From: a virus
Virus record (IMG/VR): IMGVR_UViG_3300027631_000020
Location: 1 to 59,999 of that record
Direction: 5' to 3' (one strand)
DNA length: 59,999 nucleotides
How positions within the stretch are numbered: position 1 is the first letter of the stretch; each line of letters starts with the position of its first letter. The position numbers and the translations under genes were made by a program. The notes beneath the pieces were generated by a model, which was given only the letters and a program-made list of their open reading frames with translations, was not told where the DNA came from and ran no database searches. This document shows, piece by piece, positions 1 through 59,999 of this stretch.

Positions 1-8
1 GGGAAAGA

Positions 9-16
9 TATTTATT
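9..16 (+). promoter_or_regulatory. Late-type box TATTTATT upstream of the adhesin gene
   Basis: The box ends 6 nt before the ATG at 23 and is followed by an A-rich leader. It is one of thirteen similar boxes at gene or operon starts in this window. Its role as promoter or translation signal is inferred. Confidence 0.5.
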
Positions 17-22
17 AATAAC

Positions 23-3000
23 ATGAATAGTCAAAATATACTAAAATTTTGGGGTTCCAAATTTAATTTGAAACTCGATACATCGGAATTTCACGATTAT
101 GAGTTAGGGAAAACAGACACGGATTACAATTCCGACGTTTTAGACTTGACTACACCCATCGTTTATTCCACTTTGAAAATAAATACTACGGGTCTTAGGG
201 GAACTTCATGTTCTCGAGACAGAATCACTATTGTCGAGTACGATAATAGAGGTAATGACCCAACATATCCATATTCCGCCTATACATGGACCCTTCCATA
301 TTCTGACTTCACTAATCGTTTGGGTAATTCTGACACTATTCTACATAATGACGTTTATAAATTTGTAGATGTCAGTGGTTTTACCCATTATTTTAGAACA
401 TATAGTTATAATTTACCACTTAATAACCCATTTTCGTTAAATGTCACAGGATTAACTGTCAGTACACCAATTGCGTGTATTCCAAGATTGTGGGATGAAG
501 ACCACTGTTGTACATTAGATTCACCATCAAACGCAAAACCATGGGCGTACCAAACCAATCATGGTGCGGGTAGTGGAAATGATTGTAATCCGGCAATTCA
601 AAGAAGAACCGAAAAGGGTTGGACTTTAGATTTTGTATTCAACAGAGAGGATTTACCTTGGTCAGTTGGTAAAGTGTTTTATTATTTGGGTACAAGAGGA
701 AATAGTGATATTTCCGATTATGCGGACAATAATCTTTCATTTTCTTTTACGTCGGATAGAAGAATACAGTGGAGAGCGGTTCATTATTCGGGAGTTTGTT
801 TGGATAATGGTGACTTTAATGAAAGTTACTATGTTGCATCGGGACAAACACCACAACTTTGTATTGATGGAACATCTGAAGATTTTGAAATTACAATAAC
901 TTTTGATAGATATAGACATTTAACCGAATGTAACATTGAAAACGATGGTGGGTTTAATGACTTAATTCCTGAATTTATTATTAATGATTATGTTCCAAAT
1001 ACGGGGGTGACTGCGGTAACATCGACTCAAGTAGTTTCACATAACGAATCTGAGATTTTAAATAAAAAATGGGCTGACGAGAGAAATAGACGATTAGGTG
1101 TTTTGACAATCTATCTAAATGGTAGACCCGTTTATAAAATAAGAAATTGGGAGGAGGTGATTCCTTCAAAAAGGGGTGCTCAACCTTTCATTCAATCGTG
1201 GGGTGCCGGAACTGAATATTCAGGTGGAATCCACAATATGGGTATTTCATGTTTTAACTTTAAGAGAGTACAATACTATGAAGAACCTCTTGATTTTGTT
1301 CACGTTAGACACCATTATTTGGTTGACGTTAAACCATATTATAATATTATTGAATGTGTTGGGGATTGTCCTGATGAGGTAATGGGATTGGGTTATTTAT
1401 CCCCAACCCCCACACCGACTTCTACACCAACACCTACGTTAAGTACCACACCAACCCCAACTATTACACCTACACCAACGGTTGGACCCATTGTGTTAAC
1501 ATTTAGTGGAACAATCAGTAGTGGTTCAATTGTTTGTCATTACGATGCAACTATCGATAGGGTAATTACCAATGATATTACTTTAACAACCACTAACACT
1601 TTAAAATTAAACGACGAAAGTATTTTAGAAATACCTATTTCTATTACAATATATGCTGGTGATTTTATAGGTCAATACACTCAAACATTACCTGAAAATT
1701 TCGGTGATTTGAATAAAACATTCTTTGAGTACACCCCATTGGTGATTAATACTGATAGTACCGAACAATTTAACGATAACGTTTCATTAGCATTAATTTT
1801 TTCGGAGATAACACCAACCCCTACACCAACACCAACAGTAACTCCTTATATACCCGAAAATGATTTTATTTATAATATTATTCCGAATGGAGATTTTATC
1901 TATTCATTAATACCAAATAGTGATTTAACATATACCTTAATTCCTTCAGGTGATTTCTCATCAACGTTTATTCCAAATAACGACGTAACCTATGTTACAT
2001 TACCTGACAATGATACACTCTACTCAATTATACCAAACAATGACTCAACATACACATTAATACCAAATAATGATATTGAATACAATGTATTGAAACCGGG
2101 TAATTCATTCTATGGTGAAATAAAATTAGGTGAGAGTGATATTGAGGGGACTTGTAATTGTCCTGAATGGGAATGTCCAAGATTTTACGTAACGGGAGAC
2201 GGTCCAACGTTCTGTGATTCAAATATTTTTGTAACAAATGGAGATGGATTTAATTTAAATGGATGGGGAACTATTGTTCATAATGGTTTTTATAAAACCG
2301 TTAATATGGATGGTAGTAATATCGCAACATATAGAACTGATTGTGGGGTTTGTCCAATAACTCCAACACCAACACCAACGGTGACACCAACCCCCACGGA
2401 AACACCAACACTAACCCCTACGGAAACACCAACACCAACTCCTACGGAAACAATAGTACCATATAATAAAATTGTTGACCTTAACATAAACAGTTTATCT
2501 TCATATTCAGGAAGTGGAACAACGGTTACGGACATTTTGGGTAATACAACTGCAAGTATATTTGGTTCACCATCATATCAAAATGATGGATGTACATCAT
2601 CAATAGTATTGAATGGTACTGACCAGTACGTTATAACCGACACTTCAATTGCATCATTTTATGATTCTACAGACACGTCTTTATTCCTTTGGGTTTATTT
2701 AACAGATAATGGAGTGATATTGAGTGAACAAGGTGGCGGTGGTTTAAACTTTGGTTGGCACGATTCACAAATTGAATTAGTTAGTGGAACATTGAAGTTT
2801 AGTGTTTGGCCATATGGTAGTACAATAACATCATCAATATCAACACCTCTTAATAATTGGTATTATATTGGGTTTATATACAACAATACAACTTTGACCG
2901 CATATGTGAATGGTCAAAGTGCTGGTTCTGTAAATGTTACAAGACAGGTACCTTATGATAGTGGTAATGGTTTATATTACGCAATAGGCGCATCAGATAC

Positions 3001-4804
3001 TACAAACTTAGGTGATGGTGGTTATTCCGCATTGAAATTTGGTAGATTAGAAATATGGGATGGTGCAATTTCATATTCAGATGTTTTACAAAACTATAAT
3101 AGTTCTGTTACCACTTGGATTTGTTCAACCCCAACACCAACGAGTACACCAACGGTAACTTACTACTATTATTATTTATTAAATTGTAATTTAGGTGATA
3201 ACAAATATGGTAGAAGTACCAATCCATCGTTAAGTGGTAATATTTTTAATGTTGACACCAATACTTGTTACACAATTGTTGGGAATGATAATGGACCTTC
3301 TTATGATTATGATTTAGATGTCGCTACTTTGGTAACGGATTGTACAGACGTATTATGTGTTTTACCAACCCCAACACCAACACCTACTCCAACGAGTACG
3401 GAAACACCAACTGAAACTCCCACTCCCACACCAACAGAAAGTCCTTTAGATTTTACAATATCATCTGATTGTACTAACGGTGGTGCGGTTTATACAAATA
3501 ACCATATCGGTGGTTCAGGTGTATATGATAGAGGAACTGGTTTATATGATACCGAAGCAGAGGCATTAAACGATTTAGGATGGATTCAAATTTCAAATCC
3601 AAGTGGTTATGTTAGTTCAGGTGTCCCATATTTTAATACCACAAGAACATATTGGATTGCATTAAGAGATAGAAATAATCAGTCAAATATTATTGCGAAA
3701 TCTGTACTTGTTGATTGTGAACCAACCCCTACACCAACACCAACGGTGACACCGACGGAGACCTCAACACCGACTCCAACGGCAACGAGTACACCCACAT
3801 CTACGGAAACTCCAACTTCAACGAGTACACCAACTCCAACACCAACATCAACACCATTAGGTTTTACAATTTCAGGTATTTGTCAGAATGACGGTTCAAT
3901 TAGAATAAGTAACCTTGTTGGTTCGGCATCAAATAATTACCAATATACCGGAGGAATACATACCACCGAAAATAGTGCACTTAACGCAACTTTTTGGGGT
4001 TCTATAGTTAGTGGAAGTGTTGGTGTTATAACCATAGGTTCAAGTGGAACATATTGGGTGGCAGTAAGAGAAACCGAAAACCCTTCAAATATTATTGCGA
4101 AGTCGGTAACGATTACTTGTGTTGAAACGAGTGGATTAGTTTTACATTACGACCCATCTACAACAGTGTCATATCCAGGTACCGGAACAACAATTAACGA
4201 TTTGACTGGTCAGGGTAGAACAGGAACAATGTCAAATATAACATTTACATCACCATACCTTACATTTAATGGAACCTCTTCACAAATTTCAGTTCCCGAT
4301 AGTATAGGGTTAGAACCACAAACTGGTGATTGGACAATCGAAGTTTGGGTTAATCAATCAGTTGCAGGTAATGACGTTGTACTTGGTAAGTTTAATGCTG
4401 GTGGTCTCACACAAAACGTAGGTTATAGTATTCGAACTTTAGGTTCATCAGTTTATGCACAATATGGTTCAGGTTCAGGTTCTGGAACTACATTATTTCA
4501 AGATAGTACAAGTTATAGTGTAACACCCGGCACTTGGTATCAAATAGTTTATGTATTCACCAATATTGCGGCTAACACATTTGAAACATTTGTAAATGGA
4601 ACAAGTATAGGTAGTATAAGTCATAATTTATCAAGTATTTTAAACACCACCACGAATTTATACATAGGTTCATATAATAATGGTGAATATGAACAATGGT
4701 TTGATGGTAAAATTGGTATAGTTAGAATGTATAATAAATCATTGACATCATCCGAGGTTTTAGGTAACTACAATACGGACAAATCAAAATACGGATTAAG
4801 TTAA
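23..4804 (+). CDS. Large LamG- and Pro-Thr-rich virion adhesin / tail-fibre-like protein (1593 aa)
   Basis: Probably a surface-exposed tail or capsid fibre that binds a host or environmental glycan; this is inferred from architecture. The N-terminal ~455 residues are a beta-rich domain I do not recognise. Six Pro-Thr linkers follow at about residues 460-490, 596-608, 780-810, 1035-1046, 1114-1141 and 1233-1280. Between them lie a decapeptide repeat (about 611-696, consensus NDxxYxxIP) and a LamG/concanavalin-like domain (about 815-1033). Two mutually similar modules, each ending in a SNIIAKSV motif, lie near 1142-1232 and 1281-1365. A second LamG-like domain (about 1368-1593) ends the protein. 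There is no signal peptide, as expected for a virion protein. The start is fixed by the box at 9-16. The linkers resemble those of the last gene in the window. Certain as coding; the function is inferred. Confidence 0.8.
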   Translation: MNSQNILKFWGSKFNLKLDTSEFHDYELGKTDTDYNSDVLDLTTPIVYSTLKINTTGLRGTSCSRDRITIVEYDNRGNDPTYPYSAYTWTLPYSDFTNRLGNSDTILHNDVYKFVDVSGFTHYFRTYSYNLPLNNPFSLNVTGLTVSTPIACIPRLWDEDHCCTLDSPSNAKPWAYQTNHGAGSGNDCNPAIQRRTEKGWTLDFVFNREDLPWSVGKVFYYLGTRGNSDISDYADNNLSFSFTSDRRIQWRAVHYSGVCLDNGDFNESYYVASGQTPQLCIDGTSEDFEITITFDRYRHLTECNIENDGGFNDLIPEFIINDYVPNTGVTAVTSTQVVSHNESEILNKKWADERNRRLGVLTIYLNGRPVYKIRNWEEVIPSKRGAQPFIQSWGAGTEYSGGIHNMGISCFNFKRVQYYEEPLDFVHVRHHYLVDVKPYYNIIECVGDCPDEVMGLGYLSPTPTPTSTPTPTLSTTPTPTITPTPTVGPIVLTFSGTISSGSIVCHYDATIDRVITNDITLTTTNTLKLNDESILEIPISITIYAGDFIGQYTQTLPENFGDLNKTFFEYTPLVINTDSTEQFNDNVSLALIFSEITPTPTPTPTVTPYIPENDFIYNIIPNGDFIYSLIPNSDLTYTLIPSGDFSSTFIPNNDVTYVTLPDNDTLYSIIPNNDSTYTLIPNNDIEYNVLKPGNSFYGEIKLGESDIEGTCNCPEWECPRFYVTGDGPTFCDSNIFVTNGDGFNLNGWGTIVHNGFYKTVNMDGSNIATYRTDCGVCPITPTPTPTVTPTPTETPTLTPTETPTPTPTETIVPYNKIVDLNINSLSSYSGSGTTVTDILGNTTASIFGSPSYQNDGCTSSIVLNGTDQYVITDTSIASFYDSTDTSLFLWVYLTDNGVILSEQGGGGLNFGWHDSQIELVSGTLKFSVWPYGSTITSSISTPLNNWYYIGFIYNNTTLTAYVNGQSAGSVNVTRQVPYDSGNGLYYAIGASDTTNLGDGGYSALKFGRLEIWDGAISYSDVLQNYNSSVTTWICSTPTPTSTPTVTYYYYYLLNCNLGDNKYGRSTNPSLSGNIFNVDTNTCYTIVGNDNGPSYDYDLDVATLVTDCTDVLCVLPTPTPTPTPTSTETPTETPTPTPTESPLDFTISSDCTNGGAVYTNNHIGGSGVYDRGTGLYDTEAEALNDLGWIQISNPSGYVSSGVPYFNTTRTYWIALRDRNNQSNIIAKSVLVDCEPTPTPTPTVTPTETSTPTPTATSTPTSTETPTSTSTPTPTPTSTPLGFTISGICQNDGSIRISNLVGSASNNYQYTGGIHTTENSALNATFWGSIVSGSVGVITIGSSGTYWVAVRETENPSNIIAKSVTITCVETSGLVLHYDPSTTVSYPGTGTTINDLTGQGRTGTMSNITFTSPYLTFNGTSSQISVPDSIGLEPQTGDWTIEVWVNQSVAGNDVVLGKFNAGGLTQNVGYSIRTLGSSVYAQYGSGSGSGTTLFQDSTSYSVTPGTWYQIVYVFTNIAANTFETFVNGTSIGSISHNLSSILNTTTNLYIGSYNNGEYEQWFDGKIGIVRMYNKSLTSSEVLGNYNTDKSKYGLS
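1859..2110 (+). repeat. Tandem 30-bp coding repeat (decapeptide NDxxYxxIP)
   Basis: About eight consecutive ten-residue units read roughly NDFIYNIIP, GDFIYSLIP, SDLTYTLIP and so on, followed by degenerate copies. The DNA units have diverged but keep their length, so selection on the protein is likely. A small beta-solenoid is one possible fold. Confidence 0.75.
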
Positions 4805-4846
4805 AAATAAAAAACAATAAAAAAGAAAAGATACAACAAGATAAAG

Positions 4847-4854
4847 TATTTATA
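4847..4854 (+). promoter_or_regulatory. Late-type box TATTTATA upstream of the 700-aa virion gene
   Basis: Exact TATTTATA, 22 nt before the ATG at 4877, in a 72-nt intergenic gap that otherwise holds only A-rich sequence. Its role is inferred from recurrence. Confidence 0.55.
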
Positions 4855-4876
4855 ATAAACACAAAAATAACAAACT

Positions 4877-6979
4877 ATGGCAGTAGGAGCAAGAATAACG
4901 AGCACACACCTGAGTGGTAAAACGGCAACAGTAACGTTTGTACCATATACAGGTGCAACATCAGGTACAACTCAAAACCTCGGAACTAAGGTAATCCCTT
5001 TCAATAACATCACCACACACCCGTATGGTAACTATAATCTTTACTTTGCTGAGTATGATTACACATACACGTTAAACATACCTGAACCAGATGCCTCTGT
5101 CCAATCGTTTGTTTATCAAAATAGAATGGTTAATTCTGACAACTATGGAGCTGCGTTTTTGAATTTTAATGATTTTACCGCAGAAATTATTGACTTAGGT
5201 GTTGATGTTGGTGTATGGAATAATAATAATATATATGTATTAGACAATTCAGGTTATATGTACTATTACATAGGTGTTAACAATAGTAATGATAGATTAG
5301 TAATATTCACAAATGCCACTCACGAAGAAATAGGAAGATATAGTGGTACAACTAATAGTTCAAGTAGAGATGATTTTGACGGTAAGTGGGTCGCGTTTGA
5401 AGATGTGAATAATGGTGTGTTGACTTACTCAGATGGTGTATCGGTATTTACATACACTTGGGACCCAATATTTTATACTGTTGATATTGACTGGAATTAT
5501 GATGCAACCACGTCTGATGGTACAATGATTATCGAAAAATGGGAAGTTCCGCCTTCAAGTGGGTGGACATACAATGGACCAGGTACATCACACATAGTTA
5601 ATCCAACTGATGGTACAACAACTTTATTTAAAACTTGGACCGATGGAACATACATTAGACATAAAATAACGCCATCGTCTGACTTTATTGTTGTTTTAAC
5701 TGAAACTCAAGGTACCTCAAACGCATACACAAATTTTGAAATATATGACACAAGTGGAACCATTTTAGAGACAGTTTCACTAAGTGGTGCCACATATACC
5801 AATTATAATGAACAATTTCACGGAACAAACAAATATACCGTAGTGTTCTATGATAATAATAATGTAAACACACCATATAAAATTATAAGTTATAATGGTA
5901 ACACATCGAACTTAATTGAAACATCACACGCTAGAGGTACGGAATATGAACAAAACAGTTTAGATGGAGATGGTAATTTTTGGCCTGATAATGAAGGAAC
6001 TAATGGTGGTGTTGTAATAACTTTTTATGATGCATATAATTGGACTAATTATGGTACACAAGTTACATACTGTGACATTATGTATATGTTCAATAATCAA
6101 ACATCGTTTAGTACATATACATTCGCAAACGACGAATCAAAAACAATTAATCCATATGGTCAATTAAGTGACATTTATAGAACACCGTGTGTAAATGGTG
6201 ATGGTGTTGCGTCTATGTTAACCATTATGTCGGGTAGTACTCGTATTGAAAGTATGAATGTTAATATTTCTGGTGTTACTAATTTGAATTGGCATTCATT
6301 GGGTAATAGAACTGTTGTACAAATTTTGACAAACGACAATAACAACGTAACTTACAAATATATTAATGAATTAGGTGTTGTAATTGACGAAATAAACGAT
6401 TATGGTTTAGTTTCAAACTTCGCAACAAATATGAATTCTTTTGGTGAGACCGGTTATCTTTCAATCAGAACAGAAGGTGATATTGGGTATTACGTATATA
6501 GTGGTAGTACCGGATTTACTCAAACGGGTTATTATGCCGATACAAATACCACAAATCAATATTCCTCAGGCACAAATAGGTATTATGGTGCGATGCTTTT
6601 ATATACTTTCGACCAGTTAGGTTTTAGGGTATTATCATCAACCGGAATAACTAGTGAGTTTATTTTCCCTGAGTATAATAGTTTTGACATTCGAATTGGT
6701 GAGAGTAAATTTATGTTTGTATATAATGAAACTATTGGTGGTCCAACTATAATAAGATTATATGATTTTTCTGGAACACTATTAAACAGTGAAGTAACAA
6801 GTTGGACTAATGGTTGGAGTAATTTGTATGGTGTTAGAGACAGATTTGTTGTTATGAACTATGATGGAGATAACACGGTCGAAACTTATTTAGTTAGTGA
6901 AAATACTATTACATCAGTAACAACTCAAGACTATAGTAGTGAAGAATCTACCAATGATTGGATTTACACAAATGACTAA
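4877..6979 (+). CDS. Predicted virion surface protein, beta-rich (700 aa)
   Basis: I do not recognise a named family. The protein is rich in Thr, Ser, Asn, Tyr and Gly and has many short beta-prone segments with aromatic and Gly-Asp turns (for example LDNSGYMYYYIG and YTWDPIFYTVD). This pattern suggests a beta-propeller or repeated beta-sheet fibre domain. There is no catalytic motif, signal peptide or membrane segment. It has its own late-type box and lies between the large adhesin and a BppU-like protein, so a role in the tail fibre or baseplate periphery is the best guess. The start ATG is the first in frame after the box, and the N-terminus (MAVGARITST) is polar. Certain as coding; function unknown. 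Confidence 0.7.
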   Translation: MAVGARITSTHLSGKTATVTFVPYTGATSGTTQNLGTKVIPFNNITTHPYGNYNLYFAEYDYTYTLNIPEPDASVQSFVYQNRMVNSDNYGAAFLNFNDFTAEIIDLGVDVGVWNNNNIYVLDNSGYMYYYIGVNNSNDRLVIFTNATHEEIGRYSGTTNSSSRDDFDGKWVAFEDVNNGVLTYSDGVSVFTYTWDPIFYTVDIDWNYDATTSDGTMIIEKWEVPPSSGWTYNGPGTSHIVNPTDGTTTLFKTWTDGTYIRHKITPSSDFIVVLTETQGTSNAYTNFEIYDTSGTILETVSLSGATYTNYNEQFHGTNKYTVVFYDNNNVNTPYKIISYNGNTSNLIETSHARGTEYEQNSLDGDGNFWPDNEGTNGGVVITFYDAYNWTNYGTQVTYCDIMYMFNNQTSFSTYTFANDESKTINPYGQLSDIYRTPCVNGDGVASMLTIMSGSTRIESMNVNISGVTNLNWHSLGNRTVVQILTNDNNNVTYKYINELGVVIDEINDYGLVSNFATNMNSFGETGYLSIRTEGDIGYYVYSGSTGFTQTGYYADTNTTNQYSSGTNRYYGAMLLYTFDQLGFRVLSSTGITSEFIFPEYNSFDIRIGESKFMFVYNETIGGPTIIRLYDFSGTLLNSEVTSWTNGWSNLYGVRDRFVVMNYDGDNTVETYLVSENTITSVTTQDYSSEESTNDWIYTND

Positions 6980-6997
6980 AAATTAAAAAAATAGATT

Positions 6998-7240
6998 ATG
7001 AAAATATTAGATATTGATGTTAAAGTCATCAAAAACAAACAAAAAATTAAAAGTTTTCAAAAGACCTTTAATACTAACGAGGAGTTAACGGTTGAACACA
7101 TTAAAGGTGTTATTAAAAATGAAATGGAATTTCCATTTGAAATAGTAAAAGAAGAATTTTACTGTAAGTCAAATGAATTAAAAAATGAAGATAATGCACC
7201 ATTCAAATCAGGTAACGAATTTATTTTAACAATTAAGTAA
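6998..7240 (+). CDS. Small hypothetical protein (80 aa)
   Basis: A charged, Lys- and Glu-rich protein of 80 residues with no motif I recognise. It begins 18 nt after the preceding gene and its TAA overlaps the next ATG (TAATG at 7238-7242), which implies translational coupling with the BppU-like gene. No box precedes it, so it is probably cotranscribed with the 700-aa virion gene. A small structural or assembly protein is possible. Its coding status rests on the tight operon packing. Confidence 0.7.
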   Translation: MKILDIDVKVIKNKQKIKSFQKTFNTNEELTVEHIKGVIKNEMEFPFEIVKEEFYCKSNELKNEDNAPFKSGNEFILTIK

Positions 7241-7608
7241 TGGAATTTTTTATTAGACAAGGGTCATCCGAACCTATATTAAAGTTAAGAATGATTGATG
7301 ATGGTAAAAATGATAAATCATCCTTTAATGATTCTTTGGAGTTGTGCGATATCACTTTCGATATGTACGATGTTATTACGGGTGAACCTGAAATTTTAAA
7401 TTCCGATTGTCAAATTACCACAAGGGACAAAAAATACAATCAGACCACAGACGAATATTACATCGTTCACAGATTTACAGAAACCCAAACATCTAAATCG
7501 GGAAAATATGAAGGTAAGGTTACAATTCAATTTTTGGATACAAACCTAAATCCAACGACAAAGTTAATTTTACCCGTAAAAGAAAAATTATTTATTACTA
7601 TTTTTTAA
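7240..7608 (+). CDS. BppU-like N-terminal domain protein (122 aa), putative fibre/baseplate connector
   Basis: The N-terminus FFIRQGSSEPILKLRMIDD followed by a SLELCDITFDMYDVITGE segment resembles the immunoglobulin-like N-terminal domain of phage upper baseplate proteins (BppU), in which a pattern like F-I-R-Q-G-D-T-P-L precedes a membrane-free beta sandwich. A later Gly-Lys-Tyr-Glu-Gly strand also fits that fold. In lactococcal phages this domain attaches receptor-binding modules to the baseplate. Here the protein is only the domain length, so it may be a stand-alone connector. It is coupled to the upstream 80-aa gene by a TAATG overlap. The family call is by pattern only. Confidence 0.55.
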   Translation: MEFFIRQGSSEPILKLRMIDDGKNDKSSFNDSLELCDITFDMYDVITGEPEILNSDCQITTRDKKYNQTTDEYYIVHRFTETQTSKSGKYEGKVTIQFLDTNLNPTTKLILPVKEKLFITIF

Positions 7609-7626
7609 TTTATCAATATATTTTTG

Positions 7627-7634
7627 TATATTTG
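7627..7634 (+). promoter_or_regulatory. Host-type TAnnTTTG element (TATATTTG) upstream of DNA polymerase
   Basis: TATATTTG matches the -7 element of Bacteroidota promoters. No clear TTG is present about 19-21 nt upstream, so the match is partial. It gives a 5' leader of roughly 55-60 nt before the ATG at 7698. Confidence 0.5.
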
Positions 7635-7648
7635 GCCCTAAGACAAAC

Positions 7649-7666
7649 TATGACAATTCCGTCATA
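7649..7666 (+). promoter_or_regulatory. Hairpin in the DNA polymerase leader
   Basis: Perfect 6-bp inverted repeat TATGAC/GTCATA with a six-base loop (AATTCC), 31 nt before the polymerase ATG and downstream of the TATATTTG element. T4 DNA polymerase represses itself by binding a hairpin in its own leader. A similar role here is an inference from position. Confidence 0.4.
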
Positions 7667-7697
7667 AGATAATAGGTCAACTAAAAAATATACAAAT

Positions 7698-10595
7698 ATG
7701 GCAGAAGTAATTTCTCAAGAAACCATCGAGGGTTTCTTAAATGGTTGGGACCCCGAAGAATTCATAGTAGGGGTTGAGTATGACTACAGAACCAACAAAA
7801 TCTACAAAATCATTCAAGACCCTGAAAAGGGTAAAGTCATTAAAGAGGACACAATCGTCCCCTTTCTTTGGGTCGGAGACCTAACGGGATTCAATTTCTA
7901 TCAAAACAGTAAGGCACTCCAAAAGAAAAAAATGGGGGAATACGGTATTTTGATTGAAAAATTGGAGACCCATGGTAATGAGCGTCTTGAACTTGGTATG
8001 ACTCACTTGGTTAAGTGTATGAAAGGATACACCGAGTTAATCAACTTCTTTAAACAAGGTGGTATTGACCCATGGGGTGAAAAAACAAAACAGTTATTTA
8101 CCATTTTAAATCCCTCAGAACAATACCTAATTCAAAAGAAAAAAAGATTATTTAAAGGTATTGAAGAATATAGTGGTGTTCATCGTTTTGTATTTGATAT
8201 TGAAACCACAGGTTTAGACCCCGAAACGTGTAACATCATTTTGATTGGGGTTAAGGATAATCGTGGTACAAACGAAACAATATCTGCATTTGGGGATGAC
8301 GGTGAAAAAAAATGTATAGAGAGATTCTTCAATATTATTAAAGAATTAAAACCAACAATCATTAGTGGTTATAACTCCGCATTCTTTGACTGGCCATTTA
8401 TTTTAAAACGAGCGGAAATCTTGGGTGTTGATGTCAGTAGTTTAACTCAAATCTTTACAAAACAAGGTATTAAAGAAAAAAAGGGCATGTTGAAACTTGC
8501 CAATGAACAAGAAGACTACATCCAACATGTTATTTGGGGATTTAATATAATTGATATTGCACACTCTGTTCGTAGAGCACAGGCAATTAACAGTGAAATC
8601 AAATCTTGGGGTTTGAAGTATATCACCAAGTATTTGGAAAAGGAAAAGGAAAATCGTATCTACGTTGATGGTGCCAAAATATCTAAAATTTATTTAGATA
8701 ATGAAAGTTATTATGTTAACCCAAAAACAGGTGGTTACAAACAAATTGGTGAATCGGGAACCGATGGTTTATTAGAAAGATATCCTGGTAAGTTTGAAAT
8801 ATGGACGGGTAGAAAAGTTATTGAACAATACCTTGACGATGACTTGTATGAAACAATGGTTGTTGATGATTCATTTAGTCAATCTACGTTTCTACTTTCT
8901 AAAGTCGTACCCACAACATATGAGAGAATCGCAACGATGGGTACCGCAACATTATGGAAAATTATCATGTTAGCGTGGTCATATGAAAATAATTTGGCAA
9001 TTCCCGCAAAAGATGAAAGACGACCAATCACGGGAGGTTTATCGAGGTTATTGAACGTGGGTTACGCTAAAAACATCGTTAAGTTTGACTACTCTTCACT
9101 CTACCCTTCAATTCAATTAGTGTATGATGTATTCCCTGATTGCGATGTTATGGGTGTACAGAAATCGATGTTAAAGTATTTCCGTAACATTCGTATAAAA
9201 TATAAACACCTTGCCGGTGATTTAAAATCGAGTGACCCCGTTGCATCTGAGATGTACGACCGTAAACAATTACCAATTAAGATTTTTATTAACGCATATT
9301 TTGGTTCATTATCCGCACCACACGTATTTCCATGGGGAGATATGAATATGGGTGAGACAATCACATGTGTGGGTAGACAATGTCTTCGTATGATGATTAT
9401 GTTCTTTATGAAGAAGGGATATAAACCACTTGTAATGGATACAGACGGTGTAAACTTTGAAACACCCGAGAATATCAACGACACCATTTACGTAGGTAAA
9501 GGATTAAACGAATTGGTTGTGGGAGGTAAAGAATATATTGGTATCGAGGCGGACACCGCCGAATTCAACGATATCTTTATGAGAAATGAAATGGGTCTTG
9601 ACATTGATTACGTTGCACCTGCGTGTGTTAACGTATCGAGAAAGAACTACATCATCAAATTGAATAAGAAAGGTAAAGAGGTAATTAAATTAACGGGTAA
9701 CACCATTAAATCTAAAAAGTTATCACAATATGTTGTTGATTTTTTAGATGAGGGTTTAAAATATCTTTTAGAAGGTAATGGATTGTTATTTATTGAACTT
9801 TATTACAAATACGTTGGAATGATTTATAATCAGGAAATTCCTTTGGCTAAAATTGCAAATAAAGCTCGTGTAAAACAAAGTCTTGCCGATTATAAAAAAC
9901 ACATTCAAAAAACAACCAAATCGGGGTCACTTATGTCTCGTCAGGCCCATATGGAGTTAATACTTCAAAGTGATTATTCTGCGGGTCTTGGAGAAACCAT
10001 TTATTACATTAATAACGGATTTAAGAAATCAGATGGGGATGTCCAACGAGTTACTAAGGCGACTAAGAAACAACAGGAGGATTATTTGGAAAAACACGGA
10101 ACAACAATTCCTGACAATTACATTCAAATCAATTGTTATATGATTCCCGAAAAAGACATTGTGGATAATCCCGACTTGACCGGTGAATATAACATTGCTC
10201 GTTACCTAACCAATTTTAATAAACGAGTGGAACCTTTATTGGTCGCATTTAACCCTTCAATCAGAGAAGACATCTTAATTGAAAATCCGAACGATAGACA
10301 ATACTTTACACAAACTCAATGTGAACTTGTTAGTGGATTTCCATTAAAAGAAGACGGACAAGATAAGTTCGAAGAAGTTATGACACTATCAGATGGTGAG
10401 GTTATATTTTGGAATAGAGTACAACGTGACCCATTCTTTATGTACGTAGATAGTAGTCTCGAATTGGTTGACCAATATTGGGTTGAGCACAACAGAAAAG
10501 TTGTAAAGTTACAAGCCGCAAGTATTAAAAGTAATGAAGATGAAATTATTGAAACGAATGGTATTGATTATGCGTACCATGCGATTGATATTTAA
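7698..10595 (+). CDS. Family B DNA polymerase (965 aa), T4 gp43-like
   Basis: Replicative DNA polymerase with proofreading. The 3'-5' exonuclease Exo I motif is FDIETTGLD, with D167 and E169. Polymerase motif A is FDYSSLYPSIQ (D464), motif B is KIFINAYFGS, and motif C is MDTDGVNF (D581, D583). Both catalytic aspartates of motif C are kept, but the usual DTDS is DTDG. The length is close to T4 gp43 (898 residues), and no intein or split is seen. The gene has a host-like promoter element and a leader hairpin, which fits early expression. Its stop codon touches the stop of the convergent gene (TAA then TTA at 10593-10598), so no intergenic DNA separates them. It lies apart from the replication cluster at 35.6-43.9 kb. 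Confidence 0.96.
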   Translation: MAEVISQETIEGFLNGWDPEEFIVGVEYDYRTNKIYKIIQDPEKGKVIKEDTIVPFLWVGDLTGFNFYQNSKALQKKKMGEYGILIEKLETHGNERLELGMTHLVKCMKGYTELINFFKQGGIDPWGEKTKQLFTILNPSEQYLIQKKKRLFKGIEEYSGVHRFVFDIETTGLDPETCNIILIGVKDNRGTNETISAFGDDGEKKCIERFFNIIKELKPTIISGYNSAFFDWPFILKRAEILGVDVSSLTQIFTKQGIKEKKGMLKLANEQEDYIQHVIWGFNIIDIAHSVRRAQAINSEIKSWGLKYITKYLEKEKENRIYVDGAKISKIYLDNESYYVNPKTGGYKQIGESGTDGLLERYPGKFEIWTGRKVIEQYLDDDLYETMVVDDSFSQSTFLLSKVVPTTYERIATMGTATLWKIIMLAWSYENNLAIPAKDERRPITGGLSRLLNVGYAKNIVKFDYSSLYPSIQLVYDVFPDCDVMGVQKSMLKYFRNIRIKYKHLAGDLKSSDPVASEMYDRKQLPIKIFINAYFGSLSAPHVFPWGDMNMGETITCVGRQCLRMMIMFFMKKGYKPLVMDTDGVNFETPENINDTIYVGKGLNELVVGGKEYIGIEADTAEFNDIFMRNEMGLDIDYVAPACVNVSRKNYIIKLNKKGKEVIKLTGNTIKSKKLSQYVVDFLDEGLKYLLEGNGLLFIELYYKYVGMIYNQEIPLAKIANKARVKQSLADYKKHIQKTTKSGSLMSRQAHMELILQSDYSAGLGETIYYINNGFKKSDGDVQRVTKATKKQQEDYLEKHGTTIPDNYIQINCYMIPEKDIVDNPDLTGEYNIARYLTNFNKRVEPLLVAFNPSIREDILIENPNDRQYFTQTQCELVSGFPLKEDGQDKFEEVMTLSDGEVIFWNRVQRDPFFMYVDSSLELVDQYWVEHNRKVVKLQAASIKSNEDEIIETNGIDYAYHAIDI

Positions 10596-11714
10596 TTAAA
10601 TTACATTATATGGTGATTGGAAGGGTCTGTATTTCAGAGCCTTGTTAAGGTTTTCAGCCTCATTCCCTTTCCTTTCCATCATCTTGTCAGGACGAAGTCT
10701 TTCCAATCTCAACATTAATTCTTCAGTTAATTTAAGTTTCTCATCTTTACCTTCAGTTAATAACGAAGTGTAGTCTAATTTAATTTGACTGTCAGGAACT
10801 TGTAGGTCTCCTGAGAATTTACCCCATATCCTACCTAATCCTTCTTTAGAATATGCGATAAGGTATTTTCTAACCCAGTTTTGGGCTGGTTTATTTAACA
10901 TATCCCATGTTAATTCCTCAGTATCAACATCAGATGGAAGTTTAATTATGTCTTTATTTTTATCTAAACACGTGTCTCTATCCATAGTATCATAATACCA
11001 ATACCAAACTCTATTACGGTTATTTTGAATTGAACCGAAATCAAATCTACCACCGGGTACGTTAGATAAATGTACAATTTTAGTACTATTTGGACCTGCG
11101 GTAATTCTATATGTTAATTCTCCACCAATTAAACGGTTTTTTAAATTTCTATCTCCCATTCTCAATAAAAGGTCAAACGCTGGCATCATGAAATATGAAC
11201 CTGATGAACCTTGTTGTGCAAATCCACCCACACCACCAAAGGCAACACCACCAAGACCTCCGAATCCACCTAAAAATGGGTCAACGATTGAGTCAGTTAA
11301 TTCGGCTCTCGTGAACCATAAAAGTTCATTGATTTCTCTACCCGCTGGAATTACATATGTTTGAGTATTTGCACTTAATGTGATAAAATCCTTTTTAAGT
11401 TCAGAGTTTCCACCTGTTTGTAAACCAACAATTTTAGAATATGCATGTGAGAATTGTGTCTCATAGTCCAAACTTCTAGTTGTGAATGCACGAGTCAGTG
11501 ATTGGGTATCAACATCAACACCAATCAATGATGACCATTGTGACTCAATTAACCAATCATTAACGTATTGTTCATATTCAGAAAGTGATAACTCTAAAAA
11601 CGTATCCATTTGTTCTTCAGTAAGTTCAATACCTCTAACAGGTAAACCTAATAAATGGAATACTTGGGTGTATAACTTCTGTTTTTCAGGATTTGTAATA
11701 ATTGTAGCTGACAT
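10596..11714 (-). CDS. Predicted virion structural protein, possibly neck/connector (372 aa)
   Basis: The N-terminal half contains a short-strand region and a Gly-rich loop near residues 148-172 (GGFGGLGGVAFGGVGG). The C-terminal third, with a Tyr-Leu-Ile-Ala-Tyr-Ser-Lys-Glu-Gly-Leu-Gly-Arg-Ile motif, a charged helix and a Pro-rich end, recalls phage head-tail connector or neck proteins. That match is by pattern only. It has a late-type box on its own strand (11728-11735, 13 nt upstream) and is convergent with DNA polymerase. Its start region lies back to back with a host-type promoter for the nuclease-like gene. A structural role is likely; the exact position in the virion is uncertain. Confidence 0.6.
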   Translation of the reverse strand: MSATIITNPEKQKLYTQVFHLLGLPVRGIELTEEQMDTFLELSLSEYEQYVNDWLIESQWSSLIGVDVDTQSLTRAFTTRSLDYETQFSHAYSKIVGLQTGGNSELKKDFITLSANTQTYVIPAGREINELLWFTRAELTDSIVDPFLGGFGGLGGVAFGGVGGFAQQGSSGSYFMMPAFDLLLRMGDRNLKNRLIGGELTYRITAGPNSTKIVHLSNVPGGRFDFGSIQNNRNRVWYWYYDTMDRDTCLDKNKDIIKLPSDVDTEELTWDMLNKPAQNWVRKYLIAYSKEGLGRIWGKFSGDLQVPDSQIKLDYTSLLTEGKDEKLKLTEELMLRLERLRPDKMMERKGNEAENLNKALKYRPFQSPYNVI

Positions 11715-11717
11715 ATT

Positions 11718-11747
11718 TTGTTTTCTTTATAAATATTCGTATATTTG
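11718..11747 (+). promoter_or_regulatory. Host-type promoter TTG-N19-TATATTTG for the nuclease-like gene
   Basis: TTG (11718-11720) and TATATTTG (11740-11747) are separated by 19 nt, matching the Bacteroidota TTG / TAnnTTTG consensus. Transcription would begin near 11753, close to the TTG start at 11767. The spacer contains the late-type box of the opposite strand. Confidence 0.6.
11728..11735 (-). promoter_or_regulatory. Late-type box (TATTTATA on the minus strand)
   Basis: The plus strand reads TATAAATA, so the sense strand of the minus gene reads TATTTATA, 13 nt before its ATG at 11714. It shows that the box keeps a fixed orientation relative to the gene. Confidence 0.55.
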
Positions 11748-11766
11748 AGTTATTAATTGAAATGTT

Positions 11767-12960
11767 TTGAAAGTACGAAGTAATATTAAATATAAGGACG
11801 GTAAATTCGTTTACCTTTTAAAGAAAATATGTACCGGAAGTGGTCATTATAAAGAATCTAAGAAGTATTTGATTAATAATTGGGCAAATATCTATGTAAA
11901 ATATTATACCAAATTTAATCAATACGGTACTTGTGACCAAAACGGGATGACCGGTGTTTTGACACCTTTTGGAAGTTGGTCGAGGATTAATCAATTTAAT
12001 ACTCACCCAAGTTGTAATGAGTATATTTCACAATATCTGAACCAACAACTATCAAATGACTTTATTGCCAAAGGTATTGATGAGTTGGATGGAAGACAGA
12101 TAGATTTAATTAAATTTGATAAAACAAACACAACAGTAGAATACGCATTCAGTGAATTAGAGAAGTATTTCTTTTGGTTGAATTATTATGGGGATAAGAT
12201 ATTCAAAGACCAAAATAATTTAACTGACAATGATTTCTTATCGATATTAATCGACAAGGCGATAAGTACAATGAGTGCTGGTACATTTGCTGAGTTGTGT
12301 GTTGAATATTTGTTTAAGTCAAAACTAATAAAATATAATGTATACCGAAGTTCCACCATTAAGGGTAATAAAGACGATTTCAACGGTGTTGATTTATACA
12401 CCACTGAAAAAGATAATGAAAGTGCGGTAAAAAAATATCAAGTAAAATCCGTTAAAGTATATGGTGGGAACACAATTTACAATCCAATCAATACAAAGTT
12501 CTACAACCAAATGGGTATTGACTACTTAACAATAGCGGAAATGAACATTCATTATACCCCAAGTGAAATTACAGTAAATCCAACAAGGATGTTATTTTTT
12601 AAAATGGACCCAAATTTATTTACTGAACAAAAACATTTAAACAGTGGAGACACATATTCATTCGACCCAAAATCAATTATAATGGAAGAACCAATTAGCC
12701 AAATTTTTAAATCGAAGATTTTTTACGATTTCTTCATGTACTGTACTAAACATGGATTACAATTCTTAATGGATGTCGATGACACTACGTCAGCAACATA
12801 CGATGAAAATATGAAATCCGTGAGTCTAAAATTACCCACCGACGACAAAACGTATGATGACCAACCTATCATTGATGTGTGGAAGGAAATCATTAACAAA
12901 ATAGAAACGGGTACAAATAGAGAAAATTCACTTAAAGACTTAGAGAAGTTCCATAAGTAA
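11767..12960 (+). CDS. Putative PD-(D/E)XK-fold nuclease (397 aa)
   Basis: The central region carries the elements of a restriction-endonuclease-like fold: a helix with Glu at GTFAELCVEY (E176, E180), an aspartate in NGVDLYT (D209) and QVKSVKV (Q225, K227), which would form the D...QxK core. The first 160 and last 160 residues are not recognised. Its partner may be the SNF2 helicase on the opposite strand: the two are convergent and overlap by 21 bp. In this frame only TTG at 11767 offers a start after the in-frame stop at 11758, so the start is uncertain; an ATG at 11762 is out of frame and stops at once. The host-type promoter suggests early expression. Activity is inferred from motifs only. 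Confidence 0.55.
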   Translation: MKVRSNIKYKDGKFVYLLKKICTGSGHYKESKKYLINNWANIYVKYYTKFNQYGTCDQNGMTGVLTPFGSWSRINQFNTHPSCNEYISQYLNQQLSNDFIAKGIDELDGRQIDLIKFDKTNTTVEYAFSELEKYFFWLNYYGDKIFKDQNNLTDNDFLSILIDKAISTMSAGTFAELCVEYLFKSKLIKYNVYRSSTIKGNKDDFNGVDLYTTEKDNESAVKKYQVKSVKVYGGNTIYNPINTKFYNQMGIDYLTIAEMNIHYTPSEITVNPTRMLFFKMDPNLFTEQKHLNSGDTYSFDPKSIIMEEPISQIFKSKIFYDFFMYCTKHGLQFLMDVDDTTSATYDENMKSVSLKLPTDDKTYDDQPIIDVWKEIINKIETGTNRENSLKDLEKFHK

Positions 12961-14691
12961 TGATTGCGCAAAACTCTCTGAGTATTCACCATCACCCATA
13001 ACTTGGTCGATAATACCTTTCTTCTTTTGTAAGATATTATATACAATTCTTTCAATAGTGTTCTCAAATACAGGATAGTAAACGAGGACACTATTTTTTT
13101 GCCCATATCTATACGCCCTATCTTCCGCTTGTGAGTGGTCAGCCGGGACAAATGATAAGTCATTCATAATAACAGTTTCCGCAGCAGTTAATGTGATACC
13201 CACACCACCGGCTTTAATGTTAGAAATGAATATTTTAATTTTATCATCATTTTGAAAACGGTCAACACTATCTTGTCTTTTTTCTTTTGACATTCTACCA
13301 TCAAGGGTAACAGAGTTCTTCTTATATTTCTCATGAATCATATCGAGACTCATTGTGAAGTTTGTAAAGACAATCACTTTTTTACCTTGTTCAATAAATT
13401 TATCAATCAATTCACAGGTATACGGAACTTTCTCATATGCGATGACCTGTCTGATTTTCATCAAACGATTAAGGGTAACAGTTATCGACTCTTTCTTTTG
13501 ATTGTCCTTAGAGATTCTCATAAAGTCTTCCAACTCTTCATCGTAGAATGTACTTTTTAAATCTAAGAAAACAGGTGTAATAATTTTTTCAGGTAAATCG
13601 AGGATATCCGTTTTCATTCTTCTAAGAACAATGTTTTTAGTCATGTCCCTCAATTCATCAAGATTACTTGCACCACTAGTGTTCCATATTTTTTTACCAC
13701 CAACATTAAATTGGTATCCAGCACAATATCTTCTAACAAAACTCTGCCAATTCAATGCGATTGGTGAATTAACTAATTTTAAAAGATTATAATAATTAAT
13801 TGGTCTCGATGTCATCGGGGTACCAGTTAATAACCAAACTTTAGGTATTTGTTTGGCAATATCGTTGATTAATTTTGTTCTCTGTGCCGTTGGGTTCGAA
13901 ACATAGTGTGCCTCATCGATTATAACGAGGTCAAATCCCTCTTTAACTATCAATTGGTATGAATCGTTGTCTTCTAACTTTTCGGTCGTGTGGTAGTTCT
14001 TAATGATGTCATAGTTGATAATATAAAAGTCAAACGTTGACCCCCACTTACGACCTTCAACAATTAATACCTTTTTATCGGAATAATTACCAATCTCACG
14101 TTCCCAATTGATTTTCAATGATGCAGGACAAATGATTAAAACTTTCTTTGCTTTCGCTTCTAAAGATGCTATGATTGCCGATGTTGTTTTACCCAGTCCC
14201 ATATCATCCGCCAAAATGTAATGGTTATTGGCTAATAGTTTTTCAATTGCAACTTTTTGGTGTTCCATCGGTGCCCTGTGTGAATAAGGACTATAATCAA
14301 CTTCTCTATTTAATTTCTTTTCTTCTTGAATGATTGATGATTTGGGTAACCACAACGAATAGTTTTTTTCGGTATCAACTACCTTACCCCAAATGTGGTA
14401 TGCCTTATCACTTTCACATAATAACTTTTCACACCATACCTTTTCAGGTACATATGTTAAATGTTTACTTTCCATTATCGTATTTGCAAAGTTCTTCGAA
14501 ATACTTAGGTATTTTTTAGCAACACGAGGTACCGTCTCATGATATTTTAAGACGTACTCTGCTTGAGGTCGAGTTAATTGAAAGTTTTTAATTCTTGAAA
14601 ACTTATCTTTCCAATCCAATAGTTGATTATTGAACCCTTCGTAACTTAATAATATATCCCTCGCCTCTATCTCGGGTATTTTATTCTGCAT
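12940..14691 (-). CDS. SNF2-family DNA helicase/translocase (583 aa)
   Basis: DNA-dependent ATPase of the SNF2 type. Walker A is DDMGLGKTT (about residues 162-170), the DEAH box is at 259-262, TGTPM follows as motif III, and the C-terminal lobe has ISNIKAGGVGITL and the motif VI segment AEDRAYRYGQ. The length and layout resemble SMARCAL1/HepA-like annealing or fork-remodelling enzymes, a role filled by UvsW in T4; the equivalence is inferred. I chose the ATG at 14691 (MQNKIPEIEA) over one 69 nt upstream, because the longer version would overlap the start region of the divergent gene. A TATATTTA element on the minus strand lies just upstream. Its end overlaps the putative nuclease gene by 21 bp. 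Confidence 0.9.
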   Translation of the reverse strand: MQNKIPEIEARDILLSYEGFNNQLLDWKDKFSRIKNFQLTRPQAEYVLKYHETVPRVAKKYLSISKNFANTIMESKHLTYVPEKVWCEKLLCESDKAYHIWGKVVDTEKNYSLWLPKSSIIQEEKKLNREVDYSPYSHRAPMEHQKVAIEKLLANNHYILADDMGLGKTTSAIIASLEAKAKKVLIICPASLKINWEREIGNYSDKKVLIVEGRKWGSTFDFYIINYDIIKNYHTTEKLEDNDSYQLIVKEGFDLVIIDEAHYVSNPTAQRTKLINDIAKQIPKVWLLTGTPMTSRPINYYNLLKLVNSPIALNWQSFVRRYCAGYQFNVGGKKIWNTSGASNLDELRDMTKNIVLRRMKTDILDLPEKIITPVFLDLKSTFYDEELEDFMRISKDNQKKESITVTLNRLMKIRQVIAYEKVPYTCELIDKFIEQGKKVIVFTNFTMSLDMIHEKYKKNSVTLDGRMSKEKRQDSVDRFQNDDKIKIFISNIKAGGVGITLTAAETVIMNDLSFVPADHSQAEDRAYRYGQKNSVLVYYPVFENTIERIVYNILQKKKGIIDQVMGDGEYSESFAQSLLMELL

Positions 14692-14729
14692 ATAATCTAA
14701 ATATAAGAAAATAGAATGAATAATGGAAC

Positions 14730-14737
14730 TATTTATT
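14730..14737 (+). promoter_or_regulatory. Late-type box TATTTATT
   Basis: Only 4 nt separate it from the ATG at 14742. It lies in a 50-nt gap between divergent genes and supports the ATG start over the upstream TTG at 14736, which would lie inside the box. Confidence 0.5.
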
Positions 14738-14741
14738 GTGT

Positions 14742-15254
14742 ATGAAACATAAGTTACCAATAACCAGACTCAGTAAATTTTTCTCGGAGACCGATTTTGA
14801 TTTGAATATTCAAATGGGTCAAGAGTATTTGCATGGTGATTTGAACATGAAATTAGTTATATTTCGTGTTGACAGACAAAGGACGGATACTGATGAAGTT
14901 TATGCGGAAGTTGGTAAAGACCAAATCAAATTTTTACCCCCCGTTGAATTCAATGCGTTGGTAAAAATTGAAGAACCTAAAAATACCACATATAAAGGTG
15001 GGTTGGGTAGATATTTGGAACCCGGTAATATGAATATTTCAGTTTTCATAAAACATTTAGAGGAACTTGATATAGATATTAGATATGGTGATTTTATAGG
15101 ATATCCTGAGTCTGAAGAAAGAATCAGATATTATACTGTAACTAATGATGGTAAAGTAACCTCAGACAATAAACATAATATGTTTGGTTTCAAACCATAT
15201 TATAGAACAATTCTATGTGTTCCGGCACAAGAATCAGAATTTCGTGGAATTTAA
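14742..15254 (+). CDS. Conserved-looking tail/neck protein of unknown family (170 aa)
   Basis: I do not recognise a named family. The protein has a basic N-terminus (MKHKLPITRLSKFF) and mixed alpha/beta composition. Its C-terminal part, with FIGYPESEERIRYY and FGFKPYYRTILCVP, looks like a compact beta domain. It lies two bases upstream of the gp15-like gene and shares its late-type box, just before the sheath and tube genes, where T4-like phages carry neck and tail-completion genes. A head-tail joining role is therefore plausible but not shown. The ATG at 14742 is preferred to the TTG six bases upstream. Confidence 0.7.
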   Translation: MKHKLPITRLSKFFSETDFDLNIQMGQEYLHGDLNMKLVIFRVDRQRTDTDEVYAEVGKDQIKFLPPVEFNALVKIEEPKNTTYKGGLGRYLEPGNMNISVFIKHLEELDIDIRYGDFIGYPESEERIRYYTVTNDGKVTSDNKHNMFGFKPYYRTILCVPAQESEFRGI

Positions 15255-15256
15255 AT

Positions 15257-16510
15257 ATGGGAGTACCTAAAAGAAAAAACGATATTAAAGTATACGGGGT
15301 CAAACAAAACGTTGACGGACCTGATGTTATTGGAAGAAGAAAAGAATTATTAGAAAGGATTACCAAATCCGATACTTTCCTTCCCGATTCAATCCTTCAC
15401 GAAGACCTTGACTTAGGTATGCTCGATTTTGTAAAGGAAAATTTTAAAATCATATCTGACGGTAACCAAATTCCAATCATTCCGAGAATTTTAACAATTC
15501 AAAGGTGGGGTGAGATGACCAATAATTGGACATTTGCCGATGAGGATGGTAATATGAAGTTACCATTTATGGCGGTTATTAGACGACCTGATGTTCAACC
15601 GGGTACAAATCCTGTTGTTCAAAGAACTATTCCCGATAGAAGAGACTTCTTTTATGCATCCGTTCCAACGTGGAATGGAACCCAAATGGGTGCCGATGTT
15701 TATAAAATACCACAACCAGTTGCAATTGATATAACTTTTGAAGTGACAATTGTTTGTACGAAAGTTAGGGACATTAATAAATTTAATAGGATTGTTTTAC
15801 AAAAATTCTCATCTCGTCAATCGTATACGAGTGTAAAAGGTCACTACATACCGATTATATTGGATAGGATTGAAGATAATACCCCGATGGATACTTTGGA
15901 TGGTAGAAGATTTTATATTCAAAATTACACCTTTACAATGTTAGGGTTTCTAATTGACGATGAAGAATTTGAAGTTAAACCCGCAATTAGTAGAATGTTC
16001 TTATTAAATGAATTCATTTCTAGTAACAATTACGCAAAGAAATATATTAATAAAACTATTGAGATAACAATCGCAACATTTACTGCTGATGGAATGCAAA
16101 CTGTCTTTAGTGTTGGTGAAAGTATTAATGTTTTATTTACAGTGGCGATTAATGGTCTTGTACAAGTTAGGGATATCGACTATTATCACATTGCAGGAAC
16201 ATCAAAAATAACATTTACATCCGCACCAGATGAGGGTGATGTTATTACAATTACTTATTTTAAAGGTAGAAATGATACTTTCATCGATACTTTCGGTAAA
16301 CCATTACAGGTTTCATATGAGAATTTTACATATGACGGTTCAACAATGGAGTTTACAACTTTAAGTCCAATAGATAGTGTTATCAGTTTTGATATTAACG
16401 GTCTTGTTGAAGATGAAGGTGTGGGTTTTGAGGTATCAGGTAACTACACAGTTAAACTACTCGAGTCTCCGGCTGTCGGGTCAAAAATTGGTGTTGTATA
16501 CCTAAGTTAA
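15257..16510 (+). CDS. Tail sheath stabilizer / tail completion-like protein (gp15-like) with tandem beta modules (417 aa)
   Basis: The first ~260 residues, including the motif YKIPQPVAIDITFEVTIVC and the segment FSSRQSYTSVKGHYIPIIL, resemble T4 gp15-type proteins that cap the sheath and tube at the neck. The last ~150 residues form two similar modules. The first reads TFTADGMQTVFSVGES... NGLVQVRDIDYYHI... GDVITITYF, and the second reads NFTYDGSTMEFTTLSP... NGLVEDEGVGFEV... KIGVVYL. Such modules are common in phage tail fibres. The start at 15257 follows the previous stop by two bases; the extension to 15215 would overlap it. Position before the sheath supports the call. Confidence 0.65.
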   Translation: MGVPKRKNDIKVYGVKQNVDGPDVIGRRKELLERITKSDTFLPDSILHEDLDLGMLDFVKENFKIISDGNQIPIIPRILTIQRWGEMTNNWTFADEDGNMKLPFMAVIRRPDVQPGTNPVVQRTIPDRRDFFYASVPTWNGTQMGADVYKIPQPVAIDITFEVTIVCTKVRDINKFNRIVLQKFSSRQSYTSVKGHYIPIILDRIEDNTPMDTLDGRRFYIQNYTFTMLGFLIDDEEFEVKPAISRMFLLNEFISSNNYAKKYINKTIEITIATFTADGMQTVFSVGESINVLFTVAINGLVQVRDIDYYHIAGTSKITFTSAPDEGDVITITYFKGRNDTFIDTFGKPLQVSYENFTYDGSTMEFTTLSPIDSVISFDINGLVEDEGVGFEVSGNYTVKLLESPAVGSKIGVVYLS

Positions 16511-16665
16511 TCCCCGTAAATGTCCTTCTTTTTTATTTTACACGTCTCATCAATCCATTTTTGAACGACTTTGTAAATTTTTAATCCATTCTTATCGCAA
16601 TATTCCTTTAACATCTCGTGATGTTTCTCACTGATTTTGATGTTTTTTAATGATTCTTTTGTCAT
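16507..16665 (-). CDS. Small ribbon-helix-helix-like protein (52 aa)
   Basis: The sequence KNIKISEKHHEMLKEYCDKNGLKIYKVVQKWIDE fits a short beta strand followed by two helices, the ribbon-helix-helix DNA-binding pattern found in many small phage regulators. It lies antisense between the gp15-like gene, overlapping its end by four bases, and the sheath gene. The ATG at 16665 is chosen over a longer reading from 16740, because a box-like TATTTATC sits 3 nt upstream on the minus strand. A regulatory role, possibly over late tail genes, is an inference. Confidence 0.55.
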   Translation of the reverse strand: MTKESLKNIKISEKHHEMLKEYCDKNGLKIYKVVQKWIDETCKIKKKDIYGD

Positions 16666-16668
16666 AAA

Positions 16669-16676
16669 GATAAATA
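16669..16676 (-). promoter_or_regulatory. Late-type box variant (TATTTATC on the minus strand)
   Basis: Three bases before the ATG of the 52-aa gene. It differs from the main box in the last base only; support is weaker than for the exact copies. Confidence 0.35.
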
Positions 16677-16743
16677 ATGATAAAAAAGGATTTTTTATTA
16701 TCCTTAAATGGAAAAGTCTCGAAATCTTTGCTAAAAACAAAGA

Positions 16744-16751
16744 TATTTATA
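16744..16751 (+). promoter_or_regulatory. Late-type box TATTTATA upstream of the sheath gene
   Basis: Exact copy, 37 nt before the ATG at 16789. The leader between is A-rich with no Shine-Dalgarno sequence. Confidence 0.55.
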
Positions 16752-16788
16752 GAATAAGTAATAAATTAAATTAACCAAACTATTAAAA

Positions 16789-19623
16789 ATGGCAAATTCA
16801 AATAGAGTTTTTGTATCTCCAGGTGTTTATACATCGGAAAAAGATTTAACATTCGTCGCACAGAGTGTAGGTGTAACTACATTAGGTTTGGTAGGTGAAA
16901 CCTTAAAGGGGCCTGCTTTTGAACCTATCTTAGTAAAAGATTATGACGAATTTAAATTGTACTTTGGAGGTTCATCACCAGCAAAAGACGGGGCCGGTAA
17001 CCCAAAATATGAGTTACCTTATGTTGCTAAAGCATACCTTGAAGAATCAAATCAGTTATTCGTAACAAGAATCCTAGGATTAACAGGATATAAACCAGTG
17101 AAAACTTTCGCAATTAAAACCTTGGGTGGTTTTGTTGTTGGTTCCATTACAGGTAGTACCACAGGTGTTACTATGGACCCTACTCCATTAGCGACTTTTA
17201 CGGGAAGTACATTTTACGGTGAACTTTCAGGTAAAACCGCATACGATGGTACATCCATTACAGATTATATCTACACAGAATTTAGTGGTTTCACAGGTAA
17301 TACTGGAACATGGTTCGTTATCGGTGAGGCGGACGCAGCAGACGTTGCGGCTCAGGACCCAACTAAAGAAATGATTTCACCATTTACAGGTGACCTAAAC
17401 GCAGATTCAAATTGGAATAAAAATTGGTACAACACATTCAATGATGGGTCGGGAGTTGTTTACTCTTACCTATTTGTTTGGAATGGTACTACTAATTTAT
17501 TCACAGTAACAAGATATCAATATTCGGCAACAGTAACTAATGATAATAAAGTCGTAGTTGCATTCCGTTCTAGAGGTTCTTATTCGGGACAAACATTATT
17601 ACTTGAAGTTACAGGTAACACAAGTTTTAACATTTCAAGTTCTGAGTTGGCAACAAATCCTTTCGCAGAATTTACACTTAATGTAACGGGTTCTACGAGT
17701 GGTGCAAAAACATTCACTTGTTCTTTGGACTCTACATCATCTAAGTATGTAACTAAGGTGTTGGGTACGGATGTATTCGACAAACCTAAATCTGATATTC
17801 CGGTGTATGTTTACGAAACATATCCGAATTATTTGAAAAAGGCATATGAACAAGGATTAGTAAGAGGTTTAAGTTTAACTGAAGTATATGTTTCTGAAGG
17901 AACAAACTTTGTTAGAGAATGGGATACCCCAATGTCTCCAACAGTTGTATCTGAAGTACGAGGTGGTGAAGTTTCTGACCTATTCGAAGTTATTACAATT
18001 TCTGATGGAGATGCTGCAAACGCACAAATTAAAATGTCGGTTATCAATATAAACCTTGAAACAGGTGAATTTGATTTAATCGTTCGTGATTTTAATGATA
18101 CTGACGATAACTTAGTTGCTCTTGAGAAGTTCACAAGATGTTCAATGAACCCTGACCTTCCAGGTTATGTGGCTAAGAAAGTAGGTACTTCAGATGGAGA
18201 ATATGAGTTACGTTCAAAATATATTATGTTGAATATGTCTGAAAACCATCCGGTTGACGCATTCCCAGCAGGTTTTAAAGGATTCGTATCAAATACAAAT
18301 TTCTCAGGTTCAACCTTGGGTTCACTTATGTATAAAACAGAATACTATACTGCGGGTGACGTAACAGGATTTAACTTTGACGGTTCTGAAATTCAATCAG
18401 CGGGAGATAAAGTTAGAAAAGTAACTTTAGGTCTTTCAACTCAAGTTGGATTTGATAAAGATTTATTTAAATATAAAGGAGCATCAGCTGCGGGAGCAAC
18501 TAATGGTTTCCACTTATCTGTAAACGCATCTACTATCACAGGAACAACTTTTACAACTACTCCTTACGATTTAGAAGGTCAATCAGGTGTTGACAACTTA
18601 TTAGTTACATCAGCATACCGTAAATTCACATTTGCAGTTGGTGGTGGTTTCGATGGTTGGGATATCTATCGTCAAACTAAAACTCTTGGAGATGGATATA
18701 TCTTCGGTAAACCTACTTATGTAAGTGGTCACACAACTAATGGTGGTGTGTTCAGTACAACAGTTGGAAACTCTGATTACTACTCATACCTACAAGGTAT
18801 TAACACATTCGCAAACCCTGAAGCGGTAGACATTAACATCTTCGCAACTCCGGGGATTAACTTCTACGACCATAGTTCATTAACCACACAGGCGATTGAT
18901 ATTATGGAGAACGATAGAGCGGATTCACTTTATATCATTTCATCACCTAATTTCCAAACTGCAGAAGAAGTAATTGACGCATTGGACGGTGTCGCATTGG
19001 ATACTAACTATTCAGCAACCTATTGGCCATGGATTCAGGTTAGAGACCAAGATAATGCAACTCAACTATATATTCCACCAACAGGTGAAGTTGTTAGAAA
19101 TATTGCATTGACTGATAATGTGTCTTTCCCATGGTTCGCGGTAGCGGGTTACTCAAGAGGATTGGTAAAATCAATCAAAGCGGTTAAGAAATTAACCCTT
19201 GACGAAAGAGATGACCTATACAAAGCGAGAATTAACCCAATTGCAACCTTCTCAGATACTGGTACAATTATTTGGGGTAACAAAACCCTACAAGTTAGAG
19301 AATCTGCATTGGATAGAATTAACGTAAGAAGATTATTGTTAAGAGCAAGAAAACTTATTTCAGCAGTTGCAATAAGACTATTGTTTGAACAAAATGACGA
19401 ACAAGTTCGTAATGAATTCTTGAGATTAGTAAACCCAATTCTTGAATCAATTAAGAGAGAAAGAGGTTTATATGAGTTCCGTGTTACTGTTTCAAATGAC
19501 CCTGAGGACATTGATTCAAACACACTTAGAGGTAAAATCTATGTAAAACCAACTCGTTCACTTGAATTCATTGATGTTGAGTTCATAATAACCCCAACTG
19601 GAGCATCATTTGATAATATTTAA
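16789..19623 (+). CDS. Contractile tail sheath protein, gp18-like (944 aa)
   Basis: Forms the contractile outer tube. The N-terminal motif VFVSPGVYTSEKDLTF and the segment GLVGETLKGPAFEPILVKDYDEF are typical of T4-type sheaths. The conserved C-terminal domain runs from about residue 750 to the end and includes PWFAVAGYSRG, RVNPIA-like ARINPIATF, and the final beta strands that make the intersheath mesh. At 944 residues it is longer than T4 gp18 (659), the extra length being in the variable, outward-facing middle. It has its own late-type box and is followed by a terminator-like hairpin, so it may be transcribed separately and highly. High confidence. Confidence 0.95.
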   Translation: MANSNRVFVSPGVYTSEKDLTFVAQSVGVTTLGLVGETLKGPAFEPILVKDYDEFKLYFGGSSPAKDGAGNPKYELPYVAKAYLEESNQLFVTRILGLTGYKPVKTFAIKTLGGFVVGSITGSTTGVTMDPTPLATFTGSTFYGELSGKTAYDGTSITDYIYTEFSGFTGNTGTWFVIGEADAADVAAQDPTKEMISPFTGDLNADSNWNKNWYNTFNDGSGVVYSYLFVWNGTTNLFTVTRYQYSATVTNDNKVVVAFRSRGSYSGQTLLLEVTGNTSFNISSSELATNPFAEFTLNVTGSTSGAKTFTCSLDSTSSKYVTKVLGTDVFDKPKSDIPVYVYETYPNYLKKAYEQGLVRGLSLTEVYVSEGTNFVREWDTPMSPTVVSEVRGGEVSDLFEVITISDGDAANAQIKMSVININLETGEFDLIVRDFNDTDDNLVALEKFTRCSMNPDLPGYVAKKVGTSDGEYELRSKYIMLNMSENHPVDAFPAGFKGFVSNTNFSGSTLGSLMYKTEYYTAGDVTGFNFDGSEIQSAGDKVRKVTLGLSTQVGFDKDLFKYKGASAAGATNGFHLSVNASTITGTTFTTTPYDLEGQSGVDNLLVTSAYRKFTFAVGGGFDGWDIYRQTKTLGDGYIFGKPTYVSGHTTNGGVFSTTVGNSDYYSYLQGINTFANPEAVDINIFATPGINFYDHSSLTTQAIDIMENDRADSLYIISSPNFQTAEEVIDALDGVALDTNYSATYWPWIQVRDQDNATQLYIPPTGEVVRNIALTDNVSFPWFAVAGYSRGLVKSIKAVKKLTLDERDDLYKARINPIATFSDTGTIIWGNKTLQVRESALDRINVRRLLLRARKLISAVAIRLLFEQNDEQVRNEFLRLVNPILESIKRERGLYEFRVTVSNDPEDIDSNTLRGKIYVKPTRSLEFIDVEFIITPTGASFDNI

Positions 19624-19634
19624 TGAAAAAATAG

Positions 19635-19660
19635 TGGGAGAGGGAAACTTCTCCCATTTA
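19635..19660 (+). terminator. Terminator-like hairpin after the sheath gene
   Basis: Stem TGGGAGA/TCTCCCA (19635-19641 with 19650-19656) around an 8-nt loop, followed by TTTATATGTTT. The T tract is interrupted, so termination may be partial. Confidence 0.55.
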
Positions 19661-19928
19661 TATGTTTCACATGGAACTAAAAAATATAAAAATAAAATTA
19701 TTATAAATTACCCAGTATTATAGCTAGTATACTAGTTCTAGTATTATATTTCTAGATTTATTTATTTAATCTTTAAATCCAGTTCCAGTATTTATACTAG
19801 TATAGGGAAAAAATACGAAAAAAAAATCAAATAAAAAAGTCCAACGGTGAAATTTTTTATTTTTTCAAGATAGGCATATTTATAAGTAAGAAGAATAACC
19901 AAAAAAAAATTAAAACAAAGACATAGAC
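19661..19928. other. Non-coding region between sheath and tube genes with palindrome cluster
   Basis: No gene is evident. The stretch is very AT-rich and holds two perfect 12-bp palindromes, CTAGTATACTAG (19724-19735) and TATACTAGTATA (19793-19804). Further partial copies of CTAGTAT or CAGTATTA lie around 19712-19750. A TATTTATA copy overlaps the second palindrome (19789-19796) and the promoter-proximal copy is at 19877-19884. A regulatory or replication role is possible. Confidence 0.6.
19877..19884 (+). promoter_or_regulatory. Late-type box TATTTATA upstream of the tail tube gene
   Basis: Exact copy, 44 nt before the ATG at 19929, the longest spacing in the set; the leader is A-rich. Confidence 0.5.
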
Positions 19929-20417
19929 ATGGCAGATTTATTAATGAAAATGCCGGTTCCTTACGAACCGAAAAGAGTTAACCGATTCATACTTAGATTC
20001 CCTTCTTCATTGGGTATCAACGAATGGTATGTATCATCAGCGGCTAGACCAAGTGCGAAAATCAATTCAGTTGCGATTCCATTTATAAACACTTCAACTT
20101 ATGTTGCAGGTAGATTCGAATGGAACGAATTAAGAGTGACGTTTAAAGACCCAATAGGTCCTTCAGCATCCCAAGCATTGATGGAGTGGTTCCGTCTACA
20201 CGCTGAGTCTGTTACAGGTCGTATGGGATACGCTGCTGGGTATAAGAAAGACATTGAATTGGAAATGTTAGACCCAACAGGTGTTGTTGTTGAAAAATGG
20301 ATTCTTCAAGGAACATTTTTAACTGACTTGAACTTTAACGAACTTGATTATTCAAGAGACGATATTGCAACTATCACAGCGTCTTTACGTATGGATAGAT
20401 GTATTCAAGTTTACTAA
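19929..20417 (+). CDS. Tail tube protein, gp19-like (162 aa)
   Basis: Forms the inner tail tube. Length and sequence fit the T4 gp19 family, with a hydrophobic N-terminus followed by RVNRFILRFPSS, a long central loop, the helix segment ASQALMEWFRLHAES, and final beta strands ending in a short basic tail. Its position immediately after the sheath and before the gp26-like gene matches T4-type tails. A strong terminator follows, so it is expected to form its own highly expressed unit. High confidence. Confidence 0.93.
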   Translation: MADLLMKMPVPYEPKRVNRFILRFPSSLGINEWYVSSAARPSAKINSVAIPFINTSTYVAGRFEWNELRVTFKDPIGPSASQALMEWFRLHAESVTGRMGYAAGYKKDIELEMLDPTGVVVEKWILQGTFLTDLNFNELDYSRDDIATITASLRMDRCIQVY

Positions 20418-20449
20418 TAAAAATAAAAAATATAGAATCTGTCGATATG

Positions 20450-20480
20450 AAGGTCTCCTCAAAAGGGAGACCTTTACTTT
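20450..20480 (+). terminator. Rho-independent terminator after the tail tube gene
   Basis: Perfect 9-bp stem AAGGTCTCC/GGAGACCTT (20450-20458 with 20466-20474), loop of seven bases, then TACTTTTTA. It should separate the tube gene from the chaperone and tape-measure genes. Confidence 0.8.
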
Positions 20481-20495
20481 TTATAATAAGTTTCG

Positions 20496-20503
20496 TATTA
20501 TAG
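20496..20503 (+). promoter_or_regulatory. Weak box-like element TATTATAG before the gp26-like gene
   Basis: This gene follows a terminator and needs a promoter, but no exact box is present. TATTATAG differs from TATTTATAG by one missing T. The call is tentative. Confidence 0.25.
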
Positions 20504-20526
20504 TATAGTTATAACAAAATACATAT

Positions 20527-21276
20527 ATGGAAGAATTTAGAATTGACCCAACGATATCTTATGATGTTGTTGAACTACCTTCAAGGGGAATTTACTACCC
20601 AAGTGGTAAGAAATCCCTAAGAGTTGCATACCTAACTGCAACTGACGAAAACATACTATCGTCACAAAATTTAATCGCTACCAATATGGTAACTGAAGAA
20701 CTTCTAAAAAGAAAAATTCTTGATAGAGATTTTGAAGTTACTGAAATGGTTGATGACGATAAACAGGCGGTATTATTATTTTTAAGAAACACCGCGTTTG
20801 GTTCGGAATATAAATTTAATTTAATCGACCCAAAAACAAAAGAAGAATACGAAAGAATCGTTGATTTAAGTGAAGTTAAATTTAAAGATTTCACATTGGT
20901 TCCCGATGTTAACGGTGAATATCCATATAGAATGGAAAAAACTGGTATTGATATCACATTCAAATTTCTAAATCAAAAACAAATTGATGATATTAGAAAA
21001 ATAGAAGACAGTTGGAACGGAAATGGGGTTGCACCTGTTATCACAAAACAACTTGAAATGATGATTAAAACAGTTGCCGGTAATAAAGATATGATGAACA
21101 CAAGAAACTTCATTGAAAAATTACCAATCAAAGATTCTCAGGATTTCAGAAAATACGTGAAAGAAAATTCACCTAAACTAGATTTAAAAAAAGAAGTAAA
21201 CACCCCGTCAGGAGACATAGTCCAAGTAGAAATTGGATTCGGGGTTGAGTTTTTTCGTCCTTTCTACGGATTATAA
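20527..21276 (+). CDS. gp26-like baseplate/tail assembly protein (249 aa)
   Basis: The N-terminal segment VELPSRGIYYPSGKKSLRV followed by LTATDENIL is the hallmark of the T4 gp26-type baseplate protein family (Pfam T4_baseplate). In these phages it sits before the tape measure and acts in hub assembly or as a tape-measure chaperone. The remainder is a mixed alpha/beta domain with a charged C-terminus. Its last codons overlap an open +1 frame that continues to 21409, described separately; the arrangement suggests a programmed frameshift. It follows the tube terminator and precedes the tape measure gene, consistent with tail chaperone position. Confidence 0.8.
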   Translation: MEEFRIDPTISYDVVELPSRGIYYPSGKKSLRVAYLTATDENILSSQNLIATNMVTEELLKRKILDRDFEVTEMVDDDKQAVLLFLRNTAFGSEYKFNLIDPKTKEEYERIVDLSEVKFKDFTLVPDVNGEYPYRMEKTGIDITFKFLNQKQIDDIRKIEDSWNGNGVAPVITKQLEMMIKTVAGNKDMMNTRNFIEKLPIKDSQDFRKYVKENSPKLDLKKEVNTPSGDIVQVEIGFGVEFFRPFYGL

Positions 21277-21409
21277 GAAAGGTCAGCTAGACGAGATTTT
21301 ATTTTTAGTTAAAAGAGGATTCTCTTATGGGGATGTACTTACTATGCCCGTCTTTATTAGAAGGTATTATGTTGAGTATTTAATTGAATTAGAAAATAGG
21401 TCGGCGTAA
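21245..21409 (+). CDS. Frameshift extension of the gp26-like protein / chaperone C-terminus (about 54 aa)
   Basis: In the +1 frame an open stretch runs from 21230 to the TAA at 21407-21409. It contains the coherent coding sequence TDYKKGQLDEILFLVKRG and a helix ending in YYVEYLIELENRSA, with no ATG near its start (only TTG at 21233 and 21245). It overlaps the 3' end of the gp26-like gene at TTT TTT CGT (21250-21258), where a Phe tRNA on TTT could slip to TTC. The likely product is therefore a gp26-like fusion made by +1 frameshift, as in lambda G/GT-type tail chaperones, directly before the tape measure. The stretch may instead be translated from TTG. Coordinates are those of the downstream frame. 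Confidence 0.6.
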   Translation: MSFFVLSTDYKKGQLDEILFLVKRGFSYGDVLTMPVFIRRYYVEYLIELENRSA

Positions 21410-21417
21410 TATTTATA
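21410..21417 (+). promoter_or_regulatory. Late-type box TATTTATA upstream of the tape measure gene
   Basis: Exact copy directly after the frameshift ORF stop and only 3 nt before the ATG at 21421. Confidence 0.5.
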
Positions 21418-21420
21418 GAC

Positions 21421-23325
21421 ATGGCAAATGGACCCAAACCACAAATTTCTTCTTTTATAGGTAAATATGGAAGTGCACCAAAAGATTCTAAGGCGTATTC
21501 CGATGCGATGGAGATGCATTTGGGGTCATCATATAATATGCCTCAAAATGAAACGAATCAATTTCTTAATCATTGGAATAAAGTAAGTAATGGGGTAGGT
21601 TCAGGTTCAACCACTGCAACCTCCACATACAACCCCATAACTATGGCAAAAAATGCTATTGTTGGTGGACTAGAAACTCAAGAACAAACAGGTCAGATGC
21701 CTCAGGTTGGTGAAGAGATGATTAAGGCATCAACATCAGCAAAAGAGTTATTCGGGTTTATTACTAATCTTAAAAGTCCAATGGATATTTTAAGTGGTGC
21801 GGTTGGAGTAATTGGAGACCAAGCGGCGTTATATCTAACACAACAAACTGAACTACTTGGGGTTATCAATAAACAAGCGGGATTAACTGGAAAGTTTTCC
21901 GAAGATGTTAGAGATGAATTAACACAGGCAAATATTCCATTAACTCGATTGGGTATCGGTTTTGCGGATTTAGCAACTGCAGCAAAAGATTTAGTTAGTG
22001 ATAGTGGTAGGTTTATCACTTTAAATAAACAATCTTGGTATGAAGCGGGAGCCGCAGCAACCGCATATGTTGGAACACTTGGAGAATTAGTCCAAATGTA
22101 TCCCGCATTTGAAAAAATAGGTATTGGAGCATCTGATGTTGCCAATCAAATTAAAGAAACAGGTCAAAGGTCTCTTAGTTTGGGTTTACAATCCAGTAAA
22201 ACCACAAAAGAGTTAGGTTCAAATATTGGAAAAATAAATGAATACGGTTTTAAAAATGGTATTCAAGGATTATCCGAAATGGTTAGAAAATCTACCGAGT
22301 TTAGAATGAGTATGGAAACTGCGTTTAAAGTCGCCGACGACGTGATGGACCCAGATAAGGCGATTGATATGGCCGCAAATTTACAAGCAATTGGTGGGGC
22401 TATTGGTGATTTTAATGACCCAATGAAGTTAATGTATATGGCAACAAATAATGTTGAGGGATTACAAGATGCTTTGATTGGTGTTGCGGGTTCATTAGCA
22501 ACGTATAATGAAGAACAAGGACGTTTTGAAATTACTGGTGTTAACCTTAGAAAGGCTAAGGCGATGGCTAGTGAACTTGGGATATCGTACACGGAATTGG
22601 CTAATGGAGCGATTGCTGCGGCTGAAAGGTCAACAGCGGCATCTGCATTATTGGGAAGAGGATTGAAATTAGATGAGGACCAACAAAGATTCCTTACTAA
22701 CATTTCACAAATGAAAGGTGGTCAAATGTCAATTGAACTTAATAGTGATAAACTCAAAGATGCATTAGGTATAGATAGAAAAGCGGGTGAGGTGTCGTTA
22801 GATAAATTAACCCAAAAACAAGTTGATACTCTTTTACAGTATCAGGATGAGTTTAAAAAATTATCACCAGAAGAAATCATTCAAAAACAAGCAACGACGG
22901 TTGAAAATATTGCCAGAGATGTTAATTATATGGCAGCAGCCGCAAGAGTTGGTGCCGCCAATAAAGGAGGAGCATTTTTAGAAAAAATAAAAGAAATGGC
23001 GGGTTATGAACCCGGAACCTTACTTAAAAAAAGTAATGAATTGGCTAATAAAGTGGGAGAGGCTCTCGGTCAAGAACCGGCTAAGGCCACACCAGTCAGT
23101 ACACCGCAACAATCGGTACCTGTGAATAATTCAACACCGACAACAAATACACCAACAACGACTGCTGAGTCCCAAACTAATCAATCTAAAGAAATCACCC
23201 TTAATGTTAAGAGTGACCCAATCATGGATGAATTTTCAAGATACATTGTTAGAAGACCTGAAGCAATTGACGCATTTTTAAATAGTAGTAGTCCGAGAGA
23301 TTATACTAGTCAAACATATGCATAA
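21421..23325 (+). CDS. Tail tape measure protein, gp29-like (634 aa)
   Basis: Sets tail length and is packed in the tube. The protein is largely helical. Residues about 280-450 show the tape-measure core pattern with AIDMAANLQAIGGAIGDFND, ALIGVAGSLATYNEEQG and SELGISYTELANGAIAAAER. Hydrophobic stretches near residues 115-145 could be the membrane-passing segment. The C-terminal ~80 residues contain a Pro/Thr/Ser/Gln-rich linker followed by a short conserved end. Its position after a chaperone with frameshift and before the tube-initiator-like gene is the classical tail order. The short length against the large genome suggests a tail of moderate length. Confidence 0.8.
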   Translation: MANGPKPQISSFIGKYGSAPKDSKAYSDAMEMHLGSSYNMPQNETNQFLNHWNKVSNGVGSGSTTATSTYNPITMAKNAIVGGLETQEQTGQMPQVGEEMIKASTSAKELFGFITNLKSPMDILSGAVGVIGDQAALYLTQQTELLGVINKQAGLTGKFSEDVRDELTQANIPLTRLGIGFADLATAAKDLVSDSGRFITLNKQSWYEAGAAATAYVGTLGELVQMYPAFEKIGIGASDVANQIKETGQRSLSLGLQSSKTTKELGSNIGKINEYGFKNGIQGLSEMVRKSTEFRMSMETAFKVADDVMDPDKAIDMAANLQAIGGAIGDFNDPMKLMYMATNNVEGLQDALIGVAGSLATYNEEQGRFEITGVNLRKAKAMASELGISYTELANGAIAAAERSTAASALLGRGLKLDEDQQRFLTNISQMKGGQMSIELNSDKLKDALGIDRKAGEVSLDKLTQKQVDTLLQYQDEFKKLSPEEIIQKQATTVENIARDVNYMAAAARVGAANKGGAFLEKIKEMAGYEPGTLLKKSNELANKVGEALGQEPAKATPVSTPQQSVPVNNSTPTTNTPTTTAESQTNQSKEITLNVKSDPIMDEFSRYIVRRPEAIDAFLNSSSPRDYTSQTYA

Positions 23326-23339
23326 AATGAGTAAATCTC

Positions 23340-23347
23340 TATTTATA
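23340..23347 (+). promoter_or_regulatory. Late-type box TATTTATA upstream of the 1589-aa gene
   Basis: Exact copy, 13 nt before the ATG at 23361, in a 35-nt gap after the tape measure. Confidence 0.55.
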
Positions 23348-23360
23348 GTAAAAACAATAA

Positions 23361-26300
23361 ATGCCAAGTTATTTAGATTTTAGTAATACATCAACATTCA
23401 GGGATTTTCTTATAGGAAAGACGTTACAACGCCCATTCGGTCCACAAACATTTACGGCATCGAACTATAGTGTTCAAACTCTAAGTAATCTGGCCAACGT
23501 TGACCCAGGTGCGGTCGATACAAACCGAGTAAATGATTTAGTTACAATTAAAAATGCAAATATTTTTAAACCACTAAATTATTTTGTAACAGAAAATATT
23601 AATACATTACCAAGAAGTGCTAATTTGAGTTTATATCCCTATTTTACTAGAGGAGATATTAGTAGTTTAATTGGTATTATGTCGAATAGTAACTATGATA
23701 ATGAATCACAGTTAATGAAATTCGCGGCGTTAAACATACGTGAGAATAAAGATGGACCTGTATTTGCAAGGATTACACAAAATCTAAAATCGGCAACAAT
23801 CGGTAGAGTTAGATTAGCCGATGCGATTAATGGTAATATGACAACGGCAATTAATATTGTTACGGGTAGAGAACCATTAGTAGAAAAAAATTATAGAATC
23901 ACAGTTGCAAAGACACTATTAGGTAAAGGTATTGATTTTCTTCAAACAGTTGCCGGTGTTGAGTTTCCGTGGTCAGAAATACCGGGTGATTATTTATCAA
24001 ACCCACAAAACCCAATTGAGAATAGACCAACACCTAAAACTGAAGGTGGGGCAATTCTACAAGATATTACAGGCGCATTAGGTTCATTGATTGGTATCCA
24101 AAGAAGACCAAAGGTTTCAAGAAAACCTTCCGATTTAATGATTGAATACATGGGCGATGGTCAAAAACAAGTATTGTTTGATAACCTCTCATATTCAAAA
24201 TATGCGCCAAACTACACAACAACCGCAAGGTCTCAACAATCATCCAAATTATTCAATTCGATAAACCAATTTGCTCAAGGAGTTAAATCTCTATTAGGGT
24301 TAGAGGCACCAAAAGGTGGTGCATATATTGGAGACGATAGAAGTGAAGATGTGAAGATGACAATGTCTGATTCAAATAACAATATGGTAAAAGGTAGTTA
24401 CTATATGGGTATGATGTTTGACCCGATTCAAACGTCATTATTTGAAAGACAACAAAATATTACTGAAGGTGGAACACTCGGAGGTAAATTAACTTGGATT
24501 AGTACTAACTCAAAAAACAAGTTAGGTTTATATAATGAGGAGTGGGCTCAAGAATCAACACAACATAGTGACGGACTATCAACGAAATATGGTTTTAGGG
24601 AAGATTCGATTCTTGGGAAAACACAAGAACTCCTTAACTCTATGCCAAATGACGGTATGGCCGCACGAACTCACGTTGGTAATGTTATTGACCAAACTAG
24701 TAGAGTCTTCAAAGAAGGTGAAACAATGTTGTCAAGAGGTTCGGCAATTCAATACGTTGACAAATACACAAAAGAAAACACTGGTATAGAATATTGTAGA
24801 GTATGGACCAAAGATAGGTCTTACTTTAACTATTCAGATACTATGAAGAGAACGGGTAATATCCGTAAATTTGATGATAGTGTTATGAGTACACCGTGGA
24901 ATTTGAACATTGCACCAATGTCAAATGGTCAAAAGGAATTCAAGGGATTTTCAACCAACATATTTCCACAGGGAGACGGGTTTTATGCAAAAAAATATAT
25001 GTTCTCACTTGAGAATTTGGCGTGGAAAACATCAACAACTCCCGGTTTCACATATAACGATTTACCTTATTGTGAAAGAGGAAGTAATGGAGGTAGAGTA
25101 ATGTGGTTCCCACCATACGATTTAAAAATCAGTGAACAAAACTCGGCAAGATGGACGGACAATACCTTCTTAGGTAGACCCGAACCAATCTACACATATC
25201 AAGATACAACAAGAACAGGTCAATTATCTTTCAAAGTTGTAGTCGACCACCCAAGTATTTTAAACCTATTGGTTAGAGAACACTTTAAAGGGATGTCAGA
25301 TGAAGAAACTGAAAATTACATCAATGCAATGTTTGCTGGATGTGAGGAATTGGATTTCTACTCACTTATTAGGAGATACACCCAATTAGACATGGATGAT
25401 GTTACCTTGATTAAGATGTTCTTAGAAAAAGGAAAAGACACCGAAGTTATAAAAAAATATAAAACCATTGTTGAACCTGTTGTCGGTAAAGAAGAAGGTG
25501 GAGGTAATGGAAGTGGGCAAAAAAATGACAAAGTAAGTAAGAGTTTTGTACTTAAATATGACAACGATATTCCGGGTCCACGTTTACAATCGGTAGAGGT
25601 AGACACACCATACGGAGAGTTATTCGGTAAATTTTATGATAAGAAAAGCGGTCATACTGCCTCACTTGAAACCGATTTAAGAAGTATCACAGGTTTAACA
25701 CAAACCGCACAAATTTTAAAAGAAAAATCATACATTTTTGGTTCAACCGGTGCGACTATTGACGATACATCTGTCATTGCTCAAACAACAAAATTGAGTG
25801 AGTACTTTGAGACTGCAAAATCTCAGTACGAAAGTTATACGGGCGAAACTGTAACACTTAAAGAAAAGATTAGTGGTAACACTGTACAAAAAATATATTT
25901 AACAGTCGAGTCATCGTGTTCTTCTGTTGCATCTGAGTATTACAATGAAAAATTGGCGTTGAGAAGAAGTTCAAGTATTATAAGAGACTTTTTCAATAGA
26001 ATATCTAAAGATGGTGATGGGGCAAAAAAGGTAAAATTAAAATGGGTTGATAGTCTTGGTCTTGAGCAAAATAAAAACTTATCTGAAAACGATAAGGTTA
26101 TTGTTGTTAAAGGTAAAGCGATTGTAATTAAAAAAGAATATAAATTAAGTGATTTTGGTTGGTCGGGTAATACAGGTGTTGTTGTTATTGATTCTGCGAA
26201 TTATGGTGAAGGTTTTACCGGACCATCTCCTGACACACAATGTAAAGGGAAAGAATTTGTTACCGTTAAAGGATTGAAAATTAATGCACCTATTGCGTTT

Positions 26301-28130
26301 TATTGTAGACAATCTACGGTAAAACTTGATTACGTCATTCAACCTGAACCACCAAAACCAACACCACCACCGACAGTGGTTACAAGAATTGAGGAAGACG
26401 GAGAAACCATTTTATATCCGCCAACTAAGAAACCCGCAATTGACCCGATGAAAAGAATCATTATGAAAACTCTTTCGGAGTGTTTCTATTTCAAGAAACT
26501 CGAAGAGGATTCTCCACTTGCATTTAAATCATTAAAGGAAAAATTAAAATATTTTCATCCTGGATTTCACTCGACAACGCCTGAAGGTTTAAATTCACGT
26601 TTAACTTTCATGTTACAATGTGTTAGACCGGGTGACACGATTCCAATTAAAGGAATTTCAGATGATGCGGATTTGAACGCTAGAAATACTTCGTTTGGTC
26701 CACCACCTGTTTGTGTATTAAGAATTGGTGATTTCTATCATTCAAAAATTATTATTCGTGATGTAAACATCACATACGATGATTCACCATGGGATTTAAA
26801 TCCTGAAGGAATTGGAGTACAACCAATGATTGCAAATGTAACGTGTCAAATTGCATTTATCGGAGGACAAGGTTTAAACAGACCTGTTGAACGATTACAA
26901 AATGCGTTGTCATCAAACTTCTTTGCAAATACAGAAATGTTCGATGAAAGGTCAATCCCAACAAATGAAACAATTGGTGGTGTGGATGCAAAAGAATTTA
27001 CAGACGATTTCCTACGTAAACTTAAAGAAGATTTTGATAAAGGTTATGGAAAAACCACACCCGAGTCTCAAAATACAAATAAAATAAGTGAAGGAGAATG
27101 GATTGGTACGTTTATTTCACCATCATCCACAATAGATTTTACACCATTATTAAAACCTGTATTTGAAAATACTGACAACTATTTTAAAAGTTACGAAAAA
27201 ACATATAATAAATTAATTTCTAAATATGGAACCGAAATTGGTACTCTTTTATTAAAAGACACATATAGAACCGTAAATCAATACGACATTTATAGTTCAA
27301 CTAGTACCACACCCGGTTCAACCATTTCATTAGTTGGTTTATATCCAAAGAATAGTGAATTATCTATTTTAATGAGGGGGGTAAAAAGTGCAATAATTGC
27401 GACGTTAGAAACTACCGATTTGTCTACTATGATGGGATTAGATAAAATATTAACGACACCTAAGTTGGATAAGTCAAATGAATATTTACAACCATTAATT
27501 AAAACAATGGTGGAAGAAAAATTAAATGAGTTAATTGACACAAATCCTTTTTCTGAACTTGAATCTGTTAGAGATTCATTAATCAGTAGTTTGGATGATG
27601 TTAACTTCCTTGTAAAGTTTGGTAAAGATGCGATGGTAAAAGGTGAAGAGGTAAGTGAAGGGGTATTATCAGGGTATACTTACGATTTATTATATAATGA
27701 ATATAGTAGTTGTGTTGAATATATTGAGAAAAACACACCAAAAATGTTTGTTGATTTAACATCAACCATAAACTTCAACAACCCTACCATTACTTCAAAT
27801 GACTTTGAAAAAATCATGAGTGTTTTCCTTGAAGAGAAGTTAAATGAAATTGCAAAAGTTTACGAATCGGATACCACTATCTTCCCTGATAATATCAGAA
27901 AGAAAATTAGAAAAAGGATTGAGGACTTCGTTGAAAAACCAAAAGACAAGAATTTTAAATTTTCAAAATTTAAAGATAGGAAGAATGATAAACCTGTTAA
28001 GTTCTCAATTACCTCAAGTAATCCGGCAACTGACGCAACATTCAAAGAGGAGGCTAAGAAAATACATTCGGATAATAATCCACCAACGACCAAACTAAAC
28101 TACTATAGAAGTAAAAAAGATACAAAATAA
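23361..28130 (+). CDS. Giant baseplate/tail-tube initiator-like protein (1589 aa)
   Basis: The central part (about residues 575-640) reads MWFPPYDLKISEQNSARW, then FLGRPEPIYTYQDTTRTG and LSFKVVVDHPSILNLL. This fits the core of contractile-tail tube initiator / LysM-associated proteins (XkdP, gp53/gp54-type) that join the tube to the hub. Around residue 995 lies a Pro-rich linker (EPPKPTPPPTVV), and about residues 1060-1170 repeat a similar beta domain with SKIIIRDVNITYDDSPWDLN and PMIANVTCQIAFIGG. N- and C-terminal several hundred residues are not recognised. It ends with a TAATG overlap with the LysM-like gene. The order tape measure, this gene, LysM-like, hub matches P2 T-U-X-D, which supports the role; details are inferred. 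Confidence 0.65.
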   Translation: MPSYLDFSNTSTFRDFLIGKTLQRPFGPQTFTASNYSVQTLSNLANVDPGAVDTNRVNDLVTIKNANIFKPLNYFVTENINTLPRSANLSLYPYFTRGDISSLIGIMSNSNYDNESQLMKFAALNIRENKDGPVFARITQNLKSATIGRVRLADAINGNMTTAINIVTGREPLVEKNYRITVAKTLLGKGIDFLQTVAGVEFPWSEIPGDYLSNPQNPIENRPTPKTEGGAILQDITGALGSLIGIQRRPKVSRKPSDLMIEYMGDGQKQVLFDNLSYSKYAPNYTTTARSQQSSKLFNSINQFAQGVKSLLGLEAPKGGAYIGDDRSEDVKMTMSDSNNNMVKGSYYMGMMFDPIQTSLFERQQNITEGGTLGGKLTWISTNSKNKLGLYNEEWAQESTQHSDGLSTKYGFREDSILGKTQELLNSMPNDGMAARTHVGNVIDQTSRVFKEGETMLSRGSAIQYVDKYTKENTGIEYCRVWTKDRSYFNYSDTMKRTGNIRKFDDSVMSTPWNLNIAPMSNGQKEFKGFSTNIFPQGDGFYAKKYMFSLENLAWKTSTTPGFTYNDLPYCERGSNGGRVMWFPPYDLKISEQNSARWTDNTFLGRPEPIYTYQDTTRTGQLSFKVVVDHPSILNLLVREHFKGMSDEETENYINAMFAGCEELDFYSLIRRYTQLDMDDVTLIKMFLEKGKDTEVIKKYKTIVEPVVGKEEGGGNGSGQKNDKVSKSFVLKYDNDIPGPRLQSVEVDTPYGELFGKFYDKKSGHTASLETDLRSITGLTQTAQILKEKSYIFGSTGATIDDTSVIAQTTKLSEYFETAKSQYESYTGETVTLKEKISGNTVQKIYLTVESSCSSVASEYYNEKLALRRSSSIIRDFFNRISKDGDGAKKVKLKWVDSLGLEQNKNLSENDKVIVVKGKAIVIKKEYKLSDFGWSGNTGVVVIDSANYGEGFTGPSPDTQCKGKEFVTVKGLKINAPIAFYCRQSTVKLDYVIQPEPPKPTPPPTVVTRIEEDGETILYPPTKKPAIDPMKRIIMKTLSECFYFKKLEEDSPLAFKSLKEKLKYFHPGFHSTTPEGLNSRLTFMLQCVRPGDTIPIKGISDDADLNARNTSFGPPPVCVLRIGDFYHSKIIIRDVNITYDDSPWDLNPEGIGVQPMIANVTCQIAFIGGQGLNRPVERLQNALSSNFFANTEMFDERSIPTNETIGGVDAKEFTDDFLRKLKEDFDKGYGKTTPESQNTNKISEGEWIGTFISPSSTIDFTPLLKPVFENTDNYFKSYEKTYNKLISKYGTEIGTLLLKDTYRTVNQYDIYSSTSTTPGSTISLVGLYPKNSELSILMRGVKSAIIATLETTDLSTMMGLDKILTTPKLDKSNEYLQPLIKTMVEEKLNELIDTNPFSELESVRDSLISSLDDVNFLVKFGKDAMVKGEEVSEGVLSGYTYDLLYNEYSSCVEYIEKNTPKMFVDLTSTINFNNPTITSNDFEKIMSVFLEEKLNEIAKVYESDTTIFPDNIRKKIRKRIEDFVEKPKDKNFKFSKFKDRKNDKPVKFSITSSNPATDATFKEEAKKIHSDNNPPTTKLNYYRSKKDTK

Positions 28131-28456
28131 TGTCAAGAGAATACTACAACAGATACGAATTATTCATAGAGGATAGTGAATTTAAAATTGTACCCGGTAT
28201 TCAAATACCAATTAAGGGAACCGATAAGTACACTTTTTATAAAAAGGGAAAAGATAGGTTAGACAAAATATCACAAGAGTATTATAATACTCCCGTATTT
28301 GGATGGTTAATTCTAATGGCAAATCCTGAAGTTAGTGGTTTAGAATTTGAAATACCGAATAATTCTCTATTAAGAGTGCCATTTCCTTTAACTACGACTT
28401 TACAAGATTATAAAAGAAGTGTAGAATTGTACAACTTATATTATGGCGAGCAATAA
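28130..28456 (+). CDS. LysM-like baseplate protein, gpX/gp53-type (108 aa)
   Basis: A short LysM-fold protein: GKDRLDKISQEYYNTPVFGW, then LILMANPEVSG and NNSLLRVPFPL match the pattern of tail protein X and gp53-like baseplate subunits that grip the hub. It is coupled to the preceding gene by TAATG and overlaps the hub gene by 14 bp, so all three are likely translated together. Unlike bacterial LysM cell-wall binders it has no signal peptide. Confidence in the fold is good, in the exact homologue moderate. Confidence 0.7.
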   Translation: MSREYYNRYELFIEDSEFKIVPGIQIPIKGTDKYTFYKKGKDRLDKISQEYYNTPVFGWLILMANPEVSGLEFEIPNNSLLRVPFPLTTTLQDYKRSVELYNLYYGEQ

Positions 28457-31400
28457 CGATTTAACTAATAGTGAAAACATACTTGTAAAAGTAGACCAAA
28501 ACAATCTTATGTATATCGACCCGAATAGTGTCGTCGACAATGACGGTAATATTCAACCTAGGGGAGTAAAACAAGAGAATTTGGTTATGTATGCGAACTT
28601 GGAGGCGGATATTATCCCGAGAACAACTCTAGTTGCAAAAGAACAAGGTAGTACACTTGTTAGTATCGCCAAGGGTGAACTTAACTTTTTAAAAAATCAA
28701 ACAGGGGACGGTAATTTCGATACCTCATGGACAGATTCGTTTGTTGGTAAGGACAACTTTACTGATAAAGATGGAAAACCATTACCTAAAACCGCAAAAA
28801 ACTATTCAGGGGCGGATAGTGTAAACTACGACCCAAGTGGACAAAGTTTTGGTATTGATAGTATTAACATAACAGTTAAGGGTGCCAACTACACACCCCA
28901 GGTCACAATTAATTTCATCGACGTTAGAGGTAAAACACTATTTGAATCATCTGAAAATTCACCATATCGTGCATTTTTTCACTTACCGTGGCCAATATTT
29001 TATTTAACTGTAAAGGGATATTACGGTAAGGCAATAAGGTATCGTTTACACATGACTAAGTTTAGTTCAAAGTTTAACGAGTCTAATGGTAACTTTGAAG
29101 TGACCACAACATTTGTGGGTTCAACTTACGCATTTATGAATGACATCCCATTATCCACAATGATAAACAGTCCTTATATGTTTTTAACTGAAAATGTTGA
29201 GAACAAAAAATTTAATGAAAAGGATGGGAGATACGAAAAAACAATTTCAAGAAGTTCAAGGGGATATCAAATTTTAAGGTCAGTTTACGAACAATACGAA
29301 CAAAAAGGATTAGTTGCTAAGGGAACATTCATTAAGAACGACGGTAAACCCGTAAAAACTTTAAAAGATTTAGGATACATTGCAGAATCATTAGATAAGA
29401 TTTTGGAAAGAAAAATCTTCAATGAGGTTGTAGATATGTCAGTGTTTCAAGGGATTAAAGAATTGGAAACAACTCTTAATACTTTTGAGAGTGCAATTAG
29501 TGCGTGGTCTAAACAAAATTTAGCGGTTAAAGAATTTGAAGTTAGGTTAATTGGTACTGACGAATACAATTGGTATTATATTGGAACCAAAGAAAAAAAG
29601 TCTTTAGATAAAATAACTGGTGAGAGTGAAGGTACTTTAGAAAGGTTACTAAAGGTATATTCCGAAGAATTAAACAAATCAGTTTTATTTGAAAATAAAT
29701 TAATGAATAGAACGAAGTCCGATTTTAAAAAGATTTCGTTGAGTACAATTAAAAACATTAAATCTTATTACGATGTTTTAACTGACGGTTTTGTTTTGGT
29801 TGGTGTTGATTTACTTTTAAAAGATATTTTTGAAATTAGAAAATCATTTGAAGAACAAAGAAAAAAATTAGAGGATGAGGTTGAACAAAAGATGAATGAA
29901 ATCATCAAAGACCCAACTTTAGGGTTTGGATTTGAACCGACCATTAGAAATATTTTTGCGGTGGTTTTGGCTGGTGCTGATGTGTATATTCGTTTAATGA
30001 AGGACACCCACAACAAAGCATTTGATGCAAGTAAAAGTAGAATAAAACTATTAGAAGGTTTAAGTGACGAACAAAAAGGGAAGGGAGTTGCAATTTATCC
30101 ATGGCCTGAGGTTAAAAAACCAATGTCAAGTGGAAAACAAAATGTAATTGCATATCCTGGCGAGGCTGAATTGGTTAATAAATTAAAATCTAACAATAAA
30201 ACGTTGTGGCCTGAGGTTGATTTTGTTGAGGAGTATATTAAAATTGTAACGAACAAATTAGACACAGGTGTTAAAACAGAACCAACGATTAGTGACATTA
30301 ATTATATTTTCGAATCTGATTCTGAATCGAATAATTTAGATGACATTAGTGGTATAGATGTAATAAATGATGGACTACCATATACTGATAAAGTGTTTTC
30401 ATCTTTTATTTACGAAGTGTACGAAAGAGCAAAATATATTACATTATTTGATTCTTACACAAATAGTATGTTGGATATCTTGGCAAAAGAAGAGGTAGAA
30501 AACATTAAAGAGTCTATAGGTGAAGATATTGAATTAGTGGACTTATGTCAAAAACTAACCAGTATTGATTCATTTATAACGGTTTCACCGGATGGTACTA
30601 AATTTGATGGATACCTTCCATCATCATCACCACACGATAGGTTTACTTATTTAAGAGACCATCTACCAACGGTACCGTACATTAAAGATATTTTAGAGTA
30701 CCCATTTAAGTTTGAAAAATACGGAAGTGTTAATAGACAAAGGAAAGATTTCAAATCAAAAGAAATGAATGATGAATTGGTGAAATATGTTTCAGAACCA
30801 TATAGAACTAAAATATATCCATTTAATTCAGACACTTATTTAGATTATTTGAATAAGACCGAATTTACTGATGACAATTTTAAATTTAATGGGATTTTAC
30901 AAGTTAACCCATCACAAGGATTTGTATGTTCACCGTTTAATGTGACTTCATGGGTTAAACCTGGATACGATGAAAATATGTTTACACAAAAACTTAAAAA
31001 TGGTAACACATCCGTTAATATATTAAACACACCATATTTTCATAAACAGTTAAAATCTGATTTTGGTAAAACGACCAAACACGGAAAATATACGGGAGCG
31101 TCTTATCTTTTATTAAATTCATTGCCGTTTTTAGATTTAGAAGATACCATTACATTTACTGACCCATTAGCCGGAATGATGGGTCAAACTAACAACAGTA
31201 AATCGATATTAATGTCTTCTTTATTCAGAGAAGTTTCATCAACTCATTTTGTACCGTACCACTTAATGTTAAAATGGGGAGCAATGTACCATAGATACAG
31301 AAAACAAATTATTGATGGTGTGGATATATTAGATGGTTTCTTAAACTCAAGTAATATAACACAACCAATTACGGGTAGTGCCTTTTTTGATGGTGGATTA

Positions 31401-34229
31401 ATAGGTTCAACCTTTAACTCTTTTTTAATTAGTGGAAATTCAATTTCACATGTAACATCTGATAACGTAGGTTTAAATCCACATTACCAAGCGGTTTACC
31501 ACCAAATTGTTAATGGTTATTCACATTACAACATCAATTCAGGTAATGTTGATTATACAACACAAACAAATTCAGGTAACATATCACACAAGGTACTTGA
31601 AGGTAATAACGGAAATAGATATTGGAGTGTGTTGGTTGATAACTCAAAGTACAAACCGACCGAACAATTTTATACACTATTACCGTCACACGGTTTGAAC
31701 CAATCTGACCTTGCAACTAAAAATTTAGAAACATTTGATTTTGCCGAACAATATACGTTTAGAAGTTGGTGGTTTGATGAAAGTGTAACAAATGAGTTTT
31801 CAGGTAAAACATTTGCATCACATTCTGAATACCCAAGAAATTATATATCGGGAAGTACGGTTGATAACACATTTTCAATAGACACGAACTATAGAAAGGT
31901 TATCGATTTAATTGCAACGTTCAGTCCAGAAATTTTAGATTCATTTGAAAGTATGTTTTTAGATTTCGCATCTGAAAAAACAAATGATGAAATACCATAT
32001 CAAGTTTTTGATAATCTAAAGTATGGTAAATTTCAAGACTTACTTAAAGAATTGGTTACTGTAAAAAAAGAAAGTTCAGACGGTACGTCAAACACTTTAT
32101 TTAATTTAGTTAAGGAAAGACAAGTTGCAAAAGCAACGGAGGTTACTAGTGGTTTATTAAGTAGTCAAAATATAATAAAATTCACATTAGCAAATCCAAA
32201 AGAAATTGACCCATACACTTTTTATGGTATGGCAAAAATTGAAAATTACAATCGTTATACGGTTCAACCATATAGTAATTCGGATTTAACCCCTACAAAT
32301 CAAAAATTCATTAAATTATATATTGGTGAGGACATGGAAGGGTACTACCAAGAATTTTTTGGTGTAAACGATGTGAAACTTACAGAAGAGAATATTATAA
32401 AATATCGACCATTGGCTCAGATTTATGCTGGTTATAGAAAATCGGGCGGTACAAATAGTAAGTCTGCATTTAGAGAATATCTTAGAGTTTCTATATTTCA
32501 AGTCACAGGTAATAAAATTTATGCCGATGGGTCTGACGTTAGATTAAAATACTTTTTAAGATTGGTATTAAGTGAAATCAGTAAAAAGGGTAACATAACA
32601 AGAAAAGATGAATCGATTGATATAAGAAAGTACCAAGGACACAATTTAAATGACACTAAGTTGGAGTTGTATAACACCTTCAAATCATTTAACGATAAAT
32701 GGACAGCAGGTAATTCAATTGGTCAAAGATTATTACTTGAGGAGTTCTTATTTTTAGATAAGGCAAATAGAGATATTGGAGACAAGTTCTTTTTAAATGT
32801 TGACAAAATTCTACCATTGTTACACCCAAATAATATGAAACAAAATTTATATGGGGCGATTTCTATGTTAATACAGGAAACTGGTTTAGATATGAGAGCA
32901 CTTCCCGCATATGTTAATTTCTATGGTAGTAACTTTAAAAATAAAACTAAAATTGTCCCATCTAAGAAAGTTGCAAAAAACCTATTCGGTACATTTTTAG
33001 AAGTTGATTATCAAGAGTCATCACCAAAAATTATTATTCAATTAGTTGGGGCATCATCAAAAAGAGCCGACATGTCTAATAGTAAGGCAAATAAATTTGC
33101 CGATGATAGTTTTTATGTTGGTAGTGTTAATAATAACCCATTGGTTATAACATCACTTGAAAATTTCTCAAAAACAGATTTGAGTAAATCAAATAAGGTG
33201 GTGGCATTCGAAGTTAGTTTTGGTGACCAAAATCAGGGTATTTTTAAAGGTGTTCAATTAGACCAAAGTACACTTAAAAACACTTCAGAATCGTTTGTTG
33301 TGTTGGAAAACTTAGGTAGGTCTGAATCAGGTGCGGGGGCATATAATGTTGACGTAAGTCTTTTCGATTATTACAAATCAGCATCGTATAGATGTGAAGT
33401 AACATGTATGGGTAACGTAATGATTCAACCAACAATGTATTTTTACCTTAAAAACATACCAATGTTTAAGGGTTCATATTGGATTACCGAGGTTAGTCAC
33501 TCGATTAAAAGTAATAACATATCCACAACATTTGTTGGAACTAGAATACCATATACATCGTTACCTGACCCTAAAGACTCATTTATATCGAGTTATAGAG
33601 TTTTATTCGATAAGTTATCAAGTAAAGCCCAATCAAAACTTAAACAGGCACCTGTCACGGGGGCAACAACTGAAACCTCAATAGTATATGATAATGCATC
33701 GTATTCAACGGACATGAAAGGTAAAAAGGGAACTAATGATGAAATTATAACCAAAACATCTCCATTAGTTGGGGTTACTGAATTCGGTATACCTTTCAAT
33801 GGATATAAAAACCATAAAGAGGTTCAGAAAATTGATAGTGACGGAACATGGTTAAGAGCAATTGCAGTTAAGATGGGTGGTGAAAAATGTCCAATTGACC
33901 CTGACACAACAATGGGAATTGCAGATGGTATTAAATGGTCTAAATTAAGTGGAACCACTTATAAGTTCTATACTACTACATTTTTAACAAACGTTGCTAA
34001 TTCTCAAAAAATTAGAACGGCAACCACTAATTTTAAAAATCCTAAAAACGGAAAAACTTTTACACTTAACCCAAGTTACCAATTAGCGGAGACATTAGGA
34101 ACAATAGTGGCAAATGGACCCGTTGGTAATGGACCAATTGCTGAGGGATATGGAATGGGTATGTCGCCATCTTTAATGTCTGAATTAGGATTATTTGACG
34201 GAGATGTTGTGTATTTTAAACTAACATAA
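28443..34229 (+). CDS. Giant baseplate hub protein, gpD/gp27-like with C-terminal extension (1928 aa)
   Basis: Probably the central hub/spike-bearing protein. Residues about 138-245 (GIDSINITVKGANYTPQVTI, then YGKAIRYRLHMTKFSS) and about 1635-1710 (SASYRCEVTCMGNVMIQPTM, YFYLKNIPMFKGSYWITEV) resemble halves of the split beta domain of phage hub proteins. More than a thousand residues of unrecognised, partly coiled sequence separate them. The last ~140 residues, ending SPSLMSELGLFDGDVVYFKL, look like a separate small beta-barrel, possibly double-psi. No lysozyme motif was found. It is far larger than T4 gp27 (391 residues) or P2 gpD. Position after the gpX-like gene supports the hub call. Confidence 0.6.
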   Translation: MASNNDLTNSENILVKVDQNNLMYIDPNSVVDNDGNIQPRGVKQENLVMYANLEADIIPRTTLVAKEQGSTLVSIAKGELNFLKNQTGDGNFDTSWTDSFVGKDNFTDKDGKPLPKTAKNYSGADSVNYDPSGQSFGIDSINITVKGANYTPQVTINFIDVRGKTLFESSENSPYRAFFHLPWPIFYLTVKGYYGKAIRYRLHMTKFSSKFNESNGNFEVTTTFVGSTYAFMNDIPLSTMINSPYMFLTENVENKKFNEKDGRYEKTISRSSRGYQILRSVYEQYEQKGLVAKGTFIKNDGKPVKTLKDLGYIAESLDKILERKIFNEVVDMSVFQGIKELETTLNTFESAISAWSKQNLAVKEFEVRLIGTDEYNWYYIGTKEKKSLDKITGESEGTLERLLKVYSEELNKSVLFENKLMNRTKSDFKKISLSTIKNIKSYYDVLTDGFVLVGVDLLLKDIFEIRKSFEEQRKKLEDEVEQKMNEIIKDPTLGFGFEPTIRNIFAVVLAGADVYIRLMKDTHNKAFDASKSRIKLLEGLSDEQKGKGVAIYPWPEVKKPMSSGKQNVIAYPGEAELVNKLKSNNKTLWPEVDFVEEYIKIVTNKLDTGVKTEPTISDINYIFESDSESNNLDDISGIDVINDGLPYTDKVFSSFIYEVYERAKYITLFDSYTNSMLDILAKEEVENIKESIGEDIELVDLCQKLTSIDSFITVSPDGTKFDGYLPSSSPHDRFTYLRDHLPTVPYIKDILEYPFKFEKYGSVNRQRKDFKSKEMNDELVKYVSEPYRTKIYPFNSDTYLDYLNKTEFTDDNFKFNGILQVNPSQGFVCSPFNVTSWVKPGYDENMFTQKLKNGNTSVNILNTPYFHKQLKSDFGKTTKHGKYTGASYLLLNSLPFLDLEDTITFTDPLAGMMGQTNNSKSILMSSLFREVSSTHFVPYHLMLKWGAMYHRYRKQIIDGVDILDGFLNSSNITQPITGSAFFDGGLIGSTFNSFLISGNSISHVTSDNVGLNPHYQAVYHQIVNGYSHYNINSGNVDYTTQTNSGNISHKVLEGNNGNRYWSVLVDNSKYKPTEQFYTLLPSHGLNQSDLATKNLETFDFAEQYTFRSWWFDESVTNEFSGKTFASHSEYPRNYISGSTVDNTFSIDTNYRKVIDLIATFSPEILDSFESMFLDFASEKTNDEIPYQVFDNLKYGKFQDLLKELVTVKKESSDGTSNTLFNLVKERQVAKATEVTSGLLSSQNIIKFTLANPKEIDPYTFYGMAKIENYNRYTVQPYSNSDLTPTNQKFIKLYIGEDMEGYYQEFFGVNDVKLTEENIIKYRPLAQIYAGYRKSGGTNSKSAFREYLRVSIFQVTGNKIYADGSDVRLKYFLRLVLSEISKKGNITRKDESIDIRKYQGHNLNDTKLELYNTFKSFNDKWTAGNSIGQRLLLEEFLFLDKANRDIGDKFFLNVDKILPLLHPNNMKQNLYGAISMLIQETGLDMRALPAYVNFYGSNFKNKTKIVPSKKVAKNLFGTFLEVDYQESSPKIIIQLVGASSKRADMSNSKANKFADDSFYVGSVNNNPLVITSLENFSKTDLSKSNKVVAFEVSFGDQNQGIFKGVQLDQSTLKNTSESFVVLENLGRSESGAGAYNVDVSLFDYYKSASYRCEVTCMGNVMIQPTMYFYLKNIPMFKGSYWITEVSHSIKSNNISTTFVGTRIPYTSLPDPKDSFISSYRVLFDKLSSKAQSKLKQAPVTGATTETSIVYDNASYSTDMKGKKGTNDEIITKTSPLVGVTEFGIPFNGYKNHKEVQKIDSDGTWLRAIAVKMGGEKCPIDPDTTMGIADGIKWSKLSGTTYKFYTTTFLTNVANSQKIRTATTNFKNPKNGKTFTLNPSYQLAETLGTIVANGPVGNGPIAEGYGMGMSPSLMSELGLFDGDVVYFKLT

Positions 34230-34272
34230 CTTTTATTGACCATTACGGTAACGAGTTTTCCTATTTCTATGA

Positions 34273-34280
34273 TATTTATA
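34273..34280 (+). promoter_or_regulatory. Late-type box TATTTATA before the small-protein cluster
   Basis: Exact copy, 13 nt before the ATG at 34294. Confidence 0.55.
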
Positions 34281-34293
34281 TAGAAAAAATACT

Positions 34294-34497
34294 ATGAATA
34301 AGGATAAATTAAATAATGCTCTGAACAACTACATCTCCCCTAAAAAGGTTAGTAGTGTTTCTCAAGACGGTATGGAAAGAGAAGAGTGTGACCTAAGAAC
34401 TGGTGAATGTTATGTTATCAGGTCTAAAGACGGTATTGTTGAAAGAATAAATAAAAAATTCATTACCGAAGACGGTAGACAACTTTTACAAGATTAA
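34294..34497 (+). CDS. Small conserved-looking protein (67 aa)
   Basis: I do not recognise a family. The protein has the motif REECDLRTGECYVIRSKDG with two cysteines in a DLxTGECYV beta-hairpin-like context, then a charged end. It has a late-type box and lies five bases upstream of the 215-aa coiled-coil gene, so the two are probably cotranscribed with the Dps-like gene. A small virion or assembly protein is plausible. Confidence 0.7.
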   Translation: MNKDKLNNALNNYISPKKVSSVSQDGMEREECDLRTGECYVIRSKDGIVERINKKFITEDGRQLLQD

Positions 34498-34501
34498 TAT
34501 C

Positions 34502-35149
34502 ATGAATAAATTAGAAAATCAATTACTGGAAGAAGTAGCAAGATTCAATGCTATTAATAAGTACACAAAAAAATTAATGAGTGAACAGGATGTTCCTGCT
34601 GAGGAACCGACTGGTTTTGAGGCACCGGTTGAAAGTGGTGAATTACCACCCGCACCTGAAGACACTACAACACCCGAAGCTGCACCAACAGATGCACCGG
34701 CTGAAACACCTATGGAAGGTGGAGATACAGAAGAAATCGATATTACAGATTTAGTTAATATGACTAAATCAATCAAACAAGACTTAGACGCAACTAAGGG
34801 CGAGAATGAAGGTGTCATCAGTAAAATGGATGATGTTTTTAGTAAGTTGACTGATTTAGAACAAAAACTATCTCAAATGGATGCGGTTATGAGTAAAATT
34901 GACGAACTTGGAAACAAGGTTGAGATGATGAAAGAAAAAACTCCTGAGGAAAGACTTGAACTACGTTCATTGGATTCTTATCCGTTTAACCAAAATCCAC
35001 AACAATTCTTTGCTCAAAAACAAGGAGAAATGAGACAAAGCGGTAAAAATGAATATGTTTTAACTAAACAAGATGTTGATACATACTCAAATGAAACCAT
35101 GAGAAATACATTTAATCCAGAAGAAGAAAATGACGAGTATAAATTCTAA
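34502..35149 (+). CDS. Acidic coiled-coil protein, possibly virion or prohead core (215 aa)
   Basis: A helical N-terminus (about residues 1-28) is followed by a low-complexity acidic Pro/Ala/Glu/Thr linker (about 29-78). Then comes a long coiled coil (about 80-150) with heptad-like ISKMDDVFSKLTDLEQKL and VMSKIDELGNKVEMM, and a C-terminus rich in Gln and Asn. No enzyme motif is visible. Such linker-plus-coil proteins often serve as internal scaffold or virion assembly factors; this is inferred from shape only. It overlaps the next gene by 20 bp. Confidence 0.65.
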   Translation: MNKLENQLLEEVARFNAINKYTKKLMSEQDVPAEEPTGFEAPVESGELPPAPEDTTTPEAAPTDAPAETPMEGGDTEEIDITDLVNMTKSIKQDLDATKGENEGVISKMDDVFSKLTDLEQKLSQMDAVMSKIDELGNKVEMMKEKTPEERLELRSLDSYPFNQNPQQFFAQKQGEMRQSGKNEYVLTKQDVDTYSNETMRNTFNPEEENDEYKF

Positions 35150-35504
35150 CATAAACCTTTTTTTAGGTTTACAAGCTCAATTAAGAATATTCCATTGGCA
35201 GACAAAGGGTTATGCAAGACACAACGCATTTGGTGTTACATATGATACATTAGAAGATTTAATTGATACCTTTGTTGAAGAGGCAATGGGAAAATACGGT
35301 AGATTTGTTTTAGATGATGAAACCAATGTAATTCAATTAACGAATTTAAAAGAACTTAAACCTGAAGCGATGTTAGATACAGTAATCTTGGCATTAAATC
35401 AATTTTCAGAACAATTTGAAGAAACCGACACTAATCTCTTAAATGTGAGAGATGAGATGTTAGGGGCCATCAATAAATTAAAATATTTACTAACATTAGA
35501 ATAA
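35130..35504 (+). CDS. Dps/ferritin-like small protein, DUF5856-type (124 aa)
   Basis: The motif LRIFHWQTKGYARHNAFG followed by YDTLEDLIDTFVEEAMG resembles the helix pair of ferritin-like Dps proteins and the phage family often labelled DUF5856. In Dps, histidine and acidic residues in these positions bind iron at the dimer interface; here H22, H31, D39, E42 and D46 are candidates. A second helical pair follows (LDTVILALNQFSEQFEE). It is shorter than bacterial Dps (about 160 residues). Encoded in a late-type unit it could be a virion or DNA-associated protein; iron binding is unproven. Confidence 0.6.
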   Translation: MTSINSNINLFLGLQAQLRIFHWQTKGYARHNAFGVTYDTLEDLIDTFVEEAMGKYGRFVLDDETNVIQLTNLKELKPEAMLDTVILALNQFSEQFEETDTNLLNVRDEMLGAINKLKYLLTLE

Positions 35505-35541
35505 CCCAAATGGGTAAAAACAACTTTTTTGAAAATAATTT

Positions 35542-35570
35542 AAGTCGGATTTGGTAATTCGACTTTTTTT
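35542..35570 (+). terminator. Terminator hairpin before the SSB gene
   Basis: Nine-bp stem AAGTCGGAT/ATTCGACTT with one G-T pair (35542-35550 with 35557-35565), six-base loop, then a T-run. It ends the late small-protein unit, and its loop also contains the TTG of the next promoter. Confidence 0.75.
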
Positions 35571-35581
35571 ATCTATATTTC
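35551..35581 (+). promoter_or_regulatory. Host-type promoter TTG-N20-TATATTTC for the SSB gene
   Basis: TTG (35551-35553) and TATATTTC (35574-35581) are 20 nt apart; the latter differs from TAnnTTTG in the last base. It overlaps the terminator hairpin. The gene starts 27 nt downstream at 35609. Confidence 0.5.
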
Positions 35582-35608
35582 ATTATAAACAATTTAAAAT
35601 AAAAATTT

Positions 35609-36457
35609 ATGTCAACATTCGATTCAGTACTGGCTCAGTACAGCAAGAACGCCGCGAGCGGCAACCAAAACAGAGTGTCTCAAGAAGACCGATTAAAAAG
35701 ATACTTTACTACCCTGTTACCGAAAGGTGCTAGAAGTGGTGAAAAAAGAATCCGTATCATCCCAACAAAAGACGGAAGTTCTCCATTCGTGGAAAAATAC
35801 TTCCATGAAGTTCAAGTGGATGGAAATTGGGTGAAATTGTATGACCCAAAACAAGAAGGTCAACGTTCCCCGTTAAATGAAGTTTATGATGCCTTGATGA
35901 TGACAGGTTTAGAATCTGACAAGGTTCTTGCTCGTCAATACAGAGCACGTAAATTTTACATCGTTAAAGTGATTGATAGAGAAAACGAACAGGATGGAGT
36001 TAAATTCTGGCGTTTTAAACACAATAGTAAACAAGAAGGAATTCTTGACAAAATCTTCCCTTTATTTAAAAACAAAGGTGATATTACCGACCCTAACACG
36101 GGACGTGATTTGATTATCACTCTTGGATTAAGTAAAGCCGGTAATGGTAGAGAATACACAACAATTAGTTCAATTATGTATGAGGACGCATCTCCACTAC
36201 ATAGTGATGAAACAACTTCACAAAGTTGGATTAGTGATGAGTTAACTTGGAATGATGTCTATTCTAAGAAACCTGAAGAATATTTGGAAATGATTGCCCG
36301 AGGCGAAGTTCCAAAATGGGATTCAGAAGGAAAAAAATGGATATCTAATTTACAAGAGGAAACTCAATTTATGTCACCATCAGTTGCAGCAACAGTTGCA
36401 GAACCAATCTACGATGCACAAGTAGATTCTGAATCAGACGACGATTTACCGTTCTAA
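35609..36457 (+). CDS. Single-stranded DNA-binding protein, gp32-like (282 aa)
   Basis: Coats ssDNA in replication and recombination. The core with KRIRIIPTKDGSSPFVEKYFHEV, KFWRFKHNSKQEGILDKIF and the OB-fold strands fits T4 gp32, and the acidic C-terminus ends in ESDDDLPF, the protein-interaction tip typical of phage and bacterial SSBs. No CxxC-type zinc motif like that in T4 gp32 was found. The first gene of the replication module, it follows a terminator and host-type promoter and is followed by a strong terminator, so its level may be set separately. Confidence 0.88.
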   Translation: MSTFDSVLAQYSKNAASGNQNRVSQEDRLKRYFTTLLPKGARSGEKRIRIIPTKDGSSPFVEKYFHEVQVDGNWVKLYDPKQEGQRSPLNEVYDALMMTGLESDKVLARQYRARKFYIVKVIDRENEQDGVKFWRFKHNSKQEGILDKIFPLFKNKGDITDPNTGRDLIITLGLSKAGNGREYTTISSIMYEDASPLHSDETTSQSWISDELTWNDVYSKKPEEYLEMIARGEVPKWDSEGKKWISNLQEETQFMSPSVAATVAEPIYDAQVDSESDDDLPF

Positions 36458-36470
36458 TTTACCCCCACAT

Positions 36471-36514
36471 GGACATTCTCAGGGACAAACTGTCCCCGAG
36501 GGTGTCCTTTTTTT
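36471..36514 (+). terminator. Strong terminator after the SSB gene
   Basis: Seventeen-position stem (36471-36487 with 36491-36507, loop AAC) with 16 pairs including two G-T pairs and one mismatch, then seven T residues. It is the strongest hairpin noted and is GC-rich relative to its surroundings. Confidence 0.9.
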
Positions 36515-36537
36515 AAAAAAAAACTTATATTAATAAC

Positions 36538-37560
36538 ATGGCAATAAAGAAACAAGATTTTTCGAGTGTTATCTCGAAGTATTCCAGCAAAATGACCTAC
36601 AAACCTGATAGGTTCTTAGACCTTGGTGACGCATTCTTAGACGCAACCGGTATTCCCGGACCTGCACTCGGACACATCAACATGTTCTTAGGACACTCAG
36701 ATACAGGTAAAACTACCGCATTATTAGCTGCGGCTGCTGATGCAATTAAAAAGGATATATTACCTGTCTTTATTATCACTGAACAAAAATTTGCGTTTGA
36801 ACATGCCGACATTATGGGAATTCCCGTAACTGAAGACGTTGACCAATCAACAGGTGAAATTACATACTCAGGTCAATTCATTTTTAGAAATGATTTTGAA
36901 TATATCGAACAAATTACAGATTTCATCAATGAATTATTGGATGCACAAGAAAAAGGTACAATCCCTTATGATTTGTTATTCCTTTGGGATTCTGTTGGTT
37001 CTGTTCCATGTAAAATGACTTTCGAAGGTAAAGGTGGTAAACAACATAATGCAGCAACCTTGGCCGATAAAATCGGTATGGGTATCAACCAACGTATTTC
37101 AGGTTCAAGAAGAGCAGATAAAAAACATACAAACACACTTATCGTTGTTAATCAACCATGGGTTGAATTACCTGATAATCCTTTTGGACAACCAAAAATT
37201 AAGGCTAAAGGTGGAGAATCACTATGGTTAAATTCAACATTAGTGTTTTTATTTGGAAATCAAAAAAATGCTGGTACTACTAAAATCGATATTACGAGAA
37301 AAGGTAGAAAGGCAAACATTGGTAGTAGAAGTAAAATTTCAGTGATGAAAAATCACGTAAATGGTATTTCATTCGCTGATGGTAAAATCATGGTAACCTC
37401 ACATGGTTTCATGAAAATGAGAGACACCGTAGAAGAAAAGAAATCGAGAGAAGATTACTTAAAGACAAATCTTGAGTATATTGGGTCGAGACTATTTGGT
37501 GAAAAAATCACAGATACATCTGGTATCGAATTCGAAGTCGGAGAAGAAGACGAGAATTAA
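36538..37560 (+). CDS. uvsX: UvsX/RecA-type recombinase (340 aa)
   Basis: Strand-exchange ATPase of the RecA/UvsX family. Walker A is GHSDTGKTT (residues 52-60), and LLFLWDSVGS carries the Walker B aspartate. The later segment LIVVNQPWVELPDN and the C-terminal region fit UvsX. Length is close to T4 UvsX (391) though somewhat shorter. It follows the SSB gene, its functional partner in recombination-dependent replication, after a terminator; the upstream element CTTATATTAATAAC directly before the ATG is not a clear promoter of either class. High confidence in family; the symbol is by homology to T4. Confidence 0.9.
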   Translation: MAIKKQDFSSVISKYSSKMTYKPDRFLDLGDAFLDATGIPGPALGHINMFLGHSDTGKTTALLAAAADAIKKDILPVFIITEQKFAFEHADIMGIPVTEDVDQSTGEITYSGQFIFRNDFEYIEQITDFINELLDAQEKGTIPYDLLFLWDSVGSVPCKMTFEGKGGKQHNAATLADKIGMGINQRISGSRRADKKHTNTLIVVNQPWVELPDNPFGQPKIKAKGGESLWLNSTLVFLFGNQKNAGTTKIDITRKGRKANIGSRSKISVMKNHVNGISFADGKIMVTSHGFMKMRDTVEEKKSREDYLKTNLEYIGSRLFGEKITDTSGIEFEVGEEDEN

Positions 37561-37599
37561 TTTTATTTTATTGTTTAACTATTAAACTACAAAGACTAA

Positions 37600-38622
37600 A
37601 TGTCTAATGTTTTATTGGTCGATGGGGACAATTTGTTGACCATTGGTTTTTTCGGACTTAAAAATCATTTCTATAAAGGGAACCACATAGGTGCATTGTA
37701 CCATTTTGTGAACACTTTACGTAGAACCATCGAGATACATCATTTAGATAAAATAGTTGTCTTTTGGGATGGTAAAGAAGGTTCGTCATCTCGAAAGAGA
37801 TACTACCCTCAATACAAGGAAAATAGAAAAAGTAGAATAAGAACTGAAGAGGAATTAACAGCGTATAGTCAACAAAGAAATCGAGTAAAACAATACTTGG
37901 AAGAATTGTTTGTCCGTCAAGATGAATACGAATACTGTGAAACCGATGATGCAATTGCGTACTACTCTCAAAACTCACCAAAAGAAAATATCATTATATT
38001 TTCATCGGACGGAGATTTAACTCAGTTAGTTTCAGAAAACACACGTTTATTCAATCCTTCACATAGTAAAATGTATCAACCAAAAGATATGTTTGTTTAT
38101 GACCACGAAGAGATAAGAATAGAAAACATCAAATTAGTAAAGATGTTATGTGGGGACCCATCTGACAATATCGCGGGAATTAAAAACTTAGGTGTTAGAA
38201 GATTATTAGGGGCGGTTCCCGAATTAAAAACAGAAGAACTTACATTAGAATTCATTAGGAGTCGTTTTGACGACTTATTCGAAGAAGATAGAGATAATCG
38301 TATAGTTACCAACTTACTTACGGGAGTGACGAAGTATGGGGTACTGGGAGAGGAGTTCTTCGATGTTAATAGTCGAATTGTAAGTTTGGATGACCCTTTC
38401 CTAACTGATGAGGCCAAAGAATCTATTGAATCACTTATTAATGATAAAATGGACCCCGAAGGTCGTTCGTATAAAAACACAATGAAAATGATGATGGAGG
38501 ATGGTATTTTCCTCCTTTTACCTAAATCAGACGATGCGTGGATTAATTTCTTGAATCCATTTCTTCGATTAACAAGAAAAGAAAAAAATAAAAAAATAAT
38601 AAAAATAAGAAACAATGACTAA
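37600..38622 (+). CDS. 5'-3' exonuclease / RNase H of the FEN family (340 aa)
   Basis: Removes RNA primers or flaps at the replication fork, as T4 RNase H does. Visible signature residues: VDGDNLL (D8, D10), the FWDGKEGSSSRKRYY clamp and arch segment, CETDDAIAYYSQ, SSDGDLTQLV and the helix-hairpin-helix CGDPSDNIAGIKNLG. Both acidic metal clusters are present. Length is close to T4 RNase H (305). It lies between UvsX and a small protein overlapping its end by eight bases. Confidence 0.88.
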   Translation: MSNVLLVDGDNLLTIGFFGLKNHFYKGNHIGALYHFVNTLRRTIEIHHLDKIVVFWDGKEGSSSRKRYYPQYKENRKSRIRTEEELTAYSQQRNRVKQYLEELFVRQDEYEYCETDDAIAYYSQNSPKENIIIFSSDGDLTQLVSENTRLFNPSHSKMYQPKDMFVYDHEEIRIENIKLVKMLCGDPSDNIAGIKNLGVRRLLGAVPELKTEELTLEFIRSRFDDLFEEDRDNRIVTNLLTGVTKYGVLGEEFFDVNSRIVSLDDPFLTDEAKESIESLINDKMDPEGRSYKNTMKMMMEDGIFLLLPKSDDAWINFLNPFLRLTRKEKNKKIIKIRNND

Positions 38623-39058
38623 TCAAGATGTAACTAAATTTGAGTTCCTTTTAACCCTTGAAGGGAACATTATTTGCCAACGTTTTTTTAACGTGAGAGA
38701 GCATAACCCACAATCAAGACGTTCGATGGATTTACACGACTACGTAAAAGAAATTTCAGATGAAATTTTTGATGATTTAAAAATAAAAACTTCCGAGTAT
38801 CTATATGAGAATCGAGAATATTTTTACGGTTTGAGTAATGTAGACACCAGTGAAAACGATGGAAAAGAACATTTTCTACTTGAAATTAAGATGGGTGACG
38901 ATGTATTTATTTCTAGAGTGTTTCCCGCATATTATTTTCACCCAAAAGTGAGATATACGGTAGACATTCGTCCACATTTAAAAAGATACCTATCATATCT
39001 AACCGATATTTTATGTTCTGATGAATTGGAAACAACATATTTAAATTACCAACTGTAA
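38615..39058 (+). CDS. Hypothetical replication-module protein (147 aa)
   Basis: I do not recognise a family. It has a beta-alpha start (TKFEFLLTLEGNIICQRFFN), several acidic and aromatic segments and a beta-rich middle (HFLLEIKMGDDVFISRVFPA). It overlaps the nuclease gene by eight bases and precedes the helicase, so it is likely cotranscribed with the replisome. A role as helicase loader or accessory factor (the gp59 slot of T4) is conceivable by position only. Confidence 0.7.
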   Translation: MTNQDVTKFEFLLTLEGNIICQRFFNVREHNPQSRRSMDLHDYVKEISDEIFDDLKIKTSEYLYENREYFYGLSNVDTSENDGKEHFLLEIKMGDDVFISRVFPAYYFHPKVRYTVDIRPHLKRYLSYLTDILCSDELETTYLNYQL

Positions 39059-39081
39059 AAATAAAAACATAACTTTGTAAC

Positions 39082-40455
39082 ATGGCAGAAAAGAACTTTG
39101 GACTTCTCGGAACATCATTCCAACAAGCATTAATAAAAGCGATAATTGAGGATAAGAAATACGGGGAAACAATTATCGATGTAATCGAGAGCAAGTACTT
39201 TGATAATAACTCGTTTAGATTTATAACTCAACATATTAAGGAACTTTACAAAAAATACGGTAAGATTCCCAACTATGATGGGTTATGTCAAAAGATTATA
39301 CTTGAATTAGGGTCGCAAGAAAGTTCAAGAATACACTTGGACACTATTGAGGCCATAAAAGATAAAGAAGATACCGAACAAATGGTTAAGGATGAGGCTT
39401 TGAATTTTTGTAAACAACAAAACCTTAGAAAAGAACTAAAAAAAGTGACAACCATTATTGATAATGGGGCATTTCACGAGTATCAAACAATTGAGGATAT
39501 TATTCAAAAGGCTCTACAAGTGGGTATTCCACCTGAAGAATGTATGGATGTGTTCCACGATATCGACGCGGTATTGGAAAAAGACAATAGACAGGCAATT
39601 CCTACGGGGATTAATGGTTTGGACAATATGTTAAAGGGAGGTATAGGAAGAGGTGAATTAGGTATTGTATTAGCACCGACAGGTACTGGTAAAACTACTT
39701 TATTAACTAAATTCTCTAACACCGCATATAATTGTGACTTTAACGTACTTCAAATCTTTTTTGAAGATAATCCTTCAAACATTAAAAGAAAACACTTCAC
39801 AATATGGACAGGTATTGAACCTGATGAGCAACCTCAAAGAAAAGAGGAAGTTAAGAGTATTGTGGAAGAAATTCAGGGTAGATGTAAAGGTTCACTTAGT
39901 ATTATCAAACTACCAAGTGATTCAGTAACAATCTCTGAAATCAAATCAAGAATTAGAAAACAAATTTCAGACGGAAAACCAATTGACATGCTAGTTATTG
40001 ACTATGTCGATTGTATCAGTCCTGAAAGGTCTAATTTTGGTGAGGAATGGAAAGGTGAAGGTTCCGTTATGAGAAGTCTTGAGGCAATGACAACTGAGTT
40101 TAATATTGCGATATGGACTGCAACTCAAGGTAATAGAGGTTCAATTTCATCTGAAGTTGTAACTACAGACCAAATGGGTGGTTCCATTAAGAAGGCACAA
40201 ATTGGTCATATAGTTTTATCTGTTGGTAAGACATTAGAACAAAAAGAACACAATTTGGCGACTATGACCTTACTTAAATCACGTGTTGGTCAAGATGGTG
40301 TGATTTGGAATAACTGTAAGTTTGATAATAGATTTATTATCATAGATACAGAAACTCAAACAACCTTACTTGGACACCAAGAACAAACGGTAAAATCAAA
40401 TGTCAACCGAGCAGCAGAAATGTTCAAACACAGACAAGAAACATTAAATCGTTAA
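39082..40455 (+). CDS. Replicative DNA helicase, DnaB/gp41-like (457 aa)
   Basis: Unwinds DNA at the fork as a hexamer. The N-terminal domain precedes GLDNMLKGGIGRGELGIVL, Walker A PTGTGKTT (199-206), and MLVIDYVD Walker B (D307/D310), followed by the motif with QMGGSIKKAQIGHIVLSV and the arginine-finger region TLLKSRVGQDG. Length fits T4 gp41 (475). A TAnnTTTG-like TAACTTTG (39070-39077) lies just before the ATG and could be a promoter. Located directly before the ribonucleotide reductase genes. Confidence 0.92.
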   Translation: MAEKNFGLLGTSFQQALIKAIIEDKKYGETIIDVIESKYFDNNSFRFITQHIKELYKKYGKIPNYDGLCQKIILELGSQESSRIHLDTIEAIKDKEDTEQMVKDEALNFCKQQNLRKELKKVTTIIDNGAFHEYQTIEDIIQKALQVGIPPEECMDVFHDIDAVLEKDNRQAIPTGINGLDNMLKGGIGRGELGIVLAPTGTGKTTLLTKFSNTAYNCDFNVLQIFFEDNPSNIKRKHFTIWTGIEPDEQPQRKEEVKSIVEEIQGRCKGSLSIIKLPSDSVTISEIKSRIRKQISDGKPIDMLVIDYVDCISPERSNFGEEWKGEGSVMRSLEAMTTEFNIAIWTATQGNRGSISSEVVTTDQMGGSIKKAQIGHIVLSVGKTLEQKEHNLATMTLLKSRVGQDGVIWNNCKFDNRFIIIDTETQTTLLGHQEQTVKSNVNRAAEMFKHRQETLNR

Positions 40456-40474
40456 TTAGCAAAAATTTTATACT

Positions 40475-41452
40475 ATGATTGAAAAAATTCTTAAAGAGAA
40501 TACAGGCCGTTTTGTCGTTTTTCCTATCGAACATCACGATATTTGGAAACAATATAAACAACAAGAAACATGTTTTTGGACGGCAGAAGAAATTGACTTA
40601 GCCCAAGACATTAATGATTGGGATAACAAACTAAATTCAGATGAACAACATTTTGTTAAGAATGTTTTGGCGTTCTTTGCTGCATCCGATGGTATCGTAA
40701 ATGAAAACCTAGGGATTAATTTTATGAATGAGGTACAGTATACCGAAGCAAAAATGTTCTATGGATTTCAAATTATGATGGAGAACATCCACAGTGAAAC
40801 ATATTCATTGTTGATTGACACTTACATTAAAGATAAGGAAGAACAAAATAGACTATTCAATGCAATTGATACGGTACCGGCAATTAAGAAAAAGGCGGAT
40901 TGGGCAATCAAATGGATTAACTCTGATTCTTTTGTTGAGAGATTAATTGCGTTTGCTGCGGTTGAAGGTATCTTCTTTAGTGGTTCGTTCTGTTCTATAT
41001 TTTGGTTAAAGAAACGTGGTTTAATGCCGGGTTTAACTTTTTCAAATGAACTTATTTCTCGTGATGAGGGAATGCATTGTGACTTCGCTTGTCATTTATA
41101 TAACCACCACATTGAAAAGAAATTATCAGATAAAAAAATCAAAGAGATAATCTGCGGAGCGTTAGAAATTGAAAAAGAATTTATTTTAGAGGCGTTACCT
41201 GTACGATTAATTGGTATGAATTCTGATTTAATGAAACAATACCTTGAGTTTGTGGCTGATAGATTATTAATGTCATTAGGTGTTAATAAAGTATACAACT
41301 CAACAAACCCATTTGATTTTATGGAGAACATCGCCATCCAAGGTAAAACCAATTTCTTTGAAAAAAGAGTTGCAGAATACCAAAAGGCAGGGGTAAATAA
41401 CAATTCGTCTATAGAAGACCTAAATACGAATTTTGACGATATAGATTTCTAA
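40475..41452 (+). CDS. nrdB: Ribonucleotide reductase class Ia small subunit, NrdB (325 aa)
   Basis: Provides the tyrosyl radical for dNTP synthesis. Iron ligands fall in the expected spacing: D72, E103, H106, and downstream ligands in the region [14 protein letters not shown] through [16 protein letters not shown]. The radical tyrosine is Y110 in [11 protein letters not shown], a sequence that reads like eukaryotic and large-phage R2 proteins. C-terminus ends FDDIDF, the tail that docks on NrdA. Just upstream of nrdA with a 15-nt gap. High confidence. Confidence 0.94.
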
Positions 41453-41467
41453 ATAACAAAATAAACG

Positions 41468-43903
41468 ATGAAAGTAAAAAAGAGAGATGGCTCCTTAGAG
41501 GAGATGAGATATGACAAAATAACAAGGAGAATACAACATTTTTGTGATGATTTGGATATTGAATTTATTGACCCAACATTAGTTACCTTAAAAGTAACAC
41601 AGGGTATCTATGACGGTATTTCAACTGTGGAGTTGGATACATTAGCGGCGGAAACTGCAGCATCGTTAGTAACCTCACATCCCGATTATGCAAAATTAGC
41701 TGGAAGACTTTCGGTTTCTAATTTGCATAAAACAACACCTAAGAAATTCTCTCAGTGTATTAAGGAATTACATAATTTCATTGAACCTAAAACAAACAAG
41801 GAATCCTCTTTGATTGATGATAGTGTTGCTAAATTTGTACAACAAAACAAAGAAGTTTTAGATGGTGCAATTACTCAAGAACGAGATTTTGATTTTGATT
41901 ATTTTGGGTTTAAAACATTAGAACGTTCTTATTTGTTGAAAATCAACAATCGTATTGTTGAAAGACCACAATATATGTACATGAGAGTTGCCGTTGGTAT
42001 TTGTAATGGTGATTTAGAAATGGCATTAAGAATATATGAAGACCTTTCATTGCATTTCTATACCCACGCAACACCTACATTATTTAATGCGGGAACACGT
42101 AGACCACAAATGTCGTCTTGTTTCTTAATTGGTAATAAAGGTGATGATATTGATGGGTTGTTTGATACAATAAAAGATGTTGCTAAGATTTCTAAATGGG
42201 CTGGGGGTATTGGTCTTCACGTTCACGATGTAAGAGCAAAAGGTTCATACATTAGAGGAACAGGTGGAGAATCAGATGGATTACTTCCTATGATGAAAAC
42301 ATACAATGAGGTTGCTCGTTGGATTAATCAAGGTGGTAAAAGAAAAGGTTCTTTTGCTGTTTATCTTGAACCATGGCATGCTGACGTTTTTGAATTTATC
42401 GATTTAAGAAAGAATCATGGTAAGGAAGAAATGAGGGCTCGTGATTTATTTTTGGCAATGTGGACTCCTGATTTATTTATGAAACGAGTTGAGGAAGATG
42501 GTGATTGGTCATTATTTTCACCCGATGAGGCACCTGGTTTATCAGACGTATACGATGACCCATTTGAATCTACTCAAAACTTCACTGAATTATACGAGAG
42601 ATACGAAAAAGAAGGAAGAGCAAGAAAAGTTGTTAAGGCAAGAAAGTTAATGGATGCCATTTTAACTTCTCAGATTGAAACTGGAACACCTTATATGTTA
42701 TATAAAGATTCGGCCAATTATAAATCAAATCAAAAGAATTTAGGTACAATTAAATCATCAAATCTTTGTACTGAGATTATCGAATATAGTTCACCAACAG
42801 AACAGGCGGTTTGTAATTTAGCATCAATCGCATTACCTAAGTACATCGTAGACGGTGAATTCAATCATAATTTATTATTTGAATACACATACCAAGTTGT
42901 AAAGAATTTAAATAATGTAATTGATTTAAATTTCTATCCAACCGATGAAACCAAACTTTCAAATATGAAACATAGACCAATTGGTTTAGGTATTCAAGGT
43001 TTGGCGGATGTATTTTGTATGTTAAATTTACCATTTGAAAGTGAAAATGCAGATATCTTACAAACTGAAATTTTTGAAACAATCTATTATGCTGCATTGA
43101 CCTCATCTAAAGATTTGGCAAAGGAAAATGGTGCATATGAAACATTTATCGATTCTCCACTATCAAAAGGTATTTTCCAATATGAGATGTGGGGTAAAAC
43201 AGATAGAGATACAAGTAAAAGATGGGATTGGAAATCTTTAAGAAAAGAAGTGGTAAAATATGGAGTAAGAAATTCTCTATTAGTTGCACCGATGCCAACC
43301 GCATCAACGGCTCAAATTTTAGGTAACAATGAGGCGTTTGAACCATTCACATCTAACCTATTCTCAAGAAGAACGTTGGGTGGTGAATTTGTTGTTGTAA
43401 ACAAACACCTTGTTAAGACATTACTTGAAAAAGGTATATGGTCTGATGATATAAAAAAGAAACTTATCATGGAAAACGGTTCAGTTCAGAATATTCCTGA
43501 AATCCCAACTGACGTTAAAGAAGTGTATAAAACGGTATGGGAAATGTCCCAAAAAAGAATACTTTTCATGGCTGCAAATCGTTCAATTTATATTGACCAA
43601 TCACAGTCTTTAAATTTATTCATTGCAAATGCGACTAAACAGAAAGTTTTGGCGGCTCACCTTTATGGATGGAAACTCGGTCTTAAAACCGGTATGTACT
43701 ATTTGAGAACCAAATCTGCGGTTGACCCACTTAAAGGGTTAGGTATAGACATGTCCACCACAAAACCAAATATTGAAACCCAAGAGGTTCCGAGTACAAA
43801 TAACTTAATCCAAGATAATTCAGAAGAAATTAAATTAACGGAGATGGTTATGAGTTCACGACCAACGGATTCACCATTTGAGTGTGAGGGGTGTGGGTCT
43901 TAA
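41468..43903 (+). CDS. nrdA: Ribonucleotide reductase class Ia large subunit, NrdA (811 aa)
   Basis: Catalyses ribonucleotide reduction. An ATP-cone lies at the N-terminus (about residues 1-95). The active-site cysteines are C218 (SSCFLIG), C434 in the NLCTE motif and C449, the last pairing with C218. The radical-transfer and C-terminal pieces include PTASTAQILGNNEAFEPFTS, and the redox pair C806-x-x-C809 ends the protein in FECEGCGS. Full length with no intein or intron. Lies downstream of nrdB, followed by a GC-rich structured segment and a terminator. High confidence. Confidence 0.96.
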   Translation: MKVKKRDGSLEEMRYDKITRRIQHFCDDLDIEFIDPTLVTLKVTQGIYDGISTVELDTLAAETAASLVTSHPDYAKLAGRLSVSNLHKTTPKKFSQCIKELHNFIEPKTNKESSLIDDSVAKFVQQNKEVLDGAITQERDFDFDYFGFKTLERSYLLKINNRIVERPQYMYMRVAVGICNGDLEMALRIYEDLSLHFYTHATPTLFNAGTRRPQMSSCFLIGNKGDDIDGLFDTIKDVAKISKWAGGIGLHVHDVRAKGSYIRGTGGESDGLLPMMKTYNEVARWINQGGKRKGSFAVYLEPWHADVFEFIDLRKNHGKEEMRARDLFLAMWTPDLFMKRVEEDGDWSLFSPDEAPGLSDVYDDPFESTQNFTELYERYEKEGRARKVVKARKLMDAILTSQIETGTPYMLYKDSANYKSNQKNLGTIKSSNLCTEIIEYSSPTEQAVCNLASIALPKYIVDGEFNHNLLFEYTYQVVKNLNNVIDLNFYPTDETKLSNMKHRPIGLGIQGLADVFCMLNLPFESENADILQTEIFETIYYAALTSSKDLAKENGAYETFIDSPLSKGIFQYEMWGKTDRDTSKRWDWKSLRKEVVKYGVRNSLLVAPMPTASTAQILGNNEAFEPFTSNLFSRRTLGGEFVVVNKHLVKTLLEKGIWSDDIKKKLIMENGSVQNIPEIPTDVKEVYKTVWEMSQKRILFMAANRSIYIDQSQSLNLFIANATKQKVLAAHLYGWKLGLKTGMYYLRTKSAVDPLKGLGIDMSTTKPNIETQEVPSTNNLIQDNSEEIKLTEMVMSSRPTDSPFECEGCGS

Positions 43904-43998
43904 CAAAAAGTGGGTGGCTCCCTTAATGGTTCGCGGCCGACCGCAAGCATCTATTTAGTTTGGTTATACAGGGGGCGAAAACCGAACACCATACATTT
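43904..43998 (+). ncRNA. GC-rich structured segment downstream of nrdA, candidate RNA
   Basis: Much more GC-rich than its surroundings. Possible stems: GGG/CCC (43912-43914 with 43920-43922), GCGG/CCGC (43933-43936 with 43941-43944) and TTTGGTT/AACCGAA (43959-43965 with 43980-43986). The GGGGGC in the last loop (43971-43976) can pair with GCTCCC (43917-43922), giving a possible pseudoknot. Whether it is an RNA gene or a 3' UTR element is unknown. Confidence 0.35.
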
Positions 43999-44030
43999 AA
44001 TCCCAATCCTAAAAGATTGGGATTTTTTAT
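43999..44030 (+). terminator. Terminator closing the replication/nucleotide module
   Basis: Perfect 10-bp stem AATCCCAATC/GATTGGGATT (43999-44008 with 44015-44024), six-base loop, then a T-rich tail. Separates nrdA from the gp25 gene. Confidence 0.85.
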
Positions 44031-44054
44031 TTATTAGTATTCTAATATTGTTTA

Positions 44055-44062
44055 TATTTATT
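44055..44062 (+). promoter_or_regulatory. Late-type box TATTTATT upstream of the gp25 gene
   Basis: 3 nt before the ATG at 44066 and just after the terminator at 43999-44030. It argues against an upstream start at 43910. Confidence 0.5.
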
Positions 44063-44065
44063 TAC

Positions 44066-44515
44066 ATGGCAACATATGGTATAGACTTCCCATTTAGACA
44101 AAGTATGAAAGGTAGTTTCCTCAATATGACGGAAATACCTGAAAGGGAAATTAGGGCGAACCTAATACATTTAATTTTAACCAGAAGAGGTACTAGATAT
44201 TATTTACCTGATTTTGGTACGAGATTATACGAATACATATTCGAACCAAACGATGCGGTTACATTTCAACTAATAGAAGATGAAATCAGAAGTACAGTTA
44301 AAAAATATATCCCTAATTTGGATATAAAGACAATTAGAATAACCCCCGCGGATATGGACTCCGAGCAACCTGCAAGTGTGAGCGAACAAGATGATGAAAG
44401 ATTATTTAGAGTATCTGACAATTCATCTAAACCCTACACCGCTAAAGTTAGACTTGACTACGACATTAATAATGAACCATTCAGTTCGTCAGACTTTATA
44501 ATTATTAACATTTAA
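44066..44515 (+). CDS. Baseplate wedge protein gp25-like (149 aa)
   Basis: The pattern IRANLIHLILTRRGTRYYLPDFG and RLYEYIFEPND is the gp25/lysozyme-like fold shared by T4, P2 W and type VI TssE. It forms part of the baseplate core bundle. The ATG at 44066 is chosen because the longer frame from 43910 would translate the terminator and the structured segment. It is followed by the gp6-like gene after one base, the usual pair in contractile baseplates. High confidence. Confidence 0.9.
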   Translation: MATYGIDFPFRQSMKGSFLNMTEIPEREIRANLIHLILTRRGTRYYLPDFGTRLYEYIFEPNDAVTFQLIEDEIRSTVKKYIPNLDIKTIRITPADMDSEQPASVSEQDDERLFRVSDNSSKPYTAKVRLDYDINNEPFSSSDFIIINI

Positions 44516-44516
44516 T

Positions 44517-46349
44517 ATGGCTAAAAAGATATCATACGCAACAAGAGATTTTGCGGGATTAAGACAAGAGTTAGTTAATCTAACAAAAGAATATTACCCT
44601 GATTTAGTAAAAAATACTAATGATGCATCGATTTATTCGGTTCTTTTGGACTTGAATGCGGCCGTTGCTGATAACTTACACTTTCATATTGATAGAGTAT
44701 GGCAAGAAACCATGTTGGACTTTGCTCAACAAAGACAATCTCTTTACCACATTGCAAAAACATATGGTATTAGATTACCTGGTAACAGACCATCAGTTGC
44801 GTTGTGTGACTTTTCAATCAACATACCTGTAAGAGGTGATAAAGAGGATGAACGTTATTTGGGAACCATTAAAGGTGGTGCTCAGATTTCAGGTGGAGGA
44901 CAGGTATTTGAAACAATAGATAATATTGATTTCTCTAGTCCTTTCAATGCTAAAGGAGAACCCAACAGATTAAAAATACCTAATTTCGATGGTAACAATA
45001 GATTAATTTCATATACAATATTAAAAAGAGAAGCGGTAGTTAACGGTGTTACTAGAATTTTTAGAAAAGTTATTACTGAACTTGACCAAAAACCATTTTT
45101 AAAACTTTATCTACCTGAACAAAATGTTTTAGGTGTAACATCAATCATACACAAAGATGGAACATCATTCGCTGGCAACCCAACAAATTCTGAATTTTTA
45201 GAGGCAACCAATAAATGGTATGAAGTTAAATCGATGGTACAGGATAAGGTTTTTGTTGAGGACCCAACTAGCGCGTCTGATACAGATAATTTTAGAGCAG
45301 GAAACTATATTAGTGTTGCAAATAAATTTGTTACGGAGTATACCCCTGAAGGGTATTTCTCATTAACATTCGGTTCAGGTAACGTTGACCCAATGGATAA
45401 TTTGGATAACTACATTGATGGTAATCTTAAAGTTAGTCTTGGTACATATCTTAATAACATGTCATTAGGTGCATTACCAAAAGTTGGTACTACGATGTTC
45501 ATCAAATATAGAATTGGTGGTGGTAAGGATACTAACCTTGGAGTAAATGTGGTAACTAGTATTGACGATGTTGAATTTAATATAACGGGACCAAACACTG
45601 CAATTAACACTCAAGTAACCCAATCACTTATTGTAACCAACATAACACCAGCAATCGGTGGAGCGGATTTACCGGGAATTGAAGAAGTTAGAAATATGAT
45701 TGCATATAACTTCGCGGCTCAGAACAGAGCGGTAACATTAAATGACTACAAATCGTTAATAGAGACCATGCCTTCGACTTACGGAGCACCTGCTAAGGTA
45801 AACGTCATGGAAGAAGATAATAAGGTTAAAATCAAATTATTGTCATATGACGAAAATGGTAATCTTTCAGATACCGTTTCTACGACTTTAAAGGATAATA
45901 TTTTAAATTACCTATCTGAATACAGAATGATTAATGACTTTGTTGATATTGAGAGCGGACAAGTTATCGATATGGGTCTTGAAATTGATTTGGTTGTGGA
46001 CAAGAATGGTAACCAAACTGAAATCATAAAAACATCAATTGAAGATATTGTTGAATATTTTGCAATCGAAAAAAGAAAAATGGGTGACCCATTATTGGTT
46101 GGTGATTTAAATAGATTAATTGGACAAGTAAATGGGGTGGTAAACGTTGTTGATGTCCGTGTTTTTAATCAAACAGGTGGGGAATACTCAAGTGCAGAGG
46201 TTGCACAATCATACGTAGATATGTCAACTAAGGAGATTAAACAATCCGATATGACGATTTATATGAAGTCTAATCAAATTTTTCAAATTAGATTCCCAAA
46301 TAAAGATATTAAAATAAGGGTTAAAACTTTAGGTTCGACTACATTCTAA
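44517..46349 (+). CDS. Baseplate wedge protein gp6-like, J family (610 aa)
   Basis: The N-terminus with YATRDFAGLRQELVNLTKEY, then SVLLDLNAAVADNLHFHIDR is typical of T4 gp6 (baseplate J). The middle has ITPAIGGADLPGIEEVRNM then AVTLNDYKSLIETMPS, the signature of the same family. Gp6 dimers form the wedge ring that triggers sheath contraction. Length is near T4 gp6 (660). It sits one base after gp25 and before the 1364-aa protein. High confidence. Confidence 0.92.
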   Translation: MAKKISYATRDFAGLRQELVNLTKEYYPDLVKNTNDASIYSVLLDLNAAVADNLHFHIDRVWQETMLDFAQQRQSLYHIAKTYGIRLPGNRPSVALCDFSINIPVRGDKEDERYLGTIKGGAQISGGGQVFETIDNIDFSSPFNAKGEPNRLKIPNFDGNNRLISYTILKREAVVNGVTRIFRKVITELDQKPFLKLYLPEQNVLGVTSIIHKDGTSFAGNPTNSEFLEATNKWYEVKSMVQDKVFVEDPTSASDTDNFRAGNYISVANKFVTEYTPEGYFSLTFGSGNVDPMDNLDNYIDGNLKVSLGTYLNNMSLGALPKVGTTMFIKYRIGGGKDTNLGVNVVTSIDDVEFNITGPNTAINTQVTQSLIVTNITPAIGGADLPGIEEVRNMIAYNFAAQNRAVTLNDYKSLIETMPSTYGAPAKVNVMEEDNKVKIKLLSYDENGNLSDTVSTTLKDNILNYLSEYRMINDFVDIESGQVIDMGLEIDLVVDKNGNQTEIIKTSIEDIVEYFAIEKRKMGDPLLVGDLNRLIGQVNGVVNVVDVRVFNQTGGEYSSAEVAQSYVDMSTKEIKQSDMTIYMKSNQIFQIRFPNKDIKIRVKTLGSTTF

Positions 46350-46372
46350 TTTTATTTTTCCTTATTTTTCTG

Positions 46373-46389
46373 GAAAATAGATAATTTTC
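46373..46389 (+). other. Small hairpin before the late-type box
   Basis: GAAAAT/ATTTTC (46373-46378 with 46384-46389), loop AGATA, directly before the box at 46390. It may be a weak terminator of the gp6 transcript; the T-run is short. Confidence 0.35.
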
Positions 46390-46397
46390 TATTTATA
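46390..46397 (+). promoter_or_regulatory. Late-type box TATTTATA upstream of the 1364-aa gene
   Basis: Exact copy, 5 nt before the ATG at 46403. Confidence 0.55.
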
Positions 46398-46402
46398 GTA
46401 GA

Positions 46403-49400
46403 ATGATACAGAAACATAGAATTTCCACGAATATAGGTAGAGACCAAAAGGTTACTGTCGAATTAAAACAAGACTATGACCTTTTAGAGATTTTATCTTT
46501 AAAATTTACGCAAGTTGACGCATATTCCTCAATGTGCTCAGACTACGGTGTTGTTGTGGGTAGAATCTCTGTAAACAACGGTTTGGGTATACCAAATGCG
46601 AGAGTATCTATTTTCATTCCACTTGATGATGTGGATAGTGAGGACCCCGTAATATCTAAATTATATCCATTTACAACCATTTCAGATAAAAATGATGATG
46701 GGTATAGATATAATCTTCTTCCATCAAGAAAACAACATGGGGGACATGAACCAACAGGTACGTTTCCAGACCAAAGAGATGTTTTAACAAGAGAAGAAGT
46801 TCTCGAAGTTTACGAAAAATATTACAAATACACAGCAAAAACAAACGATGCGGGTGACTTTATGATTTGGGGTGTTCCACTTGGAACACAAACCATTCAT
46901 GTTGATGTTGATTTATCCGATATCAGTTGTTTCTCATTGAGACCTGATGATTTTATCAGACAGGGAATGGGTGTTGATTCATTCAAAAATTCGTATTCAT
47001 ATAAAAGTTCTAACGATATTGATGCGTTACCTCAAATAATTTCCTTTAATCAAACAATTGAAGTTTACCCTTTTTGGGGAAATGAAGATTTGTGTGAGAT
47101 TGGAATTACAAGAACAGACTTTGATTTATCAGATAAAGGGGTTAAAATAGAACCTAAGGCATATTTGTTGGGGTCAGTTTACTCAGACCAAGGAACAAAT
47201 ACAGTAAATAAAAACTGTACTCCAAAAGGTAAAATGGGTAGAAAATGTGATTTAACTACATTCCCCGCAAAGGTTGAAATTATTAGATTTACAACCCGTA
47301 AAGACGACCTTAATAGACCAATACTTGAATTTTTAGAAATTGAGGAAGATGTCGACGATGATGGTTCATTTGTTTTACCGTTACCGATGAATTTAGATTA
47401 CATGTACACCAATGAGTTTGGTGAAATGGAAATCACCAATGACACAAATAAAGGTATACCAACAAGTTCATGTTATAGATTCAGAATATCGGTAAAAAAC
47501 GATTCTCTCGGTAGGGTTAGAACAACTGCTAGTTATTTAATACCGAACATTAGAGAATTTCAAAACGACATTGACGCATCATATGCGTGGTCAACAAATT
47601 GGACCGACTATCCGGCCGACGCACTAAACAGTACATATATTTTTAATTCCGTTTTAGGTAGTTACTATCCTGACGATTTCTTCTACCGTTTTACGTATAA
47701 TAAAGTTTATGCGGTTTCCTCATTCATGGGGTCATTATACTCTTCTGGCGGATTTAATAGACATACTTTTTTAGGTATCAAAGAAATTTCACCAAAAGAA
47801 GAAGAAGATTGTCAAAGTGAAGTTAATACCCCACCAACAAATTGGGGGTTACAAAAATTTAATTTTTCAATTCTTTTAGCAATTATCATTAACATTTTTG
47901 AAAGAATAATATACATAGCATTTGTTGGTTTAATGCAAGTATTGATATGGCCATTTCAAATATTCTATGATTTCAGAATCTATATTAGGGCATTTCGTGT
48001 TACATTAATTAACTGGAGGCCCTTCAAATTTCTCGATAAAGTTATTGAGGCAATTCAAAGATTTGGAACTGTAAGATTGGGATTGGCAATTTATCCTGAA
48101 TGTGAAAATTGTGACCAAGTAGATGCTGCTCCGGCAGTACCGGACACAACCGGAGATGTCGACCCAGCTTTAGTATATGAAATGGTTGGTTATGGAACTG
48201 CGTTAAGAGATTATACAACTATTATAATTGATTGTGATGAGTATGAATTGTATGGTGATGCACTTCTTGGGTCAACATTTACGTATGTTGATTGTACTGG
48301 GTCAACATCAACTAGTCTTTATGTTGACCCAGGATTGACAGAAACTCGATGCGTTAAATCGGGTACATTATCAACACTTGATGGGACTTATAGTTTGATA
48401 GTAGGGTGTGATGCAACCGTATCGACACCATGGTTAGACCCAAATTCAAGTAACAACGAATTAGTTTTAAGTGATGTTAACGGGTTCTCGATATACACAA
48501 CCGACCCAATAACGGGAAAGACACTTTCTCAAATTTACGATAACAATGCAACAGGTACCGTTTATATTATTAAATTAATCTCATATTTGGGTGGTACCCC
48601 ATCAACAGTATCTTACACGGGACTAAGTACAACATTAAACATCGACACATACACTGATGTTGGTAACACATATCATTTACATTCTGACAGTTCAAATAGT
48701 AACCAATGGATTGTTTGGAACGGCACATGGACTGGTGTGACATATGAAATATACGATTCAACTGCCCTACTTACCGGAACCGGCACTACTGTAAATCAAG
48801 ATGATGGTGGCTTACCATCAGGTTGTGGTTCTTACATGACAGTATATAATGAAAGCATTGTGTCCGAATCATATTGTTCTAACAATGCAGACATTGCATA
48901 CTCAGGATTATCAACTTCTAATTTAGTTAGTGGTCCCACATGTTCGAATTTTGTTGTTGGTCAAGTAATTAAACAAGTGAATAGTAATCCATGTTCATCA
49001 TGTGTGACCCATAGTGGTTATTCGGAATTTAGACGAGGGGTATTTACAATAATTCCCGCGGCGAAAGATACCAATTGGACTCATAATTTTAAGGCAATTG
49101 GTGAATATTGTAGAAGAAAACTCGTTGCCAAATTATTCTGTGAAGGGGTTGTTAACTATTCATTTACTGATAATTGGTTATCGGGTTCACTTTATTTATT
49201 CCCATTCAAAGCAAAAGTTAGATGGGATGATGAAGGTGCTCTCGACTTAAACAATAGAAGAACGAATTATTGTGGAAATTTAGTTCGTTTTAAAATAAAA
49301 GAAAAAACAACGGGAATTCCAGATAAAAGATTTTATTATAGGTCGGCAAAATTTAATGGTTCATCCTTTAGTAGATGGAGTAGTGATAGTACATTGGGTC

Positions 49401-50497
49401 ACCCAACAACAATTGTTGATTTAGGACCAAGAGATGAATTCATTAAAGAAATATGTATTGACCCCGCATTGGACCCTAACTGTTCTGTTGTTAGAAGTAT
49501 AGGTCCATCATCTTTTCAAGATTTTAAAGAGATGTTAGGTCTTTATTTAAACTATAAAATGGATACCCTTGGAACAGATGGCGGTTATACTGATATGTTT
49601 GACAACAATGGATTTGATTCAATCCTTCCATCCAAAATGGATGGTTATGTTTTAAATGGTGATATCTTGCAATTAATTTCTATAAATAATGAAGTAGGTA
49701 TTCAAGAATTTGATTTACAAAATAAAAATTACGTACCGTATTCATACCAAGTTGTTGACCCTGATGACTACCCAACATTATTTGAGTCTAGTCCGGGTGT
49801 TTGGGGACCATTACCGATAAATTTTGTTTTAGACGATGATGGTTATAGGGTTCGAGTTTGTTTAAATGAACCCGGCAGATTGACTGAATCCTCACAAAAC
49901 GTACCATTCTTTTTATGGGATAAACAGGGTACGGGGTTTGGTGTGGGAACAAACCAATCGTGGGATTATGGGTCAATTCAAAACCAACCATTACAAGGAA
50001 TGACATATAATTACAACTACACCGGAGACTCATCATGGAAATATGTATTATTCCCAATGGGTAAGGATTATGCTGGTTTGACAAAAACAATAAGCGGTGT
50101 GAGTTATAATGAAGTCACATTTAACATTGAAAGAACATCTGCGGTATACACTGCAACAGATTATTTAATTTTTAATAATCAAGAAGAAGGTTTCACTTAC
50201 TTATACGTCACTAGTTGGTCTTCAGGAACAAGTGAAGATGAAAGAGTGCAAAATGCGTTAACAGCTACGTTATATACTAGAACAGGTAACACAGGTGGAT
50301 GGGCATCACAAGCGTGGACATATGATACTGATTTTATTATAAAACCAACAACAAACAATTATGGTAATAGTGATAATCATAAACAAATTTTATCTACACC
50401 ATTTTTATTCTATTTTGGTTTGAGACCGGGTAAAACTGCGGTTGATAAGTTTATACAAAGATTCGGTCCAAAAGGAGCGTTTCCACAATCTGAATAA
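46403..50497 (+). CDS. Large predicted baseplate/fibre protein with Ig-like domains and hydrophobic segments (1364 aa)
   Basis: Not assigned to a T4 family, though its position after gp6 is that of gp7 or gp10. The N-terminus contains a carboxypeptidase-regulatory-like beta domain (GRISVNNGLGIPNARVSIF, then NDAGDFMIWGVPLGTQTIHV). At about residues 485-525 lies a strongly hydrophobic stretch with FSILLAIIINIF and IIYIAFVGLMQVLIWPFQIF, unusual for a virion protein. A CENCD cysteine pair and a Ser/Thr-rich, Cys-containing region follow. The C-terminus has PFLFYFGLRPGKTAVDKF. It overlaps the next start by one base (TAATG). Role in the baseplate or in membrane contact is inferred. Confidence 0.6.
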   Translation: MIQKHRISTNIGRDQKVTVELKQDYDLLEILSLKFTQVDAYSSMCSDYGVVVGRISVNNGLGIPNARVSIFIPLDDVDSEDPVISKLYPFTTISDKNDDGYRYNLLPSRKQHGGHEPTGTFPDQRDVLTREEVLEVYEKYYKYTAKTNDAGDFMIWGVPLGTQTIHVDVDLSDISCFSLRPDDFIRQGMGVDSFKNSYSYKSSNDIDALPQIISFNQTIEVYPFWGNEDLCEIGITRTDFDLSDKGVKIEPKAYLLGSVYSDQGTNTVNKNCTPKGKMGRKCDLTTFPAKVEIIRFTTRKDDLNRPILEFLEIEEDVDDDGSFVLPLPMNLDYMYTNEFGEMEITNDTNKGIPTSSCYRFRISVKNDSLGRVRTTASYLIPNIREFQNDIDASYAWSTNWTDYPADALNSTYIFNSVLGSYYPDDFFYRFTYNKVYAVSSFMGSLYSSGGFNRHTFLGIKEISPKEEEDCQSEVNTPPTNWGLQKFNFSILLAIIINIFERIIYIAFVGLMQVLIWPFQIFYDFRIYIRAFRVTLINWRPFKFLDKVIEAIQRFGTVRLGLAIYPECENCDQVDAAPAVPDTTGDVDPALVYEMVGYGTALRDYTTIIIDCDEYELYGDALLGSTFTYVDCTGSTSTSLYVDPGLTETRCVKSGTLSTLDGTYSLIVGCDATVSTPWLDPNSSNNELVLSDVNGFSIYTTDPITGKTLSQIYDNNATGTVYIIKLISYLGGTPSTVSYTGLSTTLNIDTYTDVGNTYHLHSDSSNSNQWIVWNGTWTGVTYEIYDSTALLTGTGTTVNQDDGGLPSGCGSYMTVYNESIVSESYCSNNADIAYSGLSTSNLVSGPTCSNFVVGQVIKQVNSNPCSSCVTHSGYSEFRRGVFTIIPAAKDTNWTHNFKAIGEYCRRKLVAKLFCEGVVNYSFTDNWLSGSLYLFPFKAKVRWDDEGALDLNNRRTNYCGNLVRFKIKEKTTGIPDKRFYYRSAKFNGSSFSRWSSDSTLGHPTTIVDLGPRDEFIKEICIDPALDPNCSVVRSIGPSSFQDFKEMLGLYLNYKMDTLGTDGGYTDMFDNNGFDSILPSKMDGYVLNGDILQLISINNEVGIQEFDLQNKNYVPYSYQVVDPDDYPTLFESSPGVWGPLPINFVLDDDGYRVRVCLNEPGRLTESSQNVPFFLWDKQGTGFGVGTNQSWDYGSIQNQPLQGMTYNYNYTGDSSWKYVLFPMGKDYAGLTKTISGVSYNEVTFNIERTSAVYTATDYLIFNNQEEGFTYLYVTSWSSGTSEDERVQNALTATLYTRTGNTGGWASQAWTYDTDFIIKPTTNNYGNSDNHKQILSTPFLFYFGLRPGKTAVDKFIQRFGPKGAFPQSE

Positions 50498-52254
50498 TGG
50501 ATAAGAAAAGAATCATATTACCTAAAAAGAAATTCTTCGGTGCAATCGATGAAGATTTAAGTCTAAAAATAAATTTAGATGAATCTAAAAACTTGCTCAG
50601 AGAGGGAGACAGAACAGTAATTCTTGACATGTCTGTTCTTTTCGCAAAGGAAAGAAATGAAAGTCCAAACTACAAGGTACATGGAAAACTAAAAATGGTT
50701 TTTAGAAACATATACAGTGGTGAATCGGGGTATTCCCCAATACAAGAAAAACTATATTTGATTGGTGATGGTACTGATTCAAATAATTTTAATGGATTTG
50801 TTTCATATGAAGAATTTGCATTTCAAAGACAGGATGTGAAAAGAGAATACAATACAATACCGGCAACAAGTTCTCCCGGTACGTATTCACCTAATTTATC
50901 TGTTATTGGACAAAGTACTCATAAATCAATTACCCCAATACAGGCACCATACCATAACTGGAATGTGTACCTATCATATGTTTATTCGGGTGATACAACA
51001 TATCCAATCAAATACTCATTGAGTGGTGGAACTAGTGGGGATACTTATTCCTTTGTTTCAGGTGATGGTATACCATTTAGAGTAATAGATAATGGCTCAA
51101 CATATAAATTAATATGTCCAGTTACACACGGAATTTCTGCCGGTGAATATATTGTCATTTCGGGTGGTACATTAAATAATTCGATACCACTATCGGGTAG
51201 AACATTTTTAGTAATAAGTGTTGGTGATGAGTTATATGATTCAGAAAATTATGTATTGGATATTTCAAAATCTGAGATACCATCAGGAACAACATTATCT
51301 AATGTTATACTTGGTAAAAGATGTATAAACAAATATAAATTAAACGAAACCATATCGACATATTATGTTCATAAACATAAAACACTTACGGAGGATGTGG
51401 ATTGTATTATCGATAAAATTGGATTCGAATTACCAATATGGGAGGAAGAAAGAAAATTACTACTTGAAAATTCACTCGGAACAAATGATGTTTTAGTTGT
51501 AAGGAATCGAATGGAAAGTTTAGTGTACGATTTTAAAAAACCATTTGTACTTGAAGGTTTAATAAATAATTTAGGTTATTTACCGACAGATGTTTATGTA
51601 TCAACTGTTTATGTAAACAAAAATGGGTTATTCGATTATCCACATAAGGCTGGTTTTAAATTTAATTTCCATAACTCATGGGTTGATGAACACTTTAGTG
51701 GTACCACATCATTAGAAACCACATTACCAACTCAGACATTTACGTCTAATTCAATAACATTCACAGGTGGAACTGCATTACCGATTGGTACTGTTTTAAC
51801 TGGCGCATTTATTGAATACAATAGGTCGGAATTAAAAGAAAGGGTTATCAGTGAGTCGTATCATAAAATGACCCATAGAACTACCATATTTGACCACGGA
51901 CAAGAAAGTTCATCAACCTATTCAGGTGCATCCGTAAATAATAAAGTCGGGTTATATTATCAACCACATCATAGAGTAAAACTTAGACAACTTTCTCCGT
52001 ATGTTGAAAGTTCTAATACTAGTCAAATATATGGTTTACCTCAAAACGCAAAATATTTTGAGGATGAATTATTATGGAAGTGGCATGATGTGTATGACCA
52101 TGGATTTATCGACCCAGAAGGATTCGGTACAAATTATCCATTTATTAATAACATTCATTATATAAAAAATGATATCAATTTCTATTTACGTAATGAACAA
52201 CAATACACAAATAAATCTGATGGAATTAAAAAATTGGTTAAAATAGTTTGTTAA
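50497..52254 (+). CDS. Predicted baseplate/tail protein (585 aa)
   Basis: Not recognised. A basic N-terminus (MDKKRIILPKKKFFGAIDED) is followed by beta-rich sequence with many Gly, Ser and Thr turns, including a compact module VTHGISAGEYIVISGGT (about residues 209-225) resembling domains of phage fibre and adhesin proteins. It follows the 1364-aa gene by TAATG overlap and is one base from the next gene, so it belongs to a translationally coupled series. A structural role is inferred from context. Confidence 0.65.
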   Translation: MDKKRIILPKKKFFGAIDEDLSLKINLDESKNLLREGDRTVILDMSVLFAKERNESPNYKVHGKLKMVFRNIYSGESGYSPIQEKLYLIGDGTDSNNFNGFVSYEEFAFQRQDVKREYNTIPATSSPGTYSPNLSVIGQSTHKSITPIQAPYHNWNVYLSYVYSGDTTYPIKYSLSGGTSGDTYSFVSGDGIPFRVIDNGSTYKLICPVTHGISAGEYIVISGGTLNNSIPLSGRTFLVISVGDELYDSENYVLDISKSEIPSGTTLSNVILGKRCINKYKLNETISTYYVHKHKTLTEDVDCIIDKIGFELPIWEEERKLLLENSLGTNDVLVVRNRMESLVYDFKKPFVLEGLINNLGYLPTDVYVSTVYVNKNGLFDYPHKAGFKFNFHNSWVDEHFSGTTSLETTLPTQTFTSNSITFTGGTALPIGTVLTGAFIEYNRSELKERVISESYHKMTHRTTIFDHGQESSSTYSGASVNNKVGLYYQPHHRVKLRQLSPYVESSNTSQIYGLPQNAKYFEDELLWKWHDVYDHGFIDPEGFGTNYPFINNIHYIKNDINFYLRNEQQYTNKSDGIKKLVKIVC

Positions 52255-52255
52255 A

Positions 52256-53053
52256 ATGGAAATACTAAGAAAAACTACCGACCAAAATATTGTACTAAAC
52301 ACAAATCAAACATTTAAAACTGATTTGGCGTGGACTGAGAATGCTGAGTCCATGGAAAAAGAAATTTTGTATGAGATTATAAACCCAACAGAGAATTATG
52401 AAACGGTTAGATATATACACGCACCATACAATAGTGGGTTAAATGTTAATCAAACAGATATATGGTTTTATTTTTATTTTTTAAATGGGTTAAATAATTA
52501 TTCAACAGGTTTGGATTATAACCATATTGGTATCACCTATCGTGAAAATTCTAAGATGTTAAAACAATCAACTGAAAGTTTTTTTAGATTGGAATTTTAT
52601 AAAACACCAAATGGTGATGCCCCAACAAACCTAAATAGAAGATTAGTTTTTGCTAAAAATCTTACACTTCCATTAGGTGAAAAACAATTCTATTTAACAT
52701 TAAACGATTACATTCACGTTCCTGTTTTTATGGGTTCAAACTATAGAAATAAGGAAAATATGTATCTATTTTGGTTTTCAGATGACAGTGCGTTTGATGA
52801 AACAACACTAACTGGTAACACATTTTACATGACTGCTAAGTTTTATAACTCAAAAGACGGTTCGGTGTTAGATTTTACAAATAAGGTATTATCGGCGGGT
52901 GTTTCCGCTAGTGAAACTGAAGATATGTATTTTAAAATGATAATAGATAGAACAGATTATTCTTATCAGATTTATCGATTTAGTGGTTCGACAACTTTAA
53001 GTCGAATAGGTGAAAGTAACGACCCAATAAAATTTTATGAAAGACGACCATAA
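52256..53053 (+). CDS. Predicted baseplate/fibre protein (265 aa)
   Basis: Not recognised. It is beta-rich and aromatic-rich, with DLAWTENAESMEKEILYEII, then PYNSGLNVNQTDIWFYFYF and a C-terminal segment with YSYQIYRFSG. No enzyme motif or coiled coil is visible. It is separated from the previous gene by one base and overlaps the next by TAATG, so it is tightly packed with the baseplate series. Function unknown; structural role inferred. Confidence 0.65.
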   Translation: MEILRKTTDQNIVLNTNQTFKTDLAWTENAESMEKEILYEIINPTENYETVRYIHAPYNSGLNVNQTDIWFYFYFLNGLNNYSTGLDYNHIGITYRENSKMLKQSTESFFRLEFYKTPNGDAPTNLNRRLVFAKNLTLPLGEKQFYLTLNDYIHVPVFMGSNYRNKENMYLFWFSDDSAFDETTLTGNTFYMTAKFYNSKDGSVLDFTNKVLSAGVSASETEDMYFKMIIDRTDYSYQIYRFSGSTTLSRIGESNDPIKFYERRP

Positions 53054-54159
53054 TGGAAAAAAACGCATATAAAATACTGAGAAAAAATATCCCCAATGTG
53101 AGATTACACTCATTATCGGGACAGTATTGGTATGATTATTTTGGTAATTGGGTACCATGGTCAGGTGATACAACCTTACCACCACAAATTGGTTATGTTG
53201 TATATAACGTAACGGGAACTGTGTCTGTTGGATATTATCGATGGTCAGGTTCAACATGGGTATCGATTTCAAAAGCGGTGGCCATGGGTAGTTATGACAT
53301 TCCGTTATTCTTAGAGAGTTCTGCGGATGAAATGGGGGTTATGGTTGGTTTCGATGGAAATATGGAACAGGTTGAACAAATCTGTAATTTTTCATATACC
53401 CAAACCGGAAACACCGTTCAAGTTTATAATACTGTAGACTCGAGTAAGGTATCTGAAATTCACGTTATTAATTTTACGGTGAATTGGGGTGACGGAACAA
53501 CCAACACGTTAACGACCCACACTGGTACGACTTTAAATTCGATTTCCAAGACTTATACCACTACAGGTGTGAAAACTATTGCAATATCAATTAACACCCC
53601 GTGGATGGACTTTAAAATGGAAAAAAAGGTAACGGTACCGGCAAACATCACAGTTGCAGACCCACTTGGTGTTTTTAGTGGTTTTACCGTACCATATACA
53701 ACAATTACGGGACAAACCCTTGATTATTTGACTGATTTAGATTACACTAATAACACGGGTAACACAATCTTCAATTACGCATCGATGGGTAAAAGTAGAA
53801 TCGACGAGAAAAAACTTTACGGTTCGAACACATATTCGGGAGTAACAACAGGAACAACATCTGGAATTGTATATAGTGCATATACCATAGATAATCTTTA
53901 TTTTAAAGATTTTGCCGATGGAGTAACAACTATTACGGGTGCGACTTCAGGTTTCACTAAGGAGGAAGTTTTTAATTTAGTTCTCACAAGGAACGAACAT
54001 TTCTTAGGTTTTATTGATGAACCAACCATTTATTCGGACATTTTTGTTGAAAGAGGAAAACAGGGGGTTATGGAAAAAACATTAAGATTATCTGAAATTG
54101 ATAACACCGGGGAAATGGAAATCTACGGAAATGGATATTTTAATATAAGAAAACAATAA
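53053..54159 (+). CDS. Virion protein with PKD-like domain (368 aa)
   Basis: About residues 139-190 form a PKD-type Ig-like domain: VNWGDGTTNT followed by SKTYTTTGVKTIAISI, the classical WGDGT...YTxxG pattern. The N-terminal ~75 residues have aromatic Gly-rich repeats with WYDYFGNWVPWSG and YYRWSGSTWVSIS, possibly a carbohydrate-binding module. PKD domains are common spacers in phage decorations and fibres. TAATG overlap with the previous gene implies coupling. The late-type box of the next gene follows its end. Confidence 0.7.
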   Translation: MEKNAYKILRKNIPNVRLHSLSGQYWYDYFGNWVPWSGDTTLPPQIGYVVYNVTGTVSVGYYRWSGSTWVSISKAVAMGSYDIPLFLESSADEMGVMVGFDGNMEQVEQICNFSYTQTGNTVQVYNTVDSSKVSEIHVINFTVNWGDGTTNTLTTHTGTTLNSISKTYTTTGVKTIAISINTPWMDFKMEKKVTVPANITVADPLGVFSGFTVPYTTITGQTLDYLTDLDYTNNTGNTIFNYASMGKSRIDEKKLYGSNTYSGVTTGTTSGIVYSAYTIDNLYFKDFADGVTTITGATSGFTKEEVFNLVLTRNEHFLGFIDEPTIYSDIFVERGKQGVMEKTLRLSEIDNTGEMEIYGNGYFNIRKQ

Positions 54160-54165
54160 AAATTA

Positions 54166-54173
54166 TATTTATT
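54166..54173 (+). promoter_or_regulatory. Late-type box TATTTATT upstream of the 305-aa gene
   Basis: 11 nt before the ATG at 54185, in the 25-nt gap after the PKD-domain gene. Confidence 0.5.
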
Positions 54174-54184
54174 AATAAAAAAAC

Positions 54185-55102
54185 ATGGCAGTAGGAAGTT
54201 ACGGAATTATAAGACCAGCGGATGTTTCTCCGGAAGATGTGGAAATTTACTTTCACTATGTATCGGGAAGAACTAGTGACGCGGCTGCGACTTTGAAAAG
54301 ACTTAATACGGGTGATGTATTAACACCTGTATTTCATAATGCAAATACAACAGACGACACAAGTGCACCTGACGTAGAAATTTTAGGTGGTTTGTATAAT
54401 TTAAAATTAACATCTGCGGATTTCTCAGATTTGGGAATCTACACTTTACATGTTAGACCAAAACAAATTCGTACAACAATCACCGATTGTGGAATTTTAG
54501 CGTCATTACCATCAGTTAGGGGATTAGTTATTGATTTAAGTAATGTACCAGCGGGTGACAGAAATAAATTTACCCCACAAGGTTTGGTGGGATATAGAGT
54601 TGAATACATTAATTCATCTGACAATAAGAAGACATCAAATTTTTATAGAATTGTAACATCTTCTTTTTATTGTACACCAATAGTAACCAATTTAACCAGT
54701 ACATCACAAAAGTCGATTAGATATCAATATAGTGAGCAAGCAACGAATTTGATGTTCTTAACTGTTACACCATCTTCAGCACCTTCGAATAAACCAAATA
54801 CGGTTCCTTTCATCGGTACACCCTCACAAAAAATTATTCTATCTAATACATACTTTAATCCAACAACAATTGAAATTGAAATGGTTGAACATGATTCATC
54901 CACAATTGCACATGCGTTGTATGGTAATCAGAGTAAAGCAGTCTCACAAGGTATCTACACGATATATGACAATAATAATAACATCTATAGACAATACAAT
55001 CTTTACGAAGTTAAGGACGAGTTTAATGAAACATTATACGAAGTTCGTGAAGAAAGAAACGATATTGATGAGACCTTAAATTTTGATACGATTACCGCAT
55101 AA
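54185..55102 (+). CDS. Predicted baseplate/fibre protein (305 aa)
   Basis: Not recognised. The first 100 residues contain [20 protein letters not shown], then [20 protein letters not shown], probably beta-sandwich. The C-terminus is Asn- and Glu-rich and ends [17 protein letters not shown], a likely helix. It has its own late-type box and is coupled to the large last gene by TAATG, so the pair may be transcribed as a unit. Structural role inferred. Confidence 0.65.
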
Positions 55103-58100
55103 TGGCAAAAACAAAGGTACCAAGTCAGGCCGCAAATGGTGGGCAAACTTTTAGCGATAATTTAGTTGGTAGACAAATTACCAGCGGAAGTTCGGCGCTT
55201 ACTAACACAAGTTTTGATATCGATAAGACGATACCTGAAAAGGATGCCAAAAATTTTAAAAACAACCCATTTTCTGAGTTTTTAACTTTAGATACTTTAA
55301 AAGAAGAAAAATCGGCAGTTGTCACTCAAACAAAAACAAAACAGGAAAAGAAATCGTCTATTCGTTTTAAGAATAACAAAAGAAACGCGGACAAATCTTT
55401 ATTCGGTTCATTAAAAGATAGAATTTTAGTTTCGGTAACAAGAATCATCAATAAGTTTCCCGGTGGGTTAAGTGTTGAAGGTGGAGGTCCGATTGGTAAT
55501 AATTCATATTCAGCGTTTAACGCGTCTTACGATTATAGTTTAAATAGAACAACTTTTTATGTACAAAGAGCCAAACTCTTTAATCCATTCGATATAACTT
55601 TAATCCAACCTAACAGTGTAATTAAACCAACAACTGAAAATGAGATTAGAAATTTATATTCTTCTTATGGTAAGTATGTTGCGGTTTTTAACGGTGTATC
55701 ATATCCGATAATTCAATATACGGAACCCAATTCCTCGAATGAAATTAAATTTGTTATTCTTGGTAATTCATTTAGTGGTTCAACAACATATTCTGACAAT
55801 TTTTTAATTAGACCGAATGATGGAATTATTGAAGAGTTCTTCAATGGATTAGATGATGTTGAAGAGTCATTATTAAATAGAGAAACAAACCCAATATACA
55901 CCGCCAGTTTTGAAATTCCAATGGATAGTTCTGACGGTACAAGAACAACATTACAAAATATTGAATATACGTGGCCTTTATCTTCGGATAATTGGAATAT
56001 TAGAATTTCAGGTCTCGATTATGAATCGTATCTTGAAAATTTAAGTGATGTCTCTGACCAAATAGATGATTATAAATCTAATTTAATGGTTAGATTTTTA
56101 GCGTCTCCACAGTTATTTGAATTTGATACTGATGATAAAAAGGCGGAAAGTGTTTTCCAATTATATGGTCAAAGTTTTGATAGGGTAAAAAAATATATTG
56201 ACAACATTGCTCATATGAGAAATGTAAGTTATGACGGTATTAATAACCTACCTGATATATTATTAAAAAACCTATCTCAAAATTTGGGACTATCAAGTAT
56301 TAAATTATTCGATGAGAAATCGTTGGATGAAATTTTATATACTAGACAGGATTCATCATATGGTGGTGTTTCTAAAGGTTTTAATTTAGAAGATGCCGAA
56401 TATGAGTTTTATAGAAGATTATTGGTTAATTTGGCGTTCATTTTTAAATCAAAAGGAACGAGAGCGGGTATTGAATTTTTCTTAAAATTCTTAGGTGCTC
56501 CTGAACCATTAATTAAACTTGACGAATACATTTACCGAGTTACATCCATTCCCGGTAGTAACGATTTGGAACAAGACATATATGATGTCATCCAAGGTGA
56601 AAAAACATATACAACTGCAATATTCAATATTACGGGTTATACCTATGACTCTACTACGGTAACGGGAGCAACAAACTTCAATAGAGATGGTTACCCTGTT
56701 AATCCCGACACACTATTACCAAGAAAGGCATTCAACGAAACGGACGAAATATTCTTTGAAAAGGGTTCAGGTTGGTACGACATTACGTTAGACCACCGTA
56801 CACCAACAATATTAGATACTGAAAATTCCATTTTAACTGGTTTAACAAAAACAATTAAAACTAAAAACAAACCATACACTTATGGTGAGAATTATTTTGA
56901 TGTGTTTAGAACGTTGCCAGGTTTAGATACGGGATATGGACTTAAAACAGAAATTGATAACAGAAAAACTCATTCAGTTGAGGACGATTCGTTATTAATA
57001 TTAAATAGAAAAAACATAAACGTTCATTTATCTCCATCAAGAGGTATTGATTATGACATTTATAGAAAAAGTAGAAATTTAAATTTATCTTTTGGTACAA
57101 ACAATAGTTTATTACCACAAACAGGTGTCACCTTTGCTCAATTCATTGATAATTTTATTCACAGTGTAATTAAAAATTCTAACACAATTAGATATAAAAA
57201 AAATTACATTGTACTTGAGGACATTTATAGAGATTACATATCCCAAGCCGGATTTAGTCCATATGGGTTTATCGACGTAAATGAATTTGTTGATAAAATT
57301 ACACCATATTGGGTTCAGTTAGTTGAACAATTAGTACCTGCAACGACATTATGGACGGGTGGTAACTTAATAGAAAATAATCTATTTGGTAGACCAAAAT
57401 ACCCTTACATATTCGATTGTCAACCAATGGAATTTATTGAAAGTTTATATCCTGAGTTTGAAAAAACAATTGAAGAGGATTTAGAAACTTTACTTGGTGA
57501 AGAGGATAACTTTAGAAGTTTAATTAATTTAACGGGTGTTACATATTACCCCGTAATTGAAATAGATGGGGTTGTTTACGGTGGACCAACATATTCAGAA
57601 TTAACAACAGGAATGACTGTTGTTGTTAGTGGAACTACGAACACCACAAATAGTGCTCAGTTATTTAATCCATTTCCAATGGATGACTGTACTGACCTAA
57701 CAAGTAATGATAGTGTAAATTTAGCACTTATCTGTGATTATAAGGATTACTTAGAACCCGACATCGTTAAAATAAAACAACTATGGTTAATTGCGATAAG
57801 TAATTTAATTAGTTCAATTACAATAACAAGATATACTGCGGGATATGAAGACTATGACCCATTCTTAGGTACAACAGGTCAAACATATACAACTGAAGAG
57901 TTACCAATGGTTAGTTATGAACTGTTTACTGATGTAAATGGTCAAGAGATGATTAGATTCTCATCTATAAAATATGGTATTGGAGATTGTTCGGTAAAAG
58001 ATTATTTTGATTACAGATTCGAGGCAGATTATGAAACAACTAAAAATGTTGTTGAAATGAGTGTCGAGGTGAGAGGAGATGGTCAATACTATTGTAATGA

Positions 58101-59999
58101 ACCGTTGGATTGTATATTGGTTTCCGATTTATACATTGAGGTTATTGGACACAAATCAGGTGTTCAAAATCATAGTGGAAATTGGCCATTTTACATTTAT
58201 GCAAACTGTGTATCTGGTTATAATCAAAATGCAGACATACACATTGAGAGAGTACCGGGTGAAGACTGTATCTTTAAATTGACAGGTATAACTGAAACTG
58301 ATGTTATTGATTTTGATATCATTGACGGTGCAAATAAAGAAGTTAAATTTAAAATAGAAGGTTTACAAGCCAAAGTTGAACATGACCCATGTCCATTACC
58401 AAGTGGTAAAAGTCACGTTGAATTATTCGAACTAATAGGTTTCCAAGGAACTTCAGGAAATAGTATTTCATCCATATCAGGTGCCACATTCTGTGACAAT
58501 TATACGGGACATACAATTCACCCTAAAGTTGAATATAGAAGCAACTTCAATTATGGTTTAAAATGTGATACGGATGTTTTAGTTGTCACAACTGGAATAA
58601 CAATTAACAGTGGTACCACAAATACTGATGTTGAAACTTTTATTTCAAACGGAGATATAATTAAAAAAAGTGTTTGTGACCTTCTTGTTGATGATTACAT
58701 TTTATCTGCCGAATACAAAGATTGTAACCAATCATCAAATCAACAATACCAAGATGCCCCTGAAAATGGATATTCGTTTACATATGAATATGTTAAATTA
58801 AAAGTTACCGATAAAGATTGTCTTGCATCTATTAAGAAGAGTGTAATTACAGGTTTAACGACTAATGGAATTTATGAAGTATTTGAAGTTTTACCAACAA
58901 CACAACTTAGAGTTTATACGAATAAGTTTATTGAGAATTTTGGGGATATAACAAATGGTAAATATCACTTTGATGATAGATTCCCCGAAGAATTACAAAG
59001 TAAACCAACAGATTTTATTGAACCATGCTGTGACCATCCAAAAGAGTTATATAATCATGGAGATTATTTAATTAATCAATACGGATACCCAATCGAAGTG
59101 ATTGCTGTCGATTTAAATTACTGCGAATCAAACCTATATTTTAATATAAATGTTGAGAAGGACGGAACACCATTAGGTAATGGTAGTTTCTTAGTAGTGT
59201 TCAATGGTAACTCAAATGAACAATTACTAATGAAACACACATATAGTGTTCATCCGGGTCTTGACTTTAAATTAGGTCAATATTATATTGACCCTGAACA
59301 TTGTCCAACTGAACCAACAAATGAAGAATTAGAGATTTCGGTTTTTGGTGAGTGTATAGATTGTGATTTTGATATCGATGTGAACATATTAGATTGTAAT
59401 TTTGAAATAGATGTTGATGTTATTTTTAATGAGACAACACCAACACCAACATCAACTAGTACACCTACTGTAACACCAACGGCGACTCCTACAGGAACGG
59501 GAACAAATACACCGACTAGTACGGTAACCCCAACAGAGACCCCAACGGCAACCCCTACGGAAACACCAACAGGAACTAGTACACCTACAGCAACCCCTAC
59601 GGAAACACCAACAGCAACTCCCACAGGAACGGGAACAAATACACCGACTAGTACTCCGACAGCGACTCCTACGGAAACACCAACGGCAACGGGAACTAGT
59701 ACCCCAACGGGAACTGCAACTCCTACGGAAACACCAACAGGAACTAGTACACCTACGGAAACGCCTACAGGGACTAGTACTCCTACGGAAACGCCTACAG
59801 GGACTAGTACACCTACGGAAACGCCTACAGGGACTAGTACACCTACGGAAACGCCTACAGGGACTAGTACTCCTACGGAAACGCCTACAGGGACTAGTAC
59901 TCCTACGGAAACGCCAACAGCAACTCCAACGGATACACCTACTGAAACACCTACAGCTACCCCAACGGGAACTGCAACCCCTACTGTAACACCTACGGG
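55102..59999 (+). CDS. Very large baseplate/fibre protein with Pro-Thr repeat end (partial, at least 1632 aa)
   Basis: Open at the window edge. The ATG overlaps the previous stop (TAATG, 55100-55104). I read codons through 55102-59998 line by line at sampled positions without finding a stop. The N-terminal part includes a long helical and beta region, then the segment [20 protein letters not shown] (about residues 448-467), which resembles a tail protein I-type motif. About residues 990-1430 are Cys- and Thr-rich beta domains with paired DCxFxIDV motifs near the end. From about residue 1437 it becomes Pro-Thr-Glu-Gly-Ser repeats, shared in style with the first gene. Probably a long fibre or whisker; the family is uncertain. 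Confidence 0.7.
59434..59999 (+). repeat. Pro-Thr repeat region in the last gene
   Basis: Codons alternate between CCN and ACN with Ser, Glu, Gly, Ala or Asn insertions ([20 protein letters not shown] and so on), running off the window. It encodes an extended, probably rigid linker. Confidence 0.85.
59731..59910 (+). repeat. 30-bp tandem repeat, about six copies
   Basis: Unit ACGCCTACAGGGACTAGTAC plus ten bases, at 59761, 59791, 59821, 59851 and 59881, preceded by a diverged copy at 59731. Only an A/T change separates copies, so expansion is recent. It encodes [10 protein letters not shown]. Confidence 0.85.

Follow-up and report, generated by a model that had tools for sequence, protein, structure and literature searches.

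Why does one short A+T-rich word recur, in one orientation, upstream of genes in this viral DNA? It could be a late-promoter element read by a sigma factor related to gp55 of T4, a promoter read by some other sigma factor, a signal acting at the RNA level, or a product of base composition. The window analyzed here is the entire 59,999-base IMG/VR virus fragment IMGVR_UViG_3300027631_000020, which comes from a T4-related phage, probably one with a Bacteroidota host. It encodes virion proteins (sheath, tube, gp25- and gp6-like baseplate proteins, and an Ad2-like adaptor) and proteins of replication and metabolism (UvsX, SSB, a DnaB-like helicase, DNA polymerase, and class I ribonucleotide reductase), and its A+T content is 66%. 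A megablast search with the window gave zero matches among named phages; relatives in the viral collection number at least several hundred per query, and one of them, the 245-kb G2, is collinear with most of the window, mostly at 79 to 86% nucleotide identity where aligned. At the fragment end (59286 to 59999) lies a low-complexity repeat coding stretch whose minus strand is open too; it matches many repeat copies in G2.

The first-pass annotation had placed 13 boxes upstream of gene starts. All are present and spelled as it stated: eight TATTTATA, four TATTTATT, and one TATTTATC. They are given below with two stretches that serve as negative controls; ortholog counts refer to unique orthologous upstream regions per window gene.

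9 to 16, plus strand: TATTTATT, 6 nt before ATG 23 of a 1593-aa virion-protein-like gene (phrog_8510, virion structural); 5 of 5 orthologs boxed
4847 to 4854, plus strand: TATTTATA, 22 nt before ATG 4877; 1 of 2 orthologs boxed
11728 to 11735, minus strand: TATTTATA, 13 nt before ATG 11714 of the Ad2-like head-tail adaptor gene; 23 of 23 orthologs
14730 to 14737, plus strand: TATTTATT, 4 nt before ATG 14742, leaderless geometry; 31 of 31 orthologs, spacer mostly 4
16669 to 16676, minus strand: TATTTATC, 3 nt before ATG 16665, leaderless geometry; 25 of 29 orthologs
16744 to 16751, plus strand: TATTTATA, 37 nt before ATG 16789 of the tail sheath gene (phrog_23); 25 of 25 unique orthologs
19877 to 19884, plus strand: TATTTATA, 44 nt before ATG 19929 of the tail tube gene; 27 of 28 orthologs
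21410 to 21417, plus strand: TATTTATA, 3 nt before ATG 21421 of a 634-aa gene, leaderless geometry; 5 of 5 orthologs, all with spacer 3
23340 to 23347, plus strand: TATTTATA, 13 nt before ATG 23361 of a 1589-aa gene; 18 of 20 orthologs
34273 to 34280, plus strand: TATTTATA, 13 nt before ATG 34294 of the short operon 34294 to 35504; 5 of 5 orthologs
44055 to 44062, plus strand: TATTTATT, 3 nt before ATG 44066 of the gp25-like baseplate wedge gene, leaderless geometry; 5 of 5 orthologs, all with spacer 3
46390 to 46397, plus strand: TATTTATA, 5 nt before ATG 46403 of a 1364-aa gene; 4 of 4 orthologs
54166 to 54173, plus strand: TATTTATT, 11 nt before ATG 54185; 4 of 4 orthologs
7698 to 10595, plus strand: DNA polymerase gene (phrog_262), no box (negative control); 0 of 16 orthologous upstream regions boxed
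35609 to 43903, plus strand: SSB, UvsX, exonuclease, gene 38615 (no family match), DnaB-like helicase, NrdB, and NrdA (assigned with phrogs), no box (negative control); 0 boxes among 4 to 5 orthologs per gene (7 genes)

The statement that replication genes lack the box holds for both controls, and the box is missing from the SSB, UvsX, helicase, and nrd genes of every relative examined. The boxed operon at 34294 to 35504 ends in a terminator, ahead of these genes. Further copies of the word occur in the window. A second TATTTATA lies at 19789, within the intergenic region before 19929; the exact copy reported inside a gene at 1867 to 1874 is real; and a TATTTATT at 44028 is formed by the T-run that belongs to a terminator hairpin (43999 to 44027) downstream of nrdA. 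Other terminator-like hairpins are found at 35543 to 35571, before SSB, and at 36470 to 36507, before UvsX (-26 kcal/mol).

In a genome with 66% A+T, where chance copies fall within genes, the boxes might be an artefact of AT-rich intergenic DNA. Yet their number and orientation speak against it. A count over the entire window gives 9 copies of TATTTATA on the plus and 2 on the minus strand. Within 60 nt upstream of 36 genes it stands in the sense orientation before 8 genes and in the antisense orientation before 1, as expected of the directional motif that had been proposed; dinucleotide shuffles predict 0.59 genes with a sense copy, and 0 of 300 reach 8. The set of spellings TATTTAT[ATC] is found before 13 genes in sense and 3 in antisense, with 1.38 expected. 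When no motif is supplied, TATTTAT emerges as the top-scoring 7-mer upstream of window genes (13 genes vs 2 expected), and it is also the top de novo 7-mer in G2, G10, G11, G1, G3, G12, and G4. TATTTATA ranks first among 56 words of equal base composition. In nine related contigs, its density per 10 kb of upstream sequence is 25.8 in the sense and 4.6 in the antisense orientation, whereas coding sequence has 0.27 (sense) and 0.21 (antisense); sense copies far outnumber antisense copies in each contig. Finally, Tenacibaculum phage PTm1, which has a contractile tail, a Bacteroidota host, and a still more AT-rich genome (GC 0.30), shows strong TATATTTG and no TATTTATA enrichment (6/6/4.7 for sense, antisense, and expected); neither gp55 nor a gp55-like gene was detected in it. 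The shuffle, strand, word-rank, and PTm1 controls, together with the conservation described below, refute a chance origin, which we regard as vanishingly improbable. The boxes are a genuine feature of this DNA.

Conservation follows the same lines. Upstream of boxed window genes, the box is kept in 178 of 186 unique orthologous regions, vs 11 of 151 for unboxed genes. Eight of those 11 are orthologs of gene 7240, which has no box in the window; 8 of its 12 unique orthologous upstream regions are boxed, mostly at 4 nt. The window gene may have lost its box recently, or the operon structure may have shifted. Among IMG/VR tail-sheath relatives (80 loci, 78 with upstream sequence), TATTTAT is present 38 to 51 nt before the sheath start in 78 of 78, and the spacers of G2 are nearly identical to those of the window. 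The pattern recurs in the isolated Flavobacterium phage immuto (24 sense, 6 antisense, and 2.8 expected TATTTATA) and in Mel-JY01 (13, 3, and 2.9). Contigs around immuto-type gp55-like genes have a weaker signal, 58 sense vs 20 antisense.

The box also separates classes of genes. Box-led genes of the window include the virion genes for sheath, tube, gp25, and Ad2; those of G2 include terminase, portal, and prohead protease; and those of the annotated immuto genome include terminase, portal, sheath, tube, hub, tape measure, and tail spike. In immuto, 9 of 25 virion or lysis genes are boxed vs 1 of 28 genes of replication or metabolism (p = 0.004). The split is spatial in G10, where the 67 genes between 150 and 180 kb have 27 TAnnTTTG and 0 TATTTAT, and the 57 genes between 0 and 90 kb have 13 TATTTAT and 0 TAnnTTTG. 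The claim that the box marks late-gene and operon starts is upheld for virion-gene and operon starts, at positions conserved in relatives, and the terms "late" and "promoter" are our interpretation of this pattern.

TAnnTTTG is the sigma-A element of Bacteroidota (PMC6847099, PMC9723704), and its presence in the early-type regions of these phages points to a Bacteroidota host. The full sigma-70 of the relatives, used as a query in bacterial genomes, found no relative there; the host assignment therefore rests on TAnnTTTG, on the lack of Shine-Dalgarno enrichment, and on immuto. In the divergent intergenic region 11715 to 11766, the leftward TATTTATA has a rightward TATATTTG (TAnnTTTG) as its neighbor, 19 nt ahead of the TTG start at 11767; a late-type and an early-type promoter may thus point away from each other in this region. 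Microcystis phage Mel-JY01 (L121/L375) has a cyanobacterium as its recorded host, yet TAnnTTTG is enriched before its genes, and both its sigma and its sheath belong to the type seen in Bacteroidota phages; this host record may deserve a check. Other words are strongly enriched before genes as well, namely TTCGTAT and TTTAGGTATCA in immuto and CGTATAT in both immuto and Mel-JY01, and these could be early or middle promoter elements or repeat elements.

The alignment of 254 boxes yielded no -35 element; upstream of the box, only two flanking bases reach 0.2 bits. Box-to-ATG spacing has a floor at 3 nt (33 boxes at 3, 27 at 4, 13 at 5, 11 at 6, and one each at 1 and 2), spacers of 3 to 6 nt make up 33% of the boxes, and the range extends past 40 nt. 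At spacers of 3 or 4 nt the base before the ATG is a pyrimidine in 55 of 61 genes vs about 52% in unboxed genes (p = 9e-10), and in long-leader cases A peaks at 81%, 5 nt past the box. Together, the pyrimidine and the A peak suggest initiation at an A 4 to 5 nt past the box. The short spacers and the pyrimidine likewise predict leaderless mRNAs; judging from the spacers, about 30% to one third of late mRNAs would be leaderless or nearly so. Start codons are predicted ones, and the next possible in-frame start lies a median of 19 codons downstream. For genes 21421 and 44066, every ortholog keeps the spacer of 3, and immuto-type contigs again show a spacer-3 peak, with a pyrimidine before the ATG in 36 of 36 genes, many of them orthologs. 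Leaderless mRNAs make up only 5.5% in Flavobacterium psychrophilum (PMC9723704).

A palindrome, ATCTTTG-N7-CAAAGAT (16726 to 16746), adjoins the sheath box in most relatives, and AATCTTTG is kept about 13 nt upstream of this box even in the L063-type clade, which lacks the other arm. We rejected the palindrome as a part of the promoter, because the aligned boxes have no common upstream element and one clade loses it.

Boxes so close to the ATG raise the question of whether the word acts in the mRNA, in translation initiation or mRNA processing, rather than as a promoter. One third of the boxes lie 3 to 6 nt from the ATG, in a phylum whose mRNAs have no Shine-Dalgarno sites (PMC6847099). However, the box is equally conserved at spacings from 3 to more than 40 nt, it leads operons whose internal genes lack it, and T4-type phages have a matching -10 word in the same role (PMC2988020). 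We rejected a translation element on the same three grounds, and we hold an RNA-level signal of any kind to be very unlikely. The sequence comparisons strongly support the promoter reading.

If the box is a late promoter, what reads it? A protein of 232 to 240 aa is found with a gp55 HMM and with phrog_234 (late sigma) in G1, G2, G3, G4, G11, G12, and immuto, and it is present in Mel-JY01. Its gene lies outside the window fragment and is present in close relatives; its absence from G10 is uninformative, since the whole block that holds it is missing there. The phrog_234 match has E values of 2e-5 to 2e-3 in freshwater relatives, and gp55-like protein matches stand at 3e-16 in immuto and 5e-11 in Mel-JY01. 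Sequence-level similarity to gp55 itself (the T4 query is a 100% match to record X01804) is marginal, with E values of about 1e-3 to 1e-5. With the freshwater-family profile A1, T4 gp55 (7d7c) was the sole PDB sigma at E < 0.01 (E = 0.001, gapless through the recognition segment), and profile A2 did not find gp55 in the PDB. The hhalign profile-profile probability to gp55 is 23 to 27% with the freshwater alignment and the combined one; the marine alignment by itself gives 3%. Two AlphaFold models reached pLDDT values of 66 and, with a deeper alignment, 74; for both, Foldseek ranked sigma factors at the top, with no match at E <= 0.001. The C-terminal part (LREMTSLSTKEIRISLRKYRKLY) is predicted to be helical and HTH-like, and it is absent from T4 gp55.

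In the T4 gp55 pocket, Y97 holds A-12, N13 and H95 hold A-9, and T99 holds A-8 (PMC7892883). We compared the residues N13, L54, R57, F86, H95, Y97, and T99, which read positions -12, -9, and -8 (PMC7892883). In the gp55-like family, Y97 is kept in all members, F86 appears as F or Y, and H95 as Y or F (cyanophages also have F at this position); N13 and T99 are replaced in every member, with the N-terminal alignment uncertain. The box keeps A-12 and A-8, not A-9, where it has T. The residue and box changes would fit an altered -9 pocket, to the extent that the insecure N-terminal alignment allows. No match to the T4-type gp45 clamp families PF09116 and PF02916 was found in these phages (PF09116 hit the controls RB49 and Syn33; PF02916 missed Syn33).

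The gp55-like protein was found in only 6 of 50,697 phage records searched, namely four immuto records, Mel-JY01, and LR756508, and is labelled hypothetical where annotated (KNV73_gp118 in immuto). The Mel-JY01 protein, used as a query in viral contigs, found no relative. Giant phage LR756508 (484 kb) has a clear gp55-like gene (E = 3e-55), and its member matches the gp55 HMM at 3e-5. The prediction that this phage would also carry the box failed, as the 297 kb examined have no TATTTATA enrichment; protein and box are thus not always together.

This last case also counts for another reader of a late promoter, such as the complete sigma-70 (276 to 287 aa) that several relatives encode or an alternative sigma of the host. 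Full sigma-70 genes are found in G002, G005, G007, G009, G010, and G011 (PF04542, E about 1e-19 to 1e-17), and their proteins have SigA as the best PDB match. In contrast, the complete genomes of immuto and Mel-JY01 have both the box and the gp55-like protein without any PF04542 match, and the alternative sigma motifs of F. psychrophilum (sigma-54, TAnnTTGY, and the ECF CGT box) are unlike TATTTATA (PMC9723704). We consider such a reader unlikely, and the gp55-like sigma is probably what reads the box. The sigma-70 gene of G2 (L095:13671-14477), close to SigA/RpoD, has TAnnTTTG boxes upstream.

Our preferred reading, to which we assign a probability of roughly 0.82, is that TATTTAT(A/T) is the -10-type late-promoter element of a large T4-related, probably Bacteroidota-infecting phage group and is read by a gp55-related sigma. 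The phage-encoded sigma would bring host RNA polymerase to the single box, with no need for a -35 element. Transcription would begin with an A located 4 to 5 nt beyond the box, where possible one that follows a pyrimidine, and the boxes 3 to 6 nt from the ATG, about one third, would yield leaderless or near-leaderless late mRNAs. Early genes would use the host sigma-A box TAnnTTTG instead. What we infer from sequence is that the box is a promoter, that it acts late, which protein reads it, and where transcription begins. More tentatively, late transcription may have been re-specified in this group: a sigma of two domains, sigma-2 and a sigma-4-like HTH that might replace gp33, would read TAT-TT-ATA, with much of the late mRNA leaderless in hosts that make few such mRNAs, and possibly without a T4-type clamp, a combination that is possible though somewhat doubtful as a whole.

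This reading would provide a late-promoter code for T4-related phages of an abundant group with hardly any cultured members. It would also allow operons to be mapped without data beyond the sequence, and it would give a function to proteins annotated as hypothetical, such as KNV73_gp118 of immuto. In T4, the adenines A-12, A-9, and A-8 are flipped out by gp55, and a box that keeps A-12 and A-8 with T at -9 would amount to a natural experiment on how sigma -10 specificity changes. The predicted leaderless late mRNAs bear on translation start in a phylum without Shine-Dalgarno sites, and immuto with its Flavobacterium host makes the reading testable.

Compared with known systems, the closest is the T4 late promoter (TATAAATA, with gp55/gp33/gp45; PMC2988020). 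Both consist of one 8-bp A+T box of the -10 type, with AT-rich sequence downstream and no -35 element, and both lead virion genes; 6 of 8 sense-strand bases are identical (PMC2988020), and relatives of the window phage encode a probable gp55-related sigma. The first-pass annotation had called the box the reverse complement of T4 TATAAATA. This is literally true and misleading as to mechanism: on the sense strand, TAT-TT-ATA differs from TAT-AA-ATA in the two middle bases alone, the central AA of T4 being TT here, and two altered bases at -10/-9 are a more apt description of the box than a signal turned around. In the box family, sense TATAAATA is near expectation and below antisense, with TATTTATA in its place; the T4-type phages RB49 and Syn33 are the mirror image, with TATAAATA at 12/4 and 5/0 sense/antisense and TATTTATA mainly antisense. 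Other features set these phages apart. The probable start is 4 to 5 nt past the box, vs about 6 in T4 (box at -13 to -6); leaderless spacing occurs in one third of cases, whereas the box is at least 18 nt from the start in RB49 and Syn33; the sigma has the extra C-terminal part, predicted to be helical and HTH-like, and appears to lack N13 and T99; and no T4-type clamp was detected in box phages.

The late promoters of cyanophages and vibriophages (NATAAATA, TATAAATA, and the Aeh1 variant at -13/-12) are alike in promoter kind and show small drift (PMC2984593, PMC2988020); the published variants keep an AAA core, whereas the box here has a TTA core. In open-licence papers, TATTTATA was not found as a phage promoter. 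The Bacteroidota sigma-A promoter (-33 TTTG and -7 TAnnTTTG at -12 to -5; PMC9723704, PMC6847099), which the early region of these phages also appears to use, shares the start geometry, an 8-mer followed by about 4 nt to +1; yet the box is a different word with no -33 element, and the gene sets are largely disjoint. On our reading, the box is a variant of the T4-type late promoter rather than a new kind of system.

Follow-up and report, generated by a model that had tools for sequence, protein, structure and literature searches.

The question raised by this locus is whether a single gene supplies a phage with both a short and a long tail assembly chaperone. The window, which is the whole 59,999-base stretch of a virus record from IMG/VR analysed here, contains a gp26-like gene that ends in TTT TTT CGT CCT (21250-21261) and overlaps an open +1 frame without an ATG. 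This arrangement had been described in the initial annotation, and its coordinates were confirmed. Comparison with related sequences makes it very probable that a programmed +1 ribosomal frameshift yields two tail assembly chaperones from the one gene. The occurrence of the shift, its efficiency and the function of the products in tail assembly are the parts of this model that we infer.

Features of the locus

The features of the locus are listed in Table 1. The PF12322 match of the gp26-like protein scores 27.4 bits against a curated cut-off of 24.5, and this match above the cut-off, together with a place in the tail module between the tube and the tape measure, identifies the window gene as a T4-like chaperone gene. 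The order of sheath, tube, gp26-like gene and a 634-residue ORF at the tape-measure place is shared with Flavobacterium phage immuto, in which the annotated tape measure occupies the place matching that of the window ORF; no sequence match between this ORF and the immuto tape measure was detectable.

Table 1 Features of the chaperone locus and neighbouring tail genes in the window
Feature	Position	Strand	Evidence
Tail sheath protein	16789..19623	+	PHROG 23 tail sheath 2.9e-61; PF04984 and PF17482
Tail tube protein, gp19-like	19929..20417	+	phrog_4542 1.5e-23
Short tail assembly chaperone, gp26-like, TAC-N / G-like, 249 aa	20527..21276	+	PF12322 T4_baseplate 3.3e-6; phrog_150 2e-5
Conserved GGGGT (Gly GGG codon, then GTN); possible upstream stimulator	21241..21245	+	GGG in 47/47 window-clade sequences
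Candidate frameshift site TTT TTT CGT	21250..21258	+	TTT TTT 47/47 and CGN 47/47 window-clade sequences; codon-choice tests
P-site TTT, A-site CGT and skipped base	21253-21255; 21256-21258; C21256	+	Predicted shift
+1-frame C-terminal extension, TAC-C / T-like, 50 aa	21257..21409	+	GTC 21257 to TAA 21407-21409
Predicted frameshift fusion, TAC-NC / GT-like, 293 aa	20527..21409	+	Translation with one base skipped; junction ...VEFF/VLSTDYK...
Probable tape-measure protein, 634 aa	21421..23325	+	Position alone; starts 11 bases past the extension

The 3' end of the gp26-like ORF reads TTT TTT CGT CCT TTC TAC GGA TTA TAA, with the stop codon TAA at 21274-21276. From 21230 to its stop at 21407-21409 the +1 frame is uninterrupted; downstream of the T-run it encodes VLSTDYKKGQLDEILFLVKRGFSYGDVLTMPVFIRRYYVEYLIELENRSA, and the peptide predicted across the junction of the fusion is EVNTPSGDIVQVEIGFGVEFFVLSTDYK. 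No ATG or GTG was found in the +1 frame of the window upstream of the gp26 stop, where the sole standard starts are the TTG codons at 21233 and 21245. The window encodes no tRNA genes.

In all 27 long ORFs of the window, in-frame TTT-TTT-C occurs twice. The second occurrence, TTT TTT CAC, lies in the ORF at 28443-34229, at an offset of 531 from its start, and nothing suggests programming there.

Conservation of the overlapping frame

Using the gp26-like protein, 80 loci were fetched from IMG/VR, and two wider IMG/VR searches gave 115 more. A uniform count was made on 149 distinct related loci from IMG/VR and isolates, in which a +1 locus was defined as one with a +1 ORF overlapping the gene end and running at least 35 codons beyond the stop. 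The +1 overlap was present in 144 of the 149 loci and a -1 ORF in 5, and a slip-competent codon lies within the overlap in every +1 locus (144/144). The +1 anatomy was checked in the isolate records of Flavobacterium phage immuto (TTT CTT TGG), Microcystis phage Mel-JY01 (TTT TTT TGG), Bacillus phage SP-15 (TTT TTT CAC), Listeria phage LIS04 (TTT TTT AGT), Streptococcus phage GXN1 (TTC TTT CGT) and Rhodothermus phage RM378 (TTT TTT TGG), and was also seen in the huge-phage assembly LR756508 (TTT CTA). The T4-like phages hold a large +1 branch, whose isolates infect Bacteroidota, cyanobacteria and Firmicutes.

Beyond the 0-frame stop, the +1 ORF contains no stops and has a median dN/dS of 0.12 in 38 distinct sequences, and the remaining two frames there are interrupted by stops in 38/38 and 37/38 sequences. 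These values show purifying selection on the +1 reading. The coherent protein sequence that had been noted in this frame is borne out by them and by the same overlap in the related loci; the invariant TTT codons of the site and the rarity of in-frame TTT-TTT-C in the window likewise mark the arrangement as more than chance.

The conserved +1 ORF could also be a separate small gene, translated from a TTG (21233 or 21245) or another weak start and coupled to gp26 termination. Both TTG codons are present in the window, separate small CDSs are annotated at the extension in the GenBank records of Mel-JY01, immuto and RM378, and in two huge phages whose extension is in the -1 frame an ATG overlaps the stop. 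However, ATG, GTG and TTG are all absent from the +1 frame ahead of the 0-frame stop in 48 of the 144 +1 loci and in 15 of 40 sequences of the window clade. Many relatives have GTA instead of GTT, and this change creates a +1-frame TAG two bases before the T-run and leaves no ATG, GTG, TTG or CTG. The +1 frame is conserved as far as the slip site, and a separate gene would leave the constraints at YTT-Y and CGN, described below, unexplained. Independent translation from TTG, which had been named at the outset as an observation that would count against frameshifting, fails on these start-codon counts and is very improbable.

Codon choice at the predicted slip site

In the fetched loci that span the region the DNA of the site is nearly invariant, reading GGGG and then TTTTTTCGNCCTTTC. 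Of all 7-codon stretches in the gp26 gene, that covering the site shows the greatest excess of synonymous identity. The overlapping +1 code accounts for part of this synonymous conservation, but not for the two TTT codons or for CGN. Conservation of the T6-C site had been proposed as a check on the shift; it holds within the window clade, in which both Phe codons are TTT and are followed by CGN in all 47 sequences, and does not extend to several wider relatives without a T6 run.

At the P site, the immuto clade has Phe TTT in 59 sequences and Leu in the form of CTT (18) or CTA (1). TTA, which is the commonest Leu codon, is used for none of the 19 Leu residues at this position, compared with 1,110 of 1,972 Leu codons elsewhere. 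In the SP-15/GXN1 clade TTC is allowed as the first Phe codon, and the second is always TTT. The P-site codons favoured would permit re-pairing one base forward, from TTT to TTT or TTC, and from CTT to TTT as in prfB. In a subclade of four loci (L199, L202, L204 and L208) there is no TTT-C/T at the P site and the gp26 3' end reads TTY AAT CCC AGT; CCC-A may be the likely slip site if these loci shift +1.

At the A site, Arg is encoded by CGN in 45/45 window-clade sequences and by CGC in 26/45, compared with AGA 357, AGG 26, CGA 13, CGT 6 and CGC 0 among the remaining Arg codons of the same genes. Outside the site the proportions are 19/402 for CGN and 0/402 for CGC (Fisher 5.6e-47 and 2.6e-30, respectively), P-values which overstate independence as the sequences are related. 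The count of third-base changes on the tree is safer: at least 8 changes have occurred at the A-site Arg, never with a switch to AGR. Across the window, 600 Arg codons include CGC once and CGT 85 times, and the window's own A-site codon is the moderately used CGT, not CGC. The first +1 residue in the window clade varies among Val, Ala and Asp, so no protein-level reason accounts for CGN. A need for C after TTT TTT, combined with a slow A-site codon, would explain the choice of CGN and CGC. Codon choice places the predicted shift at YTT-Y, with constrained P- and A-site codons, and backs the slip of the Phe tRNA from TTT to TTC before CGT that had been put forward for the window.

The +1 frame equals the -2 frame, and in the T6 run of the window TTT could re-pair with TTT two bases back, which would allow a -2 shift on the T-run, as has been suggested for phage Mu. 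This is most improbable, as TTC TTT CGT (GXN1 and others), CTT TGG (immuto clade) and AAC TTT CTA (LR756508) permit a +1 shift but not good -2 re-pairing. The six consecutive Ts of the window clade would also suit transcriptional slippage giving mRNAs of altered length, but the frame arrangement is kept in several relatives without such a run (TTTCTTTGG, TTCTTTCGT, AACTTTCTATTC) and the CGN preference is unaccounted for, so that the chance of this explanation is negligible. Sequencing error as the source of the frame change, for which ordinary in-frame fusions in relatives had been named as the sign, was rejected because the arrangement recurs in more than 140 distinct loci, including Flavobacterium, Microcystis, Bacillus, Listeria, Streptococcus and Rhodothermus isolates.

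A candidate stimulator of the +1 ribosomal shift lies upstream. The Gly codon at 21241-21245 is GGG in all 47 window-clade sequences, compared with 101 of 469 Gly codons elsewhere in those genes, and the GGGG is invariant in the window clade and variable outside it. It sits 8 bases ahead of the P-site codon, a spacing larger than that of the Shine-Dalgarno sequence in prfB, and GGG/GGGG may act as a Shine-Dalgarno-like stimulator within the gene. A search of the window and immuto clades for a conserved 3' RNA structure found none.

Relationship of the extension to T4 gp51

T4 gp26 (208 aa) and gp51 (249 aa) each match PF12322 and PHROG 150, and gp51 is longer than the gp26-like part by about 45 C-terminal residues. 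The profile of the +1 extensions aligned with the C-terminus of T4 gp51 with a P-value of 2.5e-4 using hhalign, and none of 300 column shuffles was as good; the window-clade extension alone gave a weaker result, with 1 of 200 shuffles equally good. The full-length fusion is collinear with gp51 (hhalign, P 3.1e-6).

Structures were predicted using AlphaFold2 from an alignment of plain translations of the fetched IMG/VR loci. The fusion was predicted with a mean pLDDT of 85.6 and a pTM of 0.81, with a helical extension, and the extension by itself was predicted as helices with a mean pLDDT of 87.2. A BFVD structure search with the fusion led to gp26-like proteins, and a fold search of the PDB gave no significant match (HK97 chaperone 2ob9, E 1.4).

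By these comparisons gp26 is the counterpart of the short form and gp51, the longer gp26 paralogue, that of the long form. T4 therefore makes its short and long chaperones from two genes, as was published in 2022. An in-frame relative of the fusion exists in gp51, and it stands alongside a separate short paralogue and is not a corrected single gene. RB43 (L098, 1201-2494) carries its gp51-like gene next to the gp26-like one, with both on one strand. The two genes are also neighbours in T4 but divergent there, and this difference suggests a local duplication together with an inversion in one lineage.

Proposed mechanism

The window combines a conserved, selected overlapping ORF, a conserved slippery site and an extension related to the TAC-C domain (gp51), as found in frameshift-type chaperones. 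The extension is in the +1 frame, and a canonical -1 shift at X XXY YYZ does not describe it. In the proposed model, the majority of ribosomes would read TTT TTT CGT and terminate at 21276, producing the short gp26-like chaperone. A minority would pause with the peptidyl-tRNA-Phe on the second TTT and the Arg codon in the A site, the tRNA would move one base forward onto TTC, and reading would restart at GTC, so adding a helical domain of 50 residues. If the two products act like lambda G and GT, the tape-measure protein would be coated by a common short and a rare long form, and tail-tube subunits would be recruited by the added domain.

Relatives with a -1 arrangement

In cyanophages ACG-2014g and S-SRM01, Vibrio phage phi-Grn1, Stenotrophomonas phage Moby and Agrobacterium phage Atu_ph07 the gene ends in T TTT TTC G and the extension lies in the -1 frame. 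The -1 extensions aligned with the gp51 C-terminus with P 9.3e-9, in an alignment which included one wrong row (L213). Compared directly, the +1 and -1 extensions resemble each other more weakly (P 3.5e-3, with 0/100 shuffles as good), and the window clade alone gave P 0.025. The string TTTTTTCG is common to both groups. At this string, T TTT TTC G is the register of the short protein and TTT TTT CG that of the extension in the -1 phages, and the window clade has the two the other way round. On balance, it appears that one T4-like chaperone family uses the same U6CG run both ways, with U UUU UUC G giving -1, UUU UUU CGN giving +1 and the short and extended frames swapped. If true, nature would have set -1 and +1 frameshifting side by side at a single homologous site, and the two genes of T4 would be a third way to the same end. 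Confirmation would mean that a homologous U6CG run supports -1 shifts in some lineages and +1 shifts in others, and that T4, with its two genes, does without it; direction control, rare-codon pausing and the required short-to-long ratio could then be tested directly on one gene family.

In the -1-frame extensions of LR756511 (L088, 3600-3850) and Atu_ph07 (L091, 3770-4010), T TTT TTC is accompanied by an ATG overlapping or next to the short-ORF stop, and both a -1 shift and a coupled separate start are possible. No gp26 homologue was found with a small profile in three segments (about 130 kb) of the 177-kb genome of Synechococcus phage Syn9, and the comparison was made with other cyanophages.

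Annotation in public records

The extension is annotated as a separate small gene in public records at L215 (2277-2372), L216 (2193-2366), L002 (3854-3964) and L004 (3728-3964), and these annotations look like mis-annotated frameshift products. Cyanophage records label the extension 'baseplate hub assembly catalyst'. Gene callers miss +1 extensions or annotate them as separate small genes, and the ORFs should be joined in annotation pipelines.

Comparison with known systems

G-T frameshifting is described as widely conserved in long-tailed phages 'except T4' (PMC5009743). In lambda, a short form G and a rare, C-terminally extended form GT made by frameshift act on the tape-measure protein (Xu et al. 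2004, as cited in PMC5009743). The window resembles lambda in having short and extended frameshift forms, but the lambda shift is -1 and that of the window is predicted to be +1. The tail chaperone of HSTV-2, a haloarchaeal myovirus, is very likely made with a +1 frameshift (PMC5009743), and this archaeal virus shares with the window a likely +1 shift in the chaperone of a contractile tail.

T4-like chaperones were identified by Vladimirov, Gautam and Davidson (Virology 2022), as cited in PMC10885494 and PMC12846349. The PRFect paper states that some T4-like phages have one short and one fused long gene (PMC10885494), and the Adele paper describes poly-T -1 signals as known from the chaperone genes of T4-like phages (PMC12846349). 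Later papers credit Vladimirov et al. 2022 both with frameshifting in T4-like tail chaperones, given as -1, and with the division into a short and a long gene. T4 gp26 and gp51, tail assembly chaperones of the Straboviridae, belong to the same PF12322/PHROG 150 family as the window gene, with gp51 consisting of a gp26-like part and a piece aligning with the window extension, but T4 has two separate genes and no frameshift and the window one gene with a predicted +1 shift. Vladimirov et al. reportedly name genes 26 and 51. The gp26/gp51 relation and the -1 form are therefore prior art. The G/GT-like extension before the tape measure in a gp26 gene, recognized in the initial annotation, stands, but frameshifting itself is not new for T4-like phages. 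In the literature covered, in which Vladimirov et al. 2022 is represented by the papers citing it, no description was found of the +1 direction, the codon evidence or the register swap.

The CTT-T of the immuto clade is like the CUU-U at which the P-site slip occurs in E. coli prfB. The prfB (RF2) shift is autoregulatory, with UGA in the A site and a close upstream Shine-Dalgarno sequence. The +1 chaperone genes have TGG or CGN in place of the prfB UGA, and GGGG is a possible stimulator in the window clade. The -1 genes of the cyanophages, Vibrio phage phi-Grn1 and Stenotrophomonas phage Moby share the gene family, the place and the T6CG run with the window, but read T TTT TTC in the 0 frame and shift -1.
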